64,000 nucleotides of DNA, taken from Medicago truncatula (Eukaryota > Streptophyta > Magnoliopsida > Fabales > Fabaceae). Of this stretch, positions 1 through 64,000 are shown piece after piece; positions within the stretch are counted from its first letter, which is position 1, and each line of letters begins with the position of its first letter. A program made the position numbers and the translations under genes. The stretch lies in assembly GCF_003473485.1 (NCBI RefSeq), contig NC_053049.1, forward strand, positions 17,732,001 through 17,796,000, in the 5' to 3' direction. A model generated the notes under the pieces. The model was not told the origin of the DNA. It saw nothing but the letters and a program-made list of their open reading frames with translations, and ran no database searches.

Positions 1-826
1 ACATATTAAAATTGTTTCTCTTTATGGATGTGGCCATGAGCTGTCGCTCATCCCGACCGTAGTCAAGCCACCACTAGCTACCCCATACGAATATTTTACT
101 TAAAAAAAACCAACATAATTTAAAATAAAGTAAGACATCAAATTACTATTATTCCTTAAAAATTAAGTAAACTTCCCCCAAAAAAATTATAAGTAAATTG
201 AAATTCATCATTAAGATAATATGAAATATATATTTTTATGTTAATATATTCCTTGTAGAGACCCGTAATGATGTGTGGGAATGGGACGGAAGAGAAAATC
301 TCCTTGTGATGGAGAATAAGGATGAGAGATATTTTGAAGACTTAAGACGGAGAGCGAGTACCACACACAAACTTGTTTTGTTAAATCAAAAAAATTGAAT
401 TTATGATTGAAAATCACGTATTTAAGATATTTTTTCATGATTGAATATTTTTTTTTCTAGAGCTATATATCAAAAAAATTCATAATTTTGGATAAATATT
501 ATATACACCGTGTTTTCGCTCTTTTTATTGCGTTAACGTTTGAAAATTATTAACACCGTTTTTTGTATGAAATTTTGAGTTGGATTAAAACTAAAAATAT
601 AATTGTTCGTTGCTTTCAAGTTATAACAAACCAAACTAATCATGATTATTTATTTCAATCACACCAATAATATAACAAAAAATATATAATCTATTTTTTT
701 TTTAATGAAACCAACAACCATCTTTATTATAGAAAAAGTTATTTAAGGGTATAATTGGAATAATAAAAAAGTAAGTATAAATACATTCATCTAATTTGTT
801 ACACTTTTTAAATAATTAAAAAAAAA

Positions 827-882
<56 letters not shown>

Positions 883-982
883 TGTTTGTTACATTTTTGT
901 AATATTAAATATTATTCTTATCTATTTGTTACATATGTTATTTGCATTCAAAATTAAAGGCATTTTTGGAAAGAAAAATCAT
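1..982. other. AT-rich spacer, no gene seen
   Basis: I see no coding frame with protein-like composition on either strand. The stretch is AT-rich with many A and T runs and one long AT dinucleotide run, listed separately. Confidence 0.6.
828..880. repeat. (AT)n microsatellite
   Basis: An uninterrupted alternating TA run of about 53 bp. It probably varies in length between individuals. Confidence 0.95.
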
Positions 983-1027
983 CCCAAAAAGTTTTTTTTT
1001 TTTTTTTGACAAGGTCAGCCCAAAAAG
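983..1027. repeat. Micro-insertion: poly(T) plus GACAAGG tag with 9-bp flanking duplication
   Basis: The 9-mer CCCAAAAAG at 983-991 recurs at 1019-1027. The 27 bp between are a T run followed by GACAAGGTCAG. Read on the minus strand this is a short tag ending in poly(A), as expected of an almost completely truncated retroinsertion. See the family finding. Confidence 0.6.
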
Positions 1028-1187
1028 GTTGAAAGTGGTTGTTTTCTTTATATATAGTAAATTATATTATAACTTATGGAGAATAGAACCATTTTAACCT
1101 TCATCGTATAATTATCAACAAAATACATCATATATCTCTAAAGAAAAACATTATATAATAATTTAAAATAAAAATATTAAAAATAAT

Positions 1188-1237
1188 AATAATTTCAGAA
1201 ATTTTTTTATTTTTTTTTGAGAAAAAATAATTTCAGA
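1188..1237. repeat. Micro-insertion with 12-bp flanking duplication
   Basis: AATAATTTCAGA occurs at 1188-1199 and again at 1226-1237. The 26 bp between are T-rich and end in GAGAAAA. Confidence 0.6.
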
Positions 1238-1290
1238 CATGATGCATGGGAACATATAGTAGTTGGACATACTTCAATATTTCACTATAT

Positions 1291-1338
1291 AAATATTTCA
1301 CTATATTTTTTTTTTTGAAAGGAAATATTTCACTATAT
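1291..1338. repeat. Micro-insertion with 16-bp flanking duplication
   Basis: AAATATTTCACTATAT at 1291-1306 is repeated exactly at 1323-1338, around a 16-bp T run ending in GAAAGG. A similar 14-mer also directly precedes the left copy (about 1277-1290), so slippage at this site is an alternative explanation. Confidence 0.6.
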
Positions 1339-1390
1339 AAAATACCAAATTTTAGTTTTATCACCATTAAAAAGAAAATCAAGAGGTTCC

Positions 1391-1486
1391 CTTGAGCTTA
1401 GCTTAGTTGACAGAGACAATGCATAATATGCAGGGATGAAGTTCGAATCCCAAACACACCATCAAAAGTATTAAGTTAAAAAAAAA
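1391..1486 (+). mobile_element. tRNA-derived SINE-like unit
   Basis: The start resembles a tRNA A box (GAGCTTAGCTTAGTTGACAG). A good B box, GTTCGAATCC, lies at 1441-1450, and the unit ends in an A run at 1478-1486. That order (internal Pol III promoter, short body, A-rich tail) is typical of plant SINEs. No clear target duplication was found, so the edges are approximate. Confidence 0.55.
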
Positions 1487-2290
1487 TTATAACAAAAAAA
1501 TAAATCATTAACACATTAAACTATAGACATAGTGTATTTTTTTGAGTAAAATTTTACAATACTACTATTAAATTCTTTATTGAACGTGCCAAAATATCAA
1601 TGAAATACCATAATAAAATAAGAAAACAAACTTAAAACTTGAAGTCAAATTTAAATTTAAATTTTACTCACCAGTTGAATCTTTGAATGAGTTTGAACAA
1701 ACGTTGGAAGTGAGTACCCTATACTGCAATGTTTTTTCAAAGAACAAGCAAGTATATGGAGCGAAGAAACAAACAAAAAAGATGAAAAAAGACTAAAGCT
1801 TCGTAGAGTTTTATTTTTTGGGAGAGTGACTTTTCCCAAGCAAAAATAAAACTGGAAGATGGGGTGATAAGATTTATGGAATGGATCTCTAATGATAACG
1901 TGCAAATGAAGATGACGAACAAATTAGTATGAGAATAGGTCACTTAGGATTCAATTTGATTAAACATGTACAGTAAAATAATAGAAAAACAAAAATCGTA
2001 ATCATCAAGCAATAATTTTTTTTTTAATCGATCAACAAATAAGTGTTATTTCGTTATTACCAACTTTTAAACCATACAATACAATCAACAATCTTAACTA
2101 AAGTTTAGACTCGTATCAAAAAATTTCAGTTCGATTTATATATATACACACACTTGTTATCTCATCAAATATATAACAAACAAAATACATTCACTTACTT
2201 ACAAGACGGTTAGCAGTTTACTAAGCTTTATGAAAAATTGGATCAACAATATCACCATCCCTTCTTCAACAAGTTCTAAAATTTCAATTA
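1487..2290. other. AT-rich spacer, no gene seen
   Basis: Short open frames here (for example 1657-1943, minus) have no recognisable domain and AT-driven composition. Nothing else is supported. Confidence 0.5.
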
Positions 2291-2339
2291 CCCCAAATGT
2301 AATTTTTTTTTTTTTTTTTTTAACAAGCCCCAAATGTAA
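2291..2339. repeat. Micro-insertion with 12-bp flanking duplication
   Basis: CCCCAAATGTAA at 2291-2302 recurs at 2328-2339, around 25 bp made of a T run and AACAAG. Same architecture as the units at 983, 1188 and 1291. Confidence 0.65.
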
Positions 2340-2992
2340 ATTTTGTTATTATTGTCTTCAACACTAACTCGTCCATGAAACTGAATTCACTATAATTTCA
2401 TTGGCTATATAAATGGCACCACTGCCAGTCCAGCCCCAACTGATCTAGTGCACAAACATTGGAAAAGTGGATATATTTTGGAGAAAAAATTATCAAGTAG
2501 TTTAATGGTTAGAAATTCATTTTTTTTAGGAGCATTTTTAATAGGCTGAACTAAAGGGGATAAACTATGTTGTTTTTTGTGAGGTCAAATAGCCATGTAG
2601 AATTTAATAAATTTATAATTGATCTAAGTAGTTTTTACTTTAATAATGATTGTTTATAAAGAACTCAAACTTGATCCACATGTCTATATTTTATTACTAT
2701 TTGTAATCGATTTTGATTGAAATATAAAAGATTGAAGATTTTGATAAGGGTTTGCAAGTAATTAATGTTCACATAGATTAAGGGACTAAATTGAATGTTC
2801 ATTATAAAATCAAGGAAGCTTGGATTATGCATAAATAACGAAATGATGATCAATCTGAAGGAAATGATGTAGTCACTCCTCTCTCCCTTTGTTCTCTTTT
2901 CCTTTCTCTTTTATGTACTAAGAATGCCAATGCCAATAATTGTTGGGTTATCATCTATCAATTGTATCTCTTTTTCAATAATTAATTTGCAA
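2340..2992. other. AT-rich spacer, no gene seen
   Basis: No supported gene or named repeat. The stretch ends at the A immediately before the Helitron-like 3' terminus. Confidence 0.5.
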
Positions 2993-3024
2993 CTAGACCA
3001 TTGACCCGTGCTAACGCACAGGTC
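2993..3024 (-). other. Helitron-type 3' terminus (hairpin plus CTAG)
   Basis: The arms GACCCGTGC (3003-3011) and GCACAGGTC (3016-3024) pair on either strand, with one G-T type mismatch and a 4-nt loop. The minus strand then ends CTAG at 2993 with T next. This matches the CTRR|T rule of Helitrons. Confidence 0.6.
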
Positions 3025-3980
3025 ATACAACAAAAAAAAATTACAGCGCAAATATGAAAGTAAATATTTTTCTTGAATCGTAAAAATAGTAAAATTCAAT
3101 TCGTAAAAAAAATTGCCAGAAACGTCTTTAAGTACCATATTAAACAATTTTCATGACATCGACCCTATTACGGAAACATAACATATAAATATAATGACAT
3201 AATTTATTGAATAAAAGGAAATCCAACGTCTGTCGACATAAAAATAGTACCATGTCGACATAAATAAATAATAAGAGAAAATTTATGTTTGTACTTTTCA
3301 TGGTTGACATGTGTAGAGCAGCAGGAGATCAAGAAAACTTAAGCAAGATAATGGTCAGAGGGAATTGGATCATTATGAAGACCATGCATTTCAAAATAAT
3401 TCCTTCCCTTCATTGTAATGCTACCTCCCAAATAAATGTTTATATAGGACTACACAAGTTTCTAAGTTTTATTTTAATTAAGGTAGCAACTTGAGTAAAT
3501 CCGCTACTCACCTTATCATATGAATTTAGCTTGTAAACCTTATCATATAGAAGAACTGCTACACATTGTGGTAAAAACAAAATTTGCTGATCATTGCATA
3601 TTTACCAAAGCAATTTCTCTCTTATGGTCACCTGAAAAGTATTAATCCAAATAAGTTTGTCTAACCTTTTCTCTAGAAGTAATAAAATGTTGTTATTAAG
3701 TCTCTAAATTAATAGTATACTTTTTGCAATGAAGTTACCAATTCATCACAGTTTGGTTAACTGTTAACTGATTTTTGTATTTGTTTTGGTTTGCAAATGT
3801 GAAAGTTGATTCATCTTGTTGACTAATATTACCACATTCATGCTTGAACAAAACTTTATTTAGGTGTACTGACAAAAGTTTGCAGAGCTAAGCAAGTACA
3901 ACCAACACAGCAATACAATGAAAATTAAAGACCAAAATGTAAAAAAATAAAGGAAAAAAACTGAATCCTAAATGTCTGAT
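3025..3980. other. Non-coding 3' part of the Helitron-like block
   Basis: AT-rich sequence between the hairpin and the end of the RPA-like gene. No coding frame on either strand is convincing. Confidence 0.4.
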
Positions 3981-6900
3981 TCATGGAGATTGAAGATTCG
4001 GTAACAAAGCAGATAGTTCCAGCATTAGATCAAGTTGAACAACTCTAGTGTCTTTGGGCTCAATCTTGACACGAACAGCCCTGTTAGGTTTTGTAACCGA
4101 TGCCTGACCAGCTTCACCGTGATCAACAGCTACAGAGTCAATGCTATCAGAGGACCGCTTAAGACCTGTCTTGCTAGTTCGTGTGCCAATCACACAAGTA
4201 TTGCTGCATGAGTCTTCAGCCTCTTGTACATCCTGCAGACATTTGTGTTAAAAAAATTTGTTTAAATTTCCTACAGATTAAATTTTCTGCATTTGATTGG
4301 CTATTGTAGATTATATATAATTAATCAATGAAGTGCCACCTCAACATTATAATTGTTTGCTGCAACACCATTCACACTAAGCTCTTCAACAGATCCATCG
4401 TTGGGTTTCTATCACACATACATCAACAAAAGAACCAATTAGTCATAGGATGATTTCCTTATGAACATTAATTAATCTAAAACAGTTATGAGATTGTAAT
4501 ATCAGATATGAACTACCTCCAAATTATACTTAGACATGAACTGTTCGATGACACCAACATCGTCAGATGCCTTCTTAACAGCATAATTCCTATACTTCTT
4601 CACGATATTTCCTTCACCAACCTCAACCTTGAAAAGAACTTGCTTTTCAATAAGCACATTAAAATCAGGAGGATAATCATTGGTGCCTTCTCCCTGTTGA
4701 AAAATCAGAAGATGTTAGTTGAAAGTTCCTTGCATAAAAAAAAAAAAAAACCTCATATATAGACCATGCAATTATCCACTACCTTCTCATGTTCATTGAT
4801 TAAGTTCTGCACATTACGCCCAATAAATTGCGTCACTTGGCGATCAAAAAGAACAAAAGTAGCGGACCCTGTATCGTCCATCACAATGACATGCAGCTTG
4901 AACCTAACAAATAATCAACCGTATCAATAAACTTCTACGTATCATAAAAACAATTATTATATTCGGATGAGATTTAGATACCTAGGCACAACACTTTTGC
5001 AAGTTTTTCACTTGCGACACCGGAGCATTCCATTGTCAACAGTGACCAATGTAGCACATTGGATACACGAACGAAAGTACCACTCAACCTCAGTTTCGAT
5101 CTCACATATAGTGGCAAGTACCGAACCTTGACACACCTGTAAAAAATTCACCGCCTTTTGCATAAAATTCTTGAACATAAATATCAATGATGAATCGGAA
5201 AAAATATTCAAAAATCTCTAAAATAGACAACTACCTGAGTTGACTCAATCATACTTTCGATTGTCATTCTCTTGGTGTTGAGCAAGTCATCCGAAAGAGA
5301 TGCAGAGCTGTTTATGGAAATCTGGCTAACACTTTGGGTCAACTGGAGCGATGTTTTTTTCATACTGATAAAAGTATAACAATCTCATTAAAAGAATGAA
5401 ATTCAAGCAGAACAAATAATAAAACTCAGGACAATTATGCAAAATGTCAAGCTCCATCTTGTATTTTTATTTTTTTAAACAAACCATATATGAATTAATT
5501 CTTAAGTCTGTAAATTGTAGAAATATAAGATCATAAATTAGTGTCGCCTAACTCTTGGTTGCTATGTCATCATATGTGGTATCAAGTTAAACAATCATAG
5601 CAGCTCATGGTTTCATTGATGCAATAATTATAGGTTATCAAGTTTTACAAAATACGTCCACACCAATCATAAGATTTTAGTGTCTACTTTCTATAAAAAC
5701 GTAAATGCTTACCCTGCGATGTATGTAGCAACTTCAGGTAAATTTAAGTATCAATTTAGTCCCATAAAACGCATTAACAATCCCCATTGCACCTAGTTTA
5801 ATCAAATTGAACAGGAAGTGAACATTTTCTACCAATATTTCATGTGTAGATATTAACAGAAAGTAGAAACTAAAAACCGTGAAATACCTAAATATTTGCG
5901 TGTCTTGCAAAACTGCAATATCAATACAACAGGAGAAGAGTTGTCGTGGTTAACAAAAAAGCTCACAATTTTGTCAGCATGTTCACCCCAAAGAGAGCAA
6001 TGCAAACGGTTGTTCCTGCAATCAAATATTAGGCAATAATCAATGCATCCACACAATGTTTATCAAACTTATATTACATGAAAGAGGCAAAAATCAAAAG
6101 ATAAAACTCACTCCAAATCTTGCAAAGTGAGATCAATCACTTTGCTCTTCCTGCCCTCATTTTCAGTTTCCTTTACATCACCCCTTTCAATTACATGACC
6201 AATAACATCTGATATAGTGTATAGAAAAGTAAAAACAACTGTAAGTATTTTCTCAGGGAGTGCAGAGAGTTATAAGTAATGCACATCACACATTCACAAT
6301 TGAAGTCTTACCAGCAGATGTCTCCTCGACATTTGAAGAGAGGATTTCATTGAATGACATGAACTAAAAAACATTGATAGGGATAGTAGGTAAGTCTTTT
6401 TTGGTAAAACTTGAGTTGTGCAGCATACCAAGTTTGTGTTTGTGGGAAGTTATCTTATATGGACCTTCATTAATACCGACGATTGCATTGTGAAGCTCAT
6501 ATGTAGCCCCTTCCTCAACCATTGACCTGAATCTTGCCACCAAATCCTTTCTAACTGTGGCGTGGATACGTCCACCCTATAGATGACAACAAAAGTAGGA
6601 AATAGGTGATTAAAATAATAAATTACAGAGAAATATAAACCATCATGTATGGAGGTACTATTAATAGCTCATATTGATCATATTCATTTGTCATATTCAT
6701 CATAGTGCCGCAAAATATAATATAAACCATATGCATGGACGTACTATTTATAGCAACTATATATATGAGTATAAGTTTTATTTCCATTAACTATATATGT
6801 TTTCAGATTGTAAACTATATAGCAACTATATATATGCTATCTCAATTTTTCTTTAAGCATGCAAAAATTAAACAACGCAGTAAGTTAAATCGAACTTAAT

Positions 6901-7178
6901 CTAAGTAATTTATGTCATATTCAATTCAATTAGTGATTCAAACATGCATATGCAACAAAAAGAGAATGGCAACAATATATGGTTGTAAGAGGTTAATTTA
7001 AAAAATAACATTGAAAAATTGCACAAACCTTTGCATCCACCAGCAACATGTTCATGAATATGATGTTAGTTGGATCTTTTTTAGCTGGAATTAACCAAAT
7101 GTGAGCAACACGCACACACATCTTCAGGTTCTTCCTTCCTCCAGAAACAGCTGATAGTGGGGTGTATATGCTAGACAT
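3981..7178 (-). pseudogene. Replication protein A 70 kDa-like (RPA1) pseudogene, about 11 exons
   Basis: Relatives bind single-stranded DNA through OB folds. Minus-strand exons with GT-AG edges read: 7178-7029 (starts MSSIYTPLSAV, ends LLVDAK); 6576-6312 (GGRIHATVRKDLVARF); 6208-6112 (VIGHVIERGDVKE); 6015-5888 (NNRLHCSLWGEHADKIVSFF, the OB-fold core); about 5790-5700; about 5362-5235; 5145-4980 (WYFRSCIQCATLV, the C-terminal zinc-finger region); about 4903-4783; about 4695-4516; about 4409-4341; 4232-3981. Three defects are visible: an in-frame TAG at 6364-6366 of exon 2, a frame change in exon 5 before LPEVATYIAG, and a TGA in exon 7 within the zinc finger just before KTCKSVVPR. Middle exon edges are approximate. 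An unrecognised splice form could rescue one defect, hardly all three. Its position inside Helitron-like ends suggests transposon origin. Confidence 0.75.
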
Positions 7179-7284
7179 TTTTGTTTGCCGCTTTTGAAAA
7201 AGGAAGATGCTTACTTAGAACCAGATTATATTGCTATTAGGTTGTGATGTATATATAGAATGAAGGGACAAAAACCGATGAGTA

Positions 7285-7550
7285 GTGTTTGATGGAAAGG
7301 AAGCGATATGTATGATGTTTTTCATAAAAAACAGGAAATACTGTTAGGTAGGGGAGGATTGTATAGTGGAAACGATCTCTTTAGTGTCTTTCATTGAAAA
7401 TAGCACATTTTGTTAAAGTGCTGAGTGGGGTTCGATGGGAAGGAAAGGATATGTATGATGTTTTTCATAAAAAAAAAAACAGAAAATATTGTTACTGCAA
7501 ACGATCTGTACAGTTGCTTTTGAATAAAAATAGCACATTTTGTTAGGTAG
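7285..7550. repeat. Imperfect tandem duplication, about 130 bp x 2
   Basis: Two successive blocks (about 7285-7415 and 7427-7545) share, in order, GATATGTATGATGTTTTTC, a gapped middle, AACGATCT, and AATAGCACATTTTGTTA. They lie just upstream of the RPA-like start and downstream of the B3-like fragment. No coding role is seen. Confidence 0.7.
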
Positions 7551-7754
7551 GAAAAGATTGCATCATAAGGAAATAATTGGTTTTTTGCTTTCCTTAAAAA
7601 GAGGACATATTGATAAGTATTGGCTCCCAAAAAATTTGGAACCAAACTTAATAATAATTCTAAGTAATTCTAATTTCTCAAAAAGAAATAATAATAATAA
7701 TAATAAAAATAGAAACCACAAATAAGAACACCAACATACTCATCGTAATTATAC

Positions 7755-8669
7755 CTTTGTGCATCTTTCCGAATGCTGGGTGTACCCTCAATTAAAGTTG
7801 AAAGACTCTCAGGCGCAACAATGAAGACATTGGCCAATCTACAAAAAAAATGTTCAGAAATCAGTTTGACAAAATTGGTAGGCAAGGGCAGAAACTAATT
7901 GCTTTCCATCCCTTTGTTAAAAAAAAGTCACCATTAATGCTATCGACTAAGACCTCAAATTGATTGCCGTTTGGATCAGTCAATGTTGCAAAGCGCCCAA
8001 TCCGATCTCCAAAATCACTGCCGAACATTCTTGGCAAGCATACGGCACCCTGGTGAAAACAACAAAATTATTTGTTTATTATAACTGTTTTAAATTGGAT
8101 CTATAAATATTTATCACACTATGGTAGGCAAGACCTACCGTAATTTAATAAAAAAGGACATTGAACTAATATGGATGATTAGGCAAATATGTGGCTTATG
8201 AACAAATATTTAGTTTATGCAAACAACTATCTGTCAATTTTCATATAGCAACATTTATACAAAAGAGCACAATATATATAGTAAACACATAGTTTCTAAA
8301 ATAGAACAAACATTTACAATGTGCAAACAACACTATAAATTTAGCAAACAACACTATTCAACAACTATCTGTTTATAATTTAAAAATAACATTGTAGCTT
8401 GTTCTGTACAACGAAAATGAAAGTATACTCACAGTGTCGAAGTCGTACTCGACGATGTATGTTCTGTACTTTACTTGTAGCTTGTTGATTGCCTTGTCAT
8501 ATTCTGAAAGTGGGTTTTTGAGCAAAGGACCTATAAAAAAACGAAAGTGAAATTTTTGTCATGTATATATGGCAGAAAAAATATAATTAGATTAAAGGAA
8601 TATGTGTTAAAAAGTTTACCAGTTAGGCAGTGATAGGACAAAAGAGTCTCTATATTTATGCCAGCCATG
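7755..8669 (-). pseudogene. B3-domain-like (plant DNA-binding) gene fragment
   Basis: Minus strand. The exon at 8530-8433 encodes PLLKNPLSEYDKAINKLQ and then VKYRTYIVEYDFDT, and joins in frame to an exon starting at 8049 that encodes GAVCLPRMFGSDFGDRIGRF and, further on, FEVLVDSINGDFFLTKGW. A hydrophobic-basic strand pattern ending NGDxxLxxGW is typical of plant B3 domains (RAV/REM class), which bind DNA. A possible first exon with ATG at 8669 (MAGINIETL, to 8620) does not keep frame with 8530, and after GWKAI the frame runs into a stop. A further in-register piece (APESLSTLIEGTPSIRKDAQ) lies at about 7840-7755. It looks decayed and has the same orientation as the RPA-like gene. Confidence 0.5.
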
Positions 8670-8858
8670 TTTTCTAAAATAGCGATGAAAAGAATAGGGT
8701 TAAAAGTGATGAAAAGAAGAGAATCAAAGAAAAGAAAAAGGTATGTTAACTAACCAGGAGTGATGTTGCTTCTAGTATGTGGTGAAGCAAGAGAAAAGGA
8801 AGAACCGATTTCTTTTGTTGAAGAAAATAGGAGATTTGGCTATGAGTGTGATTTGGCA

Positions 8859-8988
8859 GATCTGTTGAAACAAAAAAATTGAACAAATAAAATAAGTCGA
8901 TCTGTTGAAACAAATAAATAGAACAAATAAAATAAGCATTAAGGTCTGTTGAAACAAAAAAATAGAACAAATAAAATAAGCATTAAGG
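8859..8988. repeat. Tandem repeat, three units of 40-45 bp
   Basis: Units begin at 8859, 8899 and 8944. Each carries TCTGTTGAAACAAA followed by GAACAAATAAAATAAG. The last two also share CATTAAGG. Confidence 0.9.
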
Positions 8989-9316
8989 TTAAAACAGTAA
9001 ATTAAGGCAATAGGGTTTCCATATTAGAAAATAGGATGTACAAATGGAAGGTGTATGAAAAAAAAAACAGAACCAAATTGACATGACTTATTGAACAACA
9101 TAGGAACAAAATTTATAAGATTTTTGCTTTCGCATTTGACTTACTCTATAGATTTAAAGAGTGAATATGATTATCCCTCGGTAAGAAATCACACTTCCCC
9201 TGTTTCTGCATCTGTCAGTCAATCATCAAATGAGCATATATTCAAATGAGCAAGATATAATCAGGGCTTACGGGTTTAGGTTACCAAATGGGCATAAAAT
9301 CAATTGAATGAAGCTT

Positions 9317-9806
9317 ATTGCATAAACTACAACTAAACAAAACTCACCATGATGAAGCTATTCAATATTCTGCTCTCCACATTAGAACACATAAAATGGT
9401 TCATGATTGTTATCAAGAGCCAACTCTCAAATGGTTTTACAGCTCCTAAAATCTCAGCAATTTGAGTATACTTTATAGTCACCATTAATTGCTGAAGGGT
9501 TTGACATTGATTACCTAGAAATTTAGCAAATACACATAGAGAAAATAAATTAAATACATACAAATTTCTAAGGCTTATTTTTCCATACCTTTAAGTAGCG
9601 TAGCTTTCCTTTTATGAAAACACAAATTTATGATTATAAAACACAAAATCAAAAGCCAAATTAGTGATTGCATAAACTACAACTAAACAAAACTCACCAT
9701 GATGAAGCTATTCAATATTCTACTCTCCACATTAGAAAACATAGAAGGACCTGCTGAAAACACAAATTTATGATTATAAATCACAAAATCAAAACCCAAA
9801 TTAGTG
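9317..9806. repeat. Interleaved duplication of two blocks
   Basis: Block 1 (about 75 bp, starting ATTGCATAAACTACAACTAA) is at 9317-9391 and 9667-9741. Block 2 (about 50 bp, containing ACAAATTTATGATTATAAA) is at 9616-9665 and 9757-9806. The order is 1-2-1-2 with unequal spacing, as expected of a tandem duplication followed by deletion. No gene is seen from 8989 to 10420. Confidence 0.85.
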
Positions 9807-10472
9807 GTAAAGATGATATAGGACAAACATTTCTCCTCAATCCCCACATATCAATCACCTTCATCGACACCTGAAGCAAAACCAAAACCAAGCAGGAGTT
9901 AGGGCAGGAGTCTGCATGTGTGGACTTGATACAAAAGAAATTAGAGAGAAAGAGAGAGATGAACCTATGAGAAGATCCTCGTTGTCGGAGGAGATAAAGT
10001 GGCGGCTGATACAGGAAGTGTTCGTTAAAAGTTCTCTTTGGCTTTTGGTTTAGTTTTGTTGGTTTGATTTCTATTGATTTTGTTTGGGTTCTTTGGTTAA
10101 TCATCTCTTTGTTGGTACAATGATTCGTCGCTTTGATTTATCGTTCCTAATGTTTTGTGTTCGGATTAGTTTGAAGTTTCGAAAAATTTGAGTGTGAGAA
10201 ACTAAATCTTGGGGGAGATGAGAGTTGATCGAATATGTTGGAATTGGAGAATTGGAGAATGAATTGAGAATAGGGATATGTATCGGGTGTGAGAGAAAAG
10301 GGAGAGAGGTGTGAGAAGATTAGGTGTGAGCTAGGGTTAAAACAGTAAAATTAAGGCATTATGTTTAAGTTAAAATTAGGGCTAAAATATGCTTAAGTGT
10401 TAACTTTAATATATAAGAAGATTATTCGTCTAATTACATTATCAATTTTGAAAACCCTTTCATGGATCTTCT

Positions 10473-10515
10473 AAAGGAGAACATTTTTTTTTTTTTTAAG
10501 GAAAAGGAGAACATT
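10473..10515. repeat. Micro-insertion with 13-bp flanking duplication
   Basis: AAAGGAGAACATT at 10473-10485 is repeated exactly at 10503-10515, around a 17-bp insert of a T run and AAGGA. Confidence 0.7.
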
Positions 10516-10638
10516 ATTATACATGAATTGATCGGTCTTTAAATATGAATTGTATGATTTTATAGCTAAAAGCAGTAATGTTAATCAGAAACGAATTTTG
10601 TTTTTATTAATATAGCTCTAATTGATAGTTAGTAAATA

Positions 10639-10911
10639 CTCCCTCCGTTCCTTTTTAAGTGTCTCCTTTGAAGAAATTTTTTGTTGCTATTTAACTGTCA
10701 CTTTCAAAGTTCAATGCAATATTAAATATTGTTTTACCATATTATCCTTAGTTATTTATTACGGAGAGAGAAATATATGAAATGAAATATTAAATGAATA
10801 AGGTCATTATAGTAAAAGTATAACTTATTGCATCAAAAGTAGTAACAATCATTGACTATCTTGATTTTTGTAAAATGTCAAAATGTGACAATTAAAAAGG
10901 AACGGAGGTAG
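10639..10911. mobile_element. Stowaway-type MITE
   Basis: The 273-bp element starts CTCCCTCCGTTCC and ends in its complement GGAACGGAGGTAG, with one mismatch. TA dinucleotides flank both sides. TA targets and CTCCCTCCGT ends are diagnostic of Stowaway (Tc1/mariner-derived) MITEs. It has no coding capacity. Confidence 0.88.
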
Positions 10912-10970
10912 TATTCACTTTAATCTGAAAGCTACAGTTTGTCCAGTCCAACTTCTAATCTGGACAGCCT

Positions 10971-11898
10971 CGTTATCAATGTGATCTTCTAATACTAAAA
11001 ACTTGTTCCTGAGTCCTACCTTCTTTTTTAATACAAAAAAAATGTTTATTTAAGATACTACATTTGATTACTATTTAAAATTCCACCTTCCATGTAATAT
11101 GTGATTGTGAATTTGTGAGTGCCAAAGTTTGTATGAATGTAGAGAAAATGTCTAACACATTCAGTAAGTTTGTGAGTGCCATATTGTCTAACCTGCTTTC
11201 CAGGCATTCTTGTAATTCTTGATATTGTCTTGTGATATACCATTTATGTACCTGTAATAATGGAAAGTTTTTGCATAGAGCCACCAAGATCAAAGACATT
11301 ATGAATTCATAAACTATGGCCAAAACAACTCTAGGTGAAATACTTGTATCGATATCCACTGCAAAATAAATTTTGGTATATCAAACTTGAACCACTCTAA
11401 TGCATTTACATGAACAAAGACATGCCATGCCAATGAAAAGCCGACCTTTAGACTATGTTTGGGTGTTGGGTTGGAGAGGAAGACTTGTTTTTCATTTCTA
11501 AATTAAAGAAATTATAAAATGATTCTAAACTCGATTAAAAAGGTGACGAGAAGATATAGGCTTAGCCCTCTAAAACATTCCCCTCCAAAATCAATAATAG
11601 ACCGTTAGTATCAAGAAAATGGCAGGTATTTCGGTTAGTTAGTTTTCCTTTAGCCCTATAGCAAATGTGCAAATTTTTCTTTCGCTTTCGATCCTTCTCC
11701 AGACACAAGATTTTCAATACATCCACCCTGCTCTTAGGGATGTAACAATATTCAAACAGGACTGGAAGTCTGGAACTATAGTGTAGTAGGGTTCAGTGAA
11801 ACTCATTCTTTTCAATGCATCTTCTGAATCAGTTCAATCAACAACCACAACATAAAAACAGAAATTAGTAGTTGATTGTTCTGAAGGCCAGAAAGTAT
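10971..11898. repeat. Segment shared with the F-box region (two blocks)
   Basis: 11263-11897 aligns colinearly with 35234-35870 at high identity: both contain AGACATTATGAATTCATAAA, AGATATAGGCTTAGCCCTCT and end CCAGAAAGTA. The preceding part, 10971-11098, aligns with 38392-38482 (shared TGTTTATTTAAGATACTAC). The two other copies lie downstream of F-box/LRR pseudogenes, so this is probably the 3' flank of a lost third F-box copy. A minus-strand open frame (11075-11359) across the junction has no recognised domain. Confidence 0.8.
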
Positions 11899-12264
11899 AT
11901 TTCTTATGGTTTCTAAAGACACGGGGAAAGTAATTGCTGAATTATCTGAATGCGGGGGGATTTGAGCGTGATAGTTCTAACTTTTACGTGGGGTATGTTA
12001 GAAGATTTTCACATTCAAGAGTTGTTTATCTGAATGTGTGTTCAAAGTTGTGTTCCAAACGTGTAACGGTGAATGAACGAAAAATTATTTTTAAGTTCAA
12101 AGCCCCGAGGCGTGAATCACCCATCGCGAGCTGGGGTTCTTCCGGACAGTGATGTCGCAGTTGCGAGCTGGTAGGGTCCTTACCAGTTGGCAGTGAGTTT
12201 CCCTTCTTCAGAGTCTTTCTGATTCCTTCATAGGACGAGGTCACCAACCTCAAATTCTCGTCGG

Positions 12265-12921
12265 ATGACTTTTTTGTTGTGTTGGGTGGCTATTTTTTGT
12301 TTTAGCGTGGATGGTGACGGTTACTGTGGTTACCGAGTTGTAGCTGAAAATCTTGGCCTTGGTTCTGATAGTTACAGACTAGTCTGCCTTGCTCTCATTA
12401 AGGAACTGACAGGTAAGAGGAATGATTATCTGGGAATATTTGGGGGTAAAGATCGACTACAAGTTCTTATTGACTCGTTGTACCCTTCAAAGGTAAAGAC
12501 TTCAATTTTGCCGGAAGAAAAATGGTTGACAGTGCCAGATATGGGACACATCATTGCAACATTATATGGTAAAGTTGTAGTTGTTTTGAAATATGGAAAC
12601 GGTTTTTCAGAAACATGTTTTCCTCTTCGTGGTTGTCCTCCAGCTAATCCATCTTCGCGAATTATGTGCCTAGGATTGATTCCTAACCACTTTGTTCATG
12701 TGTTTCTGAGACCTGGATGCCCAATACCTCCAACAACACCGCAGTGGAAAAGTTACAGAAGACCAGAGACTCAAGTTTGGGAGGATCACTTTGTTGCGAG
12801 GCAGTGTATGTTTAATGAATTAAAGAATATTGAAAAAGGCGACCAACGACCGAAAGAAACAAATAAAAATGATCCAATTGTGTGTGATGACGATGGAGAT
12901 GATATGTTGAAGACAAACTAA
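12265..12921 (+). CDS. OTU-like cysteine protease exon, probably MULE-associated
   Basis: The frame opens at 12265, but the real exon probably starts at 12306, after a T-rich tract and AG; the residues before it look like translated intron. It then reads VDGDGYCGYRVVAENLGLGS, where D-G-D-G-x-C-G is the OTU catalytic Cys block, and later NHFVHVFLRPGCPIPP, which supplies the expected His. The product ends at 218 residues after an acidic tail. OTU domains are deubiquitinase-type proteases; in plants this version is often joined to Mutator-like (MULE/FAR1) transposases. No transposase frame is visible upstream on this strand, so this is likely a separated 3' exon. Intact frame through the domain; function inferred from motif only. 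Confidence 0.65.
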   Translation: MTFLLCWVAIFCFSVDGDGYCGYRVVAENLGLGSDSYRLVCLALIKELTGKRNDYLGIFGGKDRLQVLIDSLYPSKVKTSILPEEKWLTVPDMGHIIATLYGKVVVVLKYGNGFSETCFPLRGCPPANPSSRIMCLGLIPNHFVHVFLRPGCPIPPTTPQWKSYRRPETQVWEDHFVARQCMFNELKNIEKGDQRPKETNKNDPIVCDDDGDDMLKTN

Positions 12922-13638
12922 TTTTGATTGTATTCTTTTGGTTATGTGTTTTGCTTTTTGTTGTTTGTTTTAATGGATTTTGTATTGGTTATAACAACGT
13001 TGAGTTACTTATTTTAAATATTTAATGACATACACTATTTAGGAGCTTAAAGTTGTGATTCATATTGTTTATGACGTTGTCGACCTAGTTGGTGCTGCAA
13101 TTGCAAGTCTGGTGTTAGAAAATAGTGATCAGAATGGTGAAGAGAAGGTTAAACCTGTTCTACATGCAGTGTTGACTCATCTTATGTCAACTAGTAAAGA
13201 GATAGTAATCAATGCTGTGAAGTGTGATCATATTGATCAATTGACTGCATGAGGAAAGTGAGAATGGGATTAGTTAATTACTTAATCTGTTTGGTATTAA
13301 GAGTTTGGCTTAGAAGCCGAATCTGTTCTTGTAAATGTATTCCCTCTTGTCTGTAAAATTAGTTTGATGTTTCACACTCTATCTGAAATGGCTTAGAATC
13401 CGAATCTGTTCTTGTAAATATATTCACAACAGATTCTTTTCATTAATCAAACAATTTCTATTTTAAATATTTAATGGATTTTGTATTGGTTATAACAACG
13501 TTGAATTTTTAGACTTCAAAATAATTCATGTTACAATTTCTAATCATACAACTTAACAATGTACCATTGGTACGACAATCATCACATTCCAGACTCTATA
13601 AAAATCTACTCAAACATAATGGAATAATACTCTAAACT
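12922..13638 (+). other. 3' flank of the OTU exon with short local duplications
   Basis: A block containing GGATTTTGTATTGGTTATAA occurs at about 12973-13005 and 13471-13506. A second block, GAATCTGTTCTTGTAAAT, is at about 13320 and 13400. A 65-residue frame (13055-13252: DVVDLVGAAIASLVLENSDQ) looks protein-like but I do not recognise it. It could be a further exon of the OTU gene. Confidence 0.35.
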
Positions 13639-14237
13639 TAATTTGGAAAGCGGGTAATGACCATATGTTCAATGATGTGATTAAAGGGTTGGAGGAGTTA
13701 GTTGAAGAGATACAGGTTTTATCTTGGCGGTGGATGATGGGAACGAGGGATACTCCGGTGTGTTTGTTCTATGAGTGGAAGTGGTGCCTGGAGGAGTGTT
13801 TGCAGAGGTAGAGGGGGAGGGCAGGGACTGGTGGTCTGTGGTGTGATATTTTCTGGTGCTGATGCGTGTTTTTCTGCTAAACTGTGCAGCTGTTCCTGCT
13901 GTTTTTCTGCTGCTAATTGGCCGCTGTTGTGTGCAGAGAGCAGCACTGCCTGCTGCGTTCTTGCTTCTCTTGGGTATGGCAGTGTTTGGGTTTGTTATAT
14001 CCCCCTTTGCTGTTTTGTGTTGGCTTTCGGGGAGGAGTTATGGAATTGAATTCCAGTGTATTTAGCTAGATTTCAATGTCGTATCTTTGCTTTTGGTGGG
14101 GTTTTCTCGTTTTTGTATTTGGTGTTTTCTTGGTGTTTTGGTGGATGTTACACCTATATGCGGCATCTTTGTATTTTTTCTCCGCCTCTAAGCGTCTTGC
14201 TAACCTGTTATAGTTGGCAACTTTAAATCAAAAGAAT
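13639..14237 (+). mobile_element. 5'-truncated L1-type LINE, 3' end
   Basis: The frame LIWKAGNDHMFNDVIKGLEE then QVLSWRWMMGTRDTPVCLFY, with EWKWCLEECLQ, is the usual C-terminal end of plant LINE ORF2, stopping near 13810. The rest is the G/T-rich 3' untranslated tail ending near CCTGTTATAGTTGG. The overlapping Trp/Cys-rich frames in 13771-14065 are within this tail and are not genes. Confidence 0.65.
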
Positions 14238-14671
14238 AACAAAGCTGCAGCAACCAATTCATCCACCAATTTGAATAAACTAGCACGGCAGTGTTGGATT
14301 AATTAGCCACGCAACGTTCACAATGGTTCAAGGCACCAACAGTAGCACAATAATGAATCAGAATTGGAATTAACTTAAAACAGGAACAAGTAGCACGCAT
14401 AGCAACAGAGTAATTAATTGAGATCTTTTTTTGAATTAATTGAATGGCAGTAAATAGGAGAATAGCAGCACTCGGAATTTATATGGAATAGTAGTAGTAG
14501 TAATATTGATTTAAATCAGCAACAAAAGTATGAAAGCTGAGAATTGAAATTACAAAATTTCATAAATCCATTCAAATGTCATAACGACCAAGTACATAGG
14601 TTCATAAGGACCAACTACATAGGTTCATATCCAACTTCTTCAAACATAAAACTCAAAACAATATACAGACA
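14238..14671. other. Spacer downstream of the PMD gene
   Basis: Probable 3' UTR and intergenic sequence of the minus-strand gene that ends at 14672. No other feature. Confidence 0.4.
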
Positions 14672-16276
14672 TCACTCAGGCTGTGAACTATATTGCCTGA
14701 CCTTTCTCCGCTTACGCCTCAATGACTTGTACTGAGTCGCAGGCGTGGCCTGAGCTACAATCTGTTTCATAGCCATGTATAAAGGAGTGTCTGCGTACTC
14801 CTGATTCTGTTCAATGGAATTAATTGCCAGGGCCCTGATCCTGCAGATGACAGACAATGGCTCAACACCATGTTCCTCCTCCTCTAAGAGAACCTCTAGA
14901 TTAGCGGGCCTCGGCGGATTATTAGGAACATTAGGTATCAATAAAGGGCACGAGACCTTGTAGAACCACAGAAAGTATCCATTCTCAGAATCCCAATCAT
15001 TGTCCACAAGTAGTCCACGGTCTTCTTCAGAAATCAGATGCAGATTATAATCCTGGAAAGCCTCTGCCTTCTGATGAATGCTCAATGAGTGCGGTGCGGC
15101 AATAGCAGGATTTCTAGGAATAGTTTGAACATATCCAAATTGCCTCAGCACACGCTCTGGCAAGTGTGTTCGAAAACATGACATGCCGCACATTATCCAC
15201 CCTGAAAACCAAATGATGTCCTCCAACGGATGACTCTCTCGATGACAATCATATGGATAGAAAATGATGTCATCAACCAAAATACGATCCAATGCCGCCC
15301 TGTAAGAATACTCCACAGCAATGCCCTTTTTATGCATGAACCGACAAGCGCGTGGACGATCCTCTCTATAACTCATATCAATATCCCTCGGACAAATTCT
15401 TGGAAAGTGTTCATATATCCATGCCTAAAAAAATAAAAAAAATTATATCATTAAACATGATGTGTGAAAATCAAAATTATATCATTAAACATGATGTGCG
15501 AAAATCTGATAAATATTATAAATTTAACAATTTAAGATATAAAATTTTACCTGCGTCAAACAAGTGTAGCCAGACAAGGACGCACATTTGGGTTTAGTCA
15601 TCTTACATAGATAATCGTATAGGAAAGCAAGAGCAGAGGCACCCCATGACCATTGATTAACTGTAGTCAGATCGTCAAAGTATTTCAAGTAAACAACACA
15701 ACAACCACTACCAGTCTTATCACTAAACAATGTGCAGCCAACTAGATAGAGCAAGAAAGCTCTAATGCACCGAGTCTGGTACCATTCCAATGTTACTTCC
15801 TCCTCAGGCTGATTCGATACGTATTTGCTTTGTTCAAATATTTCGTGTAAATATTCAGAAGCCAGCCATAGGTGATACGAGCTGAATTCATACTTTTGGT
15901 CTCCGCGACACTCCGCTCGATCCAATCCTAAGTAGTCAACCAAGTACGCTGTCCCCTGACTAGTAGTCAAGGTCTTATGGAATAGCGGATTACCTCCAAT
16001 AGGTATATGCAGCAAGCAAGAGACGTCATCCAAGGTGATAGTCATTTCACCTACAGGAAGGTGAAAACTGCTCGTCTCTGAGTGCCACCTCTCTGAGAAA
16101 GCAATCAAGAGGCCATGGTCCACCTGGCCATAGTTTGTCTTCAAGAGCGGGTAAAGACTAGATGCCCTGATTACATTCCAAAACCACCCCATATCATCAA
16201 CCTCCGGAGGTAGTGATTCTTTCAAGTCTATTATTCGCTTGGCATTGTTAAGCACCCTAGGGGTTTTACCACAGTC
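14672..16276 (-). CDS. Plant mobile domain (PMD, MAIN-like) protein, 5' part not found
   Basis: Two minus-strand exons, 16276-15551 (242 codons) and 15424-14672 (250 codons plus stop), join in phase at [14 protein letters not shown] with GT-AG edges. Exon 1 carries the PMD signature: [40 protein letters not shown], then [29 protein letters not shown] and [15 protein letters not shown]. Exon 2 continues PMD-like ([12 protein letters not shown]) and ends basic ([14 protein letters not shown]). PMD proteins include MAIN/MAIL, needed for silencing and genome stability, and many copies ride in MULE and retro-elements; databases often mislabel them 'serine/threonine phosphatase 7 long form'. Upstream of 16276 there is a TTTCACAG acceptor, so at least one 5' exon is missing or unrecognised. 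The frame is intact. Host gene or transposon passenger cannot be decided here. Confidence 0.85.
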
Positions 16277-17025
16277 CTGTGAAAAAAAAATGGACAGAAG
16301 AAAAAAAATCAATTTCCAAAAATGAACACACAAATCCAGTCAATACATACAATTTACGTAAAATATGAAAGCTATCAATATAAATGCGCTAAACTAATAT
16401 GCTACCAAAACAAATAATTATAATAATGATGCAGGAGTGCTTAATTAGCAAATTGGAATTGTTCTATATGAAGGTATAGTTTTGGAGCTGAATCAGTAAA
16501 GAATCACCATGACAAGAGAAATCACAAAACAAGCACCATAGTATTAAATGTATTATAGCACACCAAGAGTACCCGTTACACTACTTGAAATAATAGCAGA
16601 TCAGTGTGTATTTTCTTCCATTAAAGATCAATTTAGAAATACCAAAATAATTTTGTTCACAAAAAATCGTATAAGACCAAAAATTATTCAAATACCATAA
16701 AATTTTGTTCTTGTATTGTTTTATCTTATATAGTGTTGTTCAGTCTAGTACTTAGCAGATCAAACGTACCCTAAGTATTCGTTTATGAGTGTGGGATTGG
16801 ATTACGTAGTATAATTCACCTCACTAGTTCGGTTGACGAGTTAAGGAAAATCGATGTAATTTTAAACATAATGTCGAAGCTTGGAACCTTCAAAAGTTTT
16901 GTATATGGATTATAAAGATACATACATGCTTTTAAACTGCATTATTGTTATATCGTAAATATTTATATTGTGGCTGCAATTACGGTTAATTGCAATTTAA
17001 ACCACCTGCATCTTAATATCAACTT
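16277..17025. other. Spacer upstream of the PMD exons
   Basis: AT-rich. I could not identify the missing first PMD exon; no other gene is seen. Confidence 0.4.
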
Positions 17026-17380
17026 CTAGGTGTGTTTGTTTCAAGTTTATCAAATTTATTTCTAGGAATAACATTCCTTGGAATATAAAGATGGGAATTT
17101 TATTCCAAGGAATTTAGGAAAAATATGTTTGGTTAGCTTTATAATATTTCTAGGAACCATAAAAATAGGGATTATAATAGGTAAACTATTTATGAATTTA
17201 TTCTCATTTCCATGGGAACTTTATTCCCACCCTTTTCCTTGGGAAATTTTTTCTATTCCCAGGAACATTTTATACCCGGGAATAAAATTTAGTAAACTTG
17301 TAACAAACATAGGTATATACATTCCTATCATTTTATTCCCGAGAATCAAAAATTATAACTTGAAACAAACAAACCCCTAG
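17026..17380. mobile_element. MITE with about 20-bp terminal inverted repeats
   Basis: The left end CTAGGTGTGTTTGTTTCAAG is complementary to the right end CTTGAAACAAACAAACCCCT apart from a short indel. The 355-bp body is full of ATTCC/GGAAT words and is itself partly palindromic. No clear target duplication outside the CTAG ends. The GTGTTTGTTT start suggests hAT-like ancestry, tentative. Confidence 0.7.
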
Positions 17381-18504
17381 AAATAGCAAATTATTAGAAC
17401 ATGATTTCAATCAAAAAGAGTTCATTACAATTCAATCAAAAAAAGTTCATTACAACCTAGTAGAATGTGCTTCTGATTTTAGTTGTTTTTGTGGTCCCTT
17501 TGTTTTGGGTTATTTTCTTTGTCCTTTGTTGTCCTCTCTAATCTTTATCTGTAGGTCCCACCTTTCATTGCTGCTACTTTTATTTATAAATGGGTCAGAG
17601 ACCTCCTATTTCACACATACATATGAATCATAACAGTTACTAATAATATTTGTCACTATTTAATCATAATACCTATGATTAAAATGATACTAATAAATAA
17701 AGTTAGAGGACTCACATAACACAAACTCTAACGTTTATTTGAATAAAACTAACAGAAATGACTAAATGTAGTAATTGTGAGAAACTTAGAGGACCAAAAT
17801 AAATAGGACCAATCCAATATCAATTAAATAGTTAGAGGATCAAAAGGTAATTTAGCCTATATTTTTTCAGTAAACAAATTTTGTTATGAATTGGAGTAAA
17901 AGGGATGCTTCTCTTTTTATGAAAAAAAAAAAAAGAGGTACACTAGCAATAAGTACATATTAGACACAAATCACACGGTTGAAAACAAAATAATTATTCA
18001 AGAAATTTATGAAATAAATATCATTTGGTGATTTACTAGAGTTAGGGACCAGTTTAAATTATTGATAATAAAAAGACCTATTTGAAGGTGTTATACGTTA
18101 GGGGTTAAAAATTTATTTGAATTTGAAATAATAACATTCACCACATGTTAATTTTTCCATACAATCTTATAGCATTTCACTTTATCAATTATTTAATTTA
18201 ATCAATCAATCATATAATCACATGTCTAATAGATTTAATAAAAAAAATGTCAAACAAATTCCTAAAAATGTCAACTTAAATTCTTCATATTTAAATACAA
18301 ATATACTAAGAATCAAAAGATAAATTTTATCATAAAGTTAGCTATATTTGCATTTATCCTCTTGTCAAAAGAAAATATGCATGCAACATTGCTTCTTCAC
18401 TTTTTCGAACATATCATAACAGAATCAAGTGTGTGCAGTGATTGATTTAGCACTTCAATTAAGATTGTTTTTCATACAAAAGTGTAAAGATTAATATCTA
18501 CTAT
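17381..18504. other. AT-rich spacer, no gene seen
   Basis: No supported gene or RNA. Only A/T runs. Confidence 0.5.
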
Positions 18505-18800
18505 ATATGTAGTTGAGACTCATTTAAAAGGTTAATGTATTCTAATAAATGTTTTTCATACAAACTCGTTAAAAAACTAACTTTCGATTAATTTTTTAAG
18601 CGACATTGATATTTTTTTACGATAGATATACGAAATGACAATAATCAATGTATGTATTTGATAATCCTTTTTAAGGTGGGACGCATTCTCAAATTCTACG
18701 TATGCGAGAACTTTAGTACATCGGACTACCATTTTATACGAAATGACAATAGTAAATGAAAATTCACACACAAAAAGATGAATTAGTATTAGAACCTCAA
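18505..18800. repeat. Dispersed repeat, copy 1 (pair of 31050-31330)
   Basis: Shares GAGACTCATTTAAAAGGTTA, AATGTTTTTCATAC, ACTAACTTTC and GATAGATATAC in the same order and orientation as 31050-31330, at roughly three-quarters identity by eye. No coding frame or terminal repeats, so the class is unknown. Confidence 0.65.
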
Positions 18801-19520
18801 TCACAATATCTCTTTCTTAACAATTTAGAATTTTTTTTTTGTTGATTCAATTAATGCTTGTGAACTACTTGTTACCTATTATAATCCAATTAATTGATTT
18901 GACTTTTTGTTTTTTTGATAGTTTTGTTGGCATCAAGCAAGTAGTGTTTGGTGGAGAAGAATTTGAGAATTGGAAAGAGGATTTAACATCAGAGGATTCA
19001 GGTTATGGTGTTCATAAGATCTAGCCAATTTTCTAGGGATATGGACAAATGAAGAGTAAATCATGGTTACAATTGTTATCAAACTTTATACAAGTTTTTT
19101 ACTAACAACAAAAATAAATGAGAAAAATATGTATTGGAATTTGGATGTATGTTTTGCGCAAGAGAGGGAGATTTGGTCGTGGACAATTAAGATAAAATAA
19201 TAATGTGATAAAAAAGTTAACAATCGACGTTATTCAATTTTACTAATCATAATTATAATTATATTGTCAAAAACTAAATATTTGACATAACTTATAGCGT
19301 TGATAATAAGTTAAAATCTTTAAATTCAAAGATTTTTTTTTAATCTTAGTGAAATTTATAATTGCTTTTGTTCCTTTAGTTTTATCTACGCAATTTGAAA
19401 GTATAGAAATCAAAGGACTTTCAAGGAAAAAAACAAAATAACAGTGATTGTGATTTGATAAACAGAGATTCAATTCTGCATAACACTGTTCAGTGACTTG
19501 ATTCAGTGACTTAGAGTCTC
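18801..19520. other. AT-rich spacer with one exon-like scrap
   Basis: At about 18921-19024, after TTTTTTTGATAG, a plus-strand frame reads VVFGGEEFENWKEDLTSEDS and stops. It is more protein-like than its surroundings but I do not recognise it. The rest holds nothing supported. Confidence 0.3.
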
Positions 19521-20620
19521 CTAATTACAATTATTACCCATAACCCTTTTCAATTCCGCTAATTCTTCATAAAAGCTTGAATATTCCTTCTGAACCTCAT
19601 TCTTGAGAAGTGCCTCACACTTCTCCATCATATCCACCATATTAGCCCTTTTAAGATCTCCCAAAACCATATGCACTTGATTTATTGGTGGTTTGGAATG
19701 GATAAAGGCAGTAAAGAATATGAAATAATGACCTGATTTGAGTAGTTGTTCTCTCATTATCACAAGAAGCCAGTTAAACTCATGAATTTTTAACCCCAAT
19801 ACGGTTGATAAACCGTATATTTGAAGGAGTTGTTTTTCTAGACCTCTTACACCAAAAGAGTTTACAACGGGAAATAAAAGTTTTTCATTTGGCATAATAT
19901 CAACTTTTAACATAGTGCTCAATAAAAAATTTATCTTTGTAAAATCAAAATATTTATCTTCGCATTGATAAGAGATGGCAAAGCTGAAGTTAGATAAATA
20001 GTCTTGGGTTTTTCTGTTTTAGTGTGAAAGAAATAGCCAAAGAAGGTAGTGATTCACGATATAAGCAAGTAACCAGAAAATCAAGTGCAGCGTTGTGCCA
20101 ACAAACCATTAATCCGCGGTATCGGATGAGGAAGGAAAACATCTTCAGAACGTGCGATGCATCTCCCATATGCATAAAAATCCGAATATATGAACCATTT
20201 ACCTTAGGTTGAAGACGCGATTTGGTTCTGGAGAAGCTGATTCCAAAGCCCCAGCTACCTTTTCAGCATCTTCGAGGATCGTTTTGAGCTTTACCCATAA
20301 ACTCGACCATGTCAAAGTAGCATTCATCAGTATTTGAAACATCGCTGAGGCGTTGCTTGGCCTTGGAAGCATATCTAGTTACGTTTCGTTCCGTCCGCCG
20401 CCGCAGTGGAAAAAAAATTGTTTCCGGCGGCCACGGAAACCCAAGTAGTGATTGGGTGTGCCGGAATGTGGTGGTTGATGGTGTTGCGGATGATCAGAAA
20501 ACTGAGGCGGCTCTTGAGGTTGTTTTTTCTGGTGGTGAGAGGAACGGTGAAGGAACTAGCGTGTTCAATCAGGCGGCTCATAAAGTTGTTTTTTCTGGTG
20601 ATGGGATTGAGAAAGAGTGA
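19521..20620 (-). pseudogene. Unrecognised gene with presequence-like N-terminus, copy A
   Basis: Minus strand. The N-terminal part (about 20620-20375) is rich in Arg, Ser and Thr (SRLSFLIIRN, HHIPAHPITTWVSVAAG, FFSTAAADGT), like a mitochondrial targeting peptide. A middle part reads VTRYASKAKQR, HMGDASHVLKMFSFLIRYRG. The C-terminal exon (19922-19521 plus upstream residues FAISYQCEDKYFDFTKI) reads LKVDIMPNEKLLFPVVNSFG and ends ELKRVMGNNCN. Compared with copy C, a short block is missing at DGTK|RN and the frame changes there and again near MVEFMGK. The 5' coding part also has a local repeat (GTTGTTTTTTCTGGTG at about 20520 and 20586). I do not know the family. Best guess: a helical organelle protein gene that has decayed. 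Confidence 0.55.
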
Positions 20621-20639
20621 AGAAAGTAGGTTACCCTAT

Positions 20640-21159
20640 CTATCCTGTAGGGTATATATATAGAGTGGTGATACACAAACCATCCCATGTGGCATACCAC
20701 TTTGTACACCCTTCATGTGGCATTTTTTTAATAGTTAAATTGAGGGCAATTTTGTCCAACAACAAAAAGTAAGGGGCAATTTTGTAATACAGAAAGCCCT
20801 CACTTTTCTTTCCCATTCTCCTTCCCTTCTCCCTCTCACCGCCTTCTCTCTGTCCCGACCCTTTCCGGATGAAGACAACCACCGCGACGACGAAGGTTCC
20901 ACGAGGACAGGACAGTCCAATAACCAGTTCCAAAGTTCGTCCTCCCATCCCAACACCACCACCCACTGCCGGCGCCAAAAAATCTGCGAGAAGATTGTCT
21001 ATAACCATCGATGTCCTTAAATCAATCTCTCCACTTCCTCTCAATCAGTATTGCTTCACCATTGAAGGTGAGTTATTTCTTGTTTTTGTCTCTTCAACAT
21101 CTGGTGTGGTTGTTTGCATTTAAGGTTATTTGCCACATGATTGTTTACATCAAGTTTTT
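20640..21159. other. Sequence between copies A and B, origin unknown
   Basis: More GC-rich than its surroundings from about 20800 to 21060, with CT-rich then Pro/Thr-rich coding on the plus strand from 20869 (TPPPTAGAKKSARRLS). The 84-residue frame has no known domain. It could be the first exon of a captured gene or chance in a simple-composition tract. Confidence 0.25.
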
Positions 21160-21876
21160 CTTGAGAAGTTCCTCACACTTCTCCATCATATCCAGCATAT
21201 TAGCCCTTTTAAGATCTTCCAAAACCATATGCTCTTGATTTATTGGTGGTTTGGAATGGACAAAGGCAGTAAAGAATATGAAATAATGACCTGATTTGAG
21301 TAGCAGTTTTCTCATTACCACAAGAAGCCAGTTAAACTCATGAATTTTTAACCACAATACGGTTGATAAACCGTATATTTGAAGGAGCTGTTTTTCTAGA
21401 CCTCTTACACCAAAAGAGTTTCCAATGGGGAATAAAAGTTTTTCATTTGGCATAATACCAACTTTTAACATAGTGCTCAATAAAAAATTTATCTTTGTAA
21501 AATCAAAATATCTATCTTCGCATTGATAAGAGATGGCAAAGCTGAAGTTAGATAGATAGTCTTGGGTTTTTCTGTTTTAGTATGAAAGAAATACCTAAAG
21601 AAGGTAATGATTCACGATATAAGCAAGTAAACAGAAATCTCTCATATGCATCAAAATTCGAATAATATGAACCATTTCCCTTAGGTTGAAGACGCGATTT
21701 GGTTCAGGAGAAGCTGATTTCAAAGCCCCAACTACCTTTTCAGCATCTTCGAGGATCGTTTTGAGCTTACCCATAAACTCGACCATGTCAAAGTAGTATT
21801 CATCCGTATTTGAAACATCTCTGAGGCGTTGCTTGGCCTTGGAAGCATATCTAGTTATGTTTCGTTTCGTTCCGTC
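21160..21876 (-). pseudogene. Unrecognised gene, copy B (both ends truncated)
   Basis: Aligns with copy A over the C-terminal exon (LLFPIGNSFGVRGLEKQLLQ) and the middle (FMGKLKTILEDAEKVVGAL, ASPEPNRVFNLREMVHIIRI). It lacks about 90 bp coding for the GDASxxLKMFSFLIRYRG stretch, lacks the last C-terminal residues, and breaks off at 21876 where the LTR-like segment begins. Clearly not functional. Confidence 0.75.
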
Positions 21877-23011
21877 TAGTTAAGATATTTATATAATGTG
21901 TTGAAAATGTATGATATATAAATTATTATTGTTTATATCATTCAAGTTGTTATTGTTTATTCATTAACGTTGCTATGTTGTGAGCTGTTTATGTGTTGTC
22001 TCTGTTGTTGTTGAATATTAATCAAGTTGCAAGTGTTGGTCTAAGTTACAAAGTTGTAAGATGTTGTTCCAAAGTATTGGAGTCATATAAGTTGTTGATG
22101 TTGTCCAAGTTGTAGGTTGCTGAGTCCATGCATACTCATTATGTTGAGGGCTCGATGCCCTGGTTGGTACCACATGCATGATTAAGAAGTTGAAGTTGCA
22201 TATGTTGAGTTTAAGTTGTAGAAGTCGCATTGTCGTCGTCGTTAAGTTGTCATTTATCAATGAGTGATAAAAAAGAACTATTGTGAAGTATTAATGTTTA
22301 TCAATCGTTGTTGTTTATGTTATTATATGATGATGTTTATGATGTGAAGTATATGATGTTTATCAATCGTTGTTGTTTATGTGGTTATATGGTGATGTTT
22401 ATAATGTGTAGTATATGATATTATAAGATGATGTTTATGATTTGATTATTATGTGTTGTATGATGTTGTATATAATGTGATGAATATGAAGTTAATGATG
22501 ATTAGAAGTTGATTGAATTATTAATGAAGTCTTATATGAAGAGTTAATGTTATTAATTGATGAAGTCTAAGTTGTTAAATGCATTTGATGAATTATATGC
22601 TTATTATTATTGAATGTGAAATCTCACCCATTCTGCTTGGAAATGTTGTCTTTACAATTGGGTAACTTGCAGGTAATCAAAGTTAGTTGTTGAAGTGAGT
22701 TGACTCTCTCACGTGTCTTCGTCTTAGGGTCGCTCTGATACGTAACGGGATGAGAATTTTGTTGTTGCTTTCTGTTCCTTACGTATTATTTTATGAAGTT
22801 TTATGAACATGTTGTTTGAATAATTGTATGAGATTTTTACATTGAGGCCTTTGTGCCAAGGTTGTTTTAAACGTTGAAATAATTTCCGCTGCGAAGTAAT
22901 AAATAGTGAATCTATTCCGTTTATGATTTTATGAAAAGAAGTGTGACATTCCGTTTATGTTGAATTACTCTGATTTTTATGTGAAATTTTCAAGTTCGAA
23001 AACGGGGTGTT
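21877..23011. mobile_element. LTR-like segment (probable Ty3/gypsy LTR fossil)
   Basis: A 1.1-kb block absent from copy A of the surrounding repeat. The right end, GGGGTGTTACA at 23001-23011, matches the TGTAACACCCC terminus common to plant gypsy LTRs. No gag or pol is present, so it is an LTR remnant, perhaps solo. The left boundary is where copy B stops; no target duplication is visible there, so part may be lost. Orientation uncertain. Confidence 0.5.
22298..22415. repeat. Tandem duplication, about 58 bp x 2
   Basis: TTTATCAATCGTTGTTGTTT starts at 22298 and again near 22356, followed in each by TGATGTTTATxATGTG. Lies inside the LTR-like segment. Confidence 0.85.
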
Positions 23012-23718
23012 ACAACTTACACCAAAAGAATTTACAACGGGGAATTAAAGTTTTTCTTTTGGCATAATACCAACTTTTAACATAGTGCTCAATAAAAAAT
23101 TTATCTTTGTAAAATCAAAATATCTATCTTTGAATTGATAAGAGATGGCAAAGCTGAAGTTAGATAGTCTTGGGTTTTTCTGTTTTAGTATGAAAGAAAT
23201 AGCCAAAGAAGGTAATGATTCACGGTATAAGCAAGTAACGGAAAATCAAGTGTAGAGTTGTGCCAACAAACCATTAATCCGCGGTACCGGATGAGGAAGG
23301 AAAACATCTTCAGAATGTACGATGCATCTCCCATATGCATCAAAATCCGAATAATATGAACCACTTCCCTTAGGTTGAAGACGCGATTTGGTTCAGGAGA
23401 AGCTGATTCCAAAGCCCCAACTACCTTTTCAGCATCTTCGAGGATCGTTTTGAGCTTACCCATAAACTCGACCATGTCAAAGTAGTATTCATCCGTATTT
23501 GAAACATCGCCGAGGCGTTGCTTGGCCTTGGAAGCATATCTAGTTACGTCGTCTTTCTCTTGTCTTGAAAGAGATTTTTGGATTTTTGTTCCGTCAGCCG
23601 CCGCAGTGGAAAAAAAAATTGGTTTTCCGGCGGCGACGGAAACCCAAGTAGTGATTGGGTGTGCCGGAATGTGGTGGCTGATGCTGTTGCGGCTGATCAG
23701 AAAACTGAGGCGGCTCAT
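23012..23718 (-). pseudogene. Unrecognised gene, copy C (best 5' exon, C-terminus lost)
   Basis: Minus strand, start taken at the ATG at 23718 because MSRLSFLISRNSISHHIPAH begins a good presequence-like segment. The open exon continues through SLSRQEKDDVTRYASKAKQR, VSNTDEYYFDMVEFMGKLKT, EDAEKVVGALESASPEP, VVHIIRILMHMGDAS and MFSFLIRYRGLMVCWHN to a stop at 23185. The following exon is present only up to the NEK-FPVVNSFGV equivalent, cut at 23012 by the LTR-like block. The 5' exon has no internal stop, so copy C was the youngest functional form or the least decayed. Family unknown. Confidence 0.55.
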
Positions 23719-23742
23719 GAGGTTGAAAGAGCGAAGAAAGTA

Positions 23743-24265
23743 GGTTACCTTATCTATCCTGTAGACTATATATATATATATATTCAAGGATTAAAACTAG
23801 GTTACCCTATCCTTACAAAAAAAAACTATTTCTAATATTAGTCCCTCTTACAACAAAGTTTGATTAATTATCCTTAAACTCTTAAATTTTTGAATGATTT
23901 TTTTTTAAGACATGTTTAGAACACTATGAAAGGTTCATTTTCCAAAATTTAGATTTTTGTAACTTCAAACGAATTAAATATGAATTTTTTAAAACGACAA
24001 AATTTAAAGATAAAATCAACAAAATTTGGACGTAGAAATCAAATTTTGCGACAATTTTTTGCAGAGGAACTTTTAGTAATGTTCTTAAACAAATTTAAAT
24101 TGAAGAGAGACTAATACTGAGTGCATAATTTTTTTTAAGGATTAAAAAACTATTAAATTTAAGTAAGGATTAAACTTAAAAGATCCCAATTTTATTTAAG
24201 AACAAAGTCACATGAGTGGGGATGTCGTTGTGATGGTGGTGCTGCTCATAGGCATGTGAAATTAA
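23743..24265. other. AT-rich spacer, no gene seen
   Basis: A short (TA)n run near 23770 and AT-rich sequence; nothing further. Confidence 0.5.
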
Positions 24266-24774
24266 AGGGGGGTGTATTGGATTAGGATTTTAAAAGACAA
24301 TTTTAATAAAAAAAGTCTTTAAGATTTTAAAAGACTGTGTGAGATTGTATTGATTCTGTGAGATTTTAAAAGACTTTTTATGTAAAAGACTTTATACACT
24401 CAAGATTTTAAAGGATTTATCACACTAACTTTTAAGGATTTCAAAGGATTTTATGTGATTTTAAAATTTCAAAGGATTCAATGAATTTTAGGAAAAAAAG
24501 AACAAACTTACAAGCGTGAATGATAAAAATAATGAACAAATAAATTCTAGCGTTTGAATAAAGAAAAATAAAACCAATAAAAAATTCTTTTACTATTGAT
24601 TTTCAAATTTTAAGAATTTTATGGATTTTATAAGATTTTAAGGTTCTAAAAAACACTCTAACACATTATTCTCAATACACATTTTTTATTTGTTAAAAAT
24701 GTTATTCCCACAAAATTCAATTGTACATATTTAAAATTATGTCAGCACTTACAAATCTTTCAAAAAAAGAAAAA

Positions 24775-24960
24775 ATATTGTGTCAGCCATTACAAATCGG
24801 TCGAGTTACACGAGTTTACCGAGTGTTAACTCAGTCAAACTCTTTAAACCTTCCAATTTTACCAGAAACCGATTTTACCTCAGAGTTAACACGATTTTTG
24901 TACCTAAAAACGTAAGCTCGGTAATCTCGGAGAGTTAACACTCGATTTGCGAAACATTGA
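24775..24960. repeat. Inverted repeat around CGAGTGTTAACTC
   Basis: CGAGTGTTAACTC (about 24819-24831) and its exact complement GAGTTAACACTCG (about 24932-24944) face each other about 100 bp apart, in a local tract of ACTCGGTAA-like words. Probably a separate small insertion in the large MITE. Confidence 0.6.
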
Positions 24961-25014
24961 TTACGACATACTCTCTATCATAATATTCTCAGTACAATTT
25001 TTTATTTTTTTATG

Positions 25015-25038
25015 AGATAGAGAGAGGGAGCGAGGGGG

Positions 25039-25076
<38 letters not shown>

Positions 25077-25141
25077 GAGAGATAGAGAAACGAAGAGAGA
25101 AAGGAGGGAATAGGGAGCGGGAGGGATGAGAAGAAAGAGAT
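25015..25141. repeat. GA-rich microsatellite tract
   Basis: Purine tract with an uninterrupted (GA)n core at about 25041-25072. Confidence 0.9.
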
Positions 25142-25271
25142 AGTAACTTTTAAAAGAATAACAATCTCAAGAAATCTCATCTTTTCATGAAAGACTTTTT
25201 CTTGTTAAAATTACACTACAAAATCCCACAAAATCCAATTTATTAAACAATCTTTCGAAATTTGAATGATT

Positions 25272-25430
25272 TTGAATACCACAAGACTTTTTTTAAATGA
25301 TGAAAAGTCTTGATTGAATACCTCAAGACTTTTTTAAAATAACAAAGAGTCTTGATTGAATACCACAAGACTTTTTTTAAGTTGCAAAAAGTCTTGATTG
25401 AATACCACAAGACTTTTTCATAATTAAAAA
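25272..25430. repeat. Tandem repeat, four units of 41-44 bp
   Basis: Units start near 25272, 25315, 25358 and 25399; each reads TTGAATACCACAAGACTTTT and then an A-rich stretch ending AAAGTCTTGA. Each unit pairs with itself (AAGACTTTT with AAAAGTCTT), so this is a row of four potential hairpins near the right end of the MITE. Confidence 0.9.
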
Positions 25431-25472
25431 ATCTTCTAAAATTCCATAGAATCCTAATTCAATACATCCCCT

Positions 25473-26334
25473 AATTTGATAATAAAATTCATCGTATGAG
25501 AAAGATTTTTGGGAAACAATTTAACTTCATTAAATTCCTTCGCCCGCAAGTCATAACATTGTTTTTTTTTATGATTAGTACTTGATTTTTATAATTTACT
25601 GGTACAACATATTTCAAGCCACTTCTCCAAATCAACATATTTTTATAATTTACACCAACAATCCATACTTAGTGGAGTTAAAGAGTTTTCTTTAATTTTC
25701 TTTTCATCGTGTGTCAATTGTGTTGCACCATATAACAAAATAACCTCGTGCTTGGAATTAATAGAAGGAGCCAAATGTTTGGTGTATTCAATTAGGATTT
25801 TAAAGGACAATATTTGTTTAAAAATGTCTTCAAGAATTTTACTAAAAGTGACAAAATGAATTCTTACTCATAAACTTCTCAAAATACACTTGCTTCACTC
25901 AAATTAGTCTCCTACTAAAATATAGTTTTAAAAGTATCTACTACTCAATTTGATCCCAATCATAAGAAGAAGAAGAAAAAAAACATTAAAATCAAGTAGT
26001 AACATAGCAATGAGTCCTCTTCACTATACGATGTGTGAGTCTTTTCTTTACATTCATTTCAAGCAAAAGAGGTTGAACTTCAAGGATTAAGGGTAATTAA
26101 TTAATCTTCTCTTACACTATTTAGCTTTAAAACATTCTTGCCTCAGCTTCTCGATTTCATCTTTTGCTTCTCCAACATGGCAGCCTCCTTTACCAAACCC
26201 ATTTCCAACATCCAACAAACAACAAAACAAATTGAAACCCTCGACCATTTGACAATAAATAATTAATGACACGTATAGCAAACAAAAGGGCTCCACCCAT
26301 ACTACAAAGTTTCAAGTTTCATTGTTAATTTCAA
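25473..26334. other. Spacer with a partial MITE end
   Basis: At 25776-25830 GGTGTATTCAATTAGGATTT repeats the left end of the MITE at 24266, followed by related sequence for about 50 bp. No gene is seen. Confidence 0.5.
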
Positions 26335-26870
26335 GTAGTGTATTTACCCGGCGTTGCCCGGGTTAGACATATTCAAGAAGATCAAAAAATTCTATGTATT
26401 ATATCCGCAAATAAAATTTATTACGGATTGGTATGTCACAAATATCTTAATAAATACACACGAATATAATAAAGTAAACCTTATTACAAATACTCGTAAA
26501 TTTATAGATGCACATACAGATAAAATTAATGGAATTTAGTAAAAATATTAACACATATAGAATAAAATTAACTTTTTTTAAGTTTTTCAGACTCACATAA
26601 ATCCGTATTCGTTATTAAATTAATAAAATTATACAATTGTTGTGTTACATGAAATAATATATAACTGGATCTCCTAATTAAAGATTTTTATTTGATTAGT
26701 AATTTGTGAATACCTGATTTGGAGTTACTAAACTTCAGGAACAACATCGTTAATTATTAGTTTTGAATTATTATAGAGTGTGTTTGATACCCCCATTTTT
26801 TTCTAAAAGTCCAAAATATAAAAATAAAAAATAAACATTTGCAAACAATTTTTAATATACAAAGTAAACT

Positions 26871-27095
26871 TTAATTTGAACCACGTAAGAATTTCTTAAG
26901 AAAAATAGCTCTGTACAATTTAAACTTAGCCAATTGCAATATCAACATAATGGGTACATCGGGATTTTCAGACATAAAGTCAATAAGTTGATTTGCATAT
27001 TCTTCTGATAGTGTGCACGTGAGTTTCTCCCCTCCTCTGCGTATAATTGGTTGGTTGGACACCATTTTTGTATTCTGTAAGTTCTCCCTTTGCAA
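26871..27095 (-). pseudogene. RPA1-like OB-fold fragment
   Basis: The minus-strand frame reads RRGGEKLTCTLSEEYANQLI, DFMSENPDVPIMLILQLAKF. This matches the position and pattern of the NNRLHCSLWGEHADKIVSFF block of the larger RPA-like pseudogene at 3981-7178 (hydrophilic loop, LxCTLxEEYA, then a hydrophobic strand). One exon's worth only. The ATG at 27095 is probably not a real start. Confidence 0.65.
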
Positions 27096-27117
27096 CTAAT
27101 ACTCCAATAATATCTTT

Positions 27118-27449
27118 AAAAAATAAAAAAAAATATTGCGAATAAACGTGGAAGTGACACGTGGCATAAAAAACCTTACTTTATATATATACTATTGATT
27201 GATTGATTGATGATTTATAATGGAAGGGTATCGTATGTAATTTGTTGAGATATTTCTGTTACGTAAAATATTAGGAATTCAATAAAAAAGTTAAGTAAAA
27301 TATTTAATAGATAAGATCAAAAGTTTGTTGAGATATTTATGCCAAATTAAATATTGGTTTTAAAAAATAGAAAAATAATAAAAATATTGCGAATAAACGT
27401 GGAAGTGTGACGTGGCATAAAAAACCTTACTTTATATATATACTATTGA
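27118..27449. repeat. Tandem duplication of a Helitron 5' end, about 250 bp apart
   Basis: AAAAATATTGCGAATAAACG at about 27132 and 27380 is followed in both copies by GTGGAAGTG, CGTGGCATAAAAAACC and TTTATATATATACTATTGA. The two copies differ in a few positions only. Confidence 0.9.
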
Positions 27450-28292
27450 TTTGTTAGGTTAAATAATTGCGAACCTAATAAAGCAAATGAGTGGGAAAAA
27501 ATTAGGTTAAGTTATTGCAGATGTAACAAAATTACATATATAGATGATGCATATAGTGATATGATCATTGAAGTGACTCAACTGAGAATTTCTAATGGTC
27601 AATATTATCACAAAAATGTCAATAGAAAAATTCTCAGTTAATTTTAATATCTCAGTTAATTTTGTTTTCGTATATAGTTTGTTTTTTTTTTCTTGAAAGA
27701 AATGTATGTAGTTTGTTGAAATATATTATCGCCGATTTTGTTTTTAAAAACAGAAAATTAAAACAAATTCTCTTAAAAAATTATTGGATATGACGAGTAT
27801 TTATTTATAGACGTGGTACTTTGAGAAATTTACGATACATATAAAAAAAAGTTTTTTTTGAGTAAAGTTTTTTAAAAAAGTTGTTATTGTATTATTAGTA
27901 GATATGCATAATAAACAACCTCAAAGAAGACCTCTCAAAATAATATAAACAAAAAAATTAAAAAAATAAATAAAATTAAAAAATATACTGAGAGAGTGAA
28001 GTGTTAGTTTATTAAACTACTACCGACACACGCACACTTTTTAATGATTCTCTCTCTTGTTTGTTACCATCTTGAATTAATCAACAACAACTCTTTGGAA
28101 TTTTAGCCTTGGTGTATGATATGAGATTAATATGTGGTTTAGGTTGTAAGATCATAGAGGATTTCTCATATCATGATTATTAAATCATGATAGGAATATT
28201 CATTTTACAATTGTGATAGGAATGAAATTTGATTATTAAATCAATGGGGTTGATTTAGCGGAAGATTTTAGATTTATATATTGTGGTAAACT
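27450..28292. other. AT-rich spacer, no gene seen
   Basis: Contains one micro-insertion at 27670-27717 and otherwise only A/T-rich sequence. Confidence 0.5.
27670..27717. repeat. Micro-insertion with 14-bp flanking duplication
   Basis: GTATATAGTTTGTT at 27670-27683 and GTATGTAGTTTGTT at 27704-27717 (one difference) flank 20 bp of T run plus CTTGAAAGAAAT. Confidence 0.6.
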
Positions 28293-28305
28293 AAGATTTT
28301 CATTG

Positions 28306-28776
28306 TAGTCATTTGTTTCTCTCGTGTCCTTGCTTTGGGGAGCTGTGGTCTCTGGTGCGGTTTTAGATTGGTTTTGATGGTGTTGATAGTCAACAAATCT
28401 CTGATCATTTTTTTCAGTTTATTCACTATACAGGTGGTGTGAGATCAAGACGGTCTTTTCTTCAGCTTATTTGGCTTTTGACAGTTTGGACTATATGGAA
28501 TGAAAGAAACGCTAGATTGTTTAAGCAAAAGGAATCATCTTTAGATCAGTTATTAGATAAAGTAAAGTTTTATTCCTTGTGGTGGTTGAAAGCCAAAAAG
28601 GCTTGTTTTGTTTTTGGTGACCATATGTGGTGGTCTAGTCCTATGTCGTGTTTAGGCATTGGATAGATCCTTTGTATTTATTGTAAACTGGTGTGTGCGG
28701 TGGTATCTTGGCACACCTTGTGCTTTTGATATCATCTTGCATTGTTATTATAATCATTTTTGATTGTTCAAAAAAA
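28306..28776 (+). mobile_element. 5'-truncated L1-type LINE with 13-bp target duplication
   Basis: AAGATTTTCATTG is present at 28293-28305 and again at 28777-28789, bracketing 471 bp. Inside, a frame ending at 28666 reads RRSFLQLIWLLTVWTIWNER, DQLLDKVKFYSLWWLKAKKA and MSCLGIG, the C-terminal tail of plant LINE ORF2. It is followed by a T/G-rich 3' UTR and an A run ending at 28776. Near-perfect duplication and readable tail imply a fairly recent insertion. Confidence 0.9.
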
Positions 28777-28789
28777 AAGATTTTCATTG

Positions 28790-30300
28790 CACAAAATTTT
28801 TAGCAAATGGACAAAAAACTTCATCACAAAAATTGCATTCATAATTAACAAGTATGAAGTATCATTCATTCTTTTTTTTTTAATTGAAAATAAGTGAGTG
28901 TAATTAATGAATGTGACGAAAAAATGAATGAAGTATAATTTTCTTAACAAATCAATGAACCAAAGAAATAATTTCACATTTGTGCAACTCTGAAAAGAAA
29001 GAAAGAAAAAAACACAAACTGCACAAGCATTAAATGCTCTGAAAAAAATAAAATCAATGATGAAAATGAAGATGAAAATTGAGAATTGCTTTCACACTTT
29101 CACTAACCGATTGTATAGTTCTTCACATAAATTATATGACAATGCTGGTATAAATATAATATTAGGAATTCGGAATAATTTTTCATATCATCTTGTTTCT
29201 CCCCAAAAAATTTGATTATTAGCAATACCGTTGAGGGAAGAAAAAAAAAATGGTGTTTAAATTTACCTGAGAAAATGAAAAAAGATGTGTGAAAAAATTG
29301 ATGTACGATTACGACTATTTTCTTCTCTCTCGTGTTTCAAAGTTGGTCGTAGAAACATGCAAACTTCATCAAATTGCCTCACTCACAAGTCACAGCAACA
29401 TACATAAATAACTAATAAAATTGTGACACGTAGAATGAACTTTTAAATGCACCATTGTTACATGACAAGGTTACTTCTTTTACATATATATATATCTAAG
29501 ATGTAAAACTTTTGTACATCTTAATATATTAAACTCGAAAAAAAAAAGAAAAAAAAAAGAAAGTAATAAATTAAACTCATAAATCATTGATATTATGAAT
29601 ATTTTAGAAAAGATTATAACTCTAATAAATTGTTAAATTATATTGAGTCTTGCTAACTAATGCCATAAGGACACAAAATAAGAAATTAAATGTAAAAATT
29701 TAATCTTAGAAATTGTACATTCATAACTTTAAAAGATTAAAAACTTATCTTTTCAATACAATATTATTTATTGTCTAATTCTATTTTAAGATCTTTATCT
29801 TGTTCCTTAAGAGAACAAGTTAACATTTCCCTTCTATATTTAACAACATACCGTCAATTCTGAATTTATATGTCAACCATTTACGATCAATTTAATCCAA
29901 AAACATATATTTAAAAATCTATTATTATCAATTTAATCCTTAACAACATCTTCAACTAAGAACTCTTAAAGATGAGTTTTTCATTGAGTTTTATGTATAT
30001 ACATGTCCATCTATTTCTAATTTTTAAATATCAATTCATAATAAGTTTTTTTTTTTTTTTGACAAAGTTCATAAGAATTGAACTCTCCAATGCAACACAT
30101 CTGCAAATTTGTTAATTGGATCTCATCAATAACTAAACATCATTACTTTCAACAATAATCAATATTTTTTCTTCCAATAATTGTAACTTGTTTTAACAAA
30201 AATTTATTTGAGGGAGTCACACATTGAAGGAGATAGAGTATATATGCCTATGTAAGCATTTTCTCTCACTTAATTCCAATTAAGTATGCTTTGTAATTAG
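28790..30300. other. AT-rich spacer, no gene seen
   Basis: No convincing gene. A T run followed by GACAAAG at about 30046-30067 is flanked by the short direct repeat TTCATAA (30035 and 30068), a weak member of the micro-insertion family. Confidence 0.45.
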
Positions 30301-30490
30301 AGGTGGGAGTAGGCCAAACCGTCCGTCAGGGGCCTATGATTTGGCCTACTAAAAGTCTGTCTCAGCCTAACTCGTTTAATAAATGACTCATGCTTGAACT
30401 TTTTAAAAAGTTTATTAATTTAGGTCGGACTTAGACTTATAAAAAAGCCTATCAAACATATCGGTCCGGCCCGTATATAAATATATTACA
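30301..30490. repeat. Interspersed repeat with AGGCC-type words
   Basis: Contains GTGGGAGTAGGCCAAACCG, GGCCTATGATTTGGCCTACT and AGCCTATCAAACATATCGG. This vocabulary belongs to a common plant repeat class built of AGGCCT and TTTAAAAAG motifs. Ends and class not determined. Confidence 0.45.
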
Positions 30491-31049
30491 TTTTTCCATA
30501 TATATATATAAATTATTGATCCTTCAAACCACAATTATTTTTATTTCAGGTTTTTTATTGAGGTAGCTACTATATTAAGCAACACTTGCTAATTAATAGG
30601 AAAAGAAGCTCTCATTGGAGATGTTCCAACATTACTATCAGATTTCGTCCTTTGCTATGAGAAGAATTAATATGATAAACCTTTTACAAAATCAGTAACC
30701 CTTTTTAAAGTAATTATTTATAATCTTATAGACCTATTAATCTACACTGAATGGGGTTCACATTTACAAATATACAATATGACGTGATTTTAGGAAAAAT
30801 GTACTAGAAAGTAATAGTAATAGTGGCTTTGGAGTCAAAATGAGTCAAAAACATATCAATAAGTGAAATTAGACTTTATTTTGACATTTATGGATTAGTT
30901 TAAATAATACATGGATTAGTTTTTATATAATTAAATAATACAACTAATAATTTATTGAAAAAGTTGAGGTACCAAAATTATTATTAGTGAACAAAATAAA
31001 AATAGAAAATTGAAGTGTTAAATAATATCTTTTACGTGAAACGGTGGAG
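30491..31049. other. AT-rich spacer, no gene seen
   Basis: Nothing supported. Confidence 0.5.
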
Positions 31050-31330
31050 ATTAATCTCTTCAATATAGCTGAGACTCATTTAAAAGGTTAACATTACAAT
31101 AAATGTTTTTTTCATACGCACTAACTAGAAAACGAACTTTCAATCAAACAATTAAGTGACATAAGTATCTAACCTTGTGTCAAACTATGTTTTTTTTTTT
31201 ACAAACATGTGTCAAATAATGTTGATTTCTTCCTTTCTTGTATTTGGTTATCTTTTTTATATGGTAGATATACAAAATGATAATAATTGATGTATATATT
31301 TGATTATTTTTTTATGATAAATATACAAAA
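31050..31330. repeat. Dispersed repeat, copy 2 (pair of 18505-18800)
   Basis: Colinear with 18505-18800. This copy holds additional sequence around 31170-31250, including the micro-insertion at 31176-31223, which the other copy lacks. Confidence 0.65.
31176..31223. repeat. Micro-insertion with 16-bp flanking duplication
   Basis: TGTGTCAAACTATGTT (31176-31191) and TGTGTCAAATAATGTT (31208-31223), one difference, flank a 16-bp T run plus ACAAACA. Confidence 0.65.
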
Positions 31331-31675
31331 TTAATTTGATTATAATTCATCTTAAGAGAATGGTTCTGGAAAACAAATTAACTTTGGTGTTATAGGCAAT
31401 GCGTAATTATATTAGTTTGCACTATTTATACACTCTTGGTGCTTAGCACGTAAGCCACTTCAATTCTCAATGCAGAACGAAAATCTCAAAATCAAACTTT
31501 GGTACCAAATTATGATGTCATAATTATTTTATTTTCAACGTATTTCCTTTATAGGAGTTAATCATATTCGAGATATTTTGGGACATTAAATATAGATATA
31601 TTTTTCGGTTGAAATATGAGCTTTAATTCATTTGTAAAAGACTACCAACAATTATACTCATACCCCTATGGCTAT

Positions 31676-31755
31676 AAATAATTGAGGCCCCATAAATTGA
31701 AGGCCCGACTCCGTAGAGCACTTTGCACTTGCCCAAGAACGGGCCTGGTCATATA
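31676..31755. repeat. GGGCC-family repeat fragment
   Basis: Contains GAGGCCCCATAAATTGAAGG and AACGGGCCTGGTC. It shares vocabulary with the fragments at 46162-46230 and 49870-49979. Probably a degraded hAT-like element. Confidence 0.4.
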
Positions 31756-31793
31756 CTAAATATCTTAATGTTTTGGATAGAGATGTAATATCC

Positions 31794-31842
31794 CCGATTT
31801 TGCCAGATCGTGCTCCGATTTTGCCAGATCGTACTCCGATTT
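31794..31842. repeat. Short tandem repeat, about 21 bp x 2
   Basis: CCGATTTTGCCAGATCGT occurs twice in direct succession, followed by a partial third CCGATTTT. Confidence 0.9.
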
Positions 31843-32929
31843 TTTAATCTTGCTGCATCTTGTTTTATATGACTGCTTGATTTGAGAAAAACTTAAATCC
31901 TAACACAATTTGTGTTTTCTCAATGGCAAACAGAATTATTATAGTAGATCATACATAAACTTGCGGTTCTAAATTAGATCTTAGTTAATGTGATTCACCA
32001 ATTATGAAAGTCTAAAATGGCATAAGACACACTATGGTTTTCTGTTACTTACAAGAGTTTGTTTTATATGATTTATCATGTATATTAAAAGTAGCTCATT
32101 TGATTGCAGTTGTCTCTGCTACCGATTTGGGAAGAACATGAAGCGAACTGGTCTTGGTTCTTGCTATATTCAGGTATATTTACATTGTTTGAAATTTCTT
32201 AGAGCTTCTTTGCTGTTTTAAAATGATCTAATCCTAACTTAAAACTTTAATAAAAGGAATCCTATTTTGAATTGACAATTTCCATGTTCAACTTCTCTGA
32301 TTTTTCGTAATATAACTCTTTGAAGCTTGAATATCCTTGTTTTTATATTGCAGGCATTTGTATATTTTCTTCTAGCCATCTGTGAGATGATTCCTCCTCC
32401 TATCGAGTCGATCAAGCTTACAGAAAATTACACCTTATAGAAGAAATAGAGCATAGTATCATCAATGAATCTTGAATCAAGGTTGCGAGGAAGTTTTAAA
32501 ACAATGGTTTTTCATCTGAATTGTATCCCTGGTGTTTGCCCTGCATATTTTATTTAAAAAGAGAATGTAATGAAGGCTCTAACAACATCAATTGTACTGG
32601 AAAATAAGTCTACATTTGCTTGGAGCAAAGAGAATCAAAGTGTTTATAAGTTGAGAATGTTTTAGTTCAAAATGTGTAGACAATTTAAGACTCAAGCATT
32701 CCAAAATTACACACTTTTAAAATTTTACCTCATGATGTTAGTTTGCAAAAGGTGCACATAGAGCATGTCATTCTAAACTAATGGGGTATTATTTTTACCA
32801 GCCCCTGTAGTATATATTTTGATTAGTGTCATAGTATTGAAAGAATCCCTTAATTATTGTTCAAAACTTACAAGTGTTGTATTAATCCTTGTATTCTCAA
32901 GTAGGCCTACAAGAGAGTTAAGCTAAATT
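31843..32929 (+). other. Exon-like sequence of an unrecognised gene tail
   Basis: Two blocks look spliced: about 32110-32173, with donor at CAGGTATATT, and 32354-32440, after TATATTGCAG, which together could end ...AFVYFLLAICEMIPPPIESI. Too short to identify. The rest to 32929 is AT-rich. Confidence 0.25.
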
Positions 32930-33105
32930 AAGCTTGGCTCTATTATAGGAAATATAACCTATTTTTATTGGGAAAAATCCAAGTCCCACATCGGATAGAT
33001 AAGACTCTTGTTAAAAGTTTATATAGAGGAGGCAATCCTCACCTTTCAAGTAGGTTTTGTAAGGATGAGTTAGGTTCCAAATTTTAACATGGTATACACC
33101 TTTAG
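32930..33105 (+). mobile_element. LTR-end fragment with primer-binding-site start
   Basis: The word order CCCACATCGGATAGATAAG, GTTTATATAGAGGAGGCAAT, then TTTTAACATGGTAT is that of many legume LTR 3' parts followed by a tRNA-Met-type primer site (TGGTAT). No internal region of that element follows, since the next sequence is a copia gag in opposite orientation. A fossil fragment. Confidence 0.45.
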
Positions 33106-33680
33106 AACCTTGTTTGAGTGAATGAATTGAGGAACGAATTGCTGCAATTGAGCTTCGGTTTAAATCAAGCAGATCCGAAACTGGTAAAGATCCATCAATG
33201 AAGGGAAGTTTGTTCTTCGCACCCAAAGCACGCCTCATAGAGCGACTCCATGCAAGATAATTGGTGTCGTTGAGCGGTGGAGTGACGAGAACCGAATTTG
33301 GACCTTCACTTGGATGAACAAAGTACCCTGAATCCTGATTAGCTTGTTGAATCTGGACAACCGGAGCAACATGAGGAGGCATTGTGATGTAGAAAAAGAT
33401 GAAAGATCACGCAAAGAAGAAGAAGACATATGAAGAGCTGAAAGAATCAGAGAAAAGCGCGAAGAAAAGGATGAAAAATGAAGAAAAATCGAAGCTTGAA
33501 ACTCAAGCATCAATGGCGGATAGAAATTATGATTCTCATTGATTGAATTAGCTTGTACAACTGTTATTTATAGGTTGTTATAACCTCATGCTTACTAACA
33601 TGTACCTAGAAGCATAGGATAATAACTCTGTAACTAACTAAACTATTCTAAGCTAGTTACTTGTCAGACAAGCTATTACA
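33106..33680 (-). mobile_element. Ty1/copia fossil: 5' LTR-like end and start of gag
   Basis: Minus strand. From 33680 the sequence starts TGTAATAGCTTGTC, with a TATA-like CCTATAAATAAC near 33575, resembling a short LTR and leader. The gag frame begins at 33382 (MPPHVAPVVQIQQANQ) and includes LVTPPLNDTNYLAWSRSMRR and ALGAKNKLPFIDGSLP, the N-terminal copia gag domain. It ends near 33110, so only the 5' part of the element survives. It is broken. Confidence 0.65.
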
Positions 33681-33749
33681 CTTTAGGATTTTCATCTTTC
33701 TGTTTTTCTTCGTGATGCAATACCTCACGTGCTATGAAATGACCTCAAC

Positions 33750-34699
33750 ACGATCCTCTGTCAAATCTCTCTTTTCCCATTGAAACTCAAATGACTCGAT
33801 CTCTCCTGTCAACCCACCATTCCCGCAAATGGCTTACGAGTTTTCTCTCAAAATATTACAACTTTGACCTCACTCTCATGTTCTTACATTCAATCTCTCC
33901 ATGGCACTGATCTCTTCCTCATTGCTGATTGTTTCCCTTTGCTCGAAGAACTCGACCTTAGTTACCCCAAAGAGTTAAAAAATCATGAAAGCTTACTCAA
34001 TGGAATAGAGGTTCTTTCATCACACTTTTCAAACTCCGAAAGGTTAATTTCGCTGATCATTACTACATCAACGATCAATCGCTTTTCCACTTGTTCAAGA
34101 ACTGTAAGCTTCTCGAAGAGACAATCATATTTTACTGTCATCAAATAACCAACGCGGGTATTGCTTTTGCTCTCCGTGAGAGACCAACTTTGAGGTCTTT
34201 ATCCATTTCCAGTTACTTTGAACAGGAAGACCGTGCAACGTTGTTTGCTGCAAGCCCTCAATTAAAGTCTCTCCGTTTTACTTGCAATTCATGGTTAAGA
34301 GAGGAAAGCATCAAAATATTTTCTTCCATTTTCCCCAATTTGCAGTTGCTTGATTTGAGCTACTGCGATAACATACCTGAAGAAGGTATTTGTCAAGTTT
34401 TACGAAGTTGTTCTGAGATTAGACAGTTGAACTTAGCTCGTGATTCAAGAATGAAGCTACGTGGAATGAACTTTAAAGTTCCCAAACTGGAGGTGTTGAA
34501 CTTGTCACATACAAAAGTTGATGATGAAGCACTCTATGTGATCTCAAAGAGTTGTCGTAGGCTTTTGCAACTGTTATTGGAACGCTGTTGTGATGTCACA
34601 GAGAAAGGAGAAAAGTATGTGGTAGAAAACTGCACACAACTGATAGAGCTCAATATAATGGGTTGTGATAATTGCTCCAGCTCGTTATTGTTTCAGTGA
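33750..34699 (+). pseudogene. F-box/LRR protein pseudogene 1 (no F-box)
   Basis: The last open stretch, 34091-34699, is a good leucine-rich repeat array: PQLKSLRFTCNSWLREESIK, FPNLQLLDLSYCDNIPEEGI, SEIRQLNLARDSRMKL, KLEVLNLSHTKVDDEALYVI, then CTQLIELNIMGCDNCSS. Upstream, 33864-34090 carries further repeats (FLIADCFPLLEELDLSYPKE) but in a different frame, so at least one frameshift lies near 34040-34100. The F-box itself and the first repeats are missing; the sequence 5' of about 33750 is a copia fragment whose LTR-like end sits at 33680. Such proteins are substrate receptors of SCF ubiquitin ligases. Closely related to the copy at 37437. Confidence 0.8.
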
Positions 34700-35233
34700 C
34701 AGAGAAAGGGAACTCTTCTCGCGTCAAAGATGCCTTGTTTGCTAGCATTCTCAAACTACTCTGCTGTGCTGAAGTTTAAACTCTTAAATGTAAGATATTT
34801 TTTTCTTTAGATTTACTTGTTTGAGAAATTACCTTTTTTTATAAATAGTTGCCTTAGTAATTCTGTAAGATTTTTATACAATGATAACAGTTGGGTGTTA
34901 TAAGTTTTTGAAATCAAGAACATAATTGGCTAAACTGAATTAATTAATTAATTGACCACTGGATTATGTAGATATTTATGGATATGATTTTCTTTGTTGG
35001 TTGGAATTGGAAAGATAACAATTTAGCAGTCAAACTTTGAAGGACATTTGAAGGACCTAAAGGGAATTAAAGATGTTAATGCAACTTTGATTTGGTTTTG
35101 CTGAATTAAGAATCATGCTACATTAGGGGAATCTTGCAGATGTGAATGTCAAAGAATTTAGCAGGTGGCTAAATCATTGTTAGTTTTTACAATATTAATT
35201 ATTCAAGTTGAAATCATATCTCATTAATAAAAA
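34700..35233 (+). other. 3' flank of F-box pseudogene 1
   Basis: Probable old 3' UTR and spacer; AT-rich; no other feature. Confidence 0.4.
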
Positions 35234-35870
35234 GAAAGTTTTTGAATAGAGCCACCAGGATCAAAGACATTATGAATTCATAAAATATGGTCAAGACAAC
35301 TCTAGGTAAAATACTTGCATTGATATCCACTGCAAAATAAATTTCGATATATCAAACTTGAACCAGTAATGCATTTACATGAAGAAAGGCATGCGAATAA
35401 AAATCCGACCTTTAGACTATGTTTGGGCGTTGGGTTGGAGAGGAAGACTTATTTTTCACTTCTAAATTAAAGAAATTATAAAATGATTCTAAACTCGATT
35501 AAAAAGGTGATAGAAATACTAACGAGAAGATATAGGCTTAGCCCTCTAAAACATTCCCCTCCAAAATCAATAATAGACGGTTAGTATCAAGTAAATGGCA
35601 GGTATTTCGGTTAGTTAGTTTGCCTTTAGCCCTATAGCCAATGTGCAAACTTTTCTTTCGCTTTCGATCCTTCTACAGACACAAGATTTTCAATGCATCC
35701 ACCCTGCTATTAGGGATGTAACAATATTCAAACAGGACTGGAAGTCTGGAACTATTGTAGTAGGGTTCAATGAAACTCATTCTTTTCAATTCATCTTCTG
35801 AATCAGTTCATCAACAACCACGACATAAAAACATAAATTAGTAGTTGATTGTTCTGAATGCCAGAAAGTA
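35234..35870. repeat. Second copy of the 635-bp segment at 11263-11897
   Basis: Same orientation and nearly the same length as 11263-11897, with only small indels. Immediately after it a plus-strand frame (35871-36119; TDQERAKTIIRQLCNLRNFA) looks protein-like but is not recognised. Confidence 0.88.
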
Positions 35871-36119
35871 GTGGTGGATTTGTTATTTGTTCACATCATG
35901 GCTTTAATAACTGACCAAGAGAGAGCCAAAACTATTATCCGTCAACTATGTAACCTGCGAAATTTTGCAGAATTTACACAGCTAAAGACCAAAATCAACA
36001 CAGGCCATCCTACTCAACATAACCACTATGCAAACATCCTAGGCAACGTTATATTTTGTATTCGCACTAGGTTTGTTGATGCCAAGCGTCTTTTACTTGG
36101 TACCGGAAACTGTTGTTAA
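35871..36119 (+). other. Unrecognised small open frame
   Basis: 82 codons beginning at an ATG directly after the duplicated segment. Composition (HIMALITDQERAKTIIRQL, FVDAKRLLLGTGNCC) is less AT-driven than chance frames nearby, but there is no domain, no splice context and no second copy at 11898, where the duplication stops. Could be an exon remnant. Confidence 0.2.
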
Positions 36120-36369
36120 TTGTCGCCTTATAAGCATTTAGCTAAGTTACCATTCTGACAGTTGTTTTATGAATTTTACATACAAATGAAAAAAAAAACA
36201 CTAAATTTGTTGCTATGAGAATTGTACACATGCACAGTGAGTTATGAATGGCTATGAGTCCCTTATACTCTTGGATTCAGAAGTAAAAATAGCAATGAGT
36301 TCCTTATACCTTGGATTCACAAAATATGGCCATTTTAGTCTATAGGACTGCTAGAGCAAGAGTTTTCTC

Positions 36370-36545
36370 ATCTCTCAGATAGTGTCTTGTATTGTAGCAA
36401 ATATATTGCAGATTCAGATCCTTGAGTTCAGGAACACGTATTGATCCATCAATGAACGCAAGCTTGTTCTTTGCTTCCAAAGCACAACGCATAGAATGAT
36501 TCCAAGCCAAGTAATTGGAGCCATTTAGTAGATTACTTGCTGTGT
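36370..36545 (-). mobile_element. Ty1/copia gag fragment
   Basis: The minus strand reads LLNGSNYLAWNHSMRCALEA, then KNKLAFIDGSIRVPELKDLN: the same gag domain as at 33106-33382, from a different copy. Only about 60 residues are preserved. Fossil. Confidence 0.7.
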
Positions 36546-37436
36546 AAGTATCTGGCTTCTAACTGTTTCTAAGATAGTGTGTTCAGTTCATGGTGCAATA
36601 AGGAATGTGAATGTGTAATTGTAATGGTGATGATAACTGTATCCACCATAGTTGTTGTTGGTGTCATCATCGAGGGTCGCTTGGAGACACAATCAGAACA
36701 TCAAAGCCTTCCCGTCAAATTGCCATGAACTCACACAAAATGCAGATCAGAAACCAATCAAATCACGAATCTCATGACAATTGAAGTTCAACCAAAATCA
36801 CAAATACAAATTTCACAAGTTAATTAAAAAAACAGCTAGCAGTGACGGTGACCTAATCGATGCACTATAAGATCAGGTAAGTTGAATTGAGCTACGAAAT
36901 TTATAAATATTTTGAAGATGAATGAAGCAGTATTCCTGGTTATTTATGTATGTGTCAATTAACTGGAACTGGATCATATATTAGAGAGAAAAAAATTGTT
37001 TGATCAATGATAAAAAAATAACAACACTTTTGTTTATAAAACCACTATTATATTATTCAAGTCTCCCATACTACATTCCTTCCGAAAATAGATCTGTTGC
37101 AGTTAATGTGTCGAGCAATTATACGGTCAAGATTGTTTAGAACATCTGTTGCAGTAAATATGTCAAGCAATTATACGGTCAAGATTGTTTAAAACTAATT
37201 GTGCAAATGTGTGTTTTGAACCGTTCGATCCTAAACTAACGACCTAGGTCGCCTATTGCGTGTAACTGCGTGATCCTATTATTATACTGAACTCAACCAA
37301 ACCCTCTCAACTTAACTCAAATCAAATTTGTGGCTACCTTACCTTCTTCACAAATCGCAGGACGACTCATCATCCATCAACGGCAAATAAACAAATACAC
37401 TATCAAACAATTTCTAACTTCTTCCACAAAACAGGA
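36546..37436. other. Spacer upstream of F-box pseudogene 2
   Basis: Holds a 54-bp tandem duplication at 37091-37195 (ATTATACGGTCAAGATTGTT in both units). The last 100 bp are C/A-rich and look like a plant 5' UTR. No other gene. Confidence 0.5.
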
Positions 37437-38294
37437 ATGGGTGCAACTCTAGAAGCTGAAATTTATCTACCCAATGAATGTTGGAAATCTATCTTCAAAT
37501 TCCTCCTCAATGACTACGACGGGGAAGACGAGTACTACTACAACCGTAATTGCTTGAAATCTCTATCCGTTGTCTCTAAACAGTTTCTCACCGTCACCAA
37601 CAGTCTCCGATTCTCACTCAAAGTCAGCAAAGTTGCATGGTTCCATTAAATAAATATCCGTTTCGTTCCTTCTCTATCAAGCCTCTTAGATAGATTCTCC
37701 AACCTCCACTCTCTTCACCTCACATACCACTTCAAAGTTAACCTAAATATGCTTCTCTGCCAAATCTCTACTCTCCCGTTGAAGAATCTCACATCGCTCC
37801 ATTTTTTCTGTTACTATAACCTCTTTCCCGCGGATGGGCTGCGAGTTTTCTGCAAAAATATTACAACTTTGACCTCACTCACATGTTCTGGCCTTCAATG
37901 TCTCAATAGCACTTATCTCTTCCTCATTGCAGATTGTTTCCCTTTCCTTGAAGAACTCAACATTCCTTCCCCCATATTCTTAATAGATAATGAAAGCTTA
38001 CTCGATGGAGTAGAGGTTCTTTCTTTAGCACTTTCCAAACTCCGAAAGGTTGATCTCACTGGTCATCACTATATCACCGATCAATCGCTTATCCACTTGT
38101 TCAAGAACTGGAAGCTTCTCGAAGAGGCCATCATACTTGACTGTGATCAAATAACCAATGATGGTATTGCTTCTTCCCTCCATGAGAGACCACCGACTTT
38201 GAAGTCTTAATACTATTCTGAACCGGAATACTCAACGTTGTTTCCCGTAAGTCCTCGATTAAAGTCTCTTGGTTTTACCTGCAATTCATGGTTA
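37437..38294 (+). pseudogene. F-box/LRR protein pseudogene 2 (truncated)
   Basis: Starts MGATLEAEIYLPNECWKSIF; YLPNECWKSIFKFLLND is a plausible F-box. The frame stops at 37649 and resumes in another frame (NIRFVPSLSSLLDRFSNLHS), so there is a frameshift near 37640-37650. The repeats then continue (LPLKNLTSLHFF, FLIADCFPFLEELNI, LSKLRKVDLTGHHYITDQSL) to a stop at 38210. Homology to pseudogene 1 persists to CTGCAATTCATGGTTAA at 38294, where a 94-bp inverted-repeat element interrupts it, and the C-terminal repeats are absent. It carries the 5' part that pseudogene 1 lacks, and lacks the 3' part that pseudogene 1 keeps. Confidence 0.82.
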
Positions 38295-38388
38295 AAGCAC
38301 GGACACTGACACCGCCACGATACTGGCCCATTTAATCACTGCACTACGTGATTTTCTCAAATCATTAACGGTGTTAGTGTCCGTGCTT
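38295..38388. mobile_element. Mini inverted-repeat element, 94 bp
   Basis: AAGCACGGACACTGACACCG at 38295-38314 is complemented by CGGTGTTAGTGTCCGTGCTT at 38369-38388 (one mismatch), leaving a 54-bp loop. The termini resemble a common plant MITE beginning GAAGCACGGACAC. It sits exactly where F-box homology ends. Confidence 0.85.
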
Positions 38389-38482
38389 CATAGCTCATTA
38401 TCAAGGTGATCTTTCAATGCTAAAAAAATGTTTATTTAAGATACTACTTGTGATTATTTAACATTTCATCTTCTATGTAATT
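38389..38482. repeat. Segment shared with 10971-11098
   Basis: Both contain AATGTTTATTTAAGATACTA and CTATGTAAT/CCATGTAAT in the same order. Probably old F-box 3' flanking sequence. Confidence 0.65.
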
Positions 38483-38586
38483 ATTCTCATCATATAACCA
38501 AATACACGCTAAGTTAAAAAAACATTGAAAATGACAATGATCACAGCACATAAAAAAAAACCCATGAAAACGGTATTAAATGATGA

Positions 38587-39012
38587 TCAAACGGCAGCGT
38601 TTTTAGAAGCTTCAAGATCAGCAGCTTTCTTCAAAAGATTCATCTCATCATCATCTTCAAGAACCATCTGAATAGGCGAAGAACCTAATCCATCAGCAAT
38701 AGCAAGCATAATCTTCTTCATCTCATTCTTAAACTCTTCACGATCAACACTCCCGCTTCCATCGCCGTCGAAAGTATCGAAAACGGAGTCATAGAGGCGC
38801 GTGAGTTGCTCCGGCGGGGTTGTTACGTCGATGCCGAAATGAGATTCGATTAGTCTCATGGATTCGAATGCTTTGCGAAGCTCGGCGCGTGATAGAACGC
38901 CGTCGTTGTTCAGATCGAGGGAGGTGAATTGTTCGTTGATGCTGTTTGTGAAATGTGTATCGTCGGCGATGAAGTCTCGCACGGTGGTGCCGTCGATTAT
39001 CACCACGCCCAT
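38587..39012 (-). CDS. EF-hand calcium-binding protein (141 aa)
   Basis: Single-exon minus-strand gene. I chose the ATG at 39012 (MGVVIIDGTTVRDFIADD) over the upstream one at 39060, because related plant proteins, as I recall them, begin MGVVIIDG and the 16 extra residues look like 5' UTR. Two canonical EF-hand loops are visible: DLNNDGVLSRAE and DGDGSGSVDREE, each with acidic residues at positions 1, 3, 5 and a Glu at 12, followed by helices (ELRKAFESMRL; EFKNEMKKIMLAIADGLGSS). No signal peptide or membrane segment, so a soluble calcium sensor is likely; targets unknown. GC content is clearly higher than the surroundings, as expected of a live gene. Intact. Confidence 0.93.
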   Translation of the reverse strand: MGVVIIDGTTVRDFIADDTHFTNSINEQFTSLDLNNDGVLSRAELRKAFESMRLIESHFGIDVTTPPEQLTRLYDSVFDTFDGDGSGSVDREEFKNEMKKIMLAIADGLGSSPIQMVLEDDDEMNLLKKAADLEASKNAAV

Positions 39013-39186
39013 ATTTTTCTGTGTGTTTGTGAATTCGTGAATGAGATTAATTTGAGGCAATTTGATAATGGTAGTTGATATTGTTATTGTTATTTATTTG
39101 GTTTCAAAATTGACGCGCGTCGCAATTTGTTTGATTCTATGTATACCTGTCGTCTTTTCCTCAAATCTATGGACCTCTAGACTCTA

Positions 39187-39213
39187 GTTTGTTTTTTTTT
39201 TTTTTTTTTTTTT
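39187..39213. repeat. Poly(T) run
   Basis: About 24 T residues upstream of the EF-hand gene. No flanking duplication was found, so it is not counted with the micro-insertions. Confidence 0.9.
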
Positions 39214-39230
39214 TAAAGTACAGGCAAGAA

Positions 39231-39830
39231 TGGATGTGTGGCATTAAGGCTAGATATGTCAAATATGGAGGGAATTTTTTGATTGAGGTGTTTTTAAAGA
39301 AATATAATATTTGCATTCACCCTCCTAAATTACCCAAGATTATTGAAGTAATATGACAACCTCCTCTCTTTCATTGGGTCAAATGTAACACATATTGCTC
39401 AGCAAATACCAATACATTATCTTGTGGAGGAATTTTCAGAGATAAAGACTCAAATCTCCTTCTTTTCTTTGCAGAAAATACAAGTGCTAGAAATTCTTTC
39501 TATGCAGAGCTATCTAGAGCAATGAGAGCCATAGAGCTAGCTAAGCAACATCAATGAAGCAATCTTTGGTTAGAATCTGATTCAGTTTTATTGGTAAATG
39601 CTTTAAGAATTCATCTCTGATTCCTTGGCCTTTAAGGAACAGATGGAACAACTGCCTGCTTATCACTAGGGGAATGAATTTTATTGTAACATATGTGTAT
39701 AGAGAATGGAATAGTTCTGCAGATGATTTATCCAACACAAGTTTATCTCTTGATCACCTCACCATTTGGTTAGAGATCCCTACTTGTTTTCGATTTGTAC
39801 CCACGAAGTATCTGAATTAAATATTTTAAT
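39231..39830 (+). mobile_element. LINE-type RNase H fragment
   Basis: The plus frame around 39400-39570 reads SCGGIFRDKDSNLLLFFAEN, TSARNSFYAELSRAMRAIEL, AKQHQ and then, after a stop, SNLWLESDSVLLVNA. This is the RNase H fold (G-G-x-x-R-D, E in ...YAELxA..., D in ...ESDS...) at the C-terminus of plant LINE ORF2. Several stops and frame changes follow. 5'-truncated and old. Confidence 0.7.
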
Positions 39831-40050
39831 TCTTAAAAAACATTTTATCAGATAGTTATAAAATACTTCATAGATATATCAGGATACTTATAAGATACTT
39901 CACATATACGTATCCTAGAAAAAAGTGAGACAATGTTGTGAAATTTAGTGGAGATGTATATGATTCAATTTTAGATATGCATAAGTAGAAATGTTTCTTG
40001 ATGAATCGCTCAAAATTATACTTCTTGCGGATGAATGTTTTGGAACAAAA

Positions 40051-41336
40051 TGTGTTTAACATTACTCTTTGAGAGTTTTGATGATAACAATGTATTAAAA
40101 ATTGTCAATTGGATATGCTAATCTTTGTTCAAGTGTACAGGACCATAGACAAAAATTTGATATCTTTATTACGTTCTGGAAGAACAAAAGATAGCTATGG
40201 AATCAACAAAAAAGAAGCTTGAAGCATCTGAAGAGAAGTGCTCCTGAAGTGATGACGTCATCAGAAGCATCTCATCAGAAGTAGAAGATCACCAGAAGCT
40301 GAAGTTCATCAGGAGATGCAAGACTTAAAGCTTCAAAGGTTGTTCAATGGATTTAATCTCGTCTAAGCATTGCATGAGACCAAAAGAGTGAAGCAACAGC
40401 TATTTTCAAAGGATTTGAGGGCATTGGATGCTTGTTCTTTGAAGGGCGTTGACAAAGTACAATTGTACGAAGTGTACAACCATTATCTCCACTACTCAGT
40501 TTGTGTCTCTACTACAAGACAAGAATAACAGCTCTGCCTGCAACAAAGTTCCTTCATACTTGGAATGGATTTGAAATTGATCCTCCATAGGACAAGAACC
40601 ATATCAGGCAAAAGATTATTGGTGATTGATCAAAGCTTCAAACGACTCTATTTTAATGTGCTGGCAATTCACAACGTCTCTTTCACACCTCTATATAAAG
40701 GAGTGAAGACTTAAAGAATGGCAAGACTCTACAACAATTTGAAAGCGCCAAAACTCTGCTGAAATTGTTCTGCATCAAAAGTTCACTTAGAATTTCTTAT
40801 CAAAGTTCATATCTTAGAAATTCTAGAGTCTTAAGAGTCTGTATCTGATTTGTATTGTGAACACCACTGATTGTATATCAAGTGTTCAACCTCAAACAAT
40901 TTTCTGTGTAATTATGTTTGAATAGAAGTCTCTTGCAGTTGTGCTTGAGCATTAGAAGTCTCTTAATTGTGTTCAGGAGCATAGGAAATCTCTTGCAGTG
41001 TGCTTGAGTAATTTGAAGTCTCTTGCTAAGTTTAGCAGTGAGCAGTTGTATTCAGATATTACTTTTTAGTAAACTTTCCTTGGAAGTGCAAGGGGGACAT
41101 AACTACTTCCGGTTTGTGAAAGGAACATGTATAATTACTTTGTGTCTTTCTTCTTTCTCTCTCTGTTTTATCCGCTGCATTTAGTCCTGAACATCACCTC
41201 AGAAGTAGAACTCAGAAATAGAACTCTTCTGCTTCTGATCAGAAGTAGAACTCTAACAAACAAGAGTAATCAATGCTTATTTCTTCAAGTATTTTACATG
41301 CATATAAGTTTTAATATAAAAAATCCTGCTAACATA
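40051..41336 (+). mobile_element. SIRE/Maximus-like copia LTR (fossil, probably solo)
   Basis: Starts TGTGTTTAACATTACTCTTT followed by GAGAGTTTTGATGATAACAA, the usual opening of legume SIRE1/Maximus LTRs, and contains the CATCAGAAG repeats and, near the end, TATCCGCTGCATTTAG that accompany it. No gag or pol flanks it. Right edge approximate; no clear target duplication. The sequence on both sides (GTATCC/CGTATCG words) looks like one older repeat that it interrupted. Confidence 0.7.
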
Positions 41337-42010
41337 TCTTAGCCATATTGTATCCTAAATTTTAAAAAATTTATATATCCGTTTATCCGTATCGCATCGT
41401 ACTCGTACGAGTATCAGCATCCGGGCTTCTTAGTTAGAAGGTAATATGATGTGATGTCACGTTTTATAGCCACTTGCATCATGGTTGTCACGGGAAGCTA
41501 CAATTATCATTTTCCCCATAATTTGTTTGTTATGTCCTCAGCTTCTGTTAGTGGGTTTGGTGAAGTGACCCACTGAGTTAGTGCACTTTTCCATTTTTAT
41601 TCACACCATTACCTTCTTTGCTTTTTCCATTTTCAATTTCAATTGAAAAAAGAAACTCCCTTAATTCATAGCCAGATTGCTTTTTTAGTTAGATAACACC
41701 GCATAAGTAATGATGACAAATATTTGATATTGAATTCGACATTTTATAAGTAGATACGTACCGACATCGAATGTAATCACATGCCAAACTTGCTTACAAG
41801 GTGCTTACAAAGGTTGAAACGATTGAAAAGTTGATTAATATCTCACAAAAGGTGTGATCTTAATTCTTGATAAAATAAAACATTAACGATGACAAACATC
41901 GAAAATTGTTAGACAGATACGTCTTTAGTATGAATTTAATTTGTATATATTGAGTGTGTGCAATTTTTTTTTACACATAATTCAAATCAAATCATGACAT
42001 GTAGAATTTA
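41337..42010. other. Spacer, no gene seen
   Basis: First about 90 bp continue the repeat seen left of the LTR; the remainder is AT-rich without a gene. Confidence 0.4.
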
Positions 42011-42430
42011 TAAAGATATTGATCTGTCCGGTAAGGATTAATAAGTGGCAACGGTGGTGAAAAGTGATCCGGTATGGTGGTGATGGTTTTCGGTACGGCG
42101 GTGACGAGTCTTCGCGGTGGAACAAAAGGTGCATGCAGACATGTTAACACTCCAACGCTCAAGTCAGTAATAGAACTGAGAAAGATTGTGTAGAAAATGT
42201 TGTGAAAAGTGAATCATACATTGAGGATGAAGCAAGGTCACCCTTATATAGGCAAGAGTTGAGAATAACTGCCTCCGGGTTTCGCGGCGTGTGATTAGGG
42301 ATGGTTAGAGGACACACGTAGCATGATCCTCGTGCGGGGGTGCACTCGTGTGCGGTGCACTTAAACTGGCGTGTTCCGTCAGCCACAGAGCCTTATGACG
42401 GTGTAAGTTAGGCCACGTATCGTCGTGCAA
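42011..42430 (-). mobile_element. LTR-like fragment with TATA box
   Basis: On the minus strand a TATA box lies in TTGCCTATATAAGGGTGACC at about 42238-42257, followed downstream by ACTGACTTGAGCGTTGGAGT (about 42171-42152), a phrase seen in the R/U5 region of many plant LTR elements. No coding. Edges and family uncertain; fossil. Confidence 0.45.
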
Positions 42431-42838
42431 TTGATCTTCTGACTGATACAGAACATATATTTTACTAATTTATAAAAGTGGTACTATGATGTTATTTGAT
42501 TAAATACATACGTAAAAAAAAATAGCAATTAATCTCTCTGTGATACATAGAACACACATTTACATAACTTTTGTTTGTCTAGAAACTAAATAATTGTACA
42601 AGGGCCAATTCTATAATGCAAAAATAACATTCTTTACCAACAAACATATACTGCTCCACAATGCACATTACACAAAAGCTTATACAAGATATGATAAATA
42701 ACATTCTTCACCAACAACATATACTTCTCCACAAATATTTATTTAAGTACTTCCAATCTCACATTACTTTCAACAACTTAACTTTCCCACTTTCTCAACC
42801 CAACACACACAAAAATGCTTTACCACAACACAAAAGCC

Positions 42839-44757
42839 ATGGCTTATTTTCTACTACTAGCATCAATGATAGTTGGGATTGGAATGTCAGATTCATCCAA
42901 AGAGAAACAAGAATGCACAGCTCAATTAACAGGGCTAGCATCGTGCCTTCCCTATGTTGAAGGTGAAGGAAAAACTCCAGCACCAGATTGTTGTGATGGT
43001 CTCAAAACACTTCTCAAGACAAACAAGAAGTGTTTGTGTGTAATTATCAAAGATCGTAATGATCCTGATTTGGGTGGTATAGTTATTAATGTTACTCTCG
43101 CTTTGAATCTTCCAACAGTTTGTAATGCCCCTGCCAATATCTCTAAATGTCCTGGTAAATAAAGTTTTTCTATGTTACTTTATCAGAAGATTAGTCACTT
43201 TAGTCGCTGAACAGGAAATGTCGTCATTTTAGTTCATGAATGCAGATAAATTGTAAAATAGTCCCTGAATGTAGACTTTATTAGTCAATTTAGTTCCTGA
43301 ATGCAAACTCCGTTAGTCAATTTAGTCCTTAAATGTAGACTCCGTTAGTCACTTTAGTTCATGAAATTGACCAGCAGAGTCGACATTCATGGACTGTTTT
43401 GCAATTTCTCTGCATTCAGGGACTAAAATGACTACGTCTTTCTCATTCAGGGATTAAAATGATTAATTCCCCTTATTTATTTTTTATTTTTTTTGGTCAA
43501 GTATTCCCCTTACTTTATTTCATACTTTTATGATATAGAAATGAGTCAAATTGATTATGGGATATAACATAACATAAAAGAGATTTTTTTCTTGTTAATC
43601 TTTGAATTAGAGCTGCTGCACATGGATCCCAATTCAGCTGAGGCTCAAGTTTTTTATACATTAAACAATGGCTCCAGCAATATTAGTCCAAGTGCTGCAC
43701 CTAGTCCATCAGGTAATGATTGATATGAAACTTTGCTTATTATCATTATAAAGAAAATTAAGATTACAAAATTAATTATTATACACTAAATAATTGAAAA
43801 TACATCAACGCATGATCTCAAGATGTCTTCCTAATATAAATTTGTTTTATATTTTTTTTCTTTTTCAACACTGTTAAAAATATAGTTCTCTATTTTTTTT
43901 TTTAAATAAAAAAATCTATTTAATTTATCAATTATTATAAGTTAATATTATATTATAAATTATGGTCTATTGTGTTAAGCACTAATTAGTTGATGAATAA
44001 GTGCGATTGAACTATTCTTTCTAAATGGACCGTGATGGGTTGAATCATTTAGCTATTTAAATGTCATTCCATCAGACGTTTAGCTAATCCCGTATAGAAT
44101 ATCATCACTTTTAATGAATATGTGTCCCTGCCCTCAGTCGTTTAACTATTTAAACGTCATCCCATCAGACGGTTAAACATTCTGAACAGTACTCTGAAAA
44201 CCTAACGCTAAACGGAATGAGAGTAGTTATTCCTCTCATAACTTGATAGTTATGGCGGTAACCTAAACATACAAGGTACATAATTTCTTCTTCTTTATTT
44301 GTTACTGATGATATGCTATAACTTGTATCTAATAATCCATGGCTAAATCCTAAATCTTTTATCAATTTTATCATATGTATGTGACTAAACAAATATGCAA
44401 TATTTTATTTCTCAATAATTGTACATTTAATTCTTCAAAAATAAAATTATTCAATAATATTTAGTGAAAACCACTTAATTGTTATCGGGAAAAAATTAAG
44501 ATTATTCAATGAATAATAATAAAATTGTGGGGGCAGCAGTCTCTAATTGTATTATTTAATTAATAATAAGAAATCATGAGTGTCATTCATGTGTATATTA
44601 TGTGTCTGTAGATGGAGCAAGCAGCCAAGCAAGAAGTACAACACAGAAGAATGATGCATTCAGAAAAGAGAAGAGATTGATTGGTTTAGAGTTTTTGGCT
44701 ATTGGGGTTTTAGTTTGGTTTTTATTTGGCTCTGCTGCTGGAAACTTTTTCATTTGA
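42839..44757 (+). CDS. GPI-anchored lipid-transfer-type protein (LTPG), 3 exons
   Basis: Exons 42839-43154, 43611-43712 and 44612-44757 join in phase with GT-AG edges (187 residues). The ATG at 42839 has the plant context GCCATGGCT and directly precedes a signal peptide (MAYFLLLASMIVGIG); an upstream in-frame ATG at 42815 would add 8 residues. The mature part has the eight-cysteine pattern of lipid-transfer proteins: QEC..ASC..DCC..KCLC..VC..KC. Exon 2 adds a Ser/Pro linker (ISPSAAPSPS). Exon 3 ends with basic residues and a hydrophobic tail (LIGLEFLAIGVLVWFLFGSA), as expected for a GPI-anchor signal. Members sit outside the plasma membrane and help move cutin, suberin or wax lipids. The exact paralogue cannot be named. 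Intron 1 contains a repeat and a micro-insertion. Confidence 0.92.
43185..43465. repeat. Repeat with TTAGTCCCTGAATG-type words in LTPG intron 1
   Basis: Variants of TTAGTCAATTTAGTTCCTGA recur four or more times, and the right half carries the complement CATTCAGGGACTAAAATGA. The left end GTCACTTTAGTCGCTGAAC and right end CAGGGATTAAAATGAT are roughly inverted, suggesting a MITE about 280 bp long, fully within the intron. Confidence 0.65.
43466..43516. repeat. Micro-insertion with 10-bp or longer flanking duplication
   Basis: ATTCCCCTTA at 43466-43475 recurs at 43503-43512 and both continue with similar TTTATTT. The insert is T-rich and ends GGTCAAGT. Lies in LTPG intron 1. Confidence 0.6.
43713..44611 (+). 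other. LTPG intron 2
   Basis: 0.9 kb of AT-rich intron. Two near copies of TTTAGCTATTTAAATGTCAT and CATCAGACGxTTA occur at about 44048-44090 and 44143-44178, an imperfect 95-bp tandem duplication. Confidence 0.6.
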
Positions 44758-44924
44758 ATACCAATGTGAATATTGTTGATTATCATTTCCAAACACTTTC
44801 TCCCTTGAGGAAGTGTTCTCTTTTCTTGGTACATACGTACCATTGAAGTTTTCACTTTGTAAAAGTTATCACAACTAGTAAGCTGTAATTTTGTGTTTTT
44901 TTGTTTTTTTTTTAAATTAGATTA

Positions 44925-45250
44925 AAATATGTTTTTGGTTTATGCAAATATGGTCGGTTTGAGTTTTGATCCTTACAAAAAAATTTGTGATATGTCCTAG
45001 TAAATTTTTTTGTTTTTAAAAAGGAAAATGATAAATGAACAACCTTTTAGGTTGTCCACACCGTATTTTACTACGGTTAAGGCTACAAATCAAATTTTTT
45101 AATCATTCTTTATAATTTTGGGATGCGTGTCAGCCTTACTTGGTCAATGAAAAGGATACGGTGTGGAGAAAGTTTTTGGTTTTTGGTTGTTAAAATAACA
45201 GCACTCTTTTTAAAATGGTTCATGTGAGCTTGTATAGTGAGGATTTGACA
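44925..45250. repeat. Common 'AAAATATGTTTTTGGT' repeat, copy 1
   Basis: Begins TTAAAATATGTTTTTGGTTT and ends near GGATTTGACACATTTCTCC, with TTTTGATCCTTACAAAAA inside. It is interrupted at about 45035-45175 by a block bounded by CCACACCGTAT and ATACGGTGTGG, an inverted pair that may be a separate small element. Confidence 0.5.
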
Positions 45251-45357
45251 CATTTCTCCAAAGGTGGTCCTTGATTAATATGCTACCATACCAACATTAA
45301 ATATTAAACCAAGCCATCAATGACCTATAATCTATAAACACTCATAATTCATTTAAA

Positions 45358-45385
45358 CTAGATCGCCGACCTGTGCGATGCACGG
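45358..45385 (-). other. Helitron-type 3' terminus
   Basis: The minus strand reads GACCCGTGCATCGCACAGGTC, a near-perfect hairpin, then 7 nt, CTAG (ending at 45358) and T. It is almost identical in form to the terminus at 2993, in the same orientation. The matching 5' end was not identified; no RPA-like coding is seen in the next kilobase. Confidence 0.5.
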
Positions 45386-45689
45386 GTCTTATCGATTAAA
45401 ACATGCACAAATAAGTTATACCATAATAAAAAATAAATAGTGAAATAAGTCATATGATAAAAAATGTATTACAATAGTCATATCATCTTGACATTAATAT
45501 ATTTTGAAAATCATACATTACAAAATACTTCTCTATAAACGACATTAAATTTAGCGTTTTAACCATCTTTATCAGTTATCAGTATTTTTAACTCATTTTA
45601 TTTTTTACTTTTTGACATATTTAACCAATCTCTTGAAATAACTCTTGTTATTAGTCATTGTAAGTATAAAACAACTATAATAAAAAATG

Positions 45690-45960
45690 TCTCCTTTGAG
45701 ACTTGATCCAAACCTTATTAATGTTTTGCTAAAATGAATTTGGGTTTTGGTCCCTGGTAAAACAAATTTTTGAAAAACGTCCTTGCAAAAAAATTTGTTT
45801 TTTAAAATAGTCCCTGAGCCCACTTTCTTGTTGATTTGTCCCATTTCTGCCTATGTGGCAGATGTTGATTGTGTAATGTTGGCCACGTGTCATCCAGTTG
45901 GCAATTATTTATTTTAAAAAAACAGAATATATTTTATATTTTTGAAATCAAAAAAACAAA
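45690..45960. repeat. Common 'GGTCCCTG' repeat, copy 2
   Basis: Contains TTGGGTTTTGGTCCCTGG, AAAATAGTCCCTGAGCCC and GGCCACGTGTCA, the vocabulary of the same widespread legume repeat as at 44925. No coding. Confidence 0.45.
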
Positions 45961-46161
45961 TTAATCATATTCATCTTCCATTGTTCATTCATCTTCTTCT
46001 TCTCCTGAAAAAACGATTGCAACATGTATAGATTTACAGACTAACTTGAAACCCCTCCTATCAAATATCATCAAGGGCAGACGAATTGCGTTACCAGAGA
46101 AGACATAGCAACTATGAAATCTAAAACACAGCAACAACAATCTGTTACCAGTCAAGATACC

Positions 46162-46230
46162 CAGGGCCGGCCCTAGGGCATAGGTCGCGAACCCATGCCA
46201 GTAGGGGGCCCAAATTTTTTTTTTAGGTGG
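46162..46230. repeat. GGGCC-family repeat with 12-bp palindrome
   Basis: AGGGCCGGCCCT at 46163-46174 is a perfect palindrome, followed by ACCCATGCC and a GGGGGCCCAAAT tract. This matches a common degraded plant repeat; a sister fragment with CAGGGCCAGCCCTAGG is at 49964-49979. Confidence 0.6.
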
Positions 46231-46358
46231 GGGGTGTATATAGAAATAGTTGGATTTTGGGGTGTCTATATAGCAAAATTCTCTGACAAGGACCAAACTT
46301 TGACATGATTAAGGAATGGGCGAAATCTGTTAATGTTTTTGCCCCTTTTAGTGAGATT

Positions 46359-46361
<3 letters not shown>

Positions 46362-46416
<55 letters not shown>
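46362..46416. repeat. (AT)n microsatellite
   Basis: Uninterrupted TA run of about 55 bp. Confidence 0.95.
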
Positions 46417-46419
<3 letters not shown>

Positions 46420-46541
46420 ATGTAGCAGAAACATTTCTATATACACCCTCCTATAAAAAAAATTAGTTGTTCTTAATAATATGCTCAAAAATTTATTATC
46501 GAAGAAATTGATGATATTTTTTTGGACCTTTTGTTCCTAAT

Positions 46542-46593
46542 AATGTTCTTCACTAATATTTCCTTCAAAAAAAAAATGTTCTTCACTAATATT
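46542..46593. repeat. Micro-insertion with perfect 19-bp flanking duplication
   Basis: AATGTTCTTCACTAATATT at 46542-46560 is repeated exactly at 46575-46593. The 14-bp insert is TCCTTC plus an A run, i.e. the plus-strand form of the poly(T)-GAAGGA type inserts elsewhere. Best single example of the family. Confidence 0.8.
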
Positions 46594-46985
46594 ATAAATA
46601 ACGAAGATATTTATTATCCAACAGACCAACCAACATCTCTAGAAACAAGTAAAGTTACCCTCTTTTTCAGAGGAAAGAAAAGCAAAAGCAACATAATGTG
46701 TCTTGTAGGTAGAGGTAACACCAACTATCTCAAATAATGGCATTATGTACAAGTTGGTTTTATAAGTGGAATCCATGACCAAAACGGTCGGATAAGTGTT
46801 AAGCAAATTAATAGACTTTGGATAAGCAAAAAATTTGTCTTAAAGAATGATTTTTTTCACAATTTATTCTTGTGAAATAGACATATTTATGTTTCTCCAA
46901 CTTCGCAATCAATTATTGCATCTCCATCTTGTCACTTCTTATAGACTTTCTATATCTACACCGTGCATTGCACACTTGTTTTATA
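46594..46985. other. Spacer, no gene seen
   Basis: A hairpin-like ACCGTGCATTGCACAC at about 46961 resembles the Helitron hairpins, but no CTRR end follows. Nothing else. Confidence 0.35.
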
Positions 46986-47241
46986 TTCGTTAAACTTTCT
47001 TTATTTTTTCCTTCAAATCCATCAAAATATTCAGAGGCAACGCCAAGTTCTTTGTCATGTCAACAAATTTTTTCTTCTCCTCCTCTTTAAGTCTACCCGC
47101 AAGAAGGTGACCGTCTAATCTTGACTCCAAATCATGGTTGTGAACTCCATTAAGAATGGCCAACCACCATTCACGTCTTATTCTCAAAGTAACCACGCAT
47201 CCTAATCGGAAAATCACATTTGCTTGAGCTCGTGCCTTCAT
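46986..47241 (-). pseudogene. MULE/FAR1-type DNA-binding fragment
   Basis: The minus frame reads GCVVTLRIRREWWLAILNGV, HNHDLESRLDGHLLAGRLKE and EEKKKFVDMTKNLALPLNIL. REWW-x7-GVHNHxL-x-GHxxAGRL is the FAR1/WRKY-GCM1 region of Mutator-like transposases. No transposase core is present, and upstream (47242-47400) only frame-broken traces (KCDC-like) can be read. A transposon scrap. Confidence 0.7.
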
Positions 47242-47493
47242 GTTTCAATTTCTTCATCGTCTTTGGTGGCTTGTATACACCACTCTTTTCACATTGCAAT
47301 GTCAATATTGGATTTATCTATAGATATAGTAATTCCGCCTTTGCCGCTTGTTGACGAACCCAATCAAGAAAATCATCTCGCACTCGCCATCTATCCTTAG
47401 TGAAAAAAACGACACAATGTTTACTTCATTATAACGAAGCTTGGAAACACCGATAGGTTTTGCTTCAACAGAAGTTTCTATGGAAGATTTGAA

Positions 47494-48060
47494 TCAACGA
47501 AGCTTCAATGAAGGTTTGACATCAACGGAAGCTTCAATGATTGTCGGTTTCAACTCAACATCATCATCCACCACATTTTCAACCATCACTATATCCATCG
47601 AATAAAAAATAACAAAGGAAAAAATTATAAATAAAAAAACAAAATTGGGGCCAAAATTCAAACGCTGACCCCCCCCCCCCCCACGCAAGTTAACACACAT
47701 CATATACTCATCGTGAGTTAACTCATGTAGGCACCTCAGCAGGAGTTAACTCACACTACGTGTACGGCTTCAAAAATGACGAACCACACAGAAAAATCAG
47801 CAAAAATTAAAGGTTTAAGATGATGTATTACCTTATTTTTTACGTTTAATGAACGTATAAACTTGCTTCGTGACGATTTCTAATGATTTGAGCTCAAACT
47901 TTTTCACCAAAAATTCGCACTTTTGGATATTTTGGAGGTGAAGAGGGAAAGAAGTGTTAGCCTAAAAACAGAAAAGGATCGCAACATAAGTTAACTCACA
48001 TTAAAAGTTAAGTCAAATCATGTTGAGTACCAAGCGTGAGTTGAGTTAACTCCGGCCGGA
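47494..48060. repeat. Cluster of GTTAACTC palindromes and a C run
   Basis: GAGTTAACTC or close variants occur at about 47714, 47736, 47990 and 48038, with half sites between. A run of 14 C lies at 47669-47682. No coding on either strand is convincing. Confidence 0.5.
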
Positions 48061-48094
48061 TTTATTTATGGAAAATTGAGGCGATAATGAGCAA

Positions 48095-48355
48095 AATGAA
48101 AAGTGGAAAGAGCAATATTCATTTTATTTTGTGAACGTATATATTTGATCTGCTCTTTGCTTTGCATTGCATCTTCTCTACGTCTTACTGCAGCAGAGCC
48201 AGAGTGTACACGTGTTTCATGGATTCTCAAAATTGCATTCATTCATTCCATTAACATTGCTTACTGCAAGTGGAAGAAATTCATAAACACTCTCAGATCC
48301 AAATCTTCGTCACCGATTCGGATCTCACCAATTCAATTCGTCCATGCGTTTCAGG
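48095..48355 (+). other. Exon-like stretch with splice donor
   Basis: Balanced composition in an AT-rich area, ending TTTCAG|GTTAGT at about 48352. It could be the first, largely untranslated exon of a gene broken by the LINE at 48571. Product unknown. Confidence 0.25.
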
Positions 48356-48570
48356 TTAGTAATCAAAATTCACTTGTCAGTGAAATTGTTTAGCACCAAT
48401 CCAATTGATTTCTAATTTTTCTGGCATTATTAGTATTAGTTATTCATATTTTACAATTGAGTTTATTCAGAACACATTCCCAATTTTATCAAACAAACTT
48501 ATAAGCTAGTACAATAAGCTATAAGCTATAGCTTATTTGTGACTTATTTTGTGTTGATTTCATGTGTTTT

Positions 48571-49234
48571 GTGGGATAAAGCCAAGGAGGGGTCAAACTA
48601 TAAACCATCTTTTTCTCCATTGTGAGGTGACGAGTGCCATTTGGATGGAGGTAATGAAATGACTGGGCTTCACTTTCATTAATCCTCCGAACTTGTTTGT
48701 TCATGGGAGTGTTGGACCTTGTAGGAGAGGAATAAGAAAATTCGTTCGGCTTTTTGGTTAATTTGGCAATCTAGAAATGGGATTATTTTTAAAAATGAGT
48801 TGAGAAAAGTTGAGGAAATCAAAGTGCTATTTTGGCTTTGGAGTTTGAGTAGACTAAAAATTCCAACGTGTTTGTATTACGAATGGTGCTGGAATCCAAA
48901 AGAGAATTTTTAATAAGGTAGTGGTGAGTAATAGGTGGCCTTGATTGTTGTTTAGTGTTGCTGCCTGCTGTTGTTTCATTTTTCTTTTTGGACTGGGAGT
49001 GATGCAGTTTAGTCCCTAGAGGCAGTGTTGTTGTGTAGTGTTCTGGTGCTACTGCTGGCCAGGAATTTTTTGCTTCAATGACACCGTTCTTGGTTTTGTT
49101 TTGGCAATTTGGGTGTATTCTGGGAGGACTTGTTTTGGTCCGGCCCATCTCTTGCTGTTTCCTCTTTGCACTAGCTTATACTTCTTGTATGGTAGATTGC
49201 TTAATAATTTTTGCTGATTAAAAAAAAAAAAAAA
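48571..49234 (+). mobile_element. 5'-truncated L1-type LINE, 3' end with poly(A)
   Basis: The first frame reads RGQTINHLFLHCEVTSAIWM and EVMKWLGFTFINPPNLFVHG, the zinc-binding region that follows reverse transcriptase. After a frame change come WQSRNGIIFKNELRKVEEIK, VLFWLWSLSR and YYEWCWNPKENF. A G/T-rich UTR and an A run at 49220-49234 close the element. Same 3' family as the one at 13639. No target duplication found. Confidence 0.8.
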
Positions 49235-49458
49235 TTAACATTATGAATCCAATATCAAAATAGTTATCCTTGTAACTAACTATTTACCTACAAGTTTCTT
49301 CACTTCCTCTAATCACCACACTTTACACAATTGAACCGAATATTTTATTTTCCGGGTAGGTATTTAAAATCTCAACTTAAAAGAGATTCTTGGTTTGTTC
49401 AATTTGTTCTCTGGCATGTTTGTTATTAATTACGTGTTTTATGTTTTCAGGACATTTT

Positions 49459-49511
49459 AAGTAGTGGAGTAAAATGCGTCAAAAAAACAAAAAAAAAAGT
49501 AGTGAAATAAA
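49459..49511. repeat. Micro-insertion with about 15-bp flanking duplication
   Basis: AAGTAGTGGAGTAAA (49459-49473) and AAGTAGTGAAATAAA (49497-49511), two differences, flank a 23-bp insert ATGCGTC plus A run. Confidence 0.6.
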
Positions 49512-49512
49512 C

Positions 49513-49832
49513 TTTAACAGTCTAACTGCAGTGGTTAACTTGTCCCACATTGAAAAAATTTAAGTTATAGGGAGGAGGATTGCCTGTAGTAAATCAATTC
49601 CAAATGGAAACAATAGTGCCTAATCTTTTGATTGAGCTGGACTATAAACGCGTGCTTATATCTTTAACGGTCTAACTGCAGTCGTTATTCTTTCTAAAAA
49701 AATATAACTTGTCCCACATTGAAAAAATTTAAGTTATAGGGAGGAGGATTGCCTGTAGTAAATAAATTCCAAATGGAAACGCAATAGTGCCTAATCTTTT
49801 GATTGGGCTAGACTATAGACGTGTGCTTATAT
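49513..49832. repeat. Tandem duplication of about 150 bp
   Basis: Units at 49513-49661 and 49662-49832 share GTCTAACTGCAGT, ACTTGTCCCACATTGAAAAA, TATAGGGAGGAGGATTGCCT and GTGCTTATATCT. The second unit has about 17 extra bases (TCTTTCT plus A run) after GTCGTTAT. TCCCACATTG resembles the upstream element of plant snRNA genes, but no snRNA body is recognised; an LTR-derived repeat is an alternative. Confidence 0.85.
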
Positions 49833-49869
49833 CTTTTTTTTTTTGTTTTCCTTCTGCTGTCTAATATTA

Positions 49870-49979
49870 TGATATGATTATGATTTGGCCGAGCTATAAG
49901 GCAAAATAATTTTGAGCCCCTTATCTTGTGAGGCCTTGTGCAGTGAGCCTGGTTGCACCTACGCAGGGCCAGCCCTAGG
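49870..49979. repeat. GGGCC-family repeat fragment
   Basis: Contains TTGAGCCCCTTATCTTGTGA and ends CAGGGCCAGCCCTAGG. Related to 31676-31755 and 46162-46230, probably in opposite orientation to the latter. Confidence 0.5.
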
Positions 49980-50185
49980 TTTATATTCAATGGTTAGGTA
50001 CTTGTTTTTTTGCTGATATCTGTTTCTCTATGTTACAGGCATATATTCAACCGAATTAACTGAGTTAACTAATTTCAACCGGTTCCACGAACCAGTTTTT
50101 AAAACACCGGTAACAGTATATGCAAATCTCCAATTAAGGTTACACAGGACACAACAACCTCCGAAGAAAACAAAAAAATAAAATA

Positions 50186-53100
50186 ATGGGAACACGAAAG
50201 AGACTCATCTCTCCAACAGAACCTTCTCCTGATCCAAAACAAACCACCACACAGGACAAACCTCTACAACAACAAACCACCGACCCACCAATTGCGCCTC
50301 CCAAATGGGGTTTTCTTTTCAAGCTCTCTCTCTTTTCCATCCCTTACTTCTACCTCATCTTTTTCCATTTCACCATCGATTCCCACCTTCGAAGATCCAT
50401 CATCATCAATGCTGGATTGAGTCTTGCCGGGTTCTTTGTTACTGTAAGAATGATCCCTGTTGCTTCTAGATACGTTCTTAAACGGAGTCTCTTTGGCTAT
50501 GATATTAATAAGAAGGGCACTCCTCAGGGTAATATTAAAGTGTGAGTCTTTCTACAATTCTTTACATTGATTTTGTGTTATTGTATTGATTAATGAAGTG
50601 GGTATGTCTAAGATTTTAATAATCATGTGTTAGCTGTGTTTTGTTTATCATTGCTGTTTTCAATGTATTGAAAATTCAGCATTTTTGTTGGCTTTAGGTT
50701 CAGTTTAGGATCAAAATTTCAGTTTTATATTTATGCATATTTTCTCTTTTATAATCAAGTGTGCATCTATTTATTTGTTTTGACCCTGTTTGGATAAACA
50801 ACTTTATTTTATTTTTTTACAAAAGCAAAATGAACAACTAAAATATGCTACAAGCGTGTATCTAGTAAATGTTTATGTATGAGCTATTATTATAAATATA
50901 ACAAAACATAGAATGAAATCATAATGTTTTCATAAGTTATTTGGGAGATCTTATGCAAATAAGCTCAAAAAAAACACATGGAAATGTCATAAATTAGTTC
51001 CATAAACTCTCACAAGTGCTTATGTTAGTAGATAAGATCAAATAAGTCAATCCAAACAAGCCTAAGTATAGGTGTTCCTTCACTTTAGAGATTGTTGTAC
51101 TAAAATATGAGGTTTATGAAAACTCCATGTGGAGGTTTAAGCTCCTCTTTTGATCATATGCATGTTTTCACCAATTGTTCATCATATCCTTTTGGATTTT
51201 TTTATGTTGAGTATTAGTCTGGGTTTCTCTCAGTGGCAAGAGCTTAGCATTGTAACCTCAAGGTACTGAGTTTAAATACCCTCTGGGACAGTTAAAGCAT
51301 GACCATTAGTGTCACTTTAATAAAACTTTCCCATTTTCCCAATTTTAAAAAAAAAAAATTATGGGCTTCTCTCTCTTTGAACTTTGAATTCTGATACATG
51401 TATTGTAAAACATTTTTGATGTTACTATTTACCCAACCAATTATGCTATTTGATAATTCTGTAAGTATGGGTATGTAAATTATAGTCATACAGATTGTTC
51501 ACTTAGAAGTTAGAATACTTTTTTTACTGAGTCGTTGAATTGATATGATTATATTTTCCCTTTATCATTGGAATTCTTGAAAGTGGCATCTTCATTTTAG
51601 ATTTAAATTTCTTACATATAATAATAAGAGTGTGCTTGTCACAATGACTAGTGGTTTAATTTAATCATCAACTAATATGCTTGAAACTCATGGCACATAG
51701 AGATTGAAACGCTCCAGTGTACTGTGGAAGAAAGAGTATCTCCTTTGGTTAAAATATTAAATTGAAGAGTAGGATAAATATTATTATTTTTCTTCAGTAA
51801 AAGTTATGAAATTGAAGCTAAGAAGTTCAATTAGAGAACAAAACTTAACCTAGGGTGCATATGGTTTATGTATGCCATGCATGCATAGCAAGAAATAGAA
51901 TTCTATTCAACTAAATAAATTTTTGGTACTAAGTTTTGACTGTACTACATGTTTTAATGCAGGCCTGAGTCATTGGGTATAGTTGTTGGTATTGTCTTCT
52001 TGGTTGTGGCAATCTTATTTCAGTATTTCAATTTCACAGCAGATTCCAACGTAAGTATATTTTGTAAGTTACAAACAACAAGTATGGCAATCAAACTACT
52101 TAGTAACATGGTTTTAAATTGCGGTTGTGGTTATTCTGCAAACTTTTATATGGCAACAAAATTCAACCAATCCAGTCGAAATTGCGGTTTCAGAGACCTC
52201 AAAATCCTTTATATTGCGCCTGCAATTTCAGTTATGTACCACAATTTAAAACCATGATCAATACAATATATCTTGAGAATGATATCAATAGAATAATGGA
52301 GCATTTAAATATGTCAGCAATTATGATTTTGCAGTGGCTTGTTGAGTACAATGCTGCTTTAGCATGCGTATGTTTCATGACATTGCTTGGATTTGTTGAT
52401 GATGTCCTTGATGTCCCTTGGAGAGTGTGAGTATACAAGTTTTCGTTATTTTCTTCCAGGATTTGTTCATGTCAACTAATAGAATAGTTTCGTTTTTTAT
52501 TTAATGTCGATGTAAAGAACAGAAAATTACTACTTCCATCAATTGCTGCACTCCCTTTGTTAATGGCATATGCGGGACACACAACCATAGTTATACCAAA
52601 ACCACTTGTCCCACACATTGGCATAGAGATTTTGGATCTTGGTAAGCTTTCGATACCTCTATGCAAATGACGCTTGAAGAGATGCTAATTACAATAAAAT
52701 CTCACTACCTTGACTTTTTTTTAACGACGCAGGATGGATATATAAACTATATATGGGACTATTGGCTGTTTTCTGCACAAATTCAATCAATATACATGCT
52801 GGACTAAACGGACTTGAAGTTGGACAGACAGTGGTTATTACATATGCTGTAAGTTGAAAAGCTTGTAAAAGTGAATATGATAGATTTTGATCTTAGAAAA
52901 TGATTCATACTGTGGATCTGCAGATTCTGATACACAATATTATGCAAATTGGAGCGTCAACTGATCCAGAATATAAGCTAGCACATGCATTCTCCATTTA
53001 CTTGGTGCAGCCATTGCTAGCTACCTCTTTGGCTTTACTTTCTTACAATTGGTATTTAATAGTGTATCTTTATCATTTTATTTGAGACCTTATATTCACA

Positions 53101-55188
53101 TATGACTGAGAGTAGTTCGCTGACAGTCTGTTGTTCTCGTTCTAGGTATCCATCTTCAGTTTTTGTTGGTGATACATATACATACTTTGCAGGGATGACT
53201 ATGGCTGTGGTTGGTATTTTAGGCCACTTTAGGTATGTCCTTGCTTTATCTGACAAAATATTAATCTGGCTATCCGCTTTTATGTGTGTTTTCAGTGCTT
53301 TTCGAGTTCAAACTTGTGAATCAATTTTCTAATTTCTGGACTTGTATGAATCTTTTCATTCCTCTTTGTTAAGGAATTTTGCAGCATTTTATGCAAAGTT
53401 CTACCATTTTCTCTCTCCTTATGATGGATAAGATACCTTACTGTTTAGAAAATGGACAGTTGGATTTTTTATCTCAACCATGAACTTGTAATAATGATCT
53501 CCAAAGTCTATAATGTACAACTATCTCTATTTCTCATCTCAAATTCTTCCTTCTTCCTTAAAATATTTATAAATGTGATTATTGGATAATATATAAAAAG
53601 TAGAACGCTTCTTTGGAGTAATATGACTTTGTGAGCTATGTTTAAAACACTAGCAAGGGTGTGCAAAATACCCAATTTGGATGGATTATCCGTTTATGCG
53701 GCTGAAGAACTGGATGTCCGTATCCAATTTCTCTTCTCTTAGGCTCAATTTTCTTCCTGTTCGTCTTCTACTGTGCCATTTATGATTATCTAATGGATCT
53801 TGATCAGATTTACATCAGCTGCATAATCTCGCTGAATCAGATCTCGTCGCCATCATCACTGAATCTGATTCAGATCTTCAGCAGCTTTGTTGACTCTCCG
53901 CCTAATGAGATTCTTTCTGCTGTCGACTCGCCGTCATATGAGATTCTTTCGGCTGTCGATAGATATGAAATCTTGTTGGCATCCTCTTTCTATGTCGATT
54001 TGGATTCTCTGATTGTAATAGACTATTTGGCACCACCGCGAATCTTCTGTCCGATAATCAGATCTGAACTTTCTCACCTTTACGCAAATGGAAGTCTGTA
54101 GAGGAATACTAGTACATTCTAAATTTTCCGAAATTGTATTTTTTCTTTTGAAAGTCCAAAAAAACATTTGATTCTGCTTTTTGTTTGTTTGATCTGTTTT
54201 TATAATGTGTTTCCTTACTGCAAAATTTTGAAGTTGCAATCATTATTTTAATTTTTAGAACAGTTCTCACCTTGTTCTAATTTGTTTAATTATGTGTAAT
54301 ATTGTTGTGGATTGTTGTAATTCATATCTTCTAATTGTTATTACCGAGAACATAACGGATAGAAAATGAGATCAAGCTAATATGAACTGATATTTTGAAT
54401 TCTAAAGTGTGTTGCATTCTGGTTTGGTTATTAAATCCAATCCATTTAAGTGGTTTTTATTTGGATATGGATAGATCCAAACCATGAACAAGCATGTCTA
54501 CTAGGTTCTGGACAATAGATAAACAGTAGTGATATAAATCTTAAAATTGGTGCACCATTCCTCTGGGATTTATGACCTTGTGTTATAATGATTATTATTA
54601 GTTGCCTTGTAATAATCTCTTAAATTTTTTTTGCTTCAGTGAAACACTCTTGATTTTCTTCCTACCTCAAGTTTTGAACTTTCTCCTGTCGCTCCCCCAG
54701 GTTTGACACTAACAGAATCTCCATTTTCGATACATTAAATCTCTTCTGAACATGTTTTCTAACATAGAATATACATTTTTCCTCCAGCTTTCTGGCTACA
54801 TTCCATGTCCACGTCATCGTCTGCCAAGGTAGGCTTAACATGGATGTAACTTATTGTTTATTTCATGCATCTTGCTTGGTTGAAACCTCATGTGTAATCT
54901 ACTCATTCAGGTTTGACCCTCAAACTGGGCTGCTGACCGGAACAAATGATGGAACCCTCGTTAACTTCTTTCTAAGAAATTTAGGCAAGAAATCTGAGAA
55001 ATCACTTTGTATATATCTTCTTATTTTTCAGGTGATGATTCCCCGTTCTCCTGTTTATTTTTACCTTTTTGGTTTTCAATTCGACTAATATCTAAGTTGA
55101 ACTTGTATCAATTTTTTTTTTGGAACAGGGTATTGCATGTTGTTTCTGTTTCTTGCTGAGGTATTTCCTTGCTGGTTGGTACAAATGA
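50186..55188 (+). CDS. ALG7: UDP-GlcNAc:dolichyl-phosphate GlcNAc-1-P transferase (GPT/ALG7), 11 exons
   Basis: Makes GlcNAc-PP-dolichol from UDP-GlcNAc and dolichyl phosphate at the ER membrane, the first step of N-glycan assembly and the tunicamycin target. Exons: 50186-50541, 51963-52050, 52335-52426, 52523-52641, 52733-52848, 52924-53051, 53146-53232, 54640-54700, 54788-54828, 54911-55031, 55129-55188. All junctions are GT-AG and in phase, giving 422 residues, the family's normal size. Diagnostic blocks: [16 protein letters not shown] (catalytic acidic loop), [57 protein letters not shown] and the end [12 protein letters not shown]. Many hydrophobic helices. The N-terminal 40 residues are Pro/Gln/Thr-rich and cytosolic. 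Introns 1, 2 and 7 carry a SINE and two MITE-like insertions. No defect seen. Confidence 0.97.
51221..51359 (+). mobile_element. tRNA-derived SINE in ALG7 intron 1
   Basis: A-box-like CTCAGTGGCAAGAGCTTAGC, B-box-like GGTACTGAGTTTAAATACC, a short body and an A run at about 51347-51358. A possible target duplication is TGGGTTTCTCTC before and TGGGCTTCTCTC after (one difference). Confidence 0.65.
52107..52256. mobile_element. 150-bp MITE in ALG7 intron 2
   Basis: CATGGTTTTAAATTGCGG at the left end and CCACAATTTAAAACCATG at the right end are inverted copies with one mismatch. TGGTTTTAAATTGCGG is a known start of a widespread plant MITE. It lies between exons 2 and 3. Confidence 0.85.
53650..54504. 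mobile_element. Possible MITE-like insertion in ALG7 intron 7
   Basis: The left end CTAGCAAGGGTGTGCAAAAT with TTTGGATGG inside, and the right end, complement CTAGTAGACATGCTTGTTCA with TTTGGATC, are loosely inverted. GGGTGTGCA followed by TTTGGAT words suggests an hAT-like element. Within it, 53892-53957 is a 33-bp tandem duplication (GAGATTCTTTCTGCTGTCGA in unit 1), and the 103-codon frame at 53793-54101 is made by that repeat; I do not regard it as a gene. Confidence 0.4.
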
Positions 55189-56561
55189 AACACTAATCTG
55201 ATAAAGTAAGATATGGATCATGAGAACCACTCGAGAAGACTGAATTGTTGTATAATCATTTTTGTAGAAAAATCGTTTTTAGTGTAATTGGATATAGGAA
55301 TTTCTTGTTACTTGAATGTTGCATGCTAATTATCGCAACTTCAAAAACAAGTTGACATTGAAAACATCAAGTTATTTAATCTCTTCACAGTGGCAATTGT
55401 TTAAAATGAATACACTTGATTAGGAGTACAACATGCTCATGTATTTGGTTTGGTAATAAATATATCAATTTATTTTGACTATGATATTTCCAAGTTGGGG
55501 TATTAGGCTCAATCACAAGAGAAATGCATTTTCATTTTCAGCAATTAGACAAGAATAAGATACAGCTTTCAATAGTCTGTCTGATTCACATTCAAAACTG
55601 TCACATGGACCATGGTTACACTTATTTAGCGGGATTGAAAGTGGAACAGCATCATCTGAATGCGCGCGTAGTCATCATATTTGAGGCGGTGTGAAACATT
55701 AAATGTGAGTACATGTATTAGCTGCGATCCAGCACACTGATTAGTCATATTGCGCTAGATACAACCCTCATTTGGTACAGTTGTTATTACTTTATAGAAA
55801 AGACAATGAATTTACGCACTAAACAAACGAACGAATGACCATTGCTTCATTCATCAAAATAATGCCGAATAAAGGACTAAAAAAATTAAAAGAAACCACA
55901 AAAAAGTACCATTATGACCCTGACGAGTCAAGGATTCTGCACAACAACTAACTTCGCAGAAACAATAGAAATTGAGGAGTGCCTATCAAATACGTAGAGA
56001 AGGTTGAGAACCTTTTCAAACAGAGTTTTGAGAAACAGAGGTTGATCTTCTATATGCAGAAGTATTTGATTAATTTTCCTTGACACTCACAAATAAGTCA
56101 TCCACAAGCCAAACTACTAGTGATATGATCATGTGAACGATTCAACGTAAACTTTATAGACTCCTTCGAGAGGAGTTCCCAGTGAACCTGACATCAATTA
56201 ATGACACCGTCTATGTGATGAATATCACGGGTAATATAGCACGGTATATATGCACGTAGGATTCGGAGGATTTGTTGCTCTCTGCTTTTAAACGTTGGCA
56301 AACAATGGCGATAAAAAATAATGAGAATTTCAAACCTGGTCACAGAAAGAGGCAGGCAATTCAGACATTGCAATACTAGCAATAACTGTTCATTGTTTTG
56401 TCAACCTGATTTTAGACGTAGCAGTAGAAAAAAATAAGGAGGATTGCAAGGGAAGGAAGAATACATGAAGGACCAATACTACAATTTTCAACATTAAAAT
56501 TAAATTGAAAAAAAATTTGTCTCATTCTAGCCAAATTGGAGGCAAAATGATAATGAAAGTG
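55189..56561. other. 3' flank of ALG7 and unassigned spacer
   Basis: Likely 3' UTR to about 55400. The remainder is of mixed composition; short frames on both strands (for example 56194-56382 minus) show no domain. Confidence 0.4.
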
Positions 56562-56780
56562 CACTGCAGGGCAAACTTGGGTAACAATGAAACCCAAATA
56601 GAAAGATAAATTTTGATTGATCGGTTAAATATCACACTGCAGGTCAAACCTGGGTAACAATGGATCCCTAGTAGAAAGGAAAATCTTAGGTGTTCATTTA
56701 AAAATAACACTACAAAGCAAACCTAGGTAACATTGAAACCCTAATGGAAAGACAAATCTTGAGCGTTCAATTAAAGAAAG
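56562..56780. repeat. Tandem repeat, three units of 73 bp
   Basis: Units at 56562-56634, 56635-56707 and 56708-56780. Each begins CACTxCA, then GCAAACxTxGGTAACA-TGxA (variants), CCxxAxTAGAAAG, and ends with a TTCAATTAAA-like stretch. Divergence between units is about 20-25% by eye, so the array is old. Confidence 0.9.
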
Positions 56781-57926
56781 AATACCTTGTTAGAATTCAA
56801 TATTATGGATCTGTATGTCTTCAAACTAATGTTAAGATGGTTATATGTTTAATAGGAATAAGAGTTCTTAATCGGTACCACTTGATGAGAGGAAATTCTC
56901 AATGTCCAAGATACCATATACGGCTAGGAACATCGGTAATTTTTACTTAGTTTATGTTACTGAGTCTTTATGCTCACTATGTTTAGATGATGTTTCCAAG
57001 TTTATCTTGACATTAGAAAGTTGAAAAGTATGACCGGATTACTCGTCAGCAGTTCAATGTAGAACTTCTTCGTCACCCGATCATAGTTAGAGTAGTAGAC
57101 TAGAATGTTATTTCTTGTTCCAAAATTTGGCATTAGTGTTCTTGATTAAGTCCGAATTAAAATTTGTGGTCCAAGAAGGTAATTGCATCAAACCCAGTTT
57201 GAGACTCGATGTGCCAATGTTTCAGTAGTGAAACCATACACAATTTGCCAATAGCCATCCAAAGCTTTTATAGCTTCTCACAAATAATAGGCAGCGTGAT
57301 AGGTTGTTTTTGCAACATGCAATACCATATTGATGTTTTTCTTATGGTATGGTGATGGGAAATACATAGCTTTTAGACAAAGTTGTCTCAATTTAAATAG
57401 AGAAAAAATAAAATATGTTGCTAATTCTCTCATTGCTAAATTTAGCAAGAGAATTAAAGAGAAATTTTATATTTTTTCTTCGTAAATTTTTTTTATTAAT
57501 TTAATTTTTTTGTCGTAGTATCTAGAACCACTCCAACACTCGCCTCATTAATTCATTTAATTTCCACTTTAGTATCATCCATAACATTTAAAATAAATTT
57601 TCAACATTTACTCCAAGTTAGCGTAATAATGGAGGGTAAATGAGACTTTCTCTTCGTTGTCAGGGAAAGGTGGGTCCACATAAACTTGATCCCATTTTGC
57701 GAAACATTTTTCTTGTTTACTTCTGCTTAGGAAACACGCGGCTTTTATTATCATTTATCATCTTTTTTCTCTCTTATTTCTGTGTATCGGTTCTTTTTGT
57801 TTTTTATTATATTTTTGTTCCTATATATCGTAGGCTTCGTTTGTTCTCTCTATATATTATATCGTTTTGGTTTCTCCACCTTCATTTAGAACCATTGAAT
57901 GAGAAAGGAGTGTGAGAGAGAGAGAG
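56781..57926. other. Spacer and probable 5' leader of the ARF-like gene
   Basis: No recognised gene from 56781 to about 57600. From about 57640 the sequence becomes T/C-rich with a GA run just before the ATG at 57927, consistent with a 5' UTR; the 91-codon frame starting at 57640 is probably an artefact of this leader. Confidence 0.35.
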
Positions 57927-58193
57927 ATGGATTCTGTAGGTAGCGATGGTGCGTCTCGTTTAGTCTCTGGTAATCGACGTAAATTTATTTTCATCATTTT
58001 TGTTTTTTATTTTTATCACTTTTGTTCGTCCAATTATTTTTTTCACCATCATGTTCGTCTTTTAATTTATTTTTTTTATTTTGTTGTGAAAGATAATCTA
58101 TGTGCTCAACTCTGGCATGCATGTTCCGGATCTGTATACATCCCTAAGGTTGGGGAAAAGGTTTTCTATTTTCCTCAAGGACATGCAGAGCAG
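57927..58193 (+). CDS. Auxin response factor (ARF)-like, first two exons only
   Basis: Exons 57927-57969 and 58093-58193 join in phase (G|AT) to give MDSVGSDGASRLVSDNLCAQ, LWHACSGSVYIPKVGEKVFY and FPQGHAEQ. The LWHAC-x-G...VGEKVFYFPQGHAEQ block is the segment that precedes the B3 domain in every ARF. Exon 2 ends CAG|GTTCCG, a possible donor in phase 0, at the place where ARF genes normally have an intron. No B3, middle or PB1 exon is found in the remaining window, which is AT-rich DNA, then a LINE and a copia element. So the gene either has a very long, transposon-filled intron or is a 5' fragment. ARFs are nuclear transcription factors that bind auxin-response elements. Confidence 0.75.
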
Positions 58194-58359
58194 GTTCCGT
58201 CTTCTCTCCAATTTTTTTTTTTTATATTTTGAACTTTATCTTCATTGTAAAACAAATATGTTAACTTTTTCATCATTGTCATGTCATTTTTATTGAAAAG
58301 ATAAGGGCTTGAAATACATAAGATTTTTTTATAAGTAATTTATTGGTTAGAAATAGATC

Positions 58360-58446
58360 CATTGAGGTGAATAAGTGGAAAATCCGTGAGGTTTGAACTC
58401 CGACTGTTGCATACTTCATTGTCCATGCTAACCGAGATGTGCTCAC
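58360..58446 (-). mobile_element. tRNA-derived SINE-like unit
   Basis: Minus strand: GTGAGCACATCTCGGTTAGC (A box), then GACAATGAAGTATGCAACAG, then GGAGTTCAAACC (B box). Close to the SINE at 1391 in layout. It lies in the putative second intron of the ARF-like gene. Confidence 0.55.
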
Positions 58447-59448
58447 AAAAAACGCCATAAAATATTTTCTTTATCATCATAAATAATCCAATTTGTGTTT
58501 TTATAATTTTAATATTTGTTAAAATTTTAGCAAAAAAAAAAAATTGGAAAATAGTTCAATATTTGTTGAAGGATTTTAATACATACAGATTTCCTTTATT
58601 TCAATTTCGAGGGTTAGATTGAAAAGATTCACCAATTTCTTACAAAATTTTAATATTTGTTCACCGTAAATTAGCCACACCGAAACAAAATGTTCGTAAA
58701 TTTTTTATTTTTGATATTTTTATATTACTAATCTTTTTTATTTTGTTGGTAAAAGTTTTACTAGTCTTTTTATCAATTATACAGAGAACTATTAGAATAC
58801 TAATAATAATATATTAACGTGCTTGACTCTCCTTTTTTTCCCTTTCAAAAAGACTCATTCCGTCCTATATGATTTTTTATATTTTGCTCATATTACAATT
58901 ATTTTTCTTGGTCAAAAGAAACTGTTTTTTTCATAAATGAATTTTCCCAACACTACAAAGGAATACATATTCAATTTTAATATTAAATCTATAACATTAT
59001 GGGAACTAAAAATTTCAACATATTTTTCAAAAATATTTTTTCATTTAATTAATATTTTTTATACAAATTATTAAAATAGTATTAGTGGGTCAACAAAAGG
59101 AAGTAGTATTGTATTCCATGAATAGTTAGGCTGTTTAATATAATTCTATTTTCACCTCTTAAAAAAGTTGTATTTATCCTGAAAAAAATTAGTATTACAG
59201 CGTCACTCAAGTCATTTATTTTATTTTATAAAATCAATGTATTTGTGTAGTGGACATGTATCAATGACATCCGGTGAATAGATATCTTTTTTAAGGATGA
59301 AAGAATTTTTTTATTTTTTTTTACAAATGAAAGGAAAATTAAAGGCTTGTTGGTGCGATATTGTATTTTTCTTTTTTGAAATATTGTCGGTGCGATATGT
59401 TAATTGATGAAAAACAACGAATTAATATTAGCCTTTGGATGTTTTTGA
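58447..59448. other. AT-rich sequence, no gene seen
   Basis: No ARF-like exon, RNA gene or named repeat. Several T runs followed by short tags, without clear duplications. Confidence 0.5.
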
Positions 59449-59489
59449 GATTGTAACTTTTTTTTTTTGACAAGGTGGATTGTAACTTT
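59449..59489. repeat. Micro-insertion with 12-bp flanking duplication
   Basis: GATTGTAACTTT at 59449-59460 recurs exactly at 59478-59489, around a 17-bp T run plus GACAAGGTG, the same tag as at 983-1027. Confidence 0.65.
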
Positions 59490-59525
59490 TCAAAATAAGA
59501 AAAGATGTTGGCTTTTTTTTTTTGG

Positions 59526-59819
59526 GATGTTCATAGCATTTCATTTTTGAGATTATAACTTTATTTTTTTTACAGAGTGAGATTGTGACTTTTTTATTAA
59601 TAAAAGGAGCAATTCTTACCTAGTCACAAACCTAAATTAAAAATATTTGAACACACATACATAAATGGAGAGAATTAAAAGAAAAATAAATTAATCACAT
59701 CATATTTTTACTTTATCTTTAAATTTTTCTTATCAATGTGTGCGCGCCTAAGTCATTTTTATTTGTGTTTGTCACCAACTTAGACATTCTCTAATAAACG
59801 ATGTTCATAGCATTTCATT
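59526..59819. repeat. 20-bp direct repeat of the LINE ORF2 end, 254 bp apart
   Basis: GATGTTCATAGCATTTCATT is present at 59526-59545 and at 59800-59819. On the minus strand it is the last codons and stop of the LINE (NEML, TGA). Next to the outer copy lies an A run (minus strand, 59512-59523), the expected LINE tail. The 254 bp between look inserted, and contain a smaller duplicated unit (59548-59562 against 59578-59592). Confidence 0.7.
59607..59794. mobile_element. Possible MITE in the LINE tail
   Basis: The left end AGCAATTCTTACCTAGTCAC-AAACCTAAATT is loosely complementary to the right end AATTTGTGTTTGTCACCAAC-TTAGACATTCTC (about 70% over 37 bp by eye). Size and AT content fit a MITE. Target duplication unclear. 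Confidence 0.4.
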
Positions 59820-62124
59820 GATAATAAGAGAAGTAATATAATGGGGTACTTCTAAATAAATAGTGGGCCTAGCAGCTAAAATGGCTTCACTTACAAGCGC
59901 ATGCGCTACCATGTTAGCTTGTCGCCAATTAAATTCCACCCTAGAGTTAACAAAATGATATGAGAACATAGACTAACATGCTGCAATAATCTGACCAAAT
60001 TGCGTAACATTGGACCATTATGAGTTGAAAGCATCATATGTCGTCTTCGAAGTAACCACAAAATCAACATTATCCATCTTTATATGTTGCAATCATTAGA
60101 ACGCATGAAACAGCCCAAGAGCTTCGCCAACATCAACCGGTGTCATAGGTGAGATGCTCAAGGTTTTAGCTATCACATAAGCTCCATTGTCATCATGCAC
60201 ATAGATACCAATACCAGTCATATTCCAAGATGATGAAAATGTGGAATCAATGTTGTATTTTATTCTCTTCGGTTGCAGTTTTTGCCAACATATATTATCG
60301 ATAGTAACAACCGAGGAACCCCATACATGTGTGTCTGTCTGTTGCGGTGCGTGAATTGTTTAAAATGCTCCGCCTTGATGTCTAGTTGTATTAGTAACGA
60401 CATTTGCAGCCAACCAATCATCAAATAATTTACGTGCAGGATCAACCACTTGTGCACACACCTCGTTTTCATTTTGCCAGAGTTTGAGATTGCGATGCTT
60501 CTAGATAATCCACAGAATAGTCATCATCTTATGCCGCAACTCAGTGGCAAGACTCTGAAGCAAGGAAAAAATAGTATCTTCTGCTGAAGCATTTGTAGGA
60601 ACAGCTTGAGAACTAACCTCCCAAAGAAAGTCAATCGCCAAACCTTCACAGTAAAAGGACAAGATAAAAAGAAACATGTGAAAGATCCTCCATTGGGTGA
60701 TCATAACTAACACAATGGAGAGGGCATTGAACTCAGTTATCTAGCGATCTTACTGGTATTGGGAGCAACCACGACACATTCACCAAATTAAGTTGATAAT
60801 TTTTGGTGGCTCTTGCAATTTTTGAATACTCAACCAAAAACTGGTTTACGCATATGTGAAGTATCGACAAGTTCCTCCACACAAAGGCGGTAAGCACTCT
60901 TTACCAAATAAAGCCCATTATTCTCGACCTTCCAAACCAACCGGTCATGATGCACTTGATCAGCCAAAGAACTACTAAGGATTTCCGAAGCAATATCGAC
61001 GCTACAAATTTGTTGAATCAATGCTGAATTCCAACTCTTTGTGTCATCCTCAATCACACTTGCGACCTTGAAGCCCTAAAAAATGTGCCCCTTGGATACT
61101 ACCATTAATACACCGACCTTCCTTAAGCCAAGGTTTGTCCAAGATAGAGATGGACAACCTTGTACCAATACTCCACCGAGTGCCACCTCTCACAATGAAC
61201 CGAGCGCGTAAAATGCTTCTCCGTACATAACTAGGATTGTGACCTAAGCTCGCCGTAAGGTAGCTACAAGATGGGAAATACCTTGATTTAAATATGCGTG
61301 ATACCAAAGATTGCGGTTGTGTTTGGAACTTCCACCCTTGCTTATCAGGCATTGCAAGCTTAAAAGCTGAGAGATCTTTGAAACTCATCCCACCATGTAC
61401 TTTATGCATCGACCAATACTCACACGACAACCAATGAATTCCTCTATCACTAGTTGTTCCTCCATGACCCTACCAAAAAGAGTTTATCATCCTCTTAATG
61501 GGTGTAATAAGTGAAGAAGGTAACTGGAAAAATAATCATGACATGGGACGGAATGGTCTGGCAGACATATTTAATCATTACCTCGCGACCAACTTTAGAT
61601 AGACATTTACTACGTCGGGAATTGATTCTCTGCCAAACATTATCCTTAATATATGCAAACATTGCAGTCCTGTCACTACGCACCATCGATGAGAGGCCTA
61701 AATATTTACTTGTACCAAGTACCGCTTGCACTCCCAAGATACTTGTGATAGTATTTTTCATATATGTGGTCATATTACAACTATAAAAATCTCTAACTTT
61801 GGTAGGTTAATGGCTTGACCAAAGGCGGCCTAATAAGTCACAAGGATGCTCTTCATCAGTTGAGTTTGACTTTCATCCGCTTTAATGAATAAAAAACAAT
61901 CATCCGCAAAAAGCATATGGGAAACTAGGGGTGCTTCTCTACAGATTGATGTACCGGTAATAACCCGTCCCTCCTCATCATCACAGATCAAGGAAGGTAA
62001 ACCTTCAGCACAAATTATAAACATATAAGGTGACATAGGGTCTCCTTGATGAAGTTCCCTCTCTGGTATAATTGATACACCCGCTTTGTCATTCACTAAG
62101 ACAAAGTAATCTATGGATTCCTAT
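59805..62124 (-). mobile_element. L1-type LINE ORF2: late RT, zinc region and RNase H
   Basis: Minus strand from 62124. RT: ESIDYFVLVNDKAG, ELHQGDPMSPYMFIICAEGL, VSHMLFADDCFLFIKADESQ (F-A-D-D catalytic). Then LGTSKYLGLSSMVRSDRTAM, KVGREVMIKYVCQTIPSHVM, HGGMSFKDLSAFKLAMPDKQ, FPSCSYLTASLGHNPSYVRR, and SALIQQICSVDIASEIL. RNase H follows (HKMMTILWIIW, INICWQKLQPKRIKYNIDST-type text) and ends RQANMVAHALVSEAILAARP, PHYITSLIINEML, stop at 59805. At least six stops or frame changes break it up (near 61790, 61480, 61070, 60830, 60500 and 60370), so it is inactive. The 5' half is displaced by the copia insertion at 62125. Confidence 0.88.
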
Positions 62125-62314
62125 TGAAAAACATATAAGAAATCATATGAGAGATTAGAGGAATGATTCTTTCTTATTTTATTTCTGCAGTCCAAGACTG
62201 TTTATATATAAAAAGGAATTACAATAAACATAATGATAAATAATGTCTTATCATAACTAATAATGGCATAATATATTCTAATAATGACCAATAATATCAT
62301 TTGACTTTTCTACA
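62125..62314 (-). repeat. 3' LTR of the copia element
   Basis: In element sense it begins TGTAGAAAAGTCAAATG directly after the polypurine tract TTGAGGGAGGG and ends TTTTTCA at 62125: TG...CA ends, 190 bp. The 5 bp next to it on the LINE side (CCTAT, 62120-62124) should be one half of the target duplication. Confidence 0.85.
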
Positions 62315-64000
62315 CCCTCCCTCAAGTTGGTGCATAAATATTTGTCATGCCCAACTTGACTATAAGTCGCTCAAAATTAGGCCTTGCCAAGCTCTTTGTC
62401 AAGATATCAGCAGTTTGCTCATTTGAAGTCACATACGGTAGGCAAATAGTTCCAGAAACAATTTTCTCTTTTATGAAGTGGCGATCAATCTCAATGTGCT
62501 TGGTTCTGTCATGTTGCATCGGGTTGTGAGATATACTTATTGCTGCTTTACTGTCACAGAATAATTTTAAGGGTAAGTCAACTTTAAACTTTAGTTCTTC
62601 CAACAGTTTCTGAATCCACAAGAGCTCGCAGATGCCTTGAGCCATGGCTCTAAATTCAGCTTCCGCACTACTCCGAGCAACAACACCTTGTTTCTTACTT
62701 CTCCAAGTAACTAGATTTCCCCAGACATAGGCGCAATATCCGGTAGTGGATTTCCTGTCAATAACTGATCCTGCCCAATCTGCATCTGTAAATATAGAGA
62801 CATCTCTGTCATTGGTTTTCTTGAAGTACAAGCCTTTTCCGGGGTTGGATTTCAGGTACCTTAAGATTCGGTAAACTGGCACCAGATGTTGTTCATAGGG
62901 AGAATGCATGAATCGACTGACAACACTCACGGAGAAAGCAATATCAGGTCTCGTGTGAGATAAATAAATAAGCTTACCAATTAATCTCTGGTATCGTCCA
63001 ATGTCAACAGAAACATTACCTTTCTCCCAGAGTTTTGCATTTATTTCCATAGGAGTATATGCTGGTCTACACCCGCTCATCCCAGTTTCCTCCAAGAGGT
63101 CTAGGATGCATTTTCTCTGAGAAACTACAATTCCCTTGCTTGAACGCGCAACCTCCATACCGAGAAAGTATTTAAGTGCACCTAAGTCCTTTATCTCAAA
63201 CTCTTTTGCCAAATTTTTCTTCAATCTATCCATCTCAACTATGTCATCTCCTGTGAGAATGATATCATCCACATAAACAATTAGAATGGCAATCTTACCA
63301 TCATTGGAAAATCGCATGAATAAGGTATGATCTGATTGAGCCTGCATATATCCTTGTTTTTTGACAGACCAAGTGAATTTTTCGAACCAAGCCCTTAGAG
63401 ATTGCTTGAGACCATATAATGACATTTGCAATTTACACACATTTAACTCAAACTTGTCCTCAAAGCCTGGAGGACTATCCATGTAAACTTCTTCCTACAA
63501 ATCGCCATTGAGAAAAGCATTTTTTACATCAAGTTGGTTAAGAGGCCAATCTAAATTCACTGCCAAGGACAAGAGAACTCTGACAGTGTTTAATTTGGCA
63601 ACAGGAGCAAAAGTGTCTGAGTAGTCTATGCCATATGCCTGAGTAAATCCTTTAGCAACCAAGCGTGCCTTGTATCTTTAAACTGTGTTGTCAGAGTTAT
63701 AATTTACCGTAAAGACCCACTTACAGCCGACGGTATTTTCCCTGCAGGTAAAGTCATGATTTTCCAAGTTTTATTCTTTTCAAGAGCTCTCATCTCCTCT
63801 AGAACAGCTTCCTTCCACTTTGGAATTTTTAGAGCCTCCTGTACATTTTTGGGAATTTCTACAGTAGACAACTGAGAGGTAAATGCACCAAATGAAGAAG
63901 ACAAATTTGAGTATGACAGAAATTTAGCCATCGGATGTTTGGTACACGATCTAACCGGTTTCCTAATTGTTATAGGTATATGTAAATCAGGATCATCACT
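62125..64000 (-). mobile_element. Ty1/copia retrotransposon, 3' half (runs off the window)
   Basis: Minus strand. From the right edge: end of the linker before RT (EIPKNVQEALKIPKWKEAVL, EEMRALEKNKTWKIM), then reverse transcriptase (CKLQMSLYGLKQSLRAWFEK, ILIVYVDDIILTGDD), KYFLGMEVARSSKGIVVSQR, SHTRPDIAFSVSVVSRFMHS, and RNase H (FTDADWAGSVIDRKSTTGYC, ARSSAEAEFRAMAQGICELL, HIEIDRHFIKEKIV) to the end near 62322. A purine-rich tract and a 190-bp LTR follow. The reading is largely continuous, with only a few breaks in the visible part. Relatively young compared with the LINE it entered; 5' half, gag and the other LTR lie beyond 64000. Confidence 0.93.

What the first reader, a model, noticed from the sequence alone, without database searches (positions are those of the whole stretch)
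983..59592. A family of ultra-short poly(A) insertions, each with its own target duplication
At least 12 places show the same design: a 9-19 bp direct duplication around only 14-27 bp made of a T run plus a short tag (or tag plus A run on the other strand). Sites (left copy / right copy): 983/1019, 1188/1226, 1291/1323, 2291/2328, 10473/10503, 27670/27704, 31176/31208, 43466/43503, 46542/46575, 49459/49497, 59449/59478, 59548/59578. Tags recur: GACAAGG (twice), GAAAGG, AACAAG, AAGGA, and TCCTTC plus A run on the other strand. The simplest reading is target-primed reverse transcription that aborted after copying only a few bases beyond the poly(A) tail of a LINE or SINE transcript ending ...CCTTGTC-A(n). 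Filler DNA at repaired breaks would not favour poly(A) and a shared tag. I know of no standard annotation class for these.
Basis: partly seen in the sequence, partly recalled or inferred. Interest (0 to 1): 0.78.

Follow-up and report, generated by a model that had tools for sequence, protein, structure and literature searches.

The report
Six-base LINE stubs with poly(A) tails
The genome appears to carry thousands of tiny insertions, each just a poly(A) tail plus about the last six bases of a LINE retrotransposon, which suggests that many LINE copying events here stop almost as soon as they begin.

Summary
All 12 sites carry direct repeats; 7 of 12 pass a repeat score of 10. Genome-wide, T10GACAAGG occurs 76 times against 8 for the reversed pattern; 48 of 76 have a TSD of score >=10, against 2 of 5700 mismatched flank pairs. 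In 261.6 kb scanned without choosing tags, 24 of 346 T-runs have a TSD 4-8 nt beyond the run, against 27 of 6920 random positions and 3 of 346 reversed runs.

The main tags are the last ~6 nt of L1-type LINEs: ends ..CTTGTC..TTTGTC..TCCTTC..TCCGTC and ..TGTACC before A(n) match tags GACAAG, GACAAA, GAAGGA, GACGGA and GGTACA. A prediction from a LINE ending CCGTC-A(n) held: 15 of 20 T10GACGG sites had a TSD 5-7 nt past the T-run. One other prediction failed, and several tags have no source yet.

New is the sharp stop: of 526 T10GACAAG sites 29 continue to 9 LINE bases, about half of those examined only by chance. A second LINE family behaves alike. Why it stops is inferred.

The parts
979..1027 (-). 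nano-insertion 1: TSD 979-991 / T16 + tag GACAAGG 992-1014 / TSD 1015-1027 (1 mismatch); element sense strand is minus
   Evidence: tag = LINE 3' end
1188..1237 (-). nano-insertion 2: TSD AATAATTTCAGA / T7AT9 + GAGAAAA / TSD; interrupted T run, probably older
1291..1338 (-). nano-insertion 3: TSD 1291-1306 / T run + GAAAGG / TSD 1323-1338, 16 bp perfect
2291..2339 (-). nano-insertion 4: TSD 2291-2302 / T19 + AACAAG / TSD 2328-2339
10473..10515 (-). nano-insertion 5: TSD 10473-10485 / T run + AAGGA / TSD 10503-10515; LINE ends ..CTTTCCTT-A(n) exist
27670..27717 (-). nano-insertion 6 (weak): 14 bp TSD with 1 mismatch, T10CTT + GAAAGAAAT
31176..31223 (-). nano-insertion 7 (weak): 16 bp TSD with 2 mismatches, T11 + ACAAACA
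43466..43512 (-). nano-insertion 8 (weak): 10 bp TSD, interrupted T run + GGTCAAG; the same tag is at L011:1716
   Evidence: (L011)
46542..46593 (+). nano-insertion 9: TSD 46542-46560 / TCCTTC + A run / TSD 46575-46593, 19 bp perfect; LINE ends ..TCCTTC-A(n) exist
49459..49511 (+). nano-insertion 10 (weak): 15 bp TSD with 2 mismatches, ATGCGTC + interrupted A run
59449..59490 (-). nano-insertion 11: TSD 59449-59461 / T run + GACAAGGTG / TSD 59478-59490
59548..59595 (-). nano-insertion 12 (weak): 18 bp repeat with mismatches, T run + ACAGAG; lies in a locally repeated target
59513..59544 (-). longer stub: T11 + 21 nt, of which 19 match the 3' end of the LINE relic at 59808-60215; its TSD was not examined
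59808..60215 (-). decayed LINE relic: C-terminal region similar to L092, L093 and L086, the family whose 3' ends supply tags

Best explanation
These are end products of target-primed reverse transcription by L1-type LINEs. The LINE endonuclease nicks the target after TT (TT|R). The freed T's prime on the poly(A) tail of a LINE transcript, the reverse transcriptase copies the tail and then only about six bases of the LINE body, and the end is joined to the other, staggered nick, giving a TSD of mostly 15-18 bp. SHOWN here: the T(n)+tag structure, the TSDs, the target consensus, the match of the main tags to LINE 3' ends, a stop near 6 nt in four tag classes from two LINE families, and paralogous empty sites. 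INFERRED: the nick and priming steps, and that the stop happens during first-strand synthesis. I favour an early elongation checkpoint at which the complex leaves the rA:dT tail and often switches to second-strand synthesis or repair.
For: T10+tag against the reversed pattern: GACAAGG 76 v 8, GACAAG[ACT] 450 v 19, GACAA[ACT] 2360 v 236, GACGG 132 v 31, GGTACA 797 v 40. TSD (score >=10, tag 2-10) on own flanks against flanks of mismatched sites: GACAAGG 48 of 76 v 2 of 5700; GACAAG[ACT] 6 of 8 v 0 of 56; GACAA[ACT] 7 of 12 v 0 of 132; GACGG 14 of 20 v 0 of 380; GGTACA 9 of 20 v 0 of 380. LINE 3' ends downstream of zf-RVT..CTTTCCGTC-A20..CTTCTTCTCTTC-A14..CTTTCTTCCTCTC-A17..TTGTACC-A14 and -A11. 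Pattern hits tied to the coding end of the first family: 21 ending TTGTC-A7 and 35 ending TCCTTC-A7, 0 in either control. Forward prediction GACGGA: 15 of 20 sites with TSD, 11 of 15 perfect, all at 5-7 nt (one of the 15 is in a microsatellite). Sharp stop: 29 of 526 T10GACAAG go on to GACAAGAAG, and of 20 of those 29 fetched, 10 have a short tag and a TSD that supplies the extra letters. Target TT|R and TSD mode 15-18 bp over 111 inserts. Empty sites. Proposed in human L1: a premature switch to second-strand synthesis causes 5' truncation (PMC7617806, passages seen).
Against: The tag is only 5-7 nt, so attribution to a LINE rests on class statistics and on the GACGGA prediction, not on single sites. 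A second prediction failed: T10GAAGTG, from LINE L091, is not enriched (51 v 64); that LINE end may be nearly single-copy, which was not tested. Frequent or repeated tags GAGAAA, GAGCAA, GGTCAAG, GGTTACAC and GGAAAGA have no LINE end found here. Human ORF2p is highly processive in vitro (PMC10830420, passages seen), which argues against simple fall-off. Between a fifth and nearly half of sampled sites show no TSD: 5 of 20 GACGG, 8 of 20 GGTACA at score >=9 (2 of the 8 are longer LINE ends) and 28 of 76 GACAAGG at score >=10. T runs with a repeat 12-16 nt beyond number 11 of 346, of which 7 are the same runs as in the 4-8 nt set. No orthologous empty site in another accession could be examined.
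Confidence: 0.9

Rival explanations
1. The reverse transcriptase does not stop: the template is already a stub. Nucleases trim the LINE RNA from its 5' side up to the part protected by the bound protein or PABP, leaving ~6 nt plus poly(A), and the enzyme copies the stub to its end.
For: The stop is fixed relative to the tail boundary, not to where synthesis began: tails of T10 to T21 carry the same tag. One extra base at the 5' junction, of the kind that ORF2p adds beyond a template end (PMC10830420), is seen: tag 7 where the LINE match is 6 in 16 of 48 GACAAGG sites, and GACGGC, GACGGG and GACGGAG in the GACGG set. The authors of PMC10830420 prefer host cleavage of L1 RNA or intermediates to poor processivity as the cause of 5' truncation (passage seen).
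Against: Needs trimming to the same point in LINE families with unrelated 3' sequences. Extra bases could also be added at a stall, or come from an unseen LINE subfamily.
Confidence: 0.3
2. The stop is set by RNA structure or by a terminating ribosome near the 3' end.
For: In the first LINE family the stop codon lies only 12-15 nt before the tail (read). In the GGTACA family 2 of 20 inserts end at the end of a GGGC..GCCC hairpin (L163, L171), so structure may stop the enzyme.
Against: The predicted spacer between last paired base and tail varies from 0 to 14 nt across 21 LINE ends. The GGTACA family has a 3' UTR of about 34-45 nt and a hairpin 11 nt from the tail, yet 9 of its 10 resolved short inserts fit an end at 6-8 nt.
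Confidence: 0.06
3. The templates are SINEs or host mRNAs rather than LINEs.
For: Some recurrent tags have no LINE end found here. Medicago SINEs ending in poly(A) are listed in PMC3747384 (passage seen); their 3' ends were not compared.
Against: The main tags match LINE ends; apart from one repeated flank and one tandem duplication no pair of the 76 GACAAGG sites shares more than 25 bp running on from the tag.
Confidence: 0.05
4. Break-repair filler, slippage or tandem duplication not involving reverse transcription.
For: Short direct repeats around other spacers are common in AT-rich DNA.
Against: Recurrent tags, poly(T) on one side only, TT|R target, about 18-fold excess over random positions, TSDs almost absent in mismatched flank pairs.
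Confidence: 0.01
5. They are remnants of longer LINE insertions that lost their bodies by deletion.
For: Longer copies with the same ends exist.
Against: Deletion would not leave about 6 nt and an intact TSD again and again; 11 of 15 GACGG inserts have perfect TSDs.
Confidence: 0.01

Closest known systems
5'-truncated L1/LINE insertions made by TPRT
   Same: poly(A) tail, TSD, TT|A-type target, 3' end of the element retained
   Different: new LINE insertions are said to comprise often only a few hundred bp (PMC10830420, passage); here the body is about 6 nt and the end point is nearly fixed
Simple poly(T) insertion in human NF1 (PMC3219598, passages seen)
   Same: an insertion that is only a tail, read by its authors as a possibly severely truncated Alu, L1 or processed pseudogene
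   Different: a single disease case; here a recurrent class with a LINE-derived tag
Plant L1-clade LINEs with poly(A) ends (review PMC3747384, passages seen)
   Same: the kind of source element; one plant lineage has a conserved 3' stem-loop
   Different: the passages seen do not mention such short products
A-rich microsatellites seeded by retroposed tails (recalled, no call)
   Same: a poly(A) tract with no recognisable element
   Different: recalled cases are attached to Alu/L1 bodies; here tag and TSD show the origin

Membership tests
L1-type LINE insertion (TPRT product) | poly(A) at the 3' end next to one TSD copy | tested here: met
L1-type LINE insertion (TPRT product) | target site duplication of variable length, about 10-20 bp | tested here: met
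   111 inserts, mode 15-18 bp; own flanks against mismatched flanks
L1-type LINE insertion (TPRT product) | endonuclease target of the TT|A kind | tested here: met
   last TSD base T 95%, the one before T 80%, next base A 57% or G 30%; the T values are partly raised by the way the TSD is extended into the T run
L1-type LINE insertion (TPRT product) | insert sequence equals the 3' end of a LINE of the genome | tested here: met
   tags GACAAG, GACAAA, GAAGGA, GACGGA, GGTACA match LINE ends; only 5-7 nt each; GAAGTG not enriched; other tags unmatched
L1-type LINE insertion (TPRT product) | empty site without the insert | tested here: met
   6 of 111 inserts (5 loci) had a related sequence across the junction among the loci in hand; clear to within a few bases at 3 of 5 loci, L027, L037, L078; not clear at L049 and L071; orthologous sites not available
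L1-type LINE insertion (TPRT product) | dependence on LINE endonuclease and reverse transcriptase | not testable with these tools
   needs an experiment
tRNA-derived SINE | pol III promoter boxes or another element body inside the insert | tested here: not met
   resolved inserts hold T(n) plus mostly 5-9 nt; no element body shared beyond the tag among the 76 sites
break-repair filler DNA | varied fillers without shared tag or poly(A) bias | tested here: not met

The most novel reading that the evidence does not exclude
LINE reverse transcription in this genome passes a checkpoint about six bases beyond the poly(A) tail, when the rA:dT hybrid leaves the enzyme's primer grip. Most initiated events fail there, so that abortive six-base stubs, perhaps tens of thousands of them, are the normal product of LINE activity and longer copies the exception. 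Human ORF2p contacts the DNA primer through position n+5 and the template to n+8 (PMC10830420 section 7), which fits that distance.
Probability: 0.4. Interest if true: 0.82.

Novelty: new variant of a known kind. Interest (0 to 1): 0.74.

Why it matters
Why most LINE insertions are 5' truncated is called not well understood in PMC10830420 (passage seen). A natural library of insertions that stop at nearly the same base gives a direct handle on an early step of TPRT. The class should be invisible to repeat annotation (inference), because the element-derived part is about six bases. Scaled by hand from 261.6 kb it would number very roughly 20,000-57,000 in this 430 Mb genome (24 observed, 1-3 expected by chance). 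It would also be an unrecognised source of A/T microsatellites, small indels and young markers.

Tried and rejected
Hairpin base as the stop: predicted spacer varies from 0 to 14 nt, rejected as the 6-nt determinant. Terminating ribosome as the block: rejected because the GGTACA family, with a 3' UTR of about 34-45 nt instead of 12-15, has the same short inserts. A LINE with ..CTTTCCTTGTC as source: 15 matches with up to 3 mismatches against 5 in the control, none with the full end. Longer elements behind the 76 GACAAGG sites: BLAST found matches of 16-25 bp at the tag where TSDs resemble each other, one repeated flank (L028/L029) and one tandem duplication (L059), and no element body. LINE L091 tag GAAGTG: not enriched.

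Literature: ten searches. No title or abstract start listed, and no passage opened, describes recurrent poly(A)-plus-six-base insertions. Eight papers were opened, by passages or one section only: PMC7617806, PMC12633430, PMC2912911, PMC10830420, PMC13174262, PMC4859970, PMC3219598, PMC3747384. This covers the held open-access library alone.
Full report
What was checked. The window is C8:17732001-17796000 of a 430 Mb genome in 42 contigs. All 12 listed sites have a direct repeat and a T- or A-rich spacer. Seven of 12 reappear in a mechanical scan at score >=10, three more at a looser threshold; two have interrupted runs that the scripts cannot see. At score >=11 and tag 4-8, four remain.

Is it more than chance? 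Without choosing a tag, 48 of 346 T>=8 runs in the window plus twenty 10-kb loci (GACAAGG sites of the loci masked) have a repeat within 25 nt, against 13 of 346 in reversed sequence. The excess sits at tag lengths 5, 6 and 7 (4, 14 and 9 runs, against 0, 0 and 2). With a stricter score and tag 4-8 the counts are 24 of 346, against 27 of 6920 random positions, 3 of 346 reversed runs and 3 of 346 A runs read on the wrong side. At tag 12-16 there are 11 of 346, of which 7 are runs already in the 4-8 set; taking the best repeat per run, tags 5, 6 and 7 have 3, 11 and 6 runs and no other length has more than 2. The twenty loci were picked because each holds a GACAAGG site, so they are not a random sample; scaling to the genome by hand gives very roughly 20,000-57,000.

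Genome-wide tags. T10GACAAGG has 76 hits against 8 for the pattern read backwards. All 76 were fetched or lie in the window. In 60 of 76 a TSD of score >=7 lies within 6 nt of the tag end (my count from the table, no control run at that setting). At score >=10 it is 48 of 76, and 2 of 5700 when left and right flanks of different sites are paired. T10GACAAG[ACT] has 450 against 19, T10GACAA[ACT] 2360 against 236. Of 8 and 12 sites picked by hand from the listed rows of these two searches, 6 and 7 have a TSD, against 0 of 56 and 0 of 132 mismatched pairs.

Source. A search with zf-RVT (PF13966) gave 150 scored LINE places out of 6220 candidates. 3' ends of 12 LINEs with long open frames were read, and 20 more loci, of which 15 show a run of at least 7 A, some of them internal or ambiguous. 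A first family ends 12-15 nt after its stop codon in a pyrimidine-rich stretch and poly(A)..CTTTCCGTC-A20..CTTCCTCTC-A17..CTTCTCTTC-A14. Pattern searches tied to its coding end gave 106 matches (several rows per place) with ends such as CCGTC, CCTT, CTCTTC and CCCTTC, 21 ending TTGTC, 11 of them CTTCTTGTC, and 35 ending TCCTTC; each control gave 0. Most of these places were not checked for coding sequence; three fetched copies with the CTTGTC end (L178 and L179, which look like duplicates, and L186) encode the C-terminus of this LINE (61-63% identity to L086, E about 1e-10). A second family, also found downstream of zf-RVT, has a 3' UTR of about 34-45 nt with a GGGC..GCCC hairpin and ends ..TTGTACC-A(n) (L101-L103, and L100 with ..TTGTAC). 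The C-termini of two LINEs of the first family and one of another group match RVT_3, RNase H-like; the second family was not put to that test.

A forward test, and a failed one. LINE L086 (1372-aa frame; ends CCGTC-A20) predicts the tag GACGGA. T10GACGG has 132 hits against 31; 18 of the 100 rows listed come from one array on C1. Twenty dispersed sites that are not known LINE ends were fetched. 15 of 20 have a TSD, 11 of the 15 perfect, all at 5-7 nt; one of the 15 lies in a microsatellite. On the scoring it is 14 of 20, against 0 of 380 mismatched pairs. In contrast, T10GAAGTG, predicted from LINE L091, has 51 hits against 64.

The stop. Of 526 T10GACAAG sites (76 + 450), 29 continue to GACAAGAAG. 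Seven of the 29 coincide with LINE-type ends. Twenty of the other 22 were fetched: three are longer LINE 3' ends (L178, L179, L186), one is a clear 9-nt insert (L192), ten have a short tag with a TSD that supplies the extra letters (some weak), and six are unresolved. For the second family T10GGTACA has 797 hits against 40. Every fifth of the first 100 listed was fetched: 10 of 20 have a TSD with a TSD-defined tag of 10 nt or less, 9 of which fit an end at 6-8 nt once shared bases are allowed for; 2 of 20 end at 21-24 nt, at the end of the hairpin; 8 of 20 gave no TSD, two of which run on into LINE sequence. Neither the distance to the ORF nor the hairpin explains six.

Mechanism. The target consensus TT|R and the TSD mode of 15-18 bp come from 111 inserts, a set enriched for the tags that I fetched. 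Related sequence across the junction was in hand for 6 of 111 inserts, at 5 loci. Empty sites are clear to within a few bases for L027 (against window 569-734 and L071), L037 (against L022) and L078 (against L076); L049 and L071 were not clear, nor was L027 against L012. All this fits TPRT. Why it stops is inferred. I favour an early elongation checkpoint. In human ORF2p the primer is contacted through n+5 and the template to n+8 (PMC10830420 section 7, read), and a premature switch to second-strand synthesis is proposed for truncation (PMC7617806, passages). The main rival is a template already trimmed to a stub; single extra bases at the junction fit it, and the authors of PMC10830420 prefer host cleavage to poor processivity for truncation in general.

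Against. The failed prediction. Tags GAGAAA, GAGCAA, GGTCAAG, GGTTACAC and GGAAAGA have no LINE end found here. Between a fifth and nearly half of sampled sites show no TSD. All LINE attribution of single sites rests on short tags.

Known or new. A poly(T)-only insertion is on record in human NF1 (PMC3219598, passages). I found no description of a recurrent class with a fixed tag, in the searches listed under Tried and rejected. I call it a new variant of a known kind.

Noticed in passing
L163, L171: Inserts of 21 and 24 nt that end at the end of the GGGC..GCCC hairpin of the GGTACA LINE family: a possible second discrete stop.
   Followed up: partly
L135, L140, L150; also L114, L131: T(n)-tag-A(n) structures in which no adjacent TSD was found: the tag is followed at once by a run of A. 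Perhaps insertion by priming from both sides, or into an A run.
   Followed up: no
L037, L107, L059: Two nano-insertions side by side (L037), a repeated T9-GGTACA unit (L107), and a tandem duplication that carries a nano-insertion (L059).
   Followed up: no
G000:C1:18935253-19016716: 18 T10GACGG hits on one strand, mostly at alternating spacing of about 2.9 and 5.1 kb: a tandem array that carries the motif.
   Followed up: no
window 39336-39784 (+): Relic of a LINE of another group (best match L089).
   Followed up: no
GACAAGG sites with tag 7: In 16 of 48 the seventh base G is neither in the LINE end found nor in the TSD: a possible non-templated base or an unseen LINE subfamily.
   Followed up: partly
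L017:4861, L010:2526, L011:1716, window 43495: Other recurrent tags after T runs, GGTTACAC and GGTCAAG, without a source found.
   Followed up: no
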